In this document: piece after piece, positions 1 to 64,000 of the stretch
How the letters are laid out: the number at the start of each line of letters is the position of its first letter
How positions within the stretch are numbered: position 1 is the first letter of the stretch
Assembly (NCBI GenBank): GCA_030035585.1
Contig: CM057462.1
Location: forward strand, 138,720,734-138,784,733
Direction of reading: 5' to 3'
Length of the DNA: 64,000 bases
DNA from: Dugong dugon
Taxonomy: Eukaryota > Chordata > Mammalia > Sirenia > Dugongidae
Program-made: the position numbers and the translations under genes
Notes under the pieces: model-generated
What the model was told of the DNA's origin: nothing
What the model saw: the letters and a program-made list of their open reading frames with translations, nothing else
The model's database searches: none

Positions 1-169
1 CAAAAGAGGAAGAGCTGCCAGTAATGTCTTTGTGTTGCTACCAATACTGGTCCTGCTAATTTCTGAATGATTAAATAAATAATTTGATGATAAAAATGCT
101 TGTCATGGCTCATTAAATTGATTTGATACCTCACTAATGGGTCATGACCCACCTTGTGAAGGATACTTA

Positions 170-728
170 ATTAGAAGCTGTTACAGTAATCCGGATGAGA
201 GATGATGGTCCCCAAAGCTGTGGAATTGATTCCGACTCATAGCAACCCGCAGGACAGAGTATAACTGCCATATAGGATTTCCAAGGCTGTGAATCTTTAT
301 GGAAGCAGACTGCCACATCTTTCTCCCTCAGAGTGACTGGTAGGTTTGAACCACTAACCTTTCAGTTAGCAGCTGAGTGCTTTAACCACTGCACCACCAG
401 GGCTCCTTAGTAGCAGTGAGGATGAAAGAAATAGATGCAATATTTGTAAAGTAGAATCAACACGCTCTTAAGATTGTTAGAAGGGAACGGAGAATGAGGA
501 GGTTTCTGGCTTGGGTAACCTATGGTCATTCACTGGATAGGGAGCACTGGAGAAAGACATATTTTGAGGGTGAATGGATTCTGCTTTGAAAATGCTGAAT
601 ACGTGATGCCCAAGGACATCCAGACAGAGATGTCTAGTAAGCAGTTGGAAGTGTGAGTTGGAGTTGAGGCGAGAAATCCGGGCTGGAGGTACAGATTCAT
701 CAGCATATAAGTGGTAATTGAAGTCATG
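170..728 (-). mobile_element. L2 fossil interrupted by the AfroSINE
   Basis: Antisense L2 words flank the AfroSINE: CAGTAATCCGGATGAGAGATG before it, and AGAGATGTCTAGTAAGCAGTT and CATCAGCATATAAGTGGTA after it. A short sense L2 piece follows at about 735-850 (CAGTGGCTTCCCAATTGG, ATCAAGGCCCTACTC). Confidence 0.65.
209..407 (-). mobile_element. AfroSINE
   Basis: Antisense copy: the tail is at 209-260 (GGAATTGATTCCGACTCATAG) and the tRNA-derived head is at 340-407, ending CACCACCAGGGCTCCT. It is inserted in an L2 relic. Confidence 0.9.
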
Positions 729-854
729 GCAGTGTAACTTTCCAGTGGCTTCCCAATTGGAAAATAAATCCAAAGTTCTTACCATGGTCATCAAGGCCCT
801 ACTCGGTCTGGCTTCTGCCAATAACTCTTCCTTCAGTACCAGTAGTTCTTGATC

Positions 855-1180
855 ACCTTAACTGAGGATCTACTATATCTACTATATTAATTCTAAGCAC
901 TTTACATGTGTTAACATTATTTCTACAAAAACAATTTTTTTATGATGAACATGCATTCATGAATTAAAAATAATTAAAATTTTTTTTTATTGTACTTTAG
1001 ATGAAGGTTTACAGAACAAATATTTTCTTATTAAACAGTTAGTAGATGCTATTTTTCATCTCCATTTTACAGATGAGTAAACTACCACAGTGATAAAGTA
1101 ACTTGTATTACACAGCTTGTAAGTGTTAGAGCCAGGATCCAAACTAAGTCAGTCTGGCTCTAGAGGTTACATGCTTAATG
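855..1180 (-). mobile_element. MIR SINE interrupted by an L1 tail
   Basis: Antisense MIR: CTAAGCACTTTACATGTGTT (3' end) at about 880-920, then CATCTCCATTTTACAGATGAG at 1058-1078 and GAGCCAGGATCC near 1130. A short L1 3' tail lies between them at about 979-1047 (TGTACTTTAGATGAAGGTTT), on the minus strand. Confidence 0.7.
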
Positions 1181-1194
1181 TCTGTGCTACACAA

Positions 1195-2264
1195 AAATCT
1201 GGATATATTTTCAAGGTAGAGCTGACAGATCTCGATGGGTTTGATGTTGGGTAAAGGAAAGGACAAGAATCAAGGAAGACTTCTAGGACTTTGTGGTGAG
1301 CAACTGTGTGACATTTATTAAAGTAGAGAAGACTAAGCAGGGGAGAGGGATCAAAAGATCTGCTTAGAGTGTATTAATTTCAAGGTGCCAAATATCCAGC
1401 CAGGTAGAGACATTCAGTAGGAACTCCAGGCCCTTTGATGCCTGACAGAGGACAGCACTGTTTAAACATAAGGCGGAAGCATGAGAACGTAATGTTAGAG
1501 AAGAATTCTGCTGGGGTCAGTGTCTATTAGCCTTTTCACATATTCTTAGTTAAATGTAATTCCCACCTGGGGAACTGAGTGGAATGTTTGCTAATATAAC
1601 AGCAGCAAAATATCCAAGTCAGCCAAGATCCCCCTTTTATCAGTGATCAGTGAGTGAGCAAATCTTTTTAATAAATTACCTCAGATGTCAGGCAGTAACA
1701 CTACGTACCTACAACTCTTAACTTTCTAGGGTTCCATTTATTTTGGGGTTACTCACTTGGAGCTGACTTTCCTATCACCACCCCAGTGCCTCTGCCTCCA
1801 CCGCTGACTTTCGGTCAATGAACCTTGCCTGCAGAACACACAAAATTGCACAATCCCAAACCTGCTCTGATTTACAAAGTACATCCCTAAGATACCTGCC
1901 CCCCACATCCCCCTCCCCGCCCGATGTCAGTATTTAACTTTTTACTTCATATGACCTCAAATGACCCAACCCCTCTAGAAGGGCCTCTAACTTAAGATTC
2001 ACTTCCCTGGTCCTTCGTGAACAAACCTGCCCTGCTGTTTGTGCTGAGCCTGACATTTATTGATCACTTACGATTAGCAAGATTCTGTGCTGAAAATACT
2101 CTATCTTGACTATGTATCCACAGGGGTATATGTTTTCCAATACTCATCAAGCTATAGAGCAACATACCTCAATTTAAAAAAAAAAATCTTAATTTAAGAA
2201 ATTATATTATGCTGCTCAAATGATTTTTTTTTTTTTTTTTGCACTCAAAAAGCTTATAATCTAA
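1195..2264. other. Old L2 remnant then unassigned sequence
   Basis: 1195-1450 looks like a further antisense L2 remnant (GGATATATTTTCAAGGTAGAG, GCCAGGTAGAGACATTCAG). From about 1455 to 2264 I see no gene. There is a weak MIR-like stretch near 2050-2130, and A and T runs near 2180 and 2227-2240. Confidence 0.45.
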
Positions 2265-2520
2265 AGAAGACACAGTACTGAATTATAGCAGGCAACACTG
2301 AAGTGCCAAGTGAGTCATCCCAAAATAAATGTTATAGGGATTGGATTGTAAAGGAAAATCTCAGAGATGAGATTTGAGTTGAGCATTCAGAGTTTAGTAG
2401 AATATGAAGAAGCAAAAGAGAGAAGGGAGGATTCCTTGCAAAGGAAGTAGTAGGTGCAGATGTAGGGAAAGATGCAAAGGTGCAGATGAAGGAATTAAAA
2501 GATAGTTTGAAAGACAGTGA
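2265..2520 (-). mobile_element. L2 fossil
   Basis: Antisense L2 body: AGATGAGATTTGAGTTGAGC and TGCAAAGGTGCAGATG follow the usual L2 order. Low identity. Confidence 0.5.
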
Positions 2521-2539
2521 GTAGACCAGCCTGGCTTTA

Positions 2540-2896
2540 TTTTTTTTTTTTCTTTAATAAACTTTATTTTTTAGAGCAGTTTACAGAAAACTGCTTACAG
2601 AAAAAAGTTGCAAAAAGTACAGAGAGTTCCCAAGTACCTTCTCTCTCCCCCTTGCACGCTGTTTCTTCTTTTATTAACATCTTGCATTTGTATGGTACAT
2701 TTGTTATGATTGATGAACCAGTGTTGATACATTACTAACTAAAATCCATAGTTTATATTAGGGTTCACTCTTTGTGTTGTATAATCCTATGGATTTTGAC
2801 AGATGTGTCATGTGTTCACCATTATATACAAACTAATTTTACTGCCCTTAAAATGCCGTGCTTTATCGTGATTGCTGTCGATAAGTAGTATGCCTT
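2540..2896 (-). mobile_element. Old L1 3' UTR fragment
   Basis: On the minus strand this is an old L1 3' end. On the plus strand it starts with a T run and reads AATAAACTTTATTTTTTAGAG, AACATCTTGCATTTG and ATCCTATGGATTTTGACA. The insertion at 2914 interrupts it. Confidence 0.6.
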
Positions 2897-2913
2897 TAAA
2901 AAGTTGAATTGGC

Positions 2914-3249
2914 TGTTAACCCAGAGATGAAACCATTCCCAAAGCCCACTCTTCAAAGATTAGACAGGACTATAAAACAAATAATAAAATACATGAGGAA
3001 TGTGCTTCTTAGTTCAATCAGATATAGGAGACCAAATGGGCAGCTCCTGTCCAAAAGTAGAATGAGAGACAGGAAGGGACAGGAACTGGTCAAATGGACA
3101 CAGGGAACCAGGGGTGGAAAGGGCGAATATGCTGTCACATTGTGGGGATTGCAACTAATGTCACAAACCAATATGTGTATAAATTTTTGTATGAGAAATT
3201 AACTTGAGCTGTAAACTTTTACCTAAAGCACAATTAAAAAAAAAAAAAA
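2914..3249 (+). mobile_element. 5'-truncated L1 3' end with target duplication
   Basis: This is about 335 bp of L1 3' UTR ending GTAAACTTTTACC...CACAATT and an A run. It is flanked by AAAAAGTTGAATTGGC (2898-2913) and AAAAAGTTAAATTGGC (3245-3260), a 16-bp duplication with one change. This is a typical short L1 insertion. Confidence 0.85.
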
Positions 3250-3319
3250 GTTAAATTGGCAAAAGTTGTGTGATAGACATATTTACAACAATGACAAAAA
3301 AAAAAAAAAAAAAGACTAG

Positions 3320-4157
3320 CTGCTGAGGCTGCTTATGTAAACCAAATACTTCATGGGATTTGGTTCGTTGGTTTGGAAGGTTAGGGTCATAGTTTCATGG
3401 GATATCCCAATTAATTGGCCTAATAATGTGTTTAGTGTTTCTGTTCTACCTCCTAGTTCGTTGTGTACTGCCTAGGGTCTTAAAAGCTTGCAAGTGGCCA
3501 TCTAAGGCACAACAATTGGTCTCTAGTCACTTGGAGCAACAGAGGAAGAAGGACAGCCAGGTATAGGAGGAGGATATGGGATGTGTGGCTAATTGCCTCC
3601 ATGAACAACTGCCACCTTTGCCATGAGACCAGAAGAACTGGATGGTGCCTGGCTACCACTACTGAATATTTTGATCAAAGATTCCATGGAAGAATCCTAA
3701 TCAAAAGGGGGAAAATGCAGACCAGAATTTCAAATTCTCATAGATTCTAGGCTTTCTGGAGTCATGGAGGGTTGATGAATCCCTGAAACTATTGTCCTGA
3801 GATAATCTTCAAAACCTTAAACCAAAAATATCCCCTGAAGTCATCTTAAAACAGAACAATAGTTTAGCTTAACTCATAAAAAAAAGGTCTGCCTTGAGCA
3901 TTATGCCCTTTTTAAGAACTATCTATGGTATCAAATTGACAACAGCAGCTTGAAAGATTAGATAAGAACCTTATAGGGCATGAAATTATGTTAATTAGGA
4001 GGAACAACTTAGAAAATGAGAGTGAGAATGGTTGCACAACTCGAAGAATGTAATCAATATCACTAAATTGTACATGTAGAAACTGTCAAATTTGTGTATG
4101 TTTTGCTGTATATATTCTCAACAACAAAAGATAAATAAAATTTAGGAAAAAAAAAAG
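3320..4157 (+). mobile_element. Old L1 3' UTR
   Basis: L1 tail sequence with CTTAAAAGCTTGCAAGTGGCC and AAGAACTGGATGGTGCC, ending AATCAATATCACTAAATTGT...TATATTCTCAACAAC and an A run at about 4147-4156. This is the second type of L1 3' end, the one found as the middle module of the mosaic UTR at 37003-37120. Confidence 0.7.
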
Positions 4158-4278
4158 GGATTGCAGCCTTGGAAACCCTATGGGGCACTTCTACTCTGTC
4201 ATATAGTGTTACTATGAGTATAGGGTTGCTATGGGTCGGAATCCACTTGATGGCAATGGGTTGTTGATTGTTGAATAA
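4158..4278 (+). mobile_element. AfroSINE, 3' part
   Basis: Tail half only: GGAAACCCTATGGGGCACTT ... GGTCGGAATCCACTTGATGG. It follows directly on the L1 A tail. Confidence 0.85.
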
Positions 4279-4284
4279 TATATG

Positions 4285-5460
4285 ATGTGGAGTATGTTTT
4301 TATATACTTATTTGTTACCTGTATATCTTCTTTAGTGAAGAGTCTGTTCAGATCCTTTTGCCTATTTTGGGAGGTTTCTACCGACTTAGCTTCAAGATCA
4401 CTTATTCTTTTCTCGCCTGTGTCTAGTCTACTACTAAGCTCATCAAAGGCATTCTTTATTTATATTACAGTGTTTTTTTATTTCTAGCATCTTTTTAAAT
4501 TTTTCTTACATTCTCCATCTCTGTGCTTATATCACCCATCTTGCAAGTTATCCACCTTTTCCAGAAGAGTCCTTAACATATTAATCATAATTATTTTAAA
4601 TGGCCTGTTTGATAATTCTAAAATCGCTGTCATATCTATGTCTGTTTCCAGTGCTTACCCTGTCTCTTCAGACTGTGTTTTTTGCATTTTGGCAGGCCTT
4701 GTAATTTTTTGTTGAAAGCCAGACATGATTTATTGGGTAAAAGGAACTGGGGTTCTTTTCACTGTAATCCCCATATTGATGGTGATATAATGGTAAAGTG
4801 TTGGAGAAGAGGAAGTATTCTATAATCTTGTGGTTAGGTTTTAGTCTTTTAGTAAGCCTGTACCCCTGGGTTGTGACCTTCACAAGTGCTTCTCAGCTTT
4901 TTTTTTTTTTTAACCCTTGAAGGGAGGATTTTTCTCCAGACTTTACATTGAGAATGTACTAGGACTCTTGGAAGTAAAACTCATGAAAGTGTGGGGTCCC
5001 TTCCCAAGACTAAGACTCCAGGAATTTTTATCTCTCAAGTTAGTCCATGATCACTGTCCAAGAACTAGTCAATTCTCTCTTAATTGTTCCTATCTAATGC
5101 AGTGTCCAGCAGCTGTGGTTTCTGCTCCGGTAAGTGGTAATTCTCTGTATCTATCTTCTCTCCAGTTTTTGGGGTGGCAGTTTGCCTTTCAGCTTCTCTG
5201 GTAGATCTAAGGAGAGTTGTTGGATTTCAGTTTTTAAACTTTTTTTCTTGTTTAAAGATGTGAGTGATGACTTCCAAGCTCTTTACTTGCTGGATTGGAA
5301 CCTGGAATCCTGCCTTTGTTTTGAAGAGAAATCCCAATGTTTTGAGGCTATTGAGAGGGAGTCAGTTGTTCGAGACTCTTCTTTTCCAGGATAAGGAGTT
5401 TAGAAAGCATTGTGTGGCAGCAAGGAGATATCAAGAGTGGTTGAGCAGAAGGAGAGTGCA
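4285..5460 (-). mobile_element. Old antisense L1: ORF1 start and 5' UTR
   Basis: Antisense ORF1 coiled-coil region near 4330-4560, then leader sequence to about 5460. The leader matches the one at 23440-24210 in order and wording (AATTTTTTGTTGAAAG, GATTTATTGGGTAAAAG, GGTAATTCTCTGTATCT). The overlapping open frames at 4917-5725 are chance frames in this relic. Confidence 0.75.
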
Positions 5461-5689
5461 ATTTGTGTGTTTTTTTTTTTTGTTGTTTGTTTTGTTCTTT
5501 AAAGAAAACCAATCCTCCCTACATTCCACCCCAGAGTTATTGGCTTATGTGATTCACAGTTTAAGGCAGACTGACTTCCGGAGTATAGGAGAAAGAAAAA
5601 TGTCCCAGCTCTGGGTATTTATCTTTTCATGCAGCCATGGCCATGTTTTCAATTCACCCCAGACCTCTTCTACCTTTTCTCTGAGCCCT

Positions 5690-7130
5690 CTTCCAGCTAT
5701 ATCTTCACATTTTCTATTGGCTTGACTTTTCCACACATCTTTAAAATGTGCAGGGACAGTGTCAAAGGCCCTTCAGCCTTATCTGCTATTCTAACTGCCT
5801 TTGCCAAGGCATTTCTGGAGACAGAAAAGAAATCAATCCCTCAGTCCTGATTTTCTTTAACCATTTTGCTACACTGTATATTGTTGATCACACCTTCCTT
5901 AAAACACTCTCCTCCGTTGGATCGGTTAAATTCATGACCTGGTTCTCCCATATTTCTCTGAGTGGATTTCTTTGTCTCTCACTCATTTTCCTAATACTCT
6001 AGCATCCTCTAAGTAAATAATTCCTCAAGGCTCTGTCATCACCTCTTCTTCCTCTATACTTTCCACCAGTAAATCTTATCCATGGCTACATCTTCAACTA
6101 TCTTCTCTGTGCAGATGGTTCTAAAAATAGATCTTCAAATAACTGATGTTGTTTTCTGCTCACTTGCCCTTCCAGGAATTCAGTGTCAACATGTCCCAAA
6201 ACAAACCCATTGCCTTTCCTTAGGTAGCCCTTCCTGGTGACTTCTCTGTTTCTGTTAATAAGCATCATCATTTTCTAAGCATTTACTCCTGAAAAACTTG
6301 AAGTCTGTAAATCCTTCCCTACGCTTCTTACCAGTCTTTTCCAGCCAGTTAACAGGCTGTCTTATCTCTCACATGTTCTTTTCTAATCTATATTATTATT
6401 TCTATTGTTCGCTATTCACTTTGGTCAAGCCCTCATCCTCTCTTATATTAAAAAAAAAAAAAAAAAAAATCCCGTTGCCATTGAGTAGATTCTGATTCAT
6501 AGTGACCCTCTAGGACAGTAGAACCACCCCATAGGGTTTTCAAGGAGCGGCTGGTGGATTCAAATTGCCAACTTTTTGGTTAGCAGTCGAGCTCTTAACC
6601 ACTGCATCACCAGGGCTCCCCCTCTCATATGAACTGTCTAAAATTTCCATTCTTTAGGAAGCTCGCTTGAATCCATCCTATATACTGCTGCCAAAATAGT
6701 CTTCTTAAGACTTTGTGTTACACCTCTACTCAAAATCCTTCAGTGGTCCCCATTCACTTAAATAAATAAATTCAAATACCTTCTCTGAATCCAATCTACC
6801 TCTCGAGGTTTAAAGCTTACTACTCGTTTTCCAGATCCTATGATCCAGACAAACTGAACTCCTTGAGCTTCCTCAACATTTCTCACATGTTTCTATCCTA
6901 TGTTTTTGCTTACAATGTCCTCCATGATTAGATACTCATTCCAACTGAAATCCTACCCATCCAACAAGGTCCAGGTCAATTCAATTCACACCAGCCAAAA
7001 ATGTAGGAAAGAGGCCTTTACAAGAGATTGGATGACTCTACATGTACTTTTTGTACCCTAAAGTACCTAGCGTAGTGCCTAGTGCAAAGTAGACAGTCAA
7101 TTCATGAATGTGGAAGTGTTATCTGTATGA
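5690..7130 (+). mobile_element. Long L2 fragment with reverse transcriptase end
   Basis: Sense L2. CTCAAGGCTCTGTCATCACC and TTCAACTATCTTCTCTGTGC (about 6025-6115) come from the end of its reverse transcriptase. CCTTCAGTGGTCCCC, AATCCTACCCATCCAAC and GTGCCTAGTGCAAAG (to 7100) come from its tail. It is decayed throughout, with no open frame of note. An AfroSINE sits within it. Confidence 0.7.
6450..6619 (-). mobile_element. AfroSINE
   Basis: Antisense copy with an A-run tail boundary at 6451-6469, GTTGCCATTGAGTAGATTC, and the head end CATCACCAGGGCTCCC. It is inserted in the L2 at 5690-7130. Confidence 0.9.
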
Positions 7131-7167
7131 AAGTATAGCTACTTTTATGTCTGCACTTAACTGTTAA

Positions 7168-7224
7168 ACCAAAAACCAAAAACAAACCTGTTGCCGTTGA
7201 GTCAATTCCAACTGATAGTGTCTC
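7168..7224 (-). mobile_element. AfroSINE tail fragment
   Basis: Only the tail (CTGTTGCCGTTGAGTCAATTC) is present. It is cut off next to the L1 insertion that follows. Confidence 0.75.
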
Positions 7225-7237
7225 TTTTTATAGAAAA

Positions 7238-8090
7238 ATATTTTTAATCTTTAACTACGGTGAAGGGTAAGACAGTACACAAAACTGGGGAAGCCAGCAC
7301 AACTTGTACAAGGCAAGGTCATGGAAGCTCCATAGACACATAGAAACTCCCTGAGGGACTGAACTGCTGGGCTGAGGGGTGTGGGGACCATGGTCTCAGG
7401 GAACATCTAGCTCAATTTGGTATAACATAGTTTATAAAGAGTATGTTCTACATTCTACCTTGGTGAGTAGCATCTGGGGTCTAAAAAGCCTGTGAGCAGC
7501 CATCTGAGATACTTCACTGGTCTCACCCCTTCAGGAGCAAGGGAGAACGAAGAAAACAAGATACAAGAGAAAGATTAGTCCAAAGGACTAACGGACCACA
7601 GCTACCACAGCCTCCACCAGACTGAGTCCAGCACAACTAGATGATGCCCAGCTACCACCACTGATGGCTCTGAAAGGGATCACAACAGAGGGTCACAGAC
7701 AGAGCTGGAGAAAAATATAGAAAAACATTCTAGCTCACAAAAAAATACCAGACTTACTGGCCTGAGAGAGACCGAAGAAATCCTGAGAGCATGGCCCCCG
7801 GACACCCTTTTAGCTCAGTAATGAACTCACTCCCGAGGGTCACCCTTCAGCCATAGATTAAACAGGCCCATAAAACAAAACAAGACTAATGGGACACAAC
7901 AGCCCAGGGACAAGGACTAGAAGGCAGAAGGGGACAGGAAAGCTGGTTAATAGGGAACTCAAGGTTGAGAAGAGAGAGTGTTGACATGTTGTGGGGTTGA
8001 TAACCAATGTCATAAAACAACGTGAGTACTAACTGTTTAATGAGAAACTATTTGTTCTGTAAACCTTCATCTAAAGTACAATAAAAAATT
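7238..8090 (+). mobile_element. 5'-truncated L1 3' UTR
   Basis: L1 3' UTR of the same broad family as 36073-37254: GAAGGGTAAGACAGTACACA ... CTGTAAACCTTCATCTAAAG, AATAAAAAA. It lacks the middle module of the mosaic. The flanks share an A/T-rich word (AAAATATTTTTAATC near 7225; AAATTTTTTTAATTA near 8086), a possible target duplication. Confidence 0.8.
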
Positions 8091-8429
8091 TTTTTAATTA
8101 TTTTTAATTTGTGAATACATGCTCATCATAAAAAAAATGGAATATTTGACAAAAAGCTAAAGGCTTCTTGACCATCTTCAATCTAATTCTTCACACAGGT
8201 AACCATTGTGAGCAAGCATTGTGTCCTGTGTATCTTTCCAGAGCTATTTCTGTGTATTCGTGTACATACATACATACCTGAGAAATAAATAGTTATGTTC
8301 ATAAATGGTGGATCAACATATATTCTGTGAGTAGAATGCTAAACTTTCAATTTCAAAACTAATTTTCATATGCGTATAAAATGTTCAATATCAGTGTCAT
8401 TCCTTTTAATCATTTTAAGTATGTAGGTA

Positions 8430-8850
8430 TACCTAATACACATTTACTTTGCCTGGCACTCTTCTAAGTGCTTCAAGTAAATTATTTAATTCTTACAACC
8501 ATACTTTTGTTGTTGCTGCTATTGTTAGCTGCCATGGAGTTGGTTCCACGCACAAAGGAATGAAACGCTATGTAGTCCTGCACCAACCTATGATCTGTTG
8601 CAGATGAGATCATTGTGATCCATAGGGTTTTCACTGGCTGATTTTTTCAGAAGTAGACCACCAGGCCTTATTCCTAGTCCATCATAGATACTATCATTAT
8701 CCTCCTTTTATATATGAGGAATTATAGCCTCCACAATGTTTGGTAACTTACCTAGGGTTACCCTGCCAGCTAATAAGTGGAAGGGCTGGGATTCTTACTA
8801 GCTGGTTCCAGAATCTTTCACCTAAACTCTCCACTCTGTTGTCCATTATC
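8430..8850 (-). mobile_element. MIR SINE split by an AfroSINE-type copy
   Basis: Antisense MIR: CCTGGCACTCTTCTAAGTGC before the insert and GGAATTATAGCCTCCACAAT...CTGGGATTC after it. The insert (about 8510-8672, minus) reads GCTGCCATGGAGTTGGTTCC and CATAGGGTTTTCACTGGCTG. Confidence 0.7.
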
Positions 8851-9114
8851 TCTGTCAACTTGGATGGGAAGCTGTTAACTGTGCATATTCATGTTAAATA
8901 AGTCAATGCTTGTAACTATATCCTCATGTTCCTCCTCCAGCATGGTGGTGAGTGCTCCATCCCTGGGTTCAGGCCTCCCAGACTGCTCACACTCTTCGGA
9001 TGACTGCTTGGGAGTGGTGCCTATCAGAGTACTCAGTTCACCGAGTTGAGAAAGAGAGAAGATAGAGACCAAAGTAAATAACTGCTTGTTTACATTCATC
9101 CTTCCCACCAGTCT

Positions 9115-9222
9115 AACCGCCATGAGAGCAAGGCCCATATCTCTCTTACTTTCCATTACATCCCTCATGCCTGTCACATAGAAAGCAGGCAACAATATGT
9201 GCTGAAATGAAATGAATTTATA
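9115..9222 (+). mobile_element. L2 3' end
   Basis: Sense L2 tail: GAGAGCAAGGCCCATATC ... GCCTGTCACATAGAAAGCAG. A second weak L2 tail lies at about 9790-9900, ending TTATTGAGTGAATCAATGAA. Confidence 0.6.
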
Positions 9223-10389
9223 TAGTTGACCAGAGGCACTCCAGAGTCAGTCTGTACCTCATTCCAACAGTTGAGAGATAGATGTGGAAGCTATGAAGGG
9301 AAGCAAGGACTGAAGACTGAAGGCTACACTGGATTTATATATGTTTAATCCTTTTTTTTCTCTTATTTTTATCAAAGGCATGCATATGGTAGAAAGATAA
9401 AATAGAAGGGTTTGTAACGAAAAGCAACAATCCCCTGTCCCACACCTCCCACTGCCATTTCCTTTCCCAAGGACAATCACTTGAAATACTTTCTATTTTT
9501 AGTTCTTCTGGTGGTTAGCTCCATATCTTTAAATAATATGTTATATCGTTGCTTTCTTAATTACAAATTTTAGACATATTCATTTTGTCTCTCCACTAAG
9601 AAATATGAGGTTTATGAGCCTGTCCTTTGAAAGATGGATATAGGCCCAGGGTGCTTCTTGTGCTTATACTGCTTCTTGTGTAAGGACCACTAGAGACTTT
9701 TGTGTCAAACTATGCTAAAGTAATCATCACATTATCTGAGATCATCCATCTTGTTGTTGGTTCCGTCTCACGAGCATTGTGAGCAACTTGAAGACAACAG
9801 TCCTATCTCCTTCAATTTGTGTCCTCTTGACCTATTACAGTGCCTTCCAGCTAGCAGGCAGATCTACTACAAGTGTTTATTGAGTGAATCAATGAATGAA
9901 TGACTGTGGTTGATAAATGGGTACTGAAAAGCTGATGAGTCATAAAATAAGTGAAGCTCTTAGTGACTGATCATCCAAGATGAAAATGAACAACCAGTTT
10001 CAAGGTTGACTGACCAAATCTTCCCGCCACCCTAAAGAGGCAAAACTTGGTGTGATCAAGCACCGCCTGCACCAAGCACGGATAGCCTTCATCCCCAGGG
10101 AGGGGGAATATTATCATAGTTTCCAAATAAATAAGTATATAAGCTGTTTAGATATTAGTTATCATTACTGTCTAGAACTAATTTTGAGGAATATGAAGTT
10201 ATAGTTGGTATATTATTTTATTGCTATTTGAATTCACTGATCTTTTCAAAAAGGAGTTGGAAATTGGAGTCATTCATTTATTTCACTTTCAACAAATAGT
10301 TCAAAATACTGTAATTTTAGGCTACTTTAATTATATTACGTCCCATGGTCTGAAATCAGGACCTAAATATTACATACCCATTAGCTATT
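9223..10389. other. Unassigned intergenic sequence
   Basis: No gene seen. It holds the weak L2 tail near 9790-9900 and otherwise A/T-rich sequence without recognised repeats. Confidence 0.4.
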
Positions 10390-10479
10390 TTTAAAAGTAC
10401 CTGCAGTTTTCTCTCCAAACTTGATCTTTTCATTTATTTTATATCTCAGTAAGTGGCATCTCCATTGACTAAGTAACCC

Positions 10480-10745
10480 AAGCCAAAACTTGTTTTCTTG
10501 TCTTGTCCTTTGTCCCCTACATATACTCTGTGACCAAGTTTTGTAGGTTCTATTTTTTAAATGTCCCTTGAATGTGTTTCCTCCACCACCCCCACTGTAA
10601 CTCCCTTAATTCAGTCATTTTCTCATCTTTTTTCCAAGGTCTTTGTTGTAAGCTCCTGCTTCACTCTTTCTCCTCACCTAACATTCCCTCTGCCACATGC
10701 CACTAGAGTGGTCTTTCTAAAACACAAGTCTCATATTTCTTAAAC
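10480..10745 (+). mobile_element. L2 fragment
   Basis: Sense L2 words: TCATCTTTTTTCCAAGG, CCCTCTGCCACATGCCAC and GTGGTCTTTCTAAAACAC. From 10746 to 11171 nothing is recognised. Confidence 0.55.
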
Positions 10746-11171
10746 CTGTCTAGGGTGTTTGATGATGAAGATCTCCCTTAGCCTGGATTGCCTTCCACTT
10801 CTTTTCCCTTATTCTCTCATTGGGCCAGGCTATCCTAGACCTTAACATTAGTTTGATTATTGGTCCTGATTTGCCCAACATAACCCCAATTTAACTGGTC
10901 TAAGAATACTTACTGATTGTAACGCTTCGGTCAAAAGTTCTCCAGGCTGGAAAATAAATTACATAAAGTTACCCCACTTAAGATAGATCTTTTGCAGACT
11001 TCTGCCTTTGCTGCTATAGCTAGGCAAAGGAGAGTCAGGTGGAAGACAGCGCTAAAAGTCAGGAAGGACAGTTGTATCATGTCCTTCTGGCAATTCCTGA
11101 TGCACCTCAGTGGCCAAGGGATACAGAGATAGATTTAAGAGAGATGGTTGAGAAGAGCTAGGTAACTACAG

Positions 11172-11375
11172 GAGTCTCTGGGTGATGCAAATGGTTAAGG
11201 GCTTGACTACTAGCTGAAAGATTGCTGGTTCGAACCATAGAGACACCTCAGAAGACAGGCCTGGTAATCTGCTTCTGAAAGGTCATAGCCTTGAAAACCC
11301 TATGGAGCACAGTTCTACTCTGCACATGTGGGGTCACCATGAGGTGGAATCAACACGATGGCAACTAACTACAAG
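11172..11375 (+). mobile_element. AfroSINE variant
   Basis: Head: GGAGTCTCTGGGTGATGCAAA. Middle: ACCTCAGAAGACAGGCCTGG. Tail: GGTGGAATCAACACGATGGC. The longer middle part marks the second AfroSINE type, also seen at 13558, 57407 and 60497. Confidence 0.85.
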
Positions 11376-11455
11376 AATAAAAACAGGTCACTGCAAAGTT
11401 GATGTTCAGGATAGAACGTCAGTTCTTAGTGGTAAATGAAGGGCTAGGCAAAGAA

Positions 11456-11615
11456 AGGAGCCCTGGTGGTACAGTGGTTAAGCGCTTGGCTGCTAACCAA
11501 AAGGTTAGCAGTTTGAATCCACCAGTCGCTCCTTGGAAACTCTATGGGGCAGTCTACTCTGTCCTATAGGGTTTCTATGACTAGGAATCGACTCAACGGC
11601 AATGGTTTTTTAGGC
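11456..11615 (+). mobile_element. AfroSINE
   Basis: Full copy of the short type: AGGAGCCCTGGTGGTACAGT ... AATCGACTCAACGGCAATGG. Confidence 0.92.
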
Positions 11616-11769
11616 AAGGAAAATGAAGCACAAGTACAGGAGTGCAGGTAATGCTATAATTCAGGGGGTCGCCAGGACCTTGTTCTATTCTTGGGCATAC
11701 CAGGAATACTCAGGCTATTCACACAAGACTCAGTTCCACAATGGTGTTGAGGCTTCTAATATATTATTA

Positions 11770-11990
11770 GGGCACATTGAAGAAACACCAGCATGAGATT
11801 TGTGTTTTAGAAAAACTGCTCTTATGGCATGTGGCAGAGGGATCGTTGCATAGCAGGGAAGACTGAAGCAGGAAGCTATTGCAAAGGCCTTGGAAAAAGA
11901 TCCCAGTTAACTGGTTCTGGAACAAGAGTGAGTGTAGCTCTAGGGAGCAAGAAACAGCATACTCAGAGGTGCTCTTAATTCTATGAAATA
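11770..11990 (-). mobile_element. L2 fragment
   Basis: Antisense of the same L2 segment as 10680-10740 (GTGTTTTAGAAAAACTGC, GGCATGTGGCAGAGGG). Confidence 0.5.
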
Positions 11991-12185
11991 CAGGGCTGTT
12001 GAAGCATGCGGAAATATAAATTTTTAACTTCACCACCATAGAAAGTAATTATTTACATTGTCTTAAAATATACCAGTGTATCCATACAAGCTAAACTGTT
12101 CCTAAGAAGTTGCACTAAAAAGTAAAAACATTATCTGAGCGAAGTCTGACTCAGAAAAATGAAGATAATTGTTTCGATCTTTAAA

Positions 12186-12390
12186 GGAGCCCTGGTGGTG
12201 CAGTGGTTAGGTGCACGACTGCTAACCAAAAGGTTGGCGGTTTGAATTCACCAACCACTCTGTGGGAGAAAGATGTGGCAGTCTGCTTTTGTAAAGATTT
12301 ACAGCCTTAGAAACCCTATGGGGCAGTTCCACTCTGTCCTATAGGGTCACTATGACTCAGAATTGAATCAGTGACAGTGGATGTGGGTTT
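12186..12390 (+). mobile_element. AfroSINE
   Basis: Head at 12186 (AGGAGCCCTGGTGGTGCAGT), tail GGGCAGTTCCACTCTGTCC. The last part is decayed (CAGTGACAGTGGATG). Confidence 0.92.
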
Positions 12391-13557
12391 CATTCAGTGT
12401 TTGTAAACTGTTTTTTTTTTTTTTAATCAATGATATAATTAGATGCTTTTTATAATGTTACAATTTTGGGAGAATAACAAAAACTAGGCATTGGTTTTTT
12501 AAACCCACTCTGTAACAGAGTTTTATGTGATTTACTCAGTTAAAAAGTAACTTATAAAAATTTTTTTTTTTTTTTGCTTAGAATCAGGTCTTTGATTTTT
12601 TTTTTTCCTGAAAGAAGAGGAAATGGAATTGTTAAACTAGGTGAACATAAACAAAAAGCTAATCCATCTTATCTAGCCATTATGGAAAGAATAACACAAA
12701 ACCAGGATTAGTTTTTATATAAAAACAGATTTATTATGGTAAAAATAAAGAACATTTCCTATCCACTTATTTTCCTTGAATTCTTTCAAAAGTACGAAAT
12801 AATCATTTTCACTTTATATGATACATCTGTATCACTGACATGGTTTGCCTTTCTTGCATTTATCTTCATGTAACAGAATATTGCATTTCACTGTATTTAG
12901 TTTTTCAAATTGCTTTTAAGGAACTAAACCCTCTATCTAAAGCAGTCACTTAACTAGAATGAGAGGATTATCTTAAGTATTAAAGTGTTCACTGTTGACT
13001 GCCATAGTTGGTAATAGGCTGTTTGGAAGTCCTTACACTTAATCATGGCACATGGACAAATGAGGGGAGGGAACTGGCATCCAGGGGTATGTTTTATCTT
13101 CAGTGGTCCAACTGATTTTGATATAGTGCTTTAATATCCCACTGGAACAAATACTAGAATTCCAGGTTTCTATTTGAGAGGGGAGCTGGATGAGGATAGA
13201 AAGATCAGATAGCTTAAGATGATGAGGAATTTTTCTCAATAGAAATGATTTCTAATTATTGCCAAGGGGGAAGAAAAGGAAGAAATTTTATGATAGAATG
13301 ACAGACAAGTCTTCTTCCTTCCAAACAGCTTCCTAGAAAGAACTTGTTTTAAACTACAAATGTGGACAAATGTATTCCAAACAGAGGACTGCATCTCTTT
13401 TAATCATCAGTTTCATTATTATGGCTTATTGAGGAGTTATTTAAAAATACATGAAGTTTCAGTATCTACTCTTATTGCTTTGTTTCTTCTACATGTTCAT
13501 ACTAGTACACCCTCTATGTTTAATTAACCATTATAAAGGAAGTCTAATGATATTAGA
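12391..13557. other. Unassigned A/T-rich sequence
   Basis: T runs at 12411-12424, 12561-12575 and 12598-12606. No gene or recognised repeat was found in the remainder. Confidence 0.4.
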
Positions 13558-13768
13558 AGAGTCCCCGGATGGTGCAAACAACTATTGTGCTCAGTTACTA
13601 GCTGAAAGGTTGGAAGCTTGAGTCCACTCAGAGGTGCCTCAGAAGAAAGTCCTGGTGATCTACTTCTGAAAAATCAGCCATTGAATACCCTACAGAGCAC
13701 GGTTTTACTCTGACACACATGAGGTTGCTATGAGTCGGAAACAACTCAGTAGCAACTGGGTTTTTAAA
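13558..13768 (+). mobile_element. AfroSINE variant
   Basis: Head: GAGTCCCCGGATGGTGCAAA. Middle: AGGTGCCTCAGAAGAAAGTC. Tail: GAGTCGGAAACAACTCAGTAG. Confidence 0.88.
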
Positions 13769-15059
13769 GATATTAGATGGTTCATCAAAGCCAGGTGACA
13801 AACACAGTATGTCATATTTTTGTCTAATTTTTGCACTCCTGTTATATTTTGTGATAGATAAAATCTCTTTCTTATATGTTTGTTGGGCATACTCCTAGGT
13901 CATAGTGAAATGTGGGCATACAAAGTTCTATCTAAAATGTTGATCCTATTGACATATAATTTGGCAGATAGAATACAGTAAGGCAAGCTACAGTTGCATT
14001 GGCAATACTCAAGAATTGCAATTAAAGAGCATGAAGTGTCTTTGTAGTCTGTCTTCCATTTTCTGGAATATCTTATGTATCTGGACTTCTGTTTTCTACT
14101 AGAAATTTTAAACAGCTAGGATGTCCCATGTATTGACTTAAATCTATTTTTATCCTGTTGTATTATGTTTTTGTACATTTATTTTTGCCACAAGATGTTG
14201 TAAACAAACACTATATCTGGATTTGTTTTAATTTGCCTACTCTATGTAATGGGCATTGCCTTTTTTGACTCCCACTATGAGTGAGAGTTATGAGAGGCAA
14301 GGCCCAAACTCTTGCTACAGAAGCTCAGGGGACTAGAGCCTCCCTCTCTCCATGCCTGGGCATTCAGGCTGTGGTCCCGTGACCTCAGTGCAAGCCATCT
14401 GGACTCCAGCTCCATGTCACAGAGACTATTTAGACACTATCTACAGAAGAGTAACAGAAAGGGTCCAGCGGCAGCATGTCCCTACAGCTCCTGTGGTGTG
14501 ACCTCTGCTGTGTTTCCTGCTGTTTAATTTCCCTTGGTTCCTGCCATTTTTTTCGAACCTGAGCTTCCAGACTTCCCTTCTAAGAGCTGCCCAATATCTT
14601 TCAAATGAATTTCTTTTATAGTTAATTTAGTCAGAGTTAGTTTCTGTTGCTTAAAAAAAAAAAAAAAAAGGAAAGGAAAGAAAGAAAAGAAAACCTCATC
14701 GATACAGGGTTCCCTTTTTTAAAAAAATGATTGACTGTAGCCTAGGGATCTCATCATAATTATGTGTCATTTGTTAAGGATAAAAAAATAAATTGCAGTA
14801 AGAGGGAGAGCATTTGTTAATCTAAGCTCTTAACCCCATGTAAAGCTATAGCCTATATATACACTGATAAATAGTTCCTTAAAAGTTAATAGTTAATGTA
14901 TTTAATAATTCTGTCATATTTGCCACAAGTTGATTTTCCTAACTCAAAAGGCTTGGGTCTTGTAGCAAATTTTGAGAAAACAACACATTCAAAATGTGTT
15001 CATTACTCAAGTGAACACAGTGTTTGTGTTTAGCCTCCTGAGTGGGTAATATTTTACCC
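13769..15059. other. Unassigned sequence with one simple repeat
   Basis: An A run followed by GGAAAGGAAAGAAAG lies at about 14653-14692. The rest shows no gene. The open frame at 14312-14527 has no support beyond its length. Confidence 0.4.
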
Positions 15060-15235
15060 ATAACACTCATTGAAAACCTGCCATGTGCTAGCCTCTCTAC
15101 TAGGTGCTGGGCACAGAGATGAATAAGGCTCCTGGCTCCGCATACAATGCCTGGCAGTGGCAAGAGCCACTCAATGAATGTTTTTTGAATTGATGACATA
15201 ATCCCTGCCTCTAAGGAGCTCTATCGTGTGGGAAA
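15060..15235 (-). mobile_element. L2 3' end remnant
   Basis: Antisense L2: CATTGAAAACCTGCCATGTGC, ACTAGGTGCTGGGCACAGAG and ATCCCTGCCTCTAAGGAGC, with an unrelated stretch at about 15140-15195. Confidence 0.55.
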
Positions 15236-15924
15236 AACAGACACCTAATTGTGGCATACCACGCTATGCCAGTGCCCAAAATAGTTAATTTGAGTGAGAG
15301 TGGGTGTGGAGAGGAACTGCTGGCATGTTTTAGATGCCTTAGTGAGTTCCTATCATGGTGTCGAGGTCACACTGCCCCGTCCAATGACACCTCCTGTCTC
15401 TCTCAGAACTGTTATTCAGGCCTCTCTTTCCAGGCCCTCATAGTTAAGCTTGTGACACTGTGTTTGAACTCCTATTAATAGGCCTAGTCAGCTTCTTAGC
15501 AGATTGCATCTTAACATCAAACAGCCAGAATCCCCAACAAAGACTTCTTGGCGCAAAGCCAATCCTCAAGCATCAAAGCCATATTCCCTGCAAATCAGCT
15601 CCACTTGATGATAAATAATGGCATCAGGATTCCAAACCAATTATCCCATGGTGAAAGGCATAGTCTTCAAGGGCACACTGAGCTTTATTTAAAAAAACAG
15701 TAGCATTGCTGATGCTAGCCCTGAAATGTCAGCAATGGACACAACATGCAGATGAGAGCAATGACCTGAAAATGGTGTGTAACTCATGTCTCCCACACTG
15801 TACTGACCTGGAAAGGCTCAGGAAAATGTGGTTTGTCCACCTTTTAAAAGTTTCTGCCTTAAGCCCCCACCAGCAAAACTTCTGGAATGCCATCTTGTCT
15901 GGAACTCTATAATGGAGTAGAAGC

Positions 15925-16090
15925 ATGGACTTTTCAATTCAGATCTCAATACTGACGTTAGCTTTGTGACCTTAGGCAAATCATTTACTAAGTCTCAAAC
16001 TCTGTATCTATAAAATGGAGGTATTAAGATCAACCTTAAGTCTGTTTTACGGATAGCAGCATGTCAGGAACCCAATAAATGGTAGTTATT
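15925..16090 (+). mobile_element. MIR SINE
   Basis: Sense MIR: TTTGTGACCTTAGGCAAATC, CTCTGTATCTATAAAATGG, ending AATAAATGGTAGTTATTATT. Confidence 0.75.
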
Positions 16091-16104
16091 ATTATTAATT
16101 AGAA

Positions 16105-16310
16105 TTACTAGGCTAGGCACCACAGTTAACACTTTACAAACATTATTTTAGTCCTCATAACAACACTACGAGGTAGGTGTTTTTACCTCTAATAATAGAT
16201 GAGTAAACTGAGACTCAGATTAATTGCCCAATACCCCAGGTTGTGAGAGACAGTGAGTTCAAACTCAGGCTTGCTGATTCCAGTGGCCAGGCTCTTACAC
16301 TATGATGCCT
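16105..16310 (-). mobile_element. MIR SINE
   Basis: Antisense MIR directly after the sense copy: CACTTTACAAACATTATTTT, GAGTAAACTGAGACTCAGA, TTCAAACTCAGGCTTGCTG. The two copies lie tail to tail. Confidence 0.75.
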
Positions 16311-16959
16311 TTCCCGCACAGCCATCAAAGCTCTCCTCTTTGCTGACTTGTGGTGATCCTCTACCGTTTCCAGGACTCCCCATGTCTCTCTATTGACCTC
16401 ACCAGGACAAGAAAGTCATTACTGCTGTCACTGCCTCATAACTTTAAAGATGATCCCATTTCTAGTATATTCCTGGTGAGCTACTCTAGCATTTGGCACA
16501 TTTTTGTAAACAAAAGACCTTCCTCAACCCACTATCAAGATTCTTTTAGACCACAAAACAAGGCTGCATTTTGCTTAGCTTTCCTGCCAACGGCCAACCC
16601 GCTTTTCCAAAGCAGGCTCTGCATAAGAGGTTGGCTCTTTTCCATTTAATACAATGCCCAAGAGGTCAAGGGTCTGGTTCTTCCCTGCTTTCTGCAGAGT
16701 ATCAGGCCAATAGCCAGCCCTTGCTGTATGCTCACCAGGTTCACTGGACAATCTGCCTGGTGGGCCAAATTCCCATGTAGACATGCAACAAAGGCCCTTC
16801 TTAGGGACTCCCACTGAAGCAGCAAAATAACGTATTTGACTCAAGCAGCACAATATTCCTCAACCATCGTCACTGAAGCCATTAACTGAAGCAGATTGAC
16901 AAAAGCTTTGGCTTTGGAGGATCTGGAAACTTGTATTTAAGTCCCAGATCAGGAATCAT

Positions 16960-17490
16960 GAGCTGTGTAAATTTAATCAGACGCTTAATCTCTGAACCTG
17001 TTTTATCTGAGTTAATGTATGTGGCTGGCTATTCTCTGCTTTTCCCCCCTAGATGCGTTCACCCCCCTTCTCTGCCCTTCTCTGTGCTGCGAGGATTTGC
17101 TTCTTCCTGTTAACTGCATTTCCAGGCCTCCCTTGCCATCTGGCTTCTGGTTGGCTTAGCAGTAGATCAGAAGGTGGGAAGACAGAGGGAGCAAAATAGC
17201 TCTTCCCTCTCTTCTCCCCTCTCTCACTGCTTCTGTACTCTATCTCTGGCAGCAGCTGGGTGGCTGCACTTCCTGTGTTCCAGCTTTTCACAGGGCTCTG
17301 GTAACACCGTTTCTACCCTTTATATCTTAGGGTCTAGGGGAAGCAATGACTTCCTACTCTTGCTAGTCTTTGTGTGTCTCAGCATCCTTTGTTTGCTCTT
17401 TTGATCTTCCCACAACATCTGTAATTAGACCCTTCATTAAAGTCTTTTCTTTGAACCTGCTGAGTAAATTCTATTTCCTGCTCAGACCCT
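16960..17490 (+). repeat. Ancient repeat remnants (MIR piece, then LTR-like)
   Basis: A short MIR piece (AATTTAATCAGACGCTTAATC) is followed at about 17090-17490 by a stretch ending ATTAAAGTC...CCTGACTGGTACC. I recognise this second stretch as a mammal-wide repeat but cannot name it. The several open frames here fall inside these remnants. Confidence 0.4.
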
Positions 17491-19264
17491 GACTGGTACC
17501 ATATTTGCAAGGAGTTGAAAGCTGTAAGCACTGTTTATAAAACTATAGGCTATCAAATTAGAATTATTTATGATTATTTGGCCATAGTTTCACCATCAAT
17601 ACTAAATTGTGAAGTTTGCAAAACTTTCCTGGTTATATCTAAATATTGTGCCAGCCCAGAAATTAAAAAAAAAAAAAAAAATCAGAAGCCAGTGATCAAA
17701 GTTACGTTGAATAAGGTGTGCCTGGATTTGGTTTGCTTCTTCTTTATCAATTAGGAAATGGTCAGAAATGTGAACAGGTATCAGAAGGGAAGGATGCGCC
17801 TTCATAATTAAATCATCCATCCTCAAGAAGCAGATGCCTAAATGTAGAGTAAGTAGATACTGTTTTTGTACAGAAACGTGTGTTCATTTTTAGTGAAGAA
17901 ACTGTAACAATTGCTCCCCCACACACCTATTACCGTGACTTATTTTATTTCTGCTATAAATATTTCATTTTGGAGATAGGAATTTATGATCATTACAAAA
18001 TTTGTTTTAACACTAGCAGCTTTACATTATAAAGATTACAAAAAGGTCTCGGCTTATTTATAATTTATTTTTTTAAGTAATAGTTTGTTTATGAGAATTT
18101 TTTTTATCTCAATATATTAAGAAAACCTATGGTTTTTGAGTATATCTAAACTCTAGTTTTTTTTCCTAAGGAGTAAACTTCTGGATGACTGTTAAGGATA
18201 ATCTGAAAGAATCCTCATTCTTGCCATTTTCTACATACATAGGTCTAATTAACATTAAAGTTCTAATAGCTGTTTAAATTGCGTTCTCTGATCTATTTAT
18301 ATGGATAGGTCTATCAGGATTCTTTGATCGCAAGCAACAGAAACCAATCAGACATATTTAAGTAAAAGGGAATTTTACTGAAAGGATGTGAAGATGCTCA
18401 GTTAAGCATGAGGAGCTAGATGGTCAGAACTAATGGATGACCTCTTCAGAATTCTACCATCAGAGAGTTTTGGCTGAAAATGTTTTCTGACCCTGAGTCA
18501 CGCTGCTCAAGATTCAAATTCCAGGAGAATCAGCCTGGCCTGGCTTGGGTCCCAGGCACACAGCTTGGCCAAGGAAGCTGGGCCACTTGATTGGCAGTCC
18601 TAGCATGTGGAATGGGAGAGCGGAGGTTTTTGAGAGGAAAAGTGGAATGCTAGTAACAAGGGGGAAGAGACTCTGGGCTTGCAAAAGCAAAACAAAACAA
18701 AAACAGATTCTACCACAAAAGTCTTTAGAATATTTTATGACATATTATTAAGCTGTTAGATATTGCACATTTTCTTCCTTAAAATAATTTATTTTCCACA
18801 ATCTGAAGGTTAAACATTATGAATATTACATGAACTTAGGGTTGAAAGGAAGTCACAAGGTGGTTCTGAAAAATTTGGGAAGAAACTTCAGTTTCTTCCC
18901 CTGGATTACCGTGAGGAGTGTGCAATCTAGAATAGCTGTTGCTGACAGCTTTGCCCATGGCTCAGCTAACACCCCCTGGGTAAGGAGGAGCAAAGGGTAT
19001 CAAGCTACCAGCAAGGCTTCCTTGTTACAATGAAAATAAAATAGTACTGGCAGCAGCAAAGACTGTTATCCTTTCTTTACCCCTCCAGTTAGAAACAGTG
19101 GTTTGTATTTCAGAAGCCTCTTGGTTGACAAAAAAACAAAACAAAACAAAAACATGAAAGAAGTCTTCAAAAAGTAGTTATAAATTTTTGGCTAAATGTG
19201 CTACATAGATGATACATGATTTTTCAGATCTTCTTCTCCATGAAATTCTTTGGTGAATATAAAA
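17491..19264. other. Unassigned intergenic sequence
   Basis: A run at 17666-17681. A possible ancient repeat lies near 18305-18480 (CAAGCAACAGAAACCAATC). No gene seen. Short A/C-rich stretches occur near 18690 and 19130-19150. Confidence 0.4.
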
Positions 19265-20016
19265 CATTTGCCCGTGAGGGCAGGGATTGTGTCTGTACTG
19301 TTTGTTACCGTGTTTCCTGCACCTAATAGGAACTTATTACATATTTTTGAAATAAAGAGATTAATGAATATACCTAATATTTTAAAAAAGAGATTTTATG
19401 TTAATGGACACTTTTTTTTTTATTGTACTTCAGGTGAAGGCTTATAGAACAAATAGTTTCTCATGAAACAGTAGTACACATACTGTTTTATGACATTGGT
19501 TAACAACCCCACAACCTGTCAATCCTCTCCCTTATTGACCTTTTTTTTTAGAAAAAAATTTCTTTAAAAAGTTTTTGTTCTCAGAGTAGGCAGAATCTTT
19601 GAAATCTTTAGGAGGAAAGAAAACATATTTCAACCGTTTTTCCCTGTTCTGAATTTGATTTAGTAGTTTAAACTATTACTAACATACTATGTCATGTACT
19701 TATTTATTAACTGATTTATTATGATTGTTGTTTATTTCCCCCTGCTGGAAAGTAAACTACACAAGAATAGGGTCTTGGCCTGTTTTGTTTACTGCTTGAC
19801 TTCTAGTATGTACTCTATAAATGTTTTTGGGTGTATTAATACTACATAATTTACTTCTTACTGTATTGATGATATTGAGTATCTCCTCTATTAGAATATA
19901 ATCTCCACAAGAACAGGGATTTTTTTTTTTTCTGTTTTGTTCACTGTTGTATCTCAGGCACCTTGAACTGAGCCTAGTACATTTTTGGTTTTAAATAAAT
20001 ATTCGATGAATGAAAT
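19265..20016 (+). mobile_element. Three L2 tails and an L1 tail
   Basis: Sense L2 tails lie at about 19270-19375 (GTGAGGGCAGGGATTGTGTC), 19735-19830 (CACAAGAATAGGGTCTTGGC) and 19885-20016 (CTCCACAAGAACAGGG ... AAATATTCGATGAATG). A minus-strand L1 3' tail sits at 19412-19540 (TGTACTTCAGGTGAAGGCTT). Confidence 0.65.
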
Positions 20017-20544
20017 AGTTTACTAAAAGTCAACCCATCTCTGCCCCTAAATGATAGAAAAGTAATTCGAAGTTATTTAGAATGCTGCTAGATTGAGGCT
20101 TTAGGATAATATTTACTTATTAAAAACAGCTCTTAGAAAGAATATGTACTATAGGACCATATTCTTATTTATTTGCACCATTCTCACAAGATTGGAACCC
20201 CACTGGAGCCTATTCTTACTCCCTATTCCAGGACTAATTTCAGGAGTGAGTCCTGGTTGAGCCTCTACCTTCTCAAGTTTGCAGTTCAAAAAGTTATTTA
20301 CAGTATTTAATGAAACTTAAAAAGTTTCTTTTATGTCTTCTTGCAGAATCGACCCCATTACCATTATTTAATGTCCCTCTTTACCTCCAGTAATTTTCCT
20401 TGCTCTGAAATCTGCTTGGTCTGAAATTAATATAACTACTCCAGCTTTCTTTTGATTAGTACTAGTATAGTGTTATCTTTCTCCGTTCCTTTACTTTTAA
20501 TCTATCTGTGTCTTTATATTCAAAGCAGGTTTCCTATAGACAAC

Positions 20545-21025
20545 TGTCATGGTTTGAATTATGTCCCCCAAAAAATGTGTGTATCAGTTTGGCTAGGCCA
20601 TGATTCCTGGCACTGTGTGATTTTCCTGTATGTTGTAAACCTGCCTCTATGATGTTAATGAGGGAGGATGGGTGGCAGTTGTTTTAGTAAGGCAGGACCT
20701 GATCTACAAGACTGGATTATGTCCTGAGGCAATCTCTTGAGATATAAAAGACAGAAGTGAGCAGAGAGACACGGGGACCTCATACCATCAAGAAAGCAGT
20801 GCCAGGAGCGGAGTGCATCCTGTGGACAGGGGTCCCTGCGCCGAGAAGCTCCTAGTCCGGGGGAACACCGAAGAGAAGGCTGACAGAGAGTAAAAGACTT
20901 CACCTGGAGCTGACACCCTGAAATTGGACTTTTAGCCTACTTTGACTGTGAGGAAATAAATTTATCTTCATTACAACCATCCACTTGGGGTATTTCTGTT
21001 ACGGCAGCACTAGATGACTAAGACA
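20545..21025 (+). mobile_element. Solo LTR, MaLR/MLT1-like
   Basis: This 481-bp LTR has TG...CA ends: it starts TGTCATGGTTTGAATTATGT and ends ATGACTAAGACA. It has AATAAA near the end (AGGAAATAAATTT) and the family-typical end TTACGGCAGCACTAGATGAC. The flanks are ACAAC on the left and ACAGC on the right, a 5-bp duplication with one change, as for ERVL-MaLR elements. Removing it restores the L1 word TATAGACAGCGTATAG. No internal retroviral sequence is present. Confidence 0.75.
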
Positions 21026-22507
21026 ACAGCGTATAGTTGAGTTGTTTATTTTTAATCTACTCTGATAGTCTCTGTATTCTAACTGGTATATTTAGACCAT
21101 TCACACTTAAAGTGATTATTGATATAGTTGAATTAATATCTAAAGTATTTTAAATTGTTTTCTATTCTTTGCGCCCTTGCTCTTTATTTCTTTTTTCGTC
21201 TTTCACTGTTTTTTTGGCCTTCGCTGGGTTTAATTGAGCTGCTTTCTCTCCTGTCTTACCATATCAATTACACTTCTTTTTAATTTTTTTAGTGGTTGCC
21301 CTGGAGTTTGCAATATACATTTATAACTAAGTCTACTCTCAAATAACACTATACAGCTTCATGGTTGGTGCAGGTAACTTACAACAGAGTATTACCAATT
21401 CCTCCCTCTTGTACCTTACAGCATTGCTAGCATACATTTCACTTATCCATAAACTATAGCCATATTTTTGGTTCTGTTATTTTGAATAAATTATTATCTG
21501 TTATATCAGTTAAGAATAAGAAAAATAAAGGATTTTATTTTACATTTATTTAATCCTTCTCAAATAATCTTCCTTTCTTTACGTAGATCCAAGTTTTTGA
21601 TATATATTGTTTTCCTTCTCTCTAAATAACTTCTTTTAATATTTCTTGCAAGGTAGGTTTACTGGCAACAAATTCTCTCAATTTTTGTTTGTTTGAGGAA
21701 GTCTTTATTTATCCTTCACACTTGAAGAATAATTTTGCTGGTTACAGAATTCTGGGTTGGTGGTTTTCTTCTTTCAACACCTTAAATATTTCATTCCACT
21801 TTCTTCTCGCTTGCATGGTTTCTGAAGAGAAGTCTGATATAATTTTTATCCTTATTCCTTTATAGGTAAGGTGTTTTTTTCCCCCTTCTAGCTTCTTTCA
21901 AGATTTTCTTTGTATTTGATTTTCTGAAGTTTGAATATGGTATGCCTAAGTGTAACTTTTTGGTATTTATTTTGACTGGTGATTTGGTATCTGTCAATAA
22001 TTTTGATCTGTGGTTTGGTATCTGTCAATAATTTTAGAAAATTCTCAGCCACAGTTACTTCAAACATTTCTTCTCTTCGTTTCTCGCTCTTCTTCATCTT
22101 CTGGTATTCCCATTATGCATGTGTTATACCTTTCATAATTGTACCAAGTTCTTGGATATTCTGTTCCATTTTGTTCAGTCTTTTTTTCTCTTTGCTTTTT
22201 CATTTGGGAAGTTGCTATTGATATATCTTCAAGCTCTCTGACACTTTCCTTGGCCAAGTAGTCCAGTCTACTGGTGAGCCTATCAAAGACATTTTTTATT
22301 TCTGTTACACTTTTTTTATTTCTAGCATTTCCTTTTGATACTTTCTTAGAGTTTCAATCTTTCTACTTAGACTACCCATCTGTTCTTGTATGCTGTCTAC
22401 TTTTTACATGAGAGCCCTTAGCATATTAATCATAGTTATTTTAAATTCCTAGTCTGATAATTTCAAAATATCTGCCATATCTGAGTCTGGTTCTAATGCT
22501 TTCCCTG

Positions 22508-23429
22508 TGTGATGAAATTAATTTCTTTATGTGGCCTGTTGCCTTGGTTCTTTGGAAGAAACAGCTTGAGAGATTTTTCCCATAAGTCCCTAGAAGTTAC
22601 CTTTGCCCTAGTTTTCTACCCCAGAAGGTTTGTTACTTTTGTCATGGTGGATTGACATTTCCTGGGTAAGCTGTAAAGAATTTCTTGTCTGGTCCTAGAT
22701 TGCAGCCTGCCCTGTGATTGTTACACATCTTACAAGGCTTGGTTAATAGACTATGCAAGTGAAGTGTCTGTAACCTATTATGCAAATGAAGTGTCTGTGG
22801 TCTACTGAGAGGGGATTGGTCAGTTTGTGACCCCTGCTGGGAGGGGCCATGCCTTGAAATTGACAAGGAGTTATGTATATATGCAGCTAATCCCACAGAA
22901 GTTTTTCAGACAGAAAGAAGCAGAAGGAAGAAAGAAGAGGGGGGCCAAGACAAGCCTGTCCTGAGGGGGCCAAGAGGAGCATGTTCTGAGGAGGCTGAGT
23001 GCAGCCTGTTCTCAGGGGCCAAGAGAGGTCCTGAACTGAGGAGGCTGAGGAGAGGTTTGCATGGTTGAGAGGAGCTGAGAGTGCTGTCCTGCCCTGAAGA
23101 AGGGAGATTTTACCTACATGCTTCTGGATCCTGATCCTGAGTTGTAGCCTATTGATCCTGATCCCAAATTGTACCCTGTTACTTCCTTAATAAACCACTT
23201 AACTGTAAGTATGATCTGTGAGTTCTATGTGGCTATTGCAACAGATTATCAAACCTAAATGAAAAATAGAGAGTACCATGGGGGGCACTGCTGGTGTTAG
23301 AATTGGTAAAGAAGTTAGACAGTGGAGGTATGTCTAACATCCACCTCATGGGAATCAGCCTTGGGCTGATCTGATTCTCATGATAGTCTCTGAAGTTAGG
23401 CAGGTTCTGATGCTGCTAGCACCGTTTCA
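22508..23429 (+). mobile_element. Solo LTR of about 922 bp, family not recognised
   Basis: It begins TGTGATGAAATTAATTTC and ends GCACCGTTTCA. The flanks are TTCCCTG (22501-22507) and TACCCTG (23430-23436), and outside them the L1 reads on. LTR-like content: an octamer ATGCAAAT (22780-22787), a TATA-like TATGTATATATGC near 22870, four or more 25-bp repeats (22945-23044, CCAAGA...CTGAGG) and AATAAA near 23190. No gag, pol or env sequence adjoins it. The repeated 7-bp flank is imperfect, and the class of endogenous retrovirus is unknown. Confidence 0.6.
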
Positions 23430-24210
23430 TACCCTGTCTCTTCAGACCACGATTTTGGCCTTTTAGCATGCCTTGCAATTTTTTGTTGAAAGATGGACGT
23501 GATGTATTGGGTAAAAGAAAATGAGATCTTTTTGGAGAACGGAGCCCTGGTCTGCTACCTTCACAGGAGCTTTTCATCCTCCCCCCGCCCCACCACCCTT
23601 AGGTGAGACACGAGAGCTAGAGGTGGGCTGGAGTGAGTGCTTCCCTTCCCCTATATTGAATGCTAGCAGAGGCTGTAGTTGGGTATTTATCTTCCTCCAT
23701 GTTGATTAGGCTCTGATAAAACCTCCTTTGGTCAGGCTTTGGGAAAATAGTTTACCTTGAGAACAGGCCTTTGTTAAGGAGAATAGAGACAGCTGGGCAT
23801 ATCCCAAAATGGTTACTGTTTTTCTACCTCTACCGGAAGCCCACCTGGTGGGGTTCCTGTAGGTAAAATTCATGAAAGTATAGGAGCCCCCCTAAAGCTA
23901 TGACTCCATGAGTTTTTAATCTCTTAAACTAGTTCAACCTCAGTCTCCAGCAATTAGTCAATTACTCTTTAAGTATTCTGACCCACTGCTGGGTTTAATG
24001 GCAGTTTCTGGTCCTGGTAAGCTATGATTCTCTGTATCTGCTTGTATCTCCAGTTTTCAGGTCAGTGGTTTACGTGACCTCAATTCTCTGATGAATTTAA
24101 GAAGAGTGTTGATTTTCAGTTTTCAGCTTTTTGTTGTTGTTGTAAATATAGCGGTAAAGACTTTCAAGCCCTTTACATGTCAGACCAGAAACCAGAAGTA
24201 CTGTAAAGGT

Positions 24211-24804
24211 TTGACTTAAACTGCACCTTTATATAATATCTACTTAAGTTAAATCCTATGTAAAATAAGAGTCAGTGATGCTTGTAGATCAGTTAATTTC
24301 TAAAGGATTATATACTCATATGTTGATGGAAAATACAATAGGTATTAGATAGTAAAGTAGAACCAGAATAAATAATTCTCCACCAACTAGTTTCCTTTTC
24401 TGTCTCCACAGACAAAAAAGCCACCTAAGAAGCAACTGGAGCCCTGTTTCTTATATAATTAACAGAGGGCTGATGTGCTCTTCATGAATGTTTTTTCTGG
24501 GGAAATTCAAGAGGTCTAATGATATCATTATAATTTGGAATAATTTTCCTTCCTGCATAACACCTATTTCAGAGATAAAGAAAGGGACATTATCTATCTT
24601 TTTCTTATAGCTGTAGTTATTTTACAAGAAGGAATGTCTTTTTATGTTGCAAAATTATTAGCCAAATATATAAAGAATGACTCTTTATATATGAATTCTA
24701 TTTTGTGAGTGAACTCTAGTATTGAGAAGACTAAAAAATCTAATTTGTAACATACTTATATTGTTCAAATGTATGTGTGATTATGTACATATGGGCTAGA
24801 AGCG
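24211..24804. other. Unassigned A/T-rich sequence
   Basis: No gene or clear repeat between the old L1 leader and the L2 fossil. Confidence 0.4.
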
Positions 24805-25001
24805 TCAATCACTTATTTGTTCAACTAGTACTTATTGACACCTCACCATTGTGCCAGGCTGTGGCAAGGAGACCCTCAGTAAACAGTATGACAAGGTGCC
24901 TGGCCTCAGAGAGCTTATAATCTAGTACAGATATACATTATCCAATATAACTACATAAATAATAAATTAATTGTGATTGAATATGTGTTATCATAGAGAA
25001 T
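24805..25001 (-). mobile_element. L2 fossil, first part (interrupted by the RTE-type element)
   Basis: Read on the minus strand this is the 3' end of L2, the ancient mammal-wide LINE: antisense of the CTCAATAAATGTTTG-type end, with TGTGCCAGGC and CTCAGAGAGCTTATAATCTAG as hallmarks. It continues after the nested block at 40573. Confidence 0.75.
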
Positions 25002-25225
25002 TCACTACTTATCAGTCAGTTTGTCGTACTGTGGTGGCTTGTATGTTGCTATGATGCTGGAAGATATGTCACTGGTCTTTCAAAAACCGGTAGAATCATT
25101 CATGGTGGACAGGTTTCAGTAGAGCTTCCAGACTAAGACAAACTAGGAAGAAAGTCCTGGTGATCTACTTGTGAAAATCAGCCAATAAAAACCCTATGGA
25201 TCACAAAAGAGTATTGTCTGATATA
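25002..25225 (+). mobile_element. RTE-type non-autonomous element, 5' part
   Basis: It begins TCACTACTTATCAGTCAGTT and runs through TGGTGGCTTGTATGTTGC, GACAGGTTTCAGTAGAGC and AAACCCTATGGATCAC-like words, to GATATA at the edge of the older L1. I recognise this as the leader of the afrotherian RTE family and its short derivatives, from memory only. It is preceded by ATAGAGAAT (24993-25001), which recurs exactly after the 3' part (40564-40572). That makes the two pieces one insertion. Confidence 0.65.
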
Positions 25226-28200
25226 CATTTGACATTGTTCTGTCCATTAAGCAGGGTCTTCACCTACCCACATCAGGGGCCTGAGGACTGGTGGTTCCAT
25301 CCACGACCTAGCCCATGAATAAGCGTTGCCTCCAGTCCTTACAGCCAACAGCATTAGGTGCTCATAGGCCGGCTGCAAAACCCACCCACCTATGCACTCT
25401 AGGGAACAGGGACACACCTTCCTCCTAGACACTTGGGGGCAACCATCAGCCCCCTGCCTTGCTCAGAGTGTGTCCCCCTGATGCAGCCAGATGCCTGTGC
25501 CTATACCAATCACCTATGTCTGTCTAGGACTGTAAGTGGGAGCCTACACCACACACATGGTGGCTATCTACCTGGGCACCTGAGCTGAATCCATACAGGA
25601 GGAGTAGGTGGACTCCTGAGATCACACACCTAGTGGTAGATCTAACCACCTGGTGACAGGACATTAGAGCCTCAAAGGTGCCAATAATCAAACTAGCTCA
25701 TGCTAGCAGCCTATTTGGGCATATCAAAACAAAACAAGAAGATAGGACACAGTAAGCAAACATAAAATAAATAAATATAATAATTTATTGATGGCTAGGA
25801 GACAACAGTCAATATCAAATCACATAAAGAGGCAATCCATGATGGCTTCAGCAAGCTTCCAAAATAAAGAATCTAGAAATTTTCCATAGGAGGAAAATTC
25901 CTTGGAATTACCAGAGGCAGAATACAAAAGATTAATATACAGAGCTCTTCAAGAAATTAGGAAGGAAATTAAGCAAAACACAGAAAATGTAATAGAGGAA
26001 ATTAAAAAGATTAGAGAAGAGCATAATTACAATTTAACAGGCTGCAAGAATCCATAGAGAGACAGCAATCAGAAATCCAGAAGATTAACAATAAAATTTT
26101 GAATTAGATAGCTCAATAGAAAGTCATAGGAGCAGAAGTGAGGCAATGGAAGTCAGAATTAGTGAGATTGAAGATAAAGCACTTGACACCAACTTATGTG
26201 AGGAAAAATCAGATAAAAGGATTTAAAAAAATAAAGAAACCCTAACAATTATGTGAGACTCTATCAAGAGGAATAACCTACGAGTGACTGGAGTACCAGA
26301 ACAATGGGGGGATAACAGAAAATACAGAGGGAATTGTTGAAGATTTTTTTGCGGGAAACTTCCCTGATATCATGAAAGATGACAAGATTCTATCCAAGAT
26401 GCTTATCGAGCCCCACATAAGGTAGATCCCAAAAGAAAGTCACCAAGATATACTATAATCAAACTTACCAAAACCAAAGATAAACAGAGAATTTAAGAGC
26501 GGCTAGGGATAAATGAAAAGTCAGCTACAAAGAAGAGTTAATAAGAATAAGCTCGGACTACTCAGCAGAAACCATGCAGGCAAGAAGGCAATGGGATGAC
26601 ATATGTAAAGCCTTGAAGGTAAAAAAGTGCCAGCCAAGAATTATATATCCAGCAAAACTGTCTCCCAAATATGATGGCAAAATTAGGCATTTCCAGATAA
26701 AAAGAAGTTTAGGGAATTTGTAAAAACCAAACACAAATTACAAGAAATACTAAAGGGAGTCCTTCAGTTAGAAAATCAGTAACATCAGATAAAAATGCAA
26801 GACTAGAACACAGGACAGCACAACCAGACATCAACCCAGATAGGGAAGTCACAAAAATAAATCAAAGCTAAAACACTGAAAATAGGGAAACATGTCAATA
26901 TGTAAAAGATGACAACATTAATACAAAAAAGCAGGACTTAAAAAATGTAGACATAGATTTTGCATATGGAGAGGAAGTCAAGGCGATATAAAGAAATAAA
27001 AGTATAAACTTAGAAAAATAGGGATAAAATTTAAGGTAACCACAAAGGACACTAACAATTGTACAAGTCAAAATAAAAAACTAGAAAAATATAAAGACTC
27101 AGCAAACACAAAATCAACAAGAAAAAGATGAAAAGAAAATACATAAAGAAAAACGACTCATCACAGAAAATTAAGTAGAACAATTAAGTAGAACAAAGAA
27201 ACAGCACACAAAAAAAGACATCAAAATGACAGCGTTAAACCCATACCCATTAATAATTACACTGAATGTAAATGGACTAAATGCACCAATAGACAGAAAG
27301 TGGCAGATTGGATAAAAAAAACATGATCCGTCTATATGCTGCCTACAAGAGACACACATTAAACTTAAAGACACAATCAAACTAAAACTCAAAGGATGGA
27401 AAAAAATATATCAAGCAAACAACACTCAAAAAGAGCAGGAGTGCCAATATTAATCTCTGAAAAAATAGACTTTAAAGTAAAATCCACCACAAAGGATAAG
27501 GAAGGACACTATATAATGACTAAGGGGTCAATACACCAGGAGGACATAACTATAATAAATATTTACGTACCCAATGACAAGGCTCAAAAATACATAAAAC
27601 AAACTCCAGCAGCACTGAAAAGAGAGATAGACAGTTCCACAATAGTAGGAGGAGACTTCATCAAACCACTTTCGGTGAAGGACAGAACATCCAGAAAGAA
27701 GCTCGACAAGGCACAGAAGATCTAAATGCTACAATCAACCAACTTGATCTCATAGACGTATACCAAACAGCCAAGTATACTTTCTTTTGCAACGCACGTG
27801 GAATATTCTCCAGAACAGACCACATATTAGGCCATAAAACAAGCCTTAACAAAATCCAAAGCATCGAAATATTACAAAGCAGCTTTTCTGACCATAAAGC
27901 CATAAAAGTAGAAGTCATCAACAGGAAAAGCAAGGAAAAAAAAAAAATCAAACACATGGAAACTGAACAACACCTCGCTCAAAAACTACTGGGTTATAGA
28001 AGAAATTAAAGATGGAATAAAGAAATTCATAGAATCAAATGAGAATGAAAACACATCCTACCAGAACCTTTGTGACCCAGCAAAAGCAGTGCTCAGAGGT
28101 CAGTTTATAGCAATAAATGCACACATCCAAACAGAAGGAAGGGGCATAATCAAAACATTAACTCTACAACTGGAACAAGTAGAAAGAGAGCAGCAAAGGA

Positions 28201-28896
28201 AGCCCTCAGGCACCAGAAGAAAGGAAATAACAAGAATTAGAGCAGAATTAAATGAAATAGAGAATAGAAAAGCGATTGAAAGAGTTAACAAGACCAAAAG
28301 CTGGTTCTTTGAAAAGATCAACAAACTTGATAAACCATTGGCCAAACTGACAAAAGAAAAACAGGAGAGGAAGCAAATAACTTGTATAAGAAATGAGATC
28401 GGTTATATCACAACAGACCCAACTGAAATTCAGAGAATCATAAAAGAATACTATGAAAAATTGTACTCTAACAAATTTGAAAACCTAGAGGAAATGGACA
28501 AATTTCTAGAAGCTCACTGTCTACCTAAAATAACACAAACAGAAGTAGAACAATTAAATAAACCCATAATAAAATAAGAGATTGGAAAGTTAATTAAAAA
28601 ACTCCCAGCAAAAAGAAAGCCCTGGCCCGGATGGCTTCACCACCAAATTTTCTACCAAACTTTCAGAGAAGAGTTAACACTACTTCTACTAAAGGTGTTT
28701 CAGAGCATAGAGAAGGATGGAATACTCCCAAATGCATTCTATGAAGCTAGCATAACCCTGATACCAAAACCAGGTAAAAACACCACAAAAAGAAAAGAAA
28801 ATTACAGACCAAAATCCTCATGAACATAGACGCCAAAATCCTCAACAAAACTCTAGCCAATAGAATTCAACAACATATCAAAAAAAAAAATTTACC
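25226..28896 (+). mobile_element. Older L1, 5' half (5' UTR, ORF1 relic, ORF2 start)
   Basis: This is the first 3.67 kb of a full-length older L1 split by the younger insertion. The 5' UTR spans about 25226-25850. A decayed ORF1 lies at about 25860-26765, with the word TCAGCAGAAACCATGCAGGCAAG cut by its C-terminal domain position near 26563-26600. ORF2 starts near 27230 and is open in pieces: 27396-27725 (endonuclease part, with ISEKIDFKVKSTTKDKEGHY) and 28089-28577 (AVLRGQF-type region through [23 protein letters not shown]). The left end abuts GATATA in the RTE-type element and the same word follows its 3' end near 40371. The element is older than its insert, as judged by many more stops. 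Confidence 0.9.
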
Positions 28897-30840
28897 GGCT
28901 GAGTTCTGGCAAAATGGCGCTCTAGGCAGAAGCACCACGCCATCCCTCCACAGCAAAGATCCGAAGAACTATGCCGAACAGAGAATACAACAATCCTGAA
29001 ACCCTAAAACATCAAATAAAGAGACAAAGAACTCAGCCAAGCACCAAATGGAGTGAGAAAACTGACAGAGAACGGAGATCGAGGAGAGATTCATGCAGAG
29101 GTCCCCTACCAGCTAACGCAGCGTGGATCCGCCATCTCAGACTCCTATCGGAGACCAACAAACAGGAGGTACGAGAAAGCAGCCTTACAGAGCTTCCAGC
29201 GAGAGACAAAACAACCAGTAATTGGTGATATATGCTTTCCCATGCCCCACACTTCTTCACCCCGACTCAGCCTCCTCTGCTTCCTGCAGCCACAGTCTCT
29301 TGACCGGGAAACAGCAGCTGCTTGGATTCCACACACCTGAACGGGTGGCTGTCTGAGTACCATTTGTTGGCTGCTGGTGTTGCTTTTTTTCTGCTTCTTT
29401 TTATTTCCTCCTTGCCTTTCCCCACCTCCACCTCCTTTAGCTCAAGTACCTCGCTCCGTGTGCCATCGTTGCTTCTTCCTGAGGGGCTGCAGAGCTCCCG
29501 TTATTTGTGATATACGCTTTCCCACTCTCTACACTTCTTCACCCACACTCGGACCCCCTGCTTCCCACGGACACAGTCTTTTGTGCAGAAACACCAGCCT
29601 GCACCAGCTGGCTCTCTGAGTGTCATTTGTTGGCTGCTAGTGTTGCTTTTTTTTTTCACTTCTTTTGACTTCTTACTTGCCTCTCACCATCTCCCCCTCC
29701 CTTCACTCAAGTACCTGCCTCCTTGCGCCATCTTAGCTTCTTCCTGAGGGGCTGCGGAGCTCCGTTGGAGTGTGGGCTGCTGTACTGGTGGGATCCTGGG
29801 GCTTTTGTTCGTTTCTTTGTTTTGAATTGTTGGTTTGTTTTCTTTTCCTTTTCTTGAGTTGGGAGCCCTTTCTGGCCAGGCTGAGCGGCGTGGCAGGGAG
29901 ATGCCCCTTCGACTTCCACAGACGTGCAGAGGGATCCCTGAGGGCATTTCTTTTTATGTTGTTGTTGTTGTTGTTTTTTTCCTGTTCTGTTTCTTTGGGG
30001 GCCTTTCTTGGTTTTTTTTTTTTTTTTTTTTTAATTTGTTTTGTTTTCTTTTTCCCTTTTTGTCTTTCTTCACTGCTCAGTTTCTCGTCTCTCTATATCT
30101 TCCTTCTCTTTCTGTTCCCTGAATACCTGGCTTTGTATACCTCTATGCCTTCTAGCCAGGCTGTACTGCAACACCTGAGAGCGACATCCCCAGACCTCAT
30201 AGCTGCACCGGTGGGATCCTGGAAACTTTGCAGTTCTTTAACCTTTCTGATTCTTATTTATTCATTCTTTTCTTTACTTCCACCTCCCCTTTCTGTTTTT
30301 CTCCATTTCATAGTCTCTCTTCTCTCCACTACAATGGCAAGCTCCCCTAGCATTCTTTTTTGTTTGTATGTTTTTTGGCTCCTGTTCCTCTCCCCTCTCT
30401 CCCATATCCATCTTAGCTCCACACATAAAAATCTCCCCGCTACATCCTGCCTACCTGCACCACGTGCTTGACATCACACCACCAAGCAACACAGGCACAG
30501 CCTACTGGAACTTGCCCTGCACTGATTACCAACCAACTCTGGTGGCTGTAGTAAGTGCCACAAACAACCCGTCCCAGTAACTCCTCTTCAGCTAGACTTG
30601 CCATGCTGTACCATATCTGAGTGACTGACCCTGCCAGTTGAAGAAGGAGGCAAAAAGTATTGTGCCCAAAGATGAGAAAACAACAAAGAACACACAGTCT
30701 GCCTGCTCAGACATAGTCAATTTCTTTCTTTTTAAAAAGGGACAAAACAAACAAATCTACAATCAATAAATGAGACAAATAACTATTGAATGCCCTGAAG
30801 ACAGCAGGCAAAAACAAAACATTTACAAAAACAGGACAGG
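28897..30840 (+). promoter_or_regulatory. L1 5' UTR / internal promoter with repeated units
   Basis: This is the untranslated leader of the younger L1. A YY1-type word, AAAATGGCGC, lies at 28911-28920, 14 bases into the element, which is where L1 promoters of other mammals carry a YY1 site. Two tandem units start at 29227 and 29509 with GATATA(T/C)GCTTTCCCA. Each runs through TGGCTGCT(G/A)GTGTTGCTTTTTT and ends near CCTGAGGGGCTGC(A/G)GAGCTCC. They are about 265-282 bp long and clearly diverged. The second contains GCGCCATCTTA (29725-29735), an antisense YY1-like word. The rest is T-rich and pyrimidine-rich. That it drove transcription is inferred from its position in the element. Confidence 0.75.
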
Positions 30841-31800
30841 ATGGTTCCAGTAGGCGTCCAAAATAAAACACCAGATGACTCTCCTCTGGAAGAAAATGCA
30901 CTAGAAGTACCTCATACGGAATTCAAATCTCTAGCACTTGGAATTCTACAAGAACTGAGGCAAAACGCTGACAAATATGAAGAAAAAATGGACAAATTCA
31001 TGGAAAATACAGACAAAAAATCGGAAGAATTTAGAAAGATGATGCAGGAACAAAATGCCAAAATAAATTCACAACTAGAAATTATACAAAGACAACAATT
31101 AGAAATCCAAAAGATAAACAACAAGCTTTCAGAAACGGATGATGTCATACAAGGGCTGAGAAGCAGATTTGAAACGGTGGAAGACAGGATCAGTGGAATT
31201 GAAGACAAACACTTGGATACAACTCTGTTTCAGGAAAACTCAGAAAAAAGAACAAAGAAAAATGAAGAGACCCTGAGAGTTATGTGGGACACAATTAAAA
31301 GCAAAAATTTATGAATGATCGGAATTCCAGAACAGGGGGAGAAAACAGAAAACACAGAGAGGATCATTGAGGAACTGCTGACAGAAAACTTCACCAGTAT
31401 CATGAAAAATGAAAAGCTGGCCATCCAGGAAGCTCAACGAACCCCATATAGAAGAGACCCCAAAAGAAAATCACCAAGGCATATCATATTCACACTCACC
31501 AAAACCAAAGACAAACAAAGAATCCTGAGAGCAGCTCTTGAAAAACAAGAAGTCACATACAGAGGAGAAACAATAAGACTAAGTTCAGATTATTCGGCAG
31601 AAACCATGCAGGCAAGAAGGCAATGGGATGACATATATAAAATCTTGAAAGAAAAAAATTGCCAGCCAAGAATAATATATCCTGCAAAACTCTCGTTCAA
31701 ATTTGATGGTGAAATTAGGTCATTTCCAGATAAACAGAAATTAAGGGAATATGTAAAAGTCAAACCAGACTTACAAAAATTATTAAAGCAAGTTCTTTGA
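30841..31800 (+). pseudogene. L1 ORF1 (RNA-binding protein), one premature stop
   Basis: This frame of about 319 codons runs from ATG 30841 to the stop at 31798-31800 and is interrupted by one in-frame TGA (31312-31314). ORF1p of mammalian L1s is a trimeric RNA chaperone that packages L1 RNA in the cytoplasm. The N-terminal 157 residues are rich in Glu, Lys and Gln with heptad character (QLEIIQRQQLEIQKINNKL), fitting the coiled coil. After the stop come the RRM-like start IGIPEQGE and the C-terminal domain (RHIIFTLTKTKDKQRIL, DYSAETMQARRQWDDI). The length is close to the family norm. The stop removes the nucleic-acid-binding half, so the copy is inactive. The same stop occurs in the right arm. 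Confidence 0.93.
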
Positions 31801-32266
31801 TCTGAGGACAAACAGCTTCAGATCACAGGCAGAACCTAGGACGCAGGATCGTACCAGTCAGATACCAATCTAGGAAATGAACTCTCGAGGACTATCCAAA
31901 GCCAAAAGAAATACAACAGGGCATCAGAGCAGTTAATCAGTAAATGACAACAACATCAAAATGATAAAAGAGGGAATAAACGGCATAGGTATAGAACCTT
32001 CTAATGGAGAGGAAGGCAAGGCGATACCAAGTAATGGTAGACTGCTTCAAACTGAGAAAGATAAGGGTAAAATTTATGGTAACCACAAAGAAAGTTAACA
32101 AACATACTCATTAAAAAAAAAAGAGAGAGAAAAAACATAAAGTCTCAGCAAAAACAAAACCTACAAAAACAAAAGAAATGAAAAAAAATCCACAAACAAA
32201 GGTAACTCGGCACAAGAGAGTAAGAAGAACAAAGGAAACTTCAGCACCACAAAAAAACACTACGAA

Positions 32267-35200
32267 ATGACAACGACAAACCCACATCTATCAATAATTA
32301 CACTGAATGTAAATGGACTCAATGCACCCATAAAGAGACGGAGAGTGACAGAATGGATAAGAAAACAGGATCCATCAATATGCTGTCTACAGGAGACACA
32401 CCTTAGAAACAAAGATGTGAATTTATTAAAAGTCAAAGGTTGGAAAAAAATATAACAAGCTAACAACTACCAAAAAAGAGCAGGAGTGGCAATTCTAATC
32501 TCAGATAAAATAGACTTTAAACCAAAATCTACCATAAAAGACAAAAAAGGACACTATATAATGATTAAGGGGATGATCCATCATGAAGACATAACCATAA
32601 TAAACATGTACGCACCCAATGACAGGGCTCCAAAATACATAAAACAAACTCTAACAACACTGAAAAGAGAAATTGACAGTTCCACAATAATAGTAGGAGA
32701 CTTCAACACACCACTCTCAGTAAAGGACAGAACAACTAAGAAGAAACTCAGCAAAGATACAGAAGACCTAAAGGGCACAATCAGCCAACTTGACCTCATA
32801 GACATATATAGAACACTCCATCCAACTGCTGCAAAGTACACATTCTTTTCCAATGCACACGGAACATTCTGCAGAATAGACCACATGTTAGGCCACAGAG
32901 CAATCGTCAACAAGATCCAAAACGTTCAGATAATTCAAAGTATCTTCTCTGACCACAATGCCATCAAGGTAGAAATCAACAATAGAAAGAGCAAGGGAAA
33001 ACAATCAACTACATGGAAACTGAATAATACCTTGCTTACACATCACTGGGTAATAGAAGAAATCAGAGATGGAATCAAACAACTCCTAGAATCCAATGAA
33101 AATGAAAACACATCATACCAAAACCTTTGGAAGAGCAAAGGCAGTCCTCAGAGGACAATTTATAGGAATAGATGGACACATCAAAAGAGAAGAAAGGGAC
33201 AAAATCAAAATATTAACTACAGAACTCAAACAAATAGAAACAGAACAGCAAAAAAAGCCCACAACCAGCGGAAGAAAGGAAATAGTAAAGATCAGAACAG
33301 AAATAAATGAAATAGAGAACAGAAAAACAATAGAAAGAATCAACAAGACCAAAAGTTAGTTCTTTGAAAGAATCAACAAAATTGACAAACCACTGGCCAG
33401 GCTGACAAAAGAAAAACAGGAGAGGACACAGATAACCCAAATAAGAAATGAAATGGGGGACATTACAACAGACCCAACCGAAATAAAAAGGATTATAACA
33501 GAATATTAAGAAAAACTATACTCCAACAAATTTGAAAACCTAGAGGAAATGGATAAATTTCTAGAAACACATAGCCTACCCAAACTACAACAAAGTGATG
33601 CTGAAAATCTGAACAGACCCATAACAAGAGAACAGATTGAAAAGGTAATAAAAAATCTCCCAACCAAAAAAAGCCCTGGCCCAGGTGGCTTCACTGAATT
33701 CTACAAAACATTTACAGAAGAGCTTGTACCAGTACTACTCAAGCTATTTCAGAGCATAGAAGAGGAAGCAACACTTACAAATTCATTCTATGAAGCCAGC
33801 ATAACGCTGATACCAAAACCAGGCAAAGACGTCACAAAAAAGAAAATTATAGACCAATATCTCTCATGAATATAGATGCAAAAATTCTGAACAAAATTCT
33901 AGCCAATAGAATCCATCATCATATCAAAAAAATAATACACCACGACCAAGTAGGATTCATACCAGGTATGCAAGGATGGTTCAACATTAGAAAATCAATC
34001 AACGTAATCCACCACATAAATAAAAGGAAAGAAAAGAATCACATGATCATCTCAATTGATACAGAAAAGGCATTTGACAAAGTCCAACACCCATTCCTGA
34101 TAAAAACTCTCAATCAAATAGGTATGGAAGGGGAATATCTCAACATAATAAAGGGCATCTATGCAAAACCAACAGCCAACATCATTCTTAATGGAGAGAG
34201 GCTGAAAACATTCCCCTTGAAAACAAGAACAAGACAAGGATGCCCTTTATCACCACTCCTATTTAACACTGTGCTGGAAGTTCTAGCTAGAGCAATAAGG
34301 CAAGAAAAAGAAATAAAGGGCATCCAAATTGGTAATGAAGATGTTAAACTGTCCCTGTTTGCAGATGATATGATGCTCTACACAGAAAACCCTAAAGACT
34401 CCACGAGAAATCTACTGGAACTAATTGAAAGATTCAGCAGAGTAGCAGGATACAAAAATCACTTGGATTCCTATACACCAATAAGGAGAACAATGAAAAG
34501 GAAATCAGGAAAACAATACCATTTTCAAAAACCCCTAAAAAGATAAGATACTTAGGAATAAATCTGACCAGGGATGTAAAAGACCTATACAAAGAAAACT
34601 ACAAAACACTACTGCGAGAAACCCAAAGAGATCTACATAAATGGAAAAACATACCATGCTCATGGATAGGCTGACTCAACATTGTGAAAATGACAATTCT
34701 ACCCAAAGAAATTTACAAATACAACACAATCCTGATCCAAATGCCAACAACATTCTTCAAAGAGTTGGAAAAACTAATCATTAACTTTATATGGAAAGGG
34801 AAGAAACCCCAAATAAGTAAAGCACTAGTGAAGAAGAAGAATAAAGTTGGAGGACTCACACTACCTGACTTCAGAACCTACTATACAGCTACAGTAGTCA
34901 AAATAACCTGGTACTGGTACAACGACAGATACATTGACCAATGGAACAGAATTGAGAACCCAGATGTAAATCCATCCACCTACGTTCACCTGATCTTCGA
35001 CAAAGGCCCAAAGTCCATCAAATGGGGAAAATACAATCTTCTTAAGAAATGGTGCTGGCAAAATTGGATACCCATCTGCAAAAAAATGAAACAGGACCCA
35101 TACCTCACACTGTATACAAATACTACTTCAAAATGGATCAAAGACCTGAATATAAAGCCTAAAACTATAAAGTTCATAGAAGAAAAAATAGGACCAACAC

Positions 35201-36072
35201 TTCAGGCCTTAATACATGGCATTAACAGGATACAAACCATAACCATCAATGCACAAAACCCAACAGATAAGCTAGATAACTGGGATCTTCTAAAAATCAA
35301 ATACCTATGCTCTTCAAAAGACTTCACCAAAAGAGTCAAAAGAGAACCTACAGACTGGGAAAAAATTTTTGGACAGTACAAGTGAGACAAAGGTCTAATC
35401 TCCATAATCTACAAGAAAATCCAACACCTCTACAACAAAAAGGCAAACAGTCCTATTAAAAAATGGGCAAAGGAAATGAACAGACACTTCACCAAAGAAG
35501 ACATTCAAATGGCCAACAGACACAAGAGGAAATGCTCGTGAACACTAGCCATTAGAGAAATGCAAATTAAAACCACAATGAGATACCATCTCACCCCAGC
35601 ATTACTGGCACGAATCAAGAACACTGGAAATAACAAATGTTGGAGGGGCTGCAGGGAGATCGGAACACTTATGCACTGTTGGTGGGAATGCAAAATGATG
35701 CAACCATTTTGGAAAATGATATGGCGCTTCCTCAGAAAGCTAGAAATAGACATACCATTTGATCCAGCAATTCCACTCCTAGGAATATATCCTAGAGAAA
35801 TAAGAGTCGTCACTCGAGTAGACATATGCACACCTATGTTCATGGCAGCATTGTTCACAATAGCAAAACGATGGAAACAACTTAGATGTCCATCAACAGA
35901 TGAATGGATAAACAAACTATGGTACATACACACAATGCAGTACTATGCAACGAGAAAGAGCAACAATGAATCTGTGAACCATCTCATAACATGGATGAAA
36001 CTGGAGGACATTAAGCTGAGTGAAATAAGTCAATCACAAAAGGACAAATATTGTATGAGACCTCTATTGTAA
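32267..36072 (+). pseudogene. L1 ORF2 (endonuclease / reverse transcriptase), multiply broken
   Basis: This is a relic of about 1,268 codons; human ORF2p has 1,275. ORF2p nicks DNA and primes reverse transcription at the nick. Visible parts in order: apurinic-type endonuclease (TLNVNGLNAP, CCLQETHL, VGDFNTPL, SDHNAIKVEI); reverse transcriptase ([46 protein letters not shown]); C-terminal cysteine-rich region (KCWRGC ... [13 protein letters not shown]). Lesions: an in-frame stop at 32453; a frame change near 33130; stops near 33357 and 33506; a frame change near 33840; a short deletion with frame change near 34455; stops at 35383 and near 35539. The catalytic FADD is intact but cannot be translated in one protein. 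Identical lesions occur in the right arm. Confidence 0.93.
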
Positions 36073-37254
36073 AAACCCATGAAAAAGTTCACACACAAAA
36101 TGTAACAATCTTTGTTGGTTACCTGGGATGGGAGGGGTGGGGTGGGGGGAATACTAAATAGATTAGTGGTATCTTGGGTGAAGGGTGAGACAGTACACAA
36201 TACAGGGGAAACGAGCACAACTTGTCCAAGGAAAGGTCATGGAAGCCCCATAGACACATCCAAACTCCCTGAGGGACTGAATTGCTTGGTGGAGAGCTCT
36301 GGGGACCATGGTCTCAGGGAACATCTAGCTCAATTGGCATGACACAGCTTATAAAGACAATGCTCTCCATTCTACCTTGGTGAGTAGTGTCTGGGGTCTT
36401 AAAAGCCTGTGAGCAGCCATCTAAGATACTCCACTGGTCTCATCCCTTCAGGAGCAAGTGAGAATGAAGAGGACAGGATACAAGGAAGAGATTAGTCCAA
36501 AGGACTAATTGTCCACAACTACAAAGGCCTTCACCGGACTGAGTCCAGTACAGCTAGATGGTGCCCGGCTACCACCACTCACTGCTCTGATCAGGATCAC
36601 AACGGAGGGTTCTGGACAGAGCTGGAGAAGGATGTAGAGCATAATTCTAGCTCACAAAAAAAAAAAAAGACCAGATTTAGTGGCCTAAAGGAGACTGGAG
36701 AAACCCCGAGAGTATGGCCCCCAGACACCCTTTTAGCTCAGTGGTGAAGTTACCTCCGAGGTTCACTGTTCAGTCTGGGAGTGGACAGCCCCATAAAACC
36801 AAATGAGACTAACGAGATACAGGAGTCCATTGACAAGGGCCAGAAAGCAGAACGGGAGAAGGAAGCTTGTGATAAGGAACCCAAGTTTGAGTAAGGCTAT
36901 TGTTGATGTGTTGTGAGATTGTTAACCATTGTCATAGGGCAACATTTGTAGTTACTGTTACATGAGAAACTATTTTGTTCTGTAAGCCTTCATCTTAAGT
37001 GAGAATAACAGCACAATTGGAAGAGAGTAGTCAATGTCACTGAACTGTGCATGTAGAAATTTTTGAAATGGTGTATCTTTGGCTATGTGTAGTTTCACCA
37101 AAAAAAAAAAAAAAAAAAAAGACGTTGAGAAGTTAGAGGGTTAATATGTTGTGGGGTTGTTAACCAATGTTATAAAACAACATGTGTAGTTCTGCTTCGT
37201 GAGAAACTATTTGTTCTGCAAGCCTTCACTTGAAGTACAATAAAAAAAAAAAAA
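36073..37254 (+). other. Mosaic L1 3' UTR with an internal second L1 tail
   Basis: Three modules are visible. The first (about 36073-37000) is an L1 3' UTR ending CTGTAAGCCTTCATCTTAAG. The second (about 37003-37120) is the 3' end of a different L1 type (CACAATTGGAAG ... GTAGTTTCACC) with its own 21-base A run. The third (about 37121-37254) repeats the end of the first module (TTGTTAACCAATG ... GCAAGCCTTCACTTGAAG) with AATAAA and the final A tail. The same order occurs in the minus-strand host L1 (42364-42700) and at 62697-64000. The L1 tail at 7238-8090 lacks the middle module. Confidence 0.85.
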
Positions 37255-40200
37255 TTTACCATGATCAAGTGGGATTTATACCAGGTATGCAGGGATGGTC
37301 TAACATTAGAAAAACAATCAATGTAATCCATCACATAAGTAAAACAAAAGACAAGAACCACTTGATCTTATCAATCGATGCAGAAAAGTCATTTGGCAAA
37401 GTCCAACACCCATTCATGATAAAAACTCTCAACAAAATAGAAATAGAAGGGAAATTCCTGCATATAATTAAGGGCATTTATACAAATGCAATAGCCAACA
37501 TCATCCTAAATGGAGAAACTTTGAAATCATTCTCCTTGAGACCAGGAACCAGACAAGGATGCCCTTTATCTCTACTCTTATTCAACATTGTTCTGGAGGT
37601 CCTAGCCAGAGCCATTAGGCTAGAAAAAGAAATAAAGGGCATCCAAATTAGTAGGGAAGAAGTCAAAGTCTCTCTGTTTGCAGATATATAATCTGATACA
37701 CAGAAAACCCCAAAGAATCCACAAGAAAACTAGTGGAACTAATAGAAGATTTCAGCAAAGTTTTAGGATACAAGATAAACATACAAAAACCAGTTGGATG
37801 CCTTTACACCAACAAAGAGAACCTCGAAGATGAACTTACCAAATCAATACCATTGACAATAGCCCCCAAGAAGATAAAATACTTAGGAATAAATCTAACC
37901 AGAGACATAAAAGATCTATACAATGAAAACTACAAGACACTACTGCAAGAAACCTAAAGAGACCTGCATAAGCAGAACAACATACCTTGCTCATGGATAG
38001 GTAGACTCAATATAGTGAAAATGTCAGTTCTACCCAAAGCGATCTACAGTTACAATACAATCCCCATCCAAATTCCACTGGCATTTTTTTAATGAGATGG
38101 AGAAACAAATCACCAACTTCATATGGAAAGGGAAGAGGCCCCGAATAAGTAAAGCATTACTCAAGAAGAAGAACAAAGTGGGAGGCCTGACACTACCTGA
38201 TTTTAGAACCTATTATACCGCCATGGTAGTCAAAACAGCCTGGTATTGGTACAACAACAGATACATAGACCAATGGAACAGAAGTGATAATCCAGACATA
38301 AATCCATCCACCTATGAGCAGCTGATATTTGACAAAGGCCTGAAGTCCGTTAACTGGGGAAAAGACAGTCTGTTTAACAAATGCTGCTGGCATAACTGGA
38401 TATCCGTCTGCAAAAAACTGAAACAAGACCCATACCTCACACAATTCCTAAAAACTAACTTAAAATGAATTGAAGACTGAAATATAAAATTGAAAACAAT
38501 AAAGATCGTGGAAGACAAAATAGGGACAATGCTAGGAGCTCTGATACATGGCATAAACACAATACGAACCATAAGTAACAATGCACAAGCATCAGAAGAG
38601 AGATAGATAAATGGGAGCTCCTAAAAATCAAAAACACTTATGCTCATCAAAAGACTTCACCAAAAGAGTAAAAAGACAACCTACAGACTGGGAAAAAATT
38701 TTTGGCTATGACAAATCCGATCAGTGTCTAATCTCTAAAATCTACAAGATACTGCAAAACCTCATCAACAGAAAGTCAAATAACCCAATTAAAAATGGGA
38801 AAAGGATATGAACAGGCACTCCACAAAGAGGATATTCAGGCAGTAACAGACACATGAAGAAATGCTCACGATCATTAGCCATTAGAGAAATGCAGAGCAA
38901 AACTACAATGAGATATCATCTCACCCCAAGACTAGTCTTAATCCGAAAACCACAAAATAATAAATGCTGGAGAGGTTGTGGAGGGACTGGAACACTTATA
39001 CACTGTTAGTGGGAATGTAAAATGGTACAACCACTTTGGAAATCAATTTGGTGCTTCCTTAAAAAGCTCGAAACAGAAGTACCATATGATCAAGCTATCT
39101 CGCTCCTTGGAATATACCCTAGAGAAATAAGAGCCGTCACAAGAATAGATATATGCACACCCATGTTCATTTCAGCACTGCTCACAATAGCAAAAAATGG
39201 AAACAACTGAGGTGCGCATCAACGGATGAATGGATAAACAATTATGGTGTATCCACACAATAGAATACTATGCAATGATAAAGAACAATGATGAAGTCGT
39301 GAAACTTCTTATAACATGGAGGAAGCTGGAGGTCATTATGCTGAGTGAATTTAGTCAGTCCCAGAAGGACAAATATTGTACAAGACCACTATTATAAGAA
39401 CTCAAGAAAAGGTTTAAACTCAGAAGAAAACATTCTTTGATGGTTATGAGGCTGGGGAAGGAGGGTGAGGGTTATTCACTAACTATATAGCAGACAAGTA
39501 TTATCTTAGGTGAAGGGAAGGACAACACACACTATAGGGAAAGTCAGCACAACCGGACCAAACCAAAGCTAAGAAGTTTCCTGAATACAATCAAACACTT
39601 TGAGGGACACAGTAGTAGGGGTAGGGGTCTGGGGACCATACTTTCAGGGCACATCTAGGTAAATTGGCATAACAAACTCATTAAGAAAATGTTCTACATC
39701 CTACTTTGGTGAGTGGTGTCTGAGTTCTTAAAAGCTTGCAAGCGGCCATCTAAGATGCATCAATTAGTCCCAACCACTTGGAGTAAAGGAGAACAAAGAA
39801 CACCAAAGACACAAGGAAAGTATTAGCCCAAGAGACAGAATGGGCCATGTAAACCAGATACTTCATCAGCCTGAGACCAGAAGAACTAGATGGTGCCCAG
39901 CTACCACCAATGACCACCCTGACAGGGAACACAACAGAGAGTCCCTGATGGAGCAGGAGAAAGGTGGGGTGCAGATCTCAAATTCTAGTCAGAAGACCAG
40001 ACTTAATGGTCTGACTGAGACTGGAGGAACCCCAGAAAGCATGACCCCTGGATTCTCTATCAGCACAGAACTAAAATAATTTCTGAGGCCAACTCTTCAG
40101 ACAAGGATTGGACTGGACTGTGGGACATAAAGTGATACTCGTGAGGAGTGTGCTTCTTAGCTCAGGTAGATACAAGAGACTAAACGGGCAGCTTCTGTCC

Positions 40201-40370
40201 ATAGGTGGGATGGGAAGGCAGAGAGCGTTAGGAGCTGGTTGAATGGACATGGGGAATCAGGGGTGGAAAGGAGGAGTGTGTGCTGTCACAGTATGTGGAG
40301 AGCAATTAGAGTCACAAAACAATGTACATGTAAATTTTTGTATGGGACAAAATTTTTAAAAATGTTGAAG
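37255..40370 (+). mobile_element. Older L1, 3' half (reverse transcriptase onward, 3' UTR)
   Basis: This resumes exactly where 28896 broke off, at the conserved [13 protein letters not shown] stretch. The ORF2 relic covers about 37255-39400: open pieces 37230-37691, 37733-37957, 38097-38468 and 38611-38811, then the cysteine-rich end near 38960-39210. The catalytic box reads LFAD followed by a frameshift and stop (about 37676-37690), so the second catalytic aspartate is lost. The 3' UTR runs from about 39400 to 40365 and contains GTGAGTGGTGTCTGAGTTCTT-type L1 tail sequence and a decayed A-rich end. The two halves together make about 6.8 kb, a full-length L1. Confidence 0.9.
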
Positions 40371-40563
40371 GATATAGTGCTAGAAGATAAGACCCCTAGG
40401 TTGCAAGGCAGTCAGAAATACTCAGTGGCTGCAACAATGAACTTGAGCATATTAACAAGCATGAAGATGGCACAGGGCCAGGCAATGTTTTGTTCTGTCG
40501 TACATGGGGTTGCCATTAGTTGGAGCCAACTCGACAGCAATTAACAACAACAACCATAACAAA
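40371..40563 (+). mobile_element. RTE-type non-autonomous element, 3' part
   Basis: It continues from GATATAGTGC(T)AGAAG, the same word at which the 5' part stops at 25225. It ends in a tail shared with AfroSINEs (GTTGCCATTAGTTGGAGCC, ACTCGACAGCAATTAACAAC). The 9-bp target duplication ATAGAGAAT follows at 40564-40572. No reverse transcriptase is present between the two parts once the L1s are removed, so this is a short non-autonomous derivative. Confidence 0.65.
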
Positions 40564-40572
40564 ATAGAGAAT

Positions 40573-41407
40573 AGGAGCGAATACTGTGAAATGAAATCGT
40601 TTAACACATGGACTAGACACAGTCTGGAGGGTCAGGGAAGGCTTTCCTGAGCAGGTGATGTTTAAGATGAGGCTCAAAAGACAAGAAAGAAGGAGTCAGC
40701 CTGGTATAGGGAGGATGATGGTGTTGAGGAGAGAGGTTGGCAAGAATACATTCCTTGCAACTAAAACATCATATGTGAAGGCCTTGAGGCATAAAGAGTA
40801 TGGCACATTTAGAGAAGCAGAAAAGGTCCCCCAAGGCTGGAGAATAAAAAGGAAGGAAGGAGAGTAGCAAGAGACAGAAATGGAGAACTTGGCAGAGGGT
40901 CTTCGAGGTCTTGTCATATATTTTCGACTTTATTCTAAGGACAAGAAGAAGACTTCGAAGGATTTACAAGGAATTGGCATTGGGTTTTTAAAAACTCCTT
41001 CCGGCTCCTGTGTGAAGGATGGACTGGAGATGAGCAAGAATGGAAGCTGAGGAGGCCATTGCAATAATCCAGTGGGAGGTGGTAATGGTCTTGATCCAGA
41101 TGGTGGCAGTGGGAAAAATAGAGAAGTGGACAGACTTGAGATGTGTTTTGGTGATAGAATTGACTGGAAGTTGCTGAGGAATTGGATTTGCAGTAAATCG
41201 AAGTTGACCCTTAGGTTTTATGAGTAACTAGCTGGATAGTGATACCATTTTTTGAGAACTGGAAGATGGAAAGGAATGGAGGTGACTCCGAAATACAAGG
41301 TTTTTCTTGGAAGGGGAAACCATGAGCTCCACTGTAGCTATGTTTGAGTCTGAGATGTCTGAGCCATTCAAGTGCAGACGTTAAGTAGGTTGTTTTTGTA
41401 TGTTTGT
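40573..41407 (-). mobile_element. L2 fossil, second part
   Basis: This is the continuation of the L2 relic at 24805-25001. Antisense L2 hallmarks are TCAGGGAAGGCTTTCCTGAG, GACTTTATTCTAAGGACAAG and GCCATTGCAATAATCCAGTG. It encodes nothing on its own. The inverted-repeat homology ends inside it, at 41407, where no repeat boundary is evident. The copied tract therefore stopped at an arbitrary site. Confidence 0.75.
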
Positions 41408-42350
41408 TTTTACATTGCAGCAATAGAAATCTAACTCCCTAAAGCCGGAGAGTCTCAAAAGTGACCTTTCTGATTTGGGTTTTTGACTTTTCATTTGCAC
41501 AAGTGAAGGGCCTGTTCAGATGATTTTTCAAGAAACAAAAATAATCTGACTCAAAGATGGATTCAAGTGTCAAATTCTCCACAAAACTGTTTGCACTTTT
41601 GAAATGAGTTTTTCTAACTCATTTTCATCCCCACTGAGGTTACAACTATTTCTAGGCCAATTTTCAAACAGCCGGGCTCAGGGACCAACTTCTCTCTCTC
41701 TAAAAGTCTGCGGGAAGGAATACTCTTAGAACCTGGGGTCCTAGGAAAACGAGCTCATCTTGGGACACAGGACCACACGTTGATAATAGGACTTACTCTC
41801 TGGATGGTGCACATTTGTTTATTTTTTTCAGTCTTCCCTACTAGACCATCAGCATTTAAGGGTAGAGGTTACATATGCTTGGCATTAGCTGGATATTGGC
41901 ATACTGGATTAATAAATAAAAAAAAAAAATCTTCATTAGTGACGTAAAACCCGTAACTCAACAGAAAAGTGCAGAAAAATGAGATGGGGTGGGGGGAGGA
42001 GGGAGGGGGCGTGGGAAAGGTCAGGAAGAAAACCAGCTTTGAACCATTGTTTTTCAGTGAGTGATCTAATGCTATCTTACCTGAAGCCAAGTCAATGGTA
42101 AAAAAAAAAAATGCAACCAAGCAACAAATTGTTTTGTTTGTGCAATGGCAAACAAACAGTTTGACTGATTTCTTTCAATGAATTGGCTGAATTTAGTAGC
42201 TGAGTAGTAATTTAGCTAGTAACATATCACCCTCTCTAAGGGTAATATGGTATCAGTGTTAGAGGTAGTCTGATGATGTCCATAAATACTTTCATGAAAT
42301 TTCTAGATTTTACTTTAGAGGTTTAGATCTTTTCTTTTTGACCTTTAGGA
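41408..42350. other. Spacer sequence, no gene seen
   Basis: This 943-base tract lies between the left arm and the host L1. I recognise no gene and no clear repeat, apart from short A and T runs near 41919-41929 and 42100-42110. It has no counterpart on the right side. This fits its being ancestral sequence that directly follows the left arm and precedes the minus-strand L1 target site. Confidence 0.6.
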
Positions 42351-46483
<4,133 letters not shown>

Positions 46484-46685
46484 ATTCTCTATTTTGTTAT
46501 GGTTGTTGTTGTTAATTGCTGTCGAGTTGGCTCCAACTAATGGCAACCCCATGTACGACAGAACAAAACATTGCCTGGCCCTGTGCCATCTTCATGCTTG
46601 TTAATATGCTCAAGTTCATTGTTGCAGCCACTGAGTATTTCTGACTGCCTTGCAACCTAGGGGTCTTATCTTCTAGCACTATATC
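46484..46685 (-). mobile_element. RTE-type element 3' part, inverted copy, plus lone target duplication
   Basis: This is the mirror of 40371-40572. It keeps ATTCTCTAT (46484-46492), the reverse complement of the 9-bp duplication, but the partner copy and the RTE 5' part are absent on this side. An orphaned half like this can only be secondary. Confidence 0.65.
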
Positions 46686-49600
46686 CTTCAACATTTTTAA
46701 AAATTTTGTCCCATACAAAAATTTACATGTACATTGTTTTGTGACTCTAATTGCTCTCCACATACTGTGACAGCACACACTCCTCCTTTCCACCCCTGAT
46801 TCCCCATGTCCATTCAACCAGCTCCTAACGCTCTCTGCCTTCCCATCCCACCTATGGACAGAAGCTGCCCGTTTAGTCTCTTGTATCTACCTGAGCTAAG
46901 AAGCACACTCCTCACGAGTATCACTTTATGTCCCACAGTCCAGTCCAATCCTTGTCTGAAGAGTTGGCCTCAGAAATTATTTTAGTTCTGTGCTGATAGA
47001 GAATCCAGGGGTCATGCTTTCTGGGGTTCCTCCAGTCTCAGTCAGACCATTAAGTCTGGTCTTCTGACTAGAATTTGAGATCTGCACCCCACCTTTCTCC
47101 TGCTCCATCAGGGACTCTCTGTTGTGTTCCCTGTCAGGGTGGTCATTGGTGGTAGCTGGGCACCATCTAGTTCTTCTGGTCTCAGGCTGATGAAGTATCT
47201 GGTTTACATGGCCCATTCTGTCTCTTGGGCTAATACTTTCCTTGTGTCTTTGGTGTTCTTTGTTCTCCTTTACTCCAAGTGGTTGGGACTAATTGATGCA
47301 TCTTAGATGGCCGCTTGCAAGCTTTTAAGAACTCAGACACCACTCACCAAAGTAGGATGTAGAACATTTTCTTAATGAGTTTGTTATGCCAATTTACCTA
47401 GATGTGCCCTGAAAGTATGGTCCCCAGACCCCTACCCCTACTACTGTGTCCCTCAAAGTGTTTGATTGTATTCAGGAAACTTCTTAGCTTTGGTTTGGTC
47501 CGGTTGTGCTGACTTTCCCTATAGTGTGTGTTGTCCTTCCCTTCACCTAAGATAATACTTGTCTGCTATATAGTTAGTGAATAACCCTCACCCTCCTTCC
47601 CCAGCCTCATAACCATCAAAGAATGTTTTCTTCTGAGTTTAAACCTTTTCTTGAGTTCTTATAATAGTGGTCTTGTACAATATTTGTCCTTCTGGGACTG
47701 ACTAAATTCACTCAGCATAATGACCTCCAGCTTCCTCCATGTTATAAGAAGTTTCACGACTTCATCATTGTTCTTTATCATTGCATAGTATTCTATTGTG
47801 TGGATACACCATAATTGTTTATCCATTCATCCGTTGATGCGCACCTCAGTTGTTTCCATTTTTTGCTATTGTGAGCAGTGCTGAAATGAACATGGGTGTG
47901 CATATATCTATTCTTGTGACGGCTCTTATTTCTCTAGGGTATATTCCAAGGAGCGAGATAGCTTGATCATATGGTACTTCTGTTTCGAGCTTTTTAAGGA
48001 AGCACCAAATTGATTTCCAAAGTGGTTGTACCATTTTACATTCCCACTAACAGTGTATAAGTGTTCCAGTCCCTCCACAACCTCTCCAGCATTTATTATT
48101 TTGTGGTTTTCGGATTAAGACTAGTCTTGGGGTGAGATGATATCTCATTGTAGTTTTGCTCTGCATTTCTCTAATGGCTAATGATCGTGAGCATTTCTTC
48201 ATGTGTCTGTTACTGCCTGAATATCCTCTTTGTGGAGTGCCTGTTCATATCCTTTTCCCATTTTTAATTGGGTTATTTGACTTTCTGTTGATGAGGTTTT
48301 GCAGTATCTTGTAGATTTTAGAGATTAGACACTGATCGGATTTGTCATAGCCAAAAATTTTTTCCCAGTCTGTAGGTTGTCTTTTTACTCTTTTGGTGAA
48401 GTCTTTTGATGAGCATAAGTGTTTTTGATTTTTAGGAGCTCCCATTTATCTATCTCTCTTCTGATGCTTGTGCATTGTTACTTATGGTTCGTATTGTGTT
48501 TATGCCATGTATCAGAGCTCCTAGCGTTGTCCCTATTTTGTCTTCCACGATCTTTATTGTTTTCAATTTTATATTTCAGTCTTCAATTCATTTTAAGTTA
48601 GTTTTTAGGAATTGTGTGAGGTATGGGTCTTGTTTCAGTTTTTTGCAGACGGATATCCAGTTATGCCAGCAGCATTTGTTAAACAGACTGTCTTTTCCCC
48701 AGTTAACGGACTTCAGGCCTTTGTCAAATATCAGCTGCTCATAGGTGGATGGATTTATGTCTGGATTATCACTTCTGTTCCATTGGTCTATGTATCTGTT
48801 GTTGTACCAATACCAGGCTGTTTTGACTACCATGGCGGTATAATAGGTTCTAAAATCAGGTAGTGTCAGGCCTCCCACTTTGTTCTTCTTCTTGAGTAAT
48901 GCTTTACTTATTCGGGGCCTCTTCCCTTTCCATATGAAGTTGGTGATTTGTTTCTCCATCTCATTAAAAAAATGCCAGTGGAATTTGGATGGGGATTGTA
49001 TTGTAACTGTAGATCGCTTTGGGTAGAACTGACATTTTCACTATATTGAGTCTACCTATCCATGAGCAAGGTATGTTGTTCTGCTTATGCAGGTCTCTTT
49101 AGGTTTCTTGCAGTAGTGTCTTGTAGTTTTCATTGTATAGATCTTTTATGTCTCTGGTTAGATTTATTCCTAAGTATTTTATCTTCTTGGGGGCTATTGT
49201 CAATGGTATTGATTTGGTAAGTTCATCTTCGAGGTTCTCTTTGTTGGTGTAAAGGCATCCAACTGGTTTTTGTATGTTTATCTTGTATCCTAAAACTTTG
49301 CTGAAATCTTCTATTAGTTCCACTAGTTTTCTTGTGGATTCTTTGGGGTTTTCTGTGTATCAGATTATATATCTGCAAACAGAGAGACTTTGACTTCTTC
49401 CCTACTAATTTGGATGCCCTTTATTTCTTTTTCTAGCCTAATGGCTCTGGCTAGGACCTCCAGAACAATGTTGAATAAGAGTAGAGATAAAGGGCATCCT
49501 TGTCTGGTTCCTGGTCTCAAGGAGAATGATTTCAAAGTTTCTCCATTTAGGATGATGTTGGCTATTGCATTTGTATAAATGCCCTTAATTATATGCAGGA

Positions 49601-49801
49601 ATTTCCCTTCTATTTCTATTTTGTTGAGAGTTTTTATCATGAATGGGTGTTGGACTTTGCCAAATGACTTTTCTGCATCGATTGATAAGATCAAGTGGTT
49701 CTTGTCTTTTGTTTTACTTATGTGATGGATTACATTGATTGTTTTTCTAATGTTAGACCATCCCTGCATACCTGGTATAAATCCCACTTGATCATGGTAA
49801 A
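46686..49801 (-). mobile_element. Older L1 3' half, inverted copy
   Basis: This is the mirror of 37255-40370, with the same disrupted LFAD box (about 49366-49380) and the same open pieces (49365-49826, 48588-48959 and others). No 5' half of this L1 exists on this side. One substitution relative to the left copy was seen, at 48526. Confidence 0.93.
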
Positions 49802-50981
49802 TTTTTTTTTTTTTATTGTACTTCAAGTGAAGGCTTGCAGAACAAATAGTTTCTCACGAAGCAGAACTACACATGTTGTTTTATAACATTGGTTAACAAC
49901 CCCACAACATATTAACCCTCTAACTTCTCAACGTCTTTTTTTTTTTTTTTTTTTTGGTGAAACTACACATAGCCAAAGATACACCATTTCAAAAATTTCT
50001 ACATGCACAGTTCAGTGACATTGACTACTCTCTTCCAATTGTGCTGTTATTCTCACTTAAGATGAAGGCTTACAGAACAAAATAGTTTCTCATGTAACAG
50101 TAACTACAAATGTTGCCCTATGACAATGGTTAACAATCTCACAACACATCAACAATAGCCTTACTCAAACTTGGGTTCCTTATCACAAGCTTCCTTCTCC
50201 CGTTCTGCTTTCTGGCCCTTGTCAATGGACTCCTGTATCTCGTTAGTCTCATTTGGTTTTATGGGGCTGTCCACTCCCAGACTGAACAGTGAACCTCGGA
50301 GGTAACTTCACCACTGAGCTAAAAGGGTGTCTGGGGGCCATACTCTCGGGGTTTCTCCAGTCTCCTTTAGGCCACTAAATCTGGTCTTTTTTTTTTTTGT
50401 GAGCTAGAATTATGCTCTACATCCTTCTCCAGCTCTGTCCAGAACCCTCCGTTGTGATCCTGATCAGAGCAGTGAGTGGTGGTAGCCGGGCACCATCTAG
50501 CTGTACTGGACTCAGTCCGGTGAAGGCCTTTGTAGTTGTGGACAATTAGTCCTTTGGACTAATCTCTTCCTTTTATCCTGTCCTCTTCATTCTCACTTGC
50601 TCCTGAAGGGATGAGACCAGTGGAGTATCTTAGATGGCTGCTCACAGGCTTTTAAGACCCCAGACACTACTCACCAAGGTAGAATGGAGAGCATTGTCTT
50701 TATAAGCTGTGTCATGCCAATTGAGCTAGATGTTCCCTGAGACCATGGTCCCCAGAGCTCTCCACCAAGCAATTCAGTCCCTCAGGGAGTTTGGATGTGT
50801 CTATGGGGCTTCCATGACCTTTCCTTGGACAAGTTGTGCTCGTTTCCCCTGTATTGTGTACTGTCTCACCCTTCACCCAAGATACCACTAATCTATTTAG
50901 TATTCCCCCCACCCCACCCCTCCCATCCCAGGTAACCAACAAAGATTGTTACATTTTGTGTGTGAACTTTTTCATGGGTTT

Positions 50982-53900
50982 TTACAATAGAGGTCTCATA
51001 CAATATTTGTCCTTTTGTGATTGACTTATTTCACTCAGCTTAATGTCCTCCAGTTTCATCCATGTTATGAGATGGTTCACAGATTCATTGTTGCTCTTTC
51101 TCGTTGCATAGTACTGCATTGTGTGTATGTACCATAGTTTGTTTATCCATTCATCTGTTGATGGACATCTAAGTTGTTTCCATCGTTTTGCTATTGTGAA
51201 CAATGCTGCCATGAACATAGGTGTGCATATGTCTACTCGAGTGACGACTCTTATTTCTCTAGGATATATTCCTAGGAGTGGAATTGCTGGATCAAATGGT
51301 ATGTCTATTTCTAGCTTTCTGAGGAAGCGCCATATCATTTTCCAAAATGGTTGCATCATTTTGCATTCCCACCAACAGTGCATAAGTGTTCCGATCTCCC
51401 TGCAGCCCCTCCAACATTTGTTATTTCCAGTGTTCTTGATTCGTGCCAGTAATGCTGGGGTGAGATGGTATCTCATTGTGGTTTTAATTTGCATTTCTCT
51501 AATGGCTAGTGTTCACGAGCATTTCCTCTTGTGTCTGTTGGCCATTTGAATGTCTTCTTTGGTGAAGTGTCTGTTCATTTCCTTTGCCCATTTTTTAATA
51601 GGACTGTTTGCCTTTTTGTTGTAGAGGTGTTGGATTTTCTTGTAGATTATGGAGATTAGACCTTTGTCTCACTTGTACTGTCCAAAAATTTTTTCCCAGT
51701 CTGTAGGTTCTCTTTTGACTCTTTTGGTGAAGTCTTTTGAAGAGCATAGGTATTTGATTTTTAGAAGATCCCAGTTATCTAGCTTATCTGTTGGGTTTTG
51801 TGCATTGATGGTTATGGTTTGTATCCTGTTAATGCCATGTATTAAGGCCTGAAGTGTTGGTCCTATTTTTTCTTCTATGAACTTTATAGTTTTAGGCTTT
51901 ATATTCAGGTCTTTGATCCATTTTGAAGTAGTATTTGTATACAGTGTGAGGTATGGGTCCTGTTTCATTTTTTTGCAGATGGGTATCCAATTTTGCCAGC
52001 ACCATTTCTTAAGAAGATTGTATTTTCCCCATTTGATGGACTTTGGGCCTTTGTCGAAGATCAGGTGAATGTAGGTGGATGGATTTACATCTGGGTTCTC
52101 AATTCTGTTCCATTGGTCAATGTATCTGTCGTTGTACCAGTACCAGGTTATTTTGACTACTGTAGCTGTATAGTAGGTTCTGAAGTCAGGTAGTGTGAGT
52201 CCTCCAACTTTATTCTTCTTCTTCACTAGTGCTTTACTTATTTGGGGTTTCTTCCCTTTCCATATAAAGTTAATGATTAGTTTTTCCAACTCTTTGAAGA
52301 ATGTTGTTGGCATTTGGATCAGGATTGTGTTGTATTTGTAAATTTCTTTGGGTAGAATTGTCATTTTCACAATGTTGAGTCAGCCTATCCATGAGCATGG
52401 TATGTTTTTCCATTTATGTAGATCTCTTTGGGTTTCTCGCAGTAGTGTTTTGTAGTTTTCTTTGTATAGGTCTTTTACATCCCTGGTCAGATTTATTCCT
52501 AAGTATCTTATCTTTTTAGGGGTTTTTGAAAATGGTATTGTTTTCCTGATTTCCTTTTCATTGTTCTCCTTATTGGTGTATAGGAATCCAAGTGATTTTT
52601 GTATCCTGCTACTCTGCTGAATCTTTCAATTAGTTCCAGTAGATTTCTCGTGGAGTCTTTAGGGTTTTCTGTGTAGAGCATCATATCATCTGCAAACAGG
52701 GACAGTTTAACATCTTCATTACCAATTTGGATGCCCTTTATTTCTTTTTCTTGCCTTATTGCTCTAGCTAGAACTTCCAGCACAGTGTTAAATAGGAGTG
52801 GTGATAAAGGGCATCCTTGTCTTGTTCTTGTTTTCAAGGGGAATGTTTTCAGCCTCTCTCCATTAAGAATGATGTTGGCTGTTGGTTTTGCATAGATGCC
52901 CTTTATTATGTTGAGATATTCCCCTTCCATACCTATTTGATTGAGAGTTTTTATCAGGAATGGGTGTTGGACTTTGTCAAATGCCTTTTCTGTATCAATT
53001 GAGATGATCATGTGATTCTTTTCTTTCCTTTTATTTATGTGGTGGATTACGTTGATTGATTTTCTAATGTTGAACCATCCTTGCATACCTGGTATGAATC
53101 CTACTTGGTCGTGGTGTATTATTTTTTTGATATGATGATGGATTCTATTGGCTAGAATTTTGTTCAGAATTTTTGCATCTATATTCATGAGAGATATTGG
53201 TCTATAATTTTCTTTTTTGTGACGTCTTTGCCTGGTTTTGGTATCAGCGTTATGCTGGCTTCATAGAATGAATTTGTAAGTGTTGCTTCCTCTTCTATGC
53301 TCTGAAATAGCTTGAGTAGTACTGGTACAAGCTCTTCTGTAAATGTTTTGTAGAATTCAGTGAAGCCACCTGGGCCAGGGCTTTTTTTGGTTGGGAGATT
53401 TTTTATTACCTTTTCAATCTGTTCTCTTGTTATGGGTCTGTTCAGATTTTCAGCATCACTTTGTTGTAGTTTGGGTAGGCTATGTGTTTCTAGAAATTTA
53501 TCCATTTCCTCTAGGTTTTCAAATTTGTTGGAGTATAGTTTTTCTTAATATTCTGTTATAATCCTTTTTATTTCGGTTGGGTCTGTTGTAATGTCCCCCA
53601 TTTCATTTCTTATTTGGGTTATCTGTGTCCTCTCCTGTTTTTCTTTTGTCAGCCTGGCCAGTGGTTTGTCAATTTTGTTGATTCTTTCAAAGAACTAACT
53701 TTTGGTCTTGTTGATTCTTTCTATTGTTTTTCTGTTCTCTATTTCATTTATTTCTGTTCTGATCTTTACTATTTCCTTTCTTCCGCTGGTTGTGGGCTTT
53801 TTTTGCTGTTCTGTTTCTATTTGTTTGAGTTCTGTAGTTAATATTTTGATTTTGTCCCTTTCTTCTCTTTTGATGTGTCCATCTATTCCTATAAATTGTC

Positions 53901-54787
53901 CTCTGAGGACTGCCTTTGCTCTTCCAAAGGTTTTGGTATGATGTGTTTTCATTTTCATTGGATTCTAGGAGTTGTTTGATTCCATCTCTGATTTCTTCTA
54001 TTACCCAGTGATGTGTAAGCAAGGTATTATTCAGTTTCCATGTAGTTGATTGTTTTCCCTTGCTCTTTCTATTGTTGATTTCTACCTTGATGGCATTGTG
54101 GTCAGAGAAGATACTTTGAATTATCTGAACGTTTTGGATCTTGTTGACGATTGCTCTGTGGCCTAACATGTGGTCTATTCTGCAGAATGTTCCGTGTGCA
54201 TTGGAAAAGAATGTGTACTTTGCAGCAGTTGGATGGAGTGTTCTATATATGTCTATGAGGTCAAGTTGGCTGATTGTGCCCTTTAGGTCTTCTGTATCTT
54301 TGCTGAGTTTCTTCTTAGTTGTTCTGTCCTTTACTGAGAGTGGTGTGTTGAAGTCTCCTACTATTATTGTGGAACTGTCAATTTCTCTTTTCAGTGTTGT
54401 TAGAGTTTGTTTTATGTATTTTGGAGCCCTGTCATTGGGTGCGTACATGTTTATTATGGTTATGTCTTCATGATGGATCATCCCCTTAATCATTATATAG
54501 TGTCCTTTTTTGTCTTTTATGGTAGATTTTGGTTTAAAGTCTATTTTATCTGAGATTAGAATTGCCACTCCTGCTCTTTTTTGGTAGTTGTTAGCTTGTT
54601 ATATTTTTTTCCAACCTTTGACTTTTAATAAATTCACATCTTTGTTTCTAAGGTGTGTCTCCTGTAGACAGCATATTGATGGATCCTGTTTTCTTATCCA
54701 TTCTGTCACTCTCCGTCTCTTTATGGGTGCATTGAGTCCATTTACATTCAGTGTAATTATTGATAGATGTGGGTTTGTCGTTGTCAT
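50982..54787 (-). pseudogene. L1 ORF2, inverted copy, same lesions
   Basis: This is the mirror of 32267-36072. Endonuclease, reverse transcriptase (LFADDMMLY) and cysteine-rich regions are recognisable, and the stops and frame changes match the left copy one for one. One codon differs: Val on the left and Ile here, in NPSTY(V/I)HLIF (34984/52070). No part is translatable as a full protein. Confidence 0.93.
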
Positions 54788-55253
54788 TTCGTAGTGTTTT
54801 TTTGTGGTGCTGAAGTTTCCTTTGTTCTTCTTACTCTCTTGTGCCGAGTTACCTTTGTTTGTGGATTTTTTTTCATTTCTTTTGTTTTTGTAGGTTTTGT
54901 TTTTGCTGAGACTTTATGTTTTTTCTCTCTCTTTTTTTTTTAATGAGTATGTTTGTTAACTTTCTTTGTGGTTACCATAAATTTTACCCTTATCTTTCTC
55001 AGTTTGAAGCAGTCTACCATTACTTGGTATCGCCTTGCCTTCCTCTCCATTAGAAGGTTCTATACCTATGCCGTTTATTCCCTCTTTTATCGTTTTGATG
55101 TTGTTGTCATTTACTGATTAACTGCTCTGATGCCCTGTTGTATTTCTTTTGGCTTTGGATAGTCCTCGAGAGTTCATTTCCTAGATTGGTATCTGACTGG
55201 TACGATCCTGCGTCCTAGGTTCTGCCTGTGATCTGAAGCTGTTTGTCCTCAGA

Positions 55254-56213
55254 TCAAAGAACTTGCTTTAATAATTTTTGTAAGTCTGGTTTGACTTTTA
55301 CATATTCCCTTAATTTCTGTTTATCTGGAAATGACCTAATTTCACCATCAAATTTGAACGAGAGTTTTGCAGGATATATTATTCTTGGCTGGCAATTTTT
55401 TTCTTTCAAGATTTTATATATGTCATCCCATTGCCTTCTTGCCTGCATGGTTTCTGCCGAATAATCTGAACTTAGTCTTATTGTTTCTCCTCTGTATGTG
55501 ACTTCTTGTTTTTCAAGAGCTGCTCTCAGGATTCTTTGTTTGTCTTTGGTTTTGGTGAGTGTGAATATGATATGCCTTGGTGATTTTCTTTTGGGGTCTC
55601 TTCTATATGGGGTTCGTTGAGCTTCCTGGATGGCCAGCTTTTCATTTTTCATGATACTGGTGAAGTTTTCTGTCAGCAGTTCCTCAATGATCCTCTCTGT
55701 GTTTTCTGTTTTCTCCCCCTGTTCTGGAATTCCGATCATTCATAAATTTTTGCTTTTAATTGTGTCCCACATAACTCTCAGGGTCTCTTCATTTTTCTTT
55801 GTTCTTTTTTCTGAGTTTTCCTGAAACAGAGTTGTATCCAAGTGTTTGTCTTCAATTCCACTGATCCTGTCTTCCACCGTTTCAAATCTGCTTCTCAGCC
55901 CTTGTATGACATCATCCGTTTCTGAAAGCTTGTTGTTTATCTTTTGGATTTCTAATTGTTGTCTTTGTATAATTTCTAGTTGTGAATTTATTTTGGCATT
56001 TTGTTCCTGCATCATCTTTCTAAATTCTTCCGATTTTTTGTCTGTATTTTCCATGAATTTGTCCATTTTTTCTTCATATTTGTCAGCGTTTTGCCTCAGT
56101 TCTTGTAGAATTCCAAGTGCTAGAGATTTGAATTCCGTATGAGGTACTTCTAGTGCATTTTCTTCCAGAGGAGAGTCATCTGGTGTTTTATTTTGGACGC
56201 CTACTGGAACCAT
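55254..56213 (-). pseudogene. L1 ORF1, inverted copy, same premature stop
   Basis: This is the mirror of 30841-31800: 157 codons, a TGA (55740-55742), then 161 codons. The protein pieces are identical to those on the left. Sharing the stop shows descent from a single already inactivated copy. The coiled coil comes first, then the RNA-binding and C-terminal domains after the stop. Confidence 0.93.
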
Positions 56214-56309
56214 CCTGTCCTGTTTTTGTAAATGTTTTGTTTTTGCCTGCTGTCTTCAGGGCATTCAATAGTTATTTGTCTCATTTATTGATTGTAGATT
56301 TGTTTGTTT

Positions 56310-56631
56310 CATCCCGGTTGTTTTGTCTCCCACTGGACGCTCCATGAGGCTGCTTTCTTGTACCTCCATTTTCTGATCTCCGATAGGAGTCCAAGATGGT
56401 GGATCCGCACTGTGTTAGCTGGTAGGGGTCCTCTGCATGAATCTCTCCTCGCTCTCCGTTCTCTGTCAGTTTCTTCACTCCATTTGGTGCTTGGCTGAGT
56501 TCTTTATCTCTTTATTTGATGTTTTAGAGTTTCAGGATTGTTGTATTCTCTGTTCAGCTTAGTTTTTCGGATCTTTGCTGTGGAGGGACGGCGTGGTGCT
56601 TCTGCCGAGAGTGCTATTTTGCCGGAAGTCC
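56310..56631 (-). mobile_element. Host L1, 5' end piece
   Basis: Read on the minus strand it starts GGACTTCCGGCAAAATAGC at 56631 and matches the first 320 bases of the younger L1 leader (28897-29217), but with many differences. It is therefore not part of the near-identical repeat. It ends at 56310 against the copied arm. The YY1-type word is degraded (AAAATAGCAC). Upstream of the element lies AAATC and an A/T run, a plausible L1 endonuclease site (TTT/AAA). Confidence 0.85.
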
Positions 56632-56727
56632 AGATTTTTTTTTTTAAATCAAAGAAGTTCACTTTCTATATGAAGAAAGCCATTTGGCATTTAAGTAGAA
56701 AGAAATATCACTTTTTTTTTTTTTTAA

Positions 56728-57078
56728 TTTTAGTTCATTCATTCAACAAATATGTTAATACCTACAGTTCTTGGGACTCTTCTGGGAAACCAACAAAATA
56801 ATTCTTTTCTGGAATTTGCACTGTCTGGGGAGAAGACAAACAAAATGCAAATAAATCATGTGTTCAGTGCTAAAAACAAAAGAAAAACAAAATAGGTATA
56901 AGGAAATGGAGTGGGGAAGGATGCGTGCATTTTAGACAGGGGTCAGGGTGGACCTCTTTTGAGGAGATGCCATTTGATCTGAGATCTGAATGAAAGGAGA
57001 GTGTAAAGTATCTGAGTATAAGAACATTCCAGACAGAAGAACAGCAAGTGAAAGGCCTTGAGTTAAGGGATGGGCACT
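56728..57078 (-). mobile_element. L2 fossil
   Basis: Antisense L2: TTCATTCATTCAACAAATATG, GAGATGCCATTTGATCTGAG and AACAGCAAGTGAAAGGCC. It lies just outside the host L1 5' end. 57079-57406 shows nothing further except an A run at 57391-57408. Confidence 0.65.
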
Positions 57079-57406
57079 CAGTTATTTCAGTGTATTTAAA
57101 TAACTAAGCTTCAGTTCTTTTCCTTTTTATTACTTACAGCAGACACTTTTATGTCAAAAGAGCAGAACATTAGGAGAGTGATTACCATATATCCTCACCA
57201 AATTCCTCAGTTTTCAGCAGTAAAACTCCGGAGGTTGAAAATCCTTGGTTAATGGCTGAATTGTGGAAACATGTACAAATCACTTTATCTGTTTATCCCT
57301 TTGCTTCTCTGCTTAATTGTCAACTTCCCTCCTGCCACAGAAAAGAGATTAAAAAATTACAAATAATGAAATATATGAGGATTAGAATTAAAAAAAAAAA
57401 AAAAAA

Positions 57407-57605
57407 AGAGTTCCTGGGTGGTACAAACAGTTAAGCGCTGAAAAGCTGGCAGTTCAGACTCACCCAGAGGCACCTTGGAAGACAGGCCTGGCAGTTTGCT
57501 TCTGGAATATCAGAGCCTTGAAAACCTTATGGGGTAGTTCTACTCTGCACGTATGGGATCACCACGAGCAGGAATTGACTTGATGGGAACTAACAACAAC
57601 AACAG
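57407..57605 (+). mobile_element. AfroSINE variant
   Basis: Head: GAGTTCCTGGGTGGTACAAAC. Middle: GAAGACAGGCCTGGCAG. Tail: GGAATTGACTTGATGGGAAC followed by (AAC)n. Confidence 0.9.
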
Positions 57606-57639
57606 GGTAAAATAATCTGTGGATTTTCTGTGTGTGTGT

Positions 57640-58200
57640 GTTTTTTTGTGGTAAAAATATTCGCAACAAAACATACACCAGTTCAATAATTTCTACATGT
57701 ATAATTCAGTGGCATTGATTACATTCTTCATGTTGCTCAACGATTATTGTTATCCTTTTCCAAATTATTCTACCACCATTAACATAAACTCAATGTCCCC
57801 TAAGCAAAAATTCCCCTCCTCCCCACTCCTGCCCATGGTAACCAATCACTAATAATCTTTGGTTTCTATATGTGTGCTTATTTCACATAAGTGAGACTAT
57901 ATGGTATTTATCCTTTTTTGACTGGTTTATTTCACTCAGCGTAATGTTTTCAAGGTTCATCCATGTTGTGGCATGCATCAGGACTTCATTTTTCTTTATG
58001 TCTGAGTAATAACCCATTGTATATATGTACTACATTTTCTTTATCCATTCATCTGTTGATGGACATTTTGACTGTTTCCATCTTTTGGCTATTGTGAAAA
58101 GTGCTGCAATGAACATTGGTGTATGGGTTTCTGTTTGCATTCCAGCTTTCACTTCTTCTGGGTATATACCTAGGATTAGGATTGCTGGGTCATGTGAATT
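57640..58200 (-). mobile_element. Old L1: end of ORF2 and 3' UTR
   Basis: The minus-strand L1 3' end of the second type is at 57640-57860. The last part of ORF2 follows at about 57880-58200 (antisense of the conserved end: CATTCATCTGTTGATGGACA, GTGCTGCAATGAACATTGG). It is 5' truncated near 58200. Confidence 0.8.
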
Positions 58201-58974
58201 GTTTTTAAAGACTGTTTACTAAGCCAGTTGAGTCTAAATAATACTTAACGGGTGGTACTTAAAGGACTCTGAGTAAGCATGTTAAGATCCCACAAGCACT
58301 TGAGAAGCATCCTCTACTTCACATTGTGAGAGCTGTTTTTGACCCATTCCTTTCACTCATTAAAGTCCATCTCCTGAACAGTGCTGAGTTACACTCATTC
58401 TTGCAATCTTGGGGATTTTAAAGGAATTAGACCACATTTACTTTTTAAATACTTTTCAGTTTAGGTGTTTCACTAATTTAAATTGTCCTTTGCCGGGTAA
58501 TAGAGACTGATGTTATTTTGCAATGTTAAAATTAACAATTAAATTTTCAGGGACCGTAGTATTTATAATTTGTGTAAATGAAATGAAATTGCTATCTGTT
58601 CCTTCATTTTGCAAAACTTGCTGGACAGATTTTCCTCAAAATTGTTGTTGCTGTTAGTTGCCATCAAGCCAATTCCGACTCATGGTGATCTCAAAATTGG
58701 AGGGTATAATTAAGTGTATCTGACTTAAAAAGATAGACAAAAATCTTAGGGTGTCCTGGGGGACCATAGAAAGTCTGGATAGCTGTCCTTCAGTGAGCTG
58801 AAAGAATAAGGAGAGAATAAAGTTACTGTCTACAGGAGAACAAACCATAGACAGAGACAATAAGAAGTATTTCTGTAATTTGAAACTCAAATCAAAAATC
58901 AAAAGAACACTCTGACTTATGATTTAGCTACTTTCAAGTGATCCACTACATTTGACATAATTCAAGATGAGTAC
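58201..58974. other. Unassigned sequence with one AfroSINE tail
   Basis: An antisense AfroSINE tail lies at about 58643-58692 (TTGCCATCAAGCCAATTCC). Nothing else was recognised. Confidence 0.4.
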
Positions 58975-59165
58975 AGCAGATATTTCATTCATTCACCGAT
59001 ATTCATCGAGCATCTTCTGTGTGTTAGGCATTGTTCTGGGTGCTACCATGCAGCAGTAAAAGAGAGACAAAATGTCTGTTTTCTTAAAACTTGTATCTAG
59101 TGGAAGATCAGACAATAAGCAAACAAACTAGCATTACAAAATAATGAATGCTGTTGAGCCTTCCT
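58975..59165 (-). mobile_element. L2 fossil
   Basis: Antisense L2 3' end: TTCATTCATTCACCGATATTC, GTGTGTTAGGCATTGTTCTG, GTGCTACCATGCAGCAG. Confidence 0.65.
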
Positions 59166-59195
59166 TCACCCTTCCTTCCTCTCCCTCTCTTCCTT

Positions 59196-59275
59196 CTATG
59201 GGGCAGTTCTACTCTGTCCTATAGGATCACTTGGTCGGAATCAACTCGACGGCAATGGGTTTGGTTTTGGTTTGG
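59196..59275 (+). mobile_element. AfroSINE tail
   Basis: TATGGGGCAGTTCTACTCTG ... CAACTCGACGGCAATGGGTT. The head is missing. A second copy follows 15 bases on. Confidence 0.9.
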
Positions 59276-59289
59276 AATCTCATAGAGTA

Positions 59290-59485
59290 AGGAGCCCTGC
59301 TGGTGAGATGGTTAAGCTCCTGGCTGCTAACGGAAAGGTCAGTGGTGTACACTCACCAGCCGCTCCACAGGAGAAAAGTCCTGCTCCTATAAAGATAGCA
59401 GCCTGGGAAACCCTATGGGGCAGTTCTACTCTGTCCTACAGGGTCACTATGACTTGGAATCCACTTGACGGCACACAACAATGAC
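59290..59485 (+). mobile_element. AfroSINE
   Basis: Full copy: AAGGAGCCCTGCTGGTGAGAT ... TTGACGGCACACAACAATG. A MIR-like 3' end follows at about 59490-59580 (TGTCTGGCACATAATACAGG). Confidence 0.92.
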
Positions 59486-59599
59486 ACCTCATAGACCTGT
59501 TGAAAGAATAGACTTATTGCATGTGAAATACTTAACACAGTGTCTGGCACATAATACAGGTTATATATGTATTTACTATCATTGTAGTAATGATATTTA

Positions 59600-60045
59600 A
59601 GGTAATATAGAAAAGGAGAAGCCAGTTAAGAGTACTGGGAAAGAGCAATCTGAGATAGAAGAAAATTAGAGTGAGCAATGCTACAGAATACCAGAGTCAA
59701 CAATATCAAATGTTAAGTACTGTTAGAATGAGAATTCATTGGGGCCTTGACTATGTTAGCTAAGGAGTCACTTGTGTCATTCAAAAGGGCAAGGTCTGGA
59801 GAATGGTGGCAGCAGAAGTCAGATTGCATAGATTTAAGAGAAAATGGAAATGACTTCTATTCAGAGAAGGCAAATTGAACATTTTCACTTCCTTCCACTA
59901 CTAAGGGAGATTTTTTTTTTTCATAAACATAGATATAAAAGGAAAATACAGGAGATAACATCAATAAAATTTTGGAAATTGAAAGGCAGATGGGTGGAAA
60001 CTGAAAAGGTGATGAATGAATGTTAATTCATTTAGTGTATACTAG
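59600..60045 (-). mobile_element. L2 fossil
   Basis: Antisense L2 body: GAATTCATTGGGGCCTTGAC and GAATGGTGGCAGCAGAAGTC. It is weakly conserved. Confidence 0.5.
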
Positions 60046-60047
60046 GA

Positions 60048-60215
60048 AACTAGTCCTGGTGGTGCAGTGGTTAAGAGCTTGACTGCTAACATAGCAGTTC
60101 AAATCCACCAGCCATTCCTTGGAAATTCTATGGGGCAGTTCTACTCTGTCATATCGGGTCATTATGAGTCAAAAATCAACTTGACGACACCTAGTAACTA
60201 CAACTACTAAGAAAG
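60048..60215 (+). mobile_element. AfroSINE
   Basis: AAACTAGTCCTGGTGGTGCAG ... AATCAACTTGACGACACC. Complete but diverged. Confidence 0.9.
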
Positions 60216-60496
60216 CTGGAACTAAGCCTGTATTGGGGGTGGGGGGCACAGAAGCAAGCTGAGTTGCTGTACAGAACCCTGAAATGCTCAGAAATTAATG
60301 ATTGTAAGTACCTCTGGAAGCAGAGTTGAAAGTTAAGGTAAAAACAAAAAGTCTGCTTAAGAAGCATTTAGACCCATCCTTACCCCCTTATCTCATCCCC
60401 ACCAAGCTCCTTCCAATCCTACAGAGCCACAGTGACTCTTCCTCAAGGGGCAAAAGACTGGAGGTAGAAAGCATGAGCAGAATAACCAGTCACCAT

Positions 60497-60712
60497 GGAG
60501 CAGGATAACCAGTCACTGCTGAGTCGATTCTGACTCATGGCGACCCCATGTGTGTCAGAGTAAAACTGTGCTCCATAGGGTTTTCAATGGCTGATTTTTC
60601 AGAGGTAGATTGCCAGGCCTTTCTTCCAAGCACCTCTGGGTAGACTCGAACCTCCAACTTTTCAGTTAGCAGCTGAGCACATTAACTGCTTGCACTATCA
60701 AGGGACTACATG
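60497..60712 (-). mobile_element. AfroSINE variant
   Basis: Antisense copy of the longer type: GTCGATTCTGACTCATGGCG, GGTAGATTGCCAGGCC, TTTTCAGTTAGCAGCTGAGC. Confidence 0.9.
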
Positions 60713-61519
60713 GAACAAGGTACTGTGGTACCCTTAAAATAGAACGGGCTAAAAACAGGACAGTTAAGTGGAAGTCTATACGCTGAACGGTAAGATTCCC
60801 TAGCTCCACTCTCACACTCTTGTCCTTGAATGCTGAAGTTAAGTTTAAATTTTTTTGAATGGATAGTGGAAGATTTTTTTTTTCTGGGTAATATGAGTAC
60901 TCCAAAAGAAAAGACGTAAAGATACTGACTGTCAGGAATCCCTTGATGAAATTGCTCAGCCAGATTACTTTTCAGTGAAGCCTGACAGTTAACAAGCCGC
61001 AGAGCTCCTGTAGTCTTAATCTTAATGAAAAAACAGCTAGGGATCACCAGTGACGTCAGGTACTTGCTAACATTAAAGTTAGAGACAAAAACAAACAAAC
61101 AACAACAGCAACAAGTAAAAGGATCTTTGAGGAAAAAGAGACAATGCAGGAAGAAGAAAACATGAAATGAGTTATCACTGAGAACAGGACTTTATTAGAA
61201 AATAAACCGAACATTTGGAAAATAAAAAAATGATTTTAAGTATTTGATAGTAGAAATTAAACACTCAGTAAACTTTGTTTTTTCATTGCTGTATCCTTGC
61301 ACATAGTAGGCTCTTAAAAAAATATTTGTTGAATGAGTGAATAAAGGTTAGCAAGGCAAAGTCAGGGAGATCCCCCACATAGACAGAAAAGAGAAGAGCC
61401 CTACGTGATAAATTCAGGCATTCCACCATCAGAATAATATGAAGTTTTAGAAAAAGAATAAATAAAATAGAAAAAAATGACAATTCAAGGATGTAATTAA
61501 TATAAACAATTTCTTCTTA
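60713..61519. other. Mostly unassigned, with one L2 tail
   Basis: A sense L2 tail lies at about 61285-61350 (TTGCACATAGTAGGCTC, TATTTGTTGAATGAGTG). No gene seen. The open frame on the minus strand at 60706-61098 lacks any recognisable domain. Confidence 0.45.
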
Positions 61520-61965
61520 AAACTTTTTTGGGTGTGAAGATATACACAACAAAACATATACAAATTCAATGATTTCTGCTTGTACAATTCAGTGACATTT
61601 GTACATTTTTTAAGTTGTGCCACCTTTCTCGACATCTTTATCTGAATTATTTCACTACCATTAACATAAACTCATTGCCCTCTAAGCTTCTCATATAACC
61701 TTTCTAGTTGCTGTTGTCAGTTTGATCACATATGGAGAATTCTTTAAAAGAACACAATGCTCAAGGCAGACATTATTTTCTAATTAAGCTAAGCTATTGT
61801 TTGGTTTAAAGATAACTTCAGGGGATAGTTTCAATTTAAGGTTTAAGAATTTCCTCAGGGCAATAGTTTTGTTGAGTTATCTGGGCCTAAATGGCTCCAG
61901 AAAATCTGGACTCCATGAGAATTTAAAGCTCTGTTTCACATATAAATAATTCCTTTTCACTGAAG
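61520..61965 (-). mobile_element. Old L1 3' UTR
   Basis: Minus-strand L1 tail of the second type (AATTCAGTGACATTTGTAC), followed by 3' UTR matching the reverse complement of 3715-3890 (AACTTCAGGGGATAGTTTC, AATGGCTCCAGAAAATC). Confidence 0.7.
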
Positions 61966-62134
61966 GAATTAAGTTTCATGTCACTGGATGTCTAAGAAAA
62001 GGTGTGGAAAAGAACCAAAAAGCCATGCCATGGGAGACCATTATGAAATTTAAGAAAACTCAGGGCAAAGAGAGAATCCTAAAAGCTTTGGCGGAAGAGG
62101 GGATGGGATGAAAAACTGGTTCATTTACTGTGGC

Positions 62135-62625
62135 TGTGAAACAACAAATTACTCTAAAATTTAGTGCCCTCAATAATAACAATAATTATTATTTCACATG
62201 GTTCCTGGGAGTCAGGAATCCAGGAGTCACTCAGTTGGGTGGTTCTGGCTCAAGGTTGTCTCGTTTGGTTTTAGTCAGATAGTGACTTGGGTAGGGACAT
62301 TTTAAAGGCTTCTGTTATGTATCTGGTGCCTGGGCTAGGAAGACTTGGAACAGCTGGGGGTTGAAATAGTTGGTGCTTCTTGACATCTCTCTCTCTCTTC
62401 TTTCCACATGGTGTCTAAATTGTGTTGTGAACTCTAAAGGAACTTATTGTGCAATTGAGTCAGGAGGAAGTCCTATCACTTTCTATGACCTAGCCTTGGA
62501 TGTCATCCAGCATCATCATTTTACCCTATTCTAACTACAAAGTTCTATCTAAGTTTGAGCGGAGGCAACAGAGACCTCACCACTTGATGGAGGAGTGTAA
62601 ATGTTATAAGTAGAGCATGCGAAGA
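62135..62625 (+). repeat. Ancient mammal-wide repeat, family uncertain
   Basis: Words such as AATTATTATTTCACATGGTT, CTCAGTTGGGTGGTTCTG and CACCACTTGATGGAGGAG follow the order of a common old mammalian repeat that I cannot name with certainty. Confidence 0.45.
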
Positions 62626-62696
62626 GGGACCGAAAAAGGCACTAAAAGAGCTTACACACAGAACAAAGAATTAGAAAGGCATCACAATTCTTTTTT

Positions 62697-64000
62697 ATTT
62701 TATTTTATTGTACTTTAGATGAGGGTTTACAGAACAATTAGTTTCTCATTAAACAGTTAGTACACATATCATTTTATGACATTGGTTAACAACCCCACGA
62801 CATGTCAACACTCTCCCTTCTCAACTTGGAGGAACTTTATTTTCTGGTGAAAATATACATAGACAAAGTTACACCATTTCAAAAGTTCCTACATGTACAA
62901 TTCAGTGAAATTGATTACATTCTTCCAGTTGTGCTGCTATTGTCACTATTCTTTTCCAAATTATTCCATCACCATTATCTTCAACGCACTGCCCCCAGGC
63001 TTCCCATCAAATCTTTTGAGTTGCTGTTGTCAATTTGATCTCACGTAGATAATTCTTCTCTTTATTTTTTTTTTTTTTGTACTTTAAATGAAGGTTTACA
63101 GAACAAATAGTTTCTCATTAAACAGTTAGTACACATACTGCCTATGACAATGGTTAACAACCCCACGACATGTCAACACTGTCCCTTCTCAACCTTGGGT
63201 TTCCTATCACCACCTTTCTTGTCCCCTCCTGCCTACTAGTCCTTGTCCGTGGACTGCTGTGCCTCATTAGTCCCATTTTGTTTTATAAGGCTGTCCAATC
63301 CCCTGCTGAATGGGGAACCTCGGGAGTGATGTCACCACTGAGCTAAAAGGGTGTCCAGAGCCATATTCTCGGGGTTTCTAATAGCCTATCAGGCCAGTAA
63401 ATCTGGTCTTTTTTTGCGGGTTAGAATTTTCTTCTACATCCTTCTCCAGCTCTGTCCAGGACCTTCTGTTGCAATCCCAGTCAGAACAGTCAGTGGTGGT
63501 AGCTGTGCACCATCTAGCTGTACTGGATTCAGTCTGGTGGAGGCCATGGTAGCTGTGGTCCATTAGTCCTTTGGACTAATCTTTTCCTTGTATCCTGTTC
63601 TCTTCATTCTCCCCTGCTCCCGAAGGGGTAAGGCCAGCGGAGTATCTTAGGTGGCTGCTCATAGGCTTTTAAGACCCCAGATGCTACTCACCAAGGTAGA
63701 ATGTAGAACATTGTCTTTATAAACTGTGTTATGCCAATCGAGCTAGATGTTCCCTGAGATCATGGCCCCACAGCCCACTGCCCAGCAAGTCAGTCCCTCA
63801 GGGAGTTTGGATGTGTCTATGGAGCTTCCATGACCTTTCCTTGTACAAGTTGTGCTGGTTTCCCCAGTACTGTGTACTGTCTTACCCTTCACTATTGTCT
63901 ATTTCGTTCCCCCCCCCCCGCCCCGATCCCTCCTACCCCTGGTAACCAGCAAAGATTGTTTCTTTTTGTGTGTAAACTTTTACATGAGTTTTTACAGTAG
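62697..64000 (-). mobile_element. L1 mosaic 3' UTR running off the window
   Basis: Minus-strand L1. The first tail is at 62697-62825 (TGTACTTTAGATGAGGGTTT), the second-type tail at about 62830-63058 (AATTCAGTGAAATTGATTAC), then the first-type 3' UTR from 63066 onward. This is the same three-module order as at 36073-37254, with a longer middle module. ORF2 would lie beyond 64000. A C run is at 63910-63919. Confidence 0.85.

What the first reader, a model, noticed from the sequence alone, without database searches (positions are those of the whole stretch)
30745..56309. Giant near-identical inverted repeat: two 10.66-kb arms around 4.24 kb
Positions pair as x + y = 87054 to 87056 over the entire arm length. 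By eye only four substitutions and two one-base A-run differences separate the arms, so the event is very recent or the arms are still being homogenised. Inverted repeats of this size and identity are rare outside sex chromosomes and ampliconic loci and tend to be unstable.
Basis: seen in the sequence. Interest (0 to 1): 0.88.

Follow-up and report, generated by a model that had tools for sequence, protein, structure and literature searches.

The report
Recent inverted duplication between two LINE-1s
A 10.7-kb piece of what looks like elephant DNA was recently copied backwards into a neighbouring jumping-gene relic, probably by faulty repair of a broken chromosome; the type of event is known from human disease and here its footprints are unusually readable.

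Summary
The arms are mostly LINE-1. The left arm is the original: there an old L1 (L1-O) is split by a nested L1 (L1-A) with a 17-bp target-site duplication (TSD), and only the left side keeps both halves and both TSD copies. The right arm is the inverted copy. It sits between an L1 5' end (56316-56630) and an L1 3' half (42372-45650) on the same strand, with complementary extents; I read these as the ends of one broken L1 whose ~3.09-kb middle was replaced. The outer junction is in register between L1s; the inner has 0-2 bp of microhomology. Best mechanism: break, strand invasion into inverted L1-A, 10.7 kb of copying, end joining. This matches the human DUP/INV-NML-DEL (1-2-1-0-1) class (PMC10766186). 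Identity begins within ~6 bp of where the flanking L1s lose homology, hinting at homogenisation. The own-genome search did not complete, so assembly error, polymorphism and chromosome are untested.

The parts
26054..28886 (+). 5' portion of the old L1 (L1-O), outside the repeat; matches L1-A 31084-33932
   Evidence: 77.2% identity to L1-A
28880..28896 (+). 5' copy of the L1-A target-site duplication, AAAAAAAAAAATTTACC
   Evidence: exact match at 28880 and 37244
28897..37240 (+). L1-A (ends approximate): full-length-type L1 nested in L1-O; broken ORF1 (Transposase_22, Tnp_22_dsRBD) and ORF2 (endonuclease, RVT_1) pieces; long 5'UTR
   Evidence: Pfam hits, TSD, collinearity with L1-C
29218..30739 (+). 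1,522-bp 5'UTR block with GT...AG ends, present in L1-A and absent from L1-B
   Evidence: alignment; junction comparison
30745..41407 (+). left arm, the original copy: L1-A body, L1-O 3' half, 1,446 bp of non-L1 flank
37244..37260 (+). 3' copy of the L1-A target-site duplication
   Evidence: the right arm carries only the corresponding 3' copy (about 49796-49812, minus)
37245..39961 (+). L1-O 3' half, inside the arm; matches L1-A 33926-36629
   Evidence: 78.3% identity; RVT_1
41408..42371 (.). single-copy part of the spacer, continuous with the left arm
   Evidence: no second copy in the window at the sensitivity of the self-BLAST (28-base words); sequence
42372..45650 (-). L1-C: L1 3' half with an open ORF2 stretch of 533 codons; its 5' end is the inner junction
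   Evidence: 93.8% identity to L1-A 33831-37240; RVT_1
45648..45651 (.). inner junction: copied flank (ending ...TATGTTTGT) joined to L1-C, 0-2 bp microhomology
45649..56309 (-). right arm, the derived inverted copy
56310..56316 (.). outer junction: L1-B sequence passes in register into L1-A body sequence
   Evidence: alignments
56316..56630 (-). L1-B: first ~315 bp of an L1 5'UTR; its upstream flank shows no match to L1-O in the self-BLAST
   Evidence: 89.8% identity to L1-A 28901-29216

Best explanation
The inverted repeat is a replacement-type inverted duplication made by repair. Inferred starting state: left to right, L1-O with L1-A nested in it (+), about 2.4 kb of non-L1 flank, then a full-length L1 of a related type in the opposite orientation (L1-BC, -). 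L1-BC broke. The end carrying its 5'UTR paired with the homologous stretch of inverted L1-A and primed copying of L1-A body, L1-O 3' half and 1.45 kb of flank (10.66 kb). The new strand was released and joined, with 0-2 bp of microhomology, to the other broken end of L1-BC in mid-ORF2. Net result: 10.66 kb gained in inverted orientation, about 3.09 kb of L1-BC lost, and 4.24 kb of unchanged sequence between. Shown: the repeat, the nested L1 with both TSD copies on the left only (so left is the original), L1 homology at the outer junction, lack of homology at the inner one. Inferred: that L1-B and L1-C are halves of one L1, and the repair steps. No function is claimed for the arms; the expected consequences are structural (gene conversion, inversion of the spacer, instability), from general knowledge, not tested here.
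For: Arms and junctions. The 17-bp TSD of L1-A occurs at 28880 and 37244 on the left but only in its 3' form in the right arm, and L1-O's 5' half lies only on the left, so the copy went left to right. L1-B and L1-C lie on one strand, flank the copy, and cover complementary parts of an L1 (first 315 bp; everything 3' of L1-A position 33831). Their divergence from L1-A outside CpG (7.1% and 5.4%) is far below that of L1-O (20.6-22.0%). The outer junction is in register; the inner one joins unrelated sequences. 2 of 5 arm differences can be polarised with third copies (34984: L1-C and L1-O; 36481: three other L1 copies); in both the right arm has the new base. The same pattern, one junction at a low-copy repeat and one with 2 bp, is tabulated for human F8 as DUP/INV-NML-DEL, 1-2-1-0-1 (PMC10766186, passages).
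Against: The union of L1-B and L1-C is not proven: the candidate TSD (AAAAAAAAAAATCT before L1-B, AAAAAAAAAGTCT after L1-C) has one mismatch, is low in complexity, and 5 of 50 A-runs of 8 or more in the window are followed by TCT anyway. Raw divergence from L1-A differs between them (K2P 0.111 for 315 bp of L1-B, 0.065 for L1-C). A switch at a random point in the lost L1 segment would leave a visibly L1-BC-specific stretch; only about 6 bp is seen (chance 0.3-0.5%), so a simple one-step copy needs added conversion or heteroduplex correction. At 38530 the 76%-alike L1-A copy carries C, the right arm's base, and L1-C carries A, so there the left base may be the new one. No chromosome without the event was available.
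Confidence: 0.72

Rival explanations
1. [quoted passage not shown] This shares the whole anatomy with the best explanation and overlaps with it.
For: The final structure would be the same; PMC10766186 (section 6 and passages) derives 1-2-1-0-1 structures from inverted triplications, and PMC4352052 and PMC6902434 (abstracts) describe homeology-driven template switches.
Against: ODIRA needs an unseen inverted triplication and further events. The sequence cannot separate these routes from break repair.
Confidence: 0.2
2. Assembly artefact: haplotype copies or chimeric reads joined in inverted orientation.
For: 99.95% identity is in the range of allelic difference (general knowledge); the only indels lie in A-runs, where sequencing errors are common. 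No reads or second assembly could be checked.
Against: The window has no N. A missed-adapter or fold-back read would give no asymmetric 4.24-kb spacer. The inner join links unrelated sequences, and the two flanking L1 pieces are complementary ends of an L1 on one strand; neither follows from a simple misjoin.
Confidence: 0.08
3. Retrotransposition: the right arm is an L1-A transcript with a spliced 5'UTR and long 3' read-through, reinserted.
For: The L1-B/arm junction lacks a block with GT...AG ends, and the copied segment starts in an L1 and runs into its 3' flank.
Against: The L1-B 5'UTR is 10% diverged from L1-A while the rest is 0.05% diverged; there is no poly(A) at the copy's 3' end.
Confidence: 0.02
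4. L1-C is an independent, 5'-truncated L1 that happened to insert at the centre of an existing palindrome.
For: 5'-truncated L1s are common (recalled); L1-C starts exactly at the inner edge of the arm.
Against: No shared stretch of 5 or more bases between the 30 and 32 bases examined on its two sides, so no TSD seen; it requires insertion exactly at the repeat junction.
Confidence: 0.04

Closest known systems
DUP/INV-NML-DEL (copy pattern 1-2-1-0-1) rearrangements, e.g. a human Factor 8 / Xq28 case tabulated in PMC10766186 (passages)
   Same: Inverted copy of a segment, unchanged stretch, then deletion; one junction at a homologous repeat, the other at 2 bp.
   Different: Here the homologous pair is two ordinary LINE-1s rather than a low-copy repeat, the copied segment is 10.7 kb, no gene is known to be hit, and the event sits in an assembled genome sequence rather than a patient.
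Mammalian X/Y palindromes (e.g. PMC8981503, passages)
   Same: Large inverted arms around a spacer; identity 99.95%, equal to the 99.953% median given for 12 conserved primate X palindromes.
   Different: Arms 10.7 kb against a median of 37 kb, made mostly of L1, no gene detected in a limited search, chromosome and age unknown, gene conversion not shown directly.
SpIRE (spliced integrated retrotransposed LINE-1), PMC5860796 (abstract and section 7)
   Same: L1-B lacks an internal 5'UTR block whose ends in L1-A are GT...AG with a pyrimidine tract.
   Different: Concerns only the L1-B fragment, not the palindrome; human SpIREs use other sites; a subfamily that simply lacks the block is equally possible.

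Membership tests
DUP/INV-NML-DEL inverted duplication | a segment present twice, second copy inverted, separated by copy-neutral sequence | tested here: met
   in the window the non-L1 arm part matches only its two places apart from one 205-bp match at 77%; copy number elsewhere in the genome not tested
DUP/INV-NML-DEL inverted duplication | a deletion next to the inserted inverted copy | tested here: inconclusive
   L1-B and L1-C together lack the L1 middle (about 3.09 kb), but that they were one L1 is inferred; TSD weak
DUP/INV-NML-DEL inverted duplication | one junction within an inverted homologous repeat pair, the other with little or no homology | tested here: met
   outer junction in register between L1s; inner 0-2 bp
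Sex-chromosome type palindrome | arm identity above 99% over many kb | tested here: met
   5 substitutions in 10,661 aligned bases
Sex-chromosome type palindrome | location on X or Y | not testable with these tools
   own-genome search did not complete
Sex-chromosome type palindrome | testis-expressed or ampliconic gene in the arms | tested here: inconclusive
   0 of 6 further ORFs, only one of them in the arm outside L1, gave a Pfam match; short exons would be missed
Sex-chromosome type palindrome | arm-to-arm gene conversion | tested here: inconclusive
   identity begins within ~6 bp of the heterology edge (0.3-0.5% expected for a random switch); compatible with correction during the event itself
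SpIRE | precise loss of a GT-AG intron from the 5'UTR in an otherwise full-length L1 copy with TSD | tested here: inconclusive
   block 29218-30739 has GT-AG ends, but the L1-B junction shows 3 mismatches in 16 bp to the spliced L1-A form and the element is incomplete

The most novel reading that the evidence does not exclude
The palindrome is older than its 0.05% divergence suggests and is being homogenised by arm-to-arm gene conversion whose outer limit is set by a transposon heterology: a 1.5-kb 5'UTR block present in one flanking L1 and absent from the other. The L1 pair that triggered the duplication would then also delimit the conversion tract.
Probability: 0.35. Interest if true: 0.5.

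Novelty: new member of a known kind. Interest (0 to 1): 0.38.

Why it matters
It shows how two ordinary LINE-1s in opposite orientation could seed a large, almost perfect inverted repeat in one step. The donor side, direction of copying, entry point and exit point can be read from one sequence because a nested L1 with its TSD marks the original. It also makes a prediction testable in any elephant assembly, and offers a natural case for asking what sets the edge of conversion between palindrome arms.

Tried and rejected
Retrocopy with spliced 5'UTR and 3' read-through: rejected because the 5'UTR is 10% diverged and the copy has no poly(A) at its end. Independent insertion of L1-C at the palindrome centre: no TSD seen. 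Right arm as the original: rejected because L1-O's 5' half and the 5' TSD exist only on the left. A spacer flip after the event: not needed, since L1-B and L1-C already lie on one strand and the single-copy spacer part continues the left arm; not excluded by a direct test.

TSD linking L1-B and L1-C: looked for, only weak. GC content as a sign of old conversion: the non-L1 part of the arm is 43.6% GC against a mean of 38.4% in 305 overlapping flank windows, 3.9% of which are as high; suggestive at best, so not used. Rfam (gathering thresholds) and tRNA scans found nothing. TRF gave 6 rows, all at 5462-27387, none in the arms. Six ORFs of 123-244 codons (4 in the flanks, 1 in the L1-A 5'UTR, 1 in the arm) gave 0 of 6 Pfam matches; the flanks were not scanned exon by exon, so genes there may be missed. 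Of the 8 L1 ORF pieces, 5 matched an L1-type family above Pfam's cut-off, 2 matched only DUF1664 below its cut-off (probably coiled coil) and 1 matched nothing. Paper searches whose listings showed nothing on this locus and no elephant catalogue of palindromes: (titles and abstract starts only).
Full report
CHECK OF THE OBSERVATION. Self-comparison of the window finds the repeat as described: 30745-41407 pairs with 45649-56309, 10,663 and 10,661 bp, with five substitutions (not four) and two one-base differences in A-runs. The spacer is 4,241 bp.

WHAT THE ARMS ARE. They are mostly LINE-1. Of 8 ORF pieces from the locus, 5 match L1-type families above Pfam's cut-off: the ORF1 domains Transposase_22 and Tnp_22_dsRBD, the endonuclease, and the reverse transcriptase RVT_1; 2 match only DUF1664 below its cut-off and 1 matches nothing. 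Three kinds of L1 lie at the locus. L1-O is old (77.2% and 78.3% identical to L1-A) and is split in two: 26054-28886 and 37245-39961. L1-A is nested between these halves, with the target-site duplication AAAAAAAAAAATTTACC at 28880 and at 37244. The third kind is represented by two pieces on the minus strand: L1-B (56316-56630, the first 315 bp of an L1, 89.8% to L1-A) and L1-C (42372-45650, the 3' half, 93.8% to L1-A). The rest of the arm, 39962-41407, is non-L1 sequence, found in the window only at its two places except for one 205-bp match at 77%. The host is very probably an elephant: apart from a protein labelled Pseudomonas on a 3.8-kb contig (91%), the L1-C ORF2 matches an African elephant protein at 73% and an Asian elephant one at 71%, against at most 68% identity for the other rows among the 120 listed of 1,687 hits.

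WHICH ARM IS THE ORIGINAL. Only the left side has L1-O's 5' half, L1-A's own 5'UTR and both copies of the TSD. The right arm has L1-O's 3' half and the 3' TSD copy, but beyond its outer edge come L1-B and unrelated flank. So the left is the original. Of the five differences between arms, two can be polarised with third copies, and in both the right arm carries the new base: at 34984, G in L1-C and in L1-O (whose two arm copies agree); at 36481, C in 3 of 3 other L1 copies. At 31962 only a 12-bp third match exists (T, as on the left). At 38530 the 76%-alike third copies carry C (L1-A, both arm copies) and A (L1-C); C is the right arm's base, so the left base may be the new one there. 41379 has no third copy.

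THE TWO JUNCTIONS. Outer: reading on the minus strand, L1-B runs to ...ACAACCGGGATG and passes in register into the L1-A body at AAACAAACAAATC. L1-A itself has a further 1,522 bp (29218-30739) at this point, with GT...AG ends. Inner: the copied non-L1 flank ends ...TATGTTTGT and is followed by CACAAAAAAAG of L1-C, equivalent to L1-A position about 33831. L1-A reads GTCACAAAAAAG there, so at most 2 bp (GT) could have been shared; L1-O reads differently. One junction is thus homologous and the other is not.

MECHANISM. The most economical reading is that L1-B and L1-C are the two ends of one L1, L1-BC, whose middle (L1-A positions 30745-33830, about 3.09 kb) was lost in a break. The L1-B end invaded the homologous, inverted L1-A; 10.66 kb was copied; the new end was joined to L1-C. 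This is the pattern 1-2-1-0-1. PMC10766186 (passages) tabulates a human Factor 8 case as DUP/INV-NML-DEL with junctions 'LCR; 2 bp' and exactly this pattern; section 6 of that paper describes such structures and offers a different route through an inverted triplication. PMC4352052 and PMC6902434 (abstracts only) describe homeology-driven template switching, the former at inverted repeats. Sequence alone does not separate break repair from replicative template switching. The union of L1-B and L1-C is inferred: complementary extents, one strand, similar divergence class, but only a weak TSD (5 of 50 A-runs of 8 or more are followed by TCT).

RECENT OR HOMOGENISED. Without conversion, 5/10,661 gives about 107 ky (35-249) at 2.2e-9 or 234 ky (76-547) at 1e-9 per site per year (rates recalled). 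But identity with L1-A starts within about 6 bp of the point where L1-A and L1-B cease to be collinear. If the copy had started at a random place in the lost 3,086 bp, a stretch of L1-BC-specific sequence should remain; its complete absence beyond 30744 has a probability of 0.3-0.5% at 11-6.5% divergence. So sequence was probably converted up to the edge of homology, either during the event or by later exchange between the arms. The identity equals the median of 12 conserved primate X palindromes (99.953%, PMC8981503, passages), but that is no evidence of chromosome or of age.

LIMITS. The own-genome search was unreachable six times. No eukaryotic genome, read set or outgroup could be consulted. 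Assembly error, polymorphism, chromosome and the empty site are therefore untested. Outside the L1s the window was searched for genes only through six ORFs.

VERDICT. A real feature of the sequence, ordinary in kind, unusually legible in detail: an inverted duplication that best fits the DUP/INV-NML-DEL kind, seeded by two inverted LINE-1s.

Noticed in passing
56316-56630 and 29218-30739: L1-B lacks a 1,522-bp 5'UTR block that L1-A has; the block has GT...AG ends and a pyrimidine tract, so L1-B may derive from a spliced L1 RNA (SpIRE-like) or from a subfamily without the block.
   Followed up: partly
43882-45480 (minus): The closest protein to the L1-C ORF2 (91%) is annotated as a Pseudomonas sp. 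MOB-449 protein on a 3.8-kb contig; as elephant proteins follow at 73% and 71% identity, this looks like elephant-type DNA contaminating a bacterial assembly.
   Followed up: no
43882-45480 (minus): L1-C keeps an ORF2 stretch of 533 codons without a stop although it is about 6% diverged from L1-A.
   Followed up: no
57409-57610, 11239-11374, 60522-60665: SINE-like copies (the second and third are 80% and 77% identical to the first) that resemble, from recall, the tRNA-derived SINEs of Afrotheria.
   Followed up: partly
22940-23049: Short GC-rich tandem array of 25/50-bp units outside the repeat.
   Followed up: no
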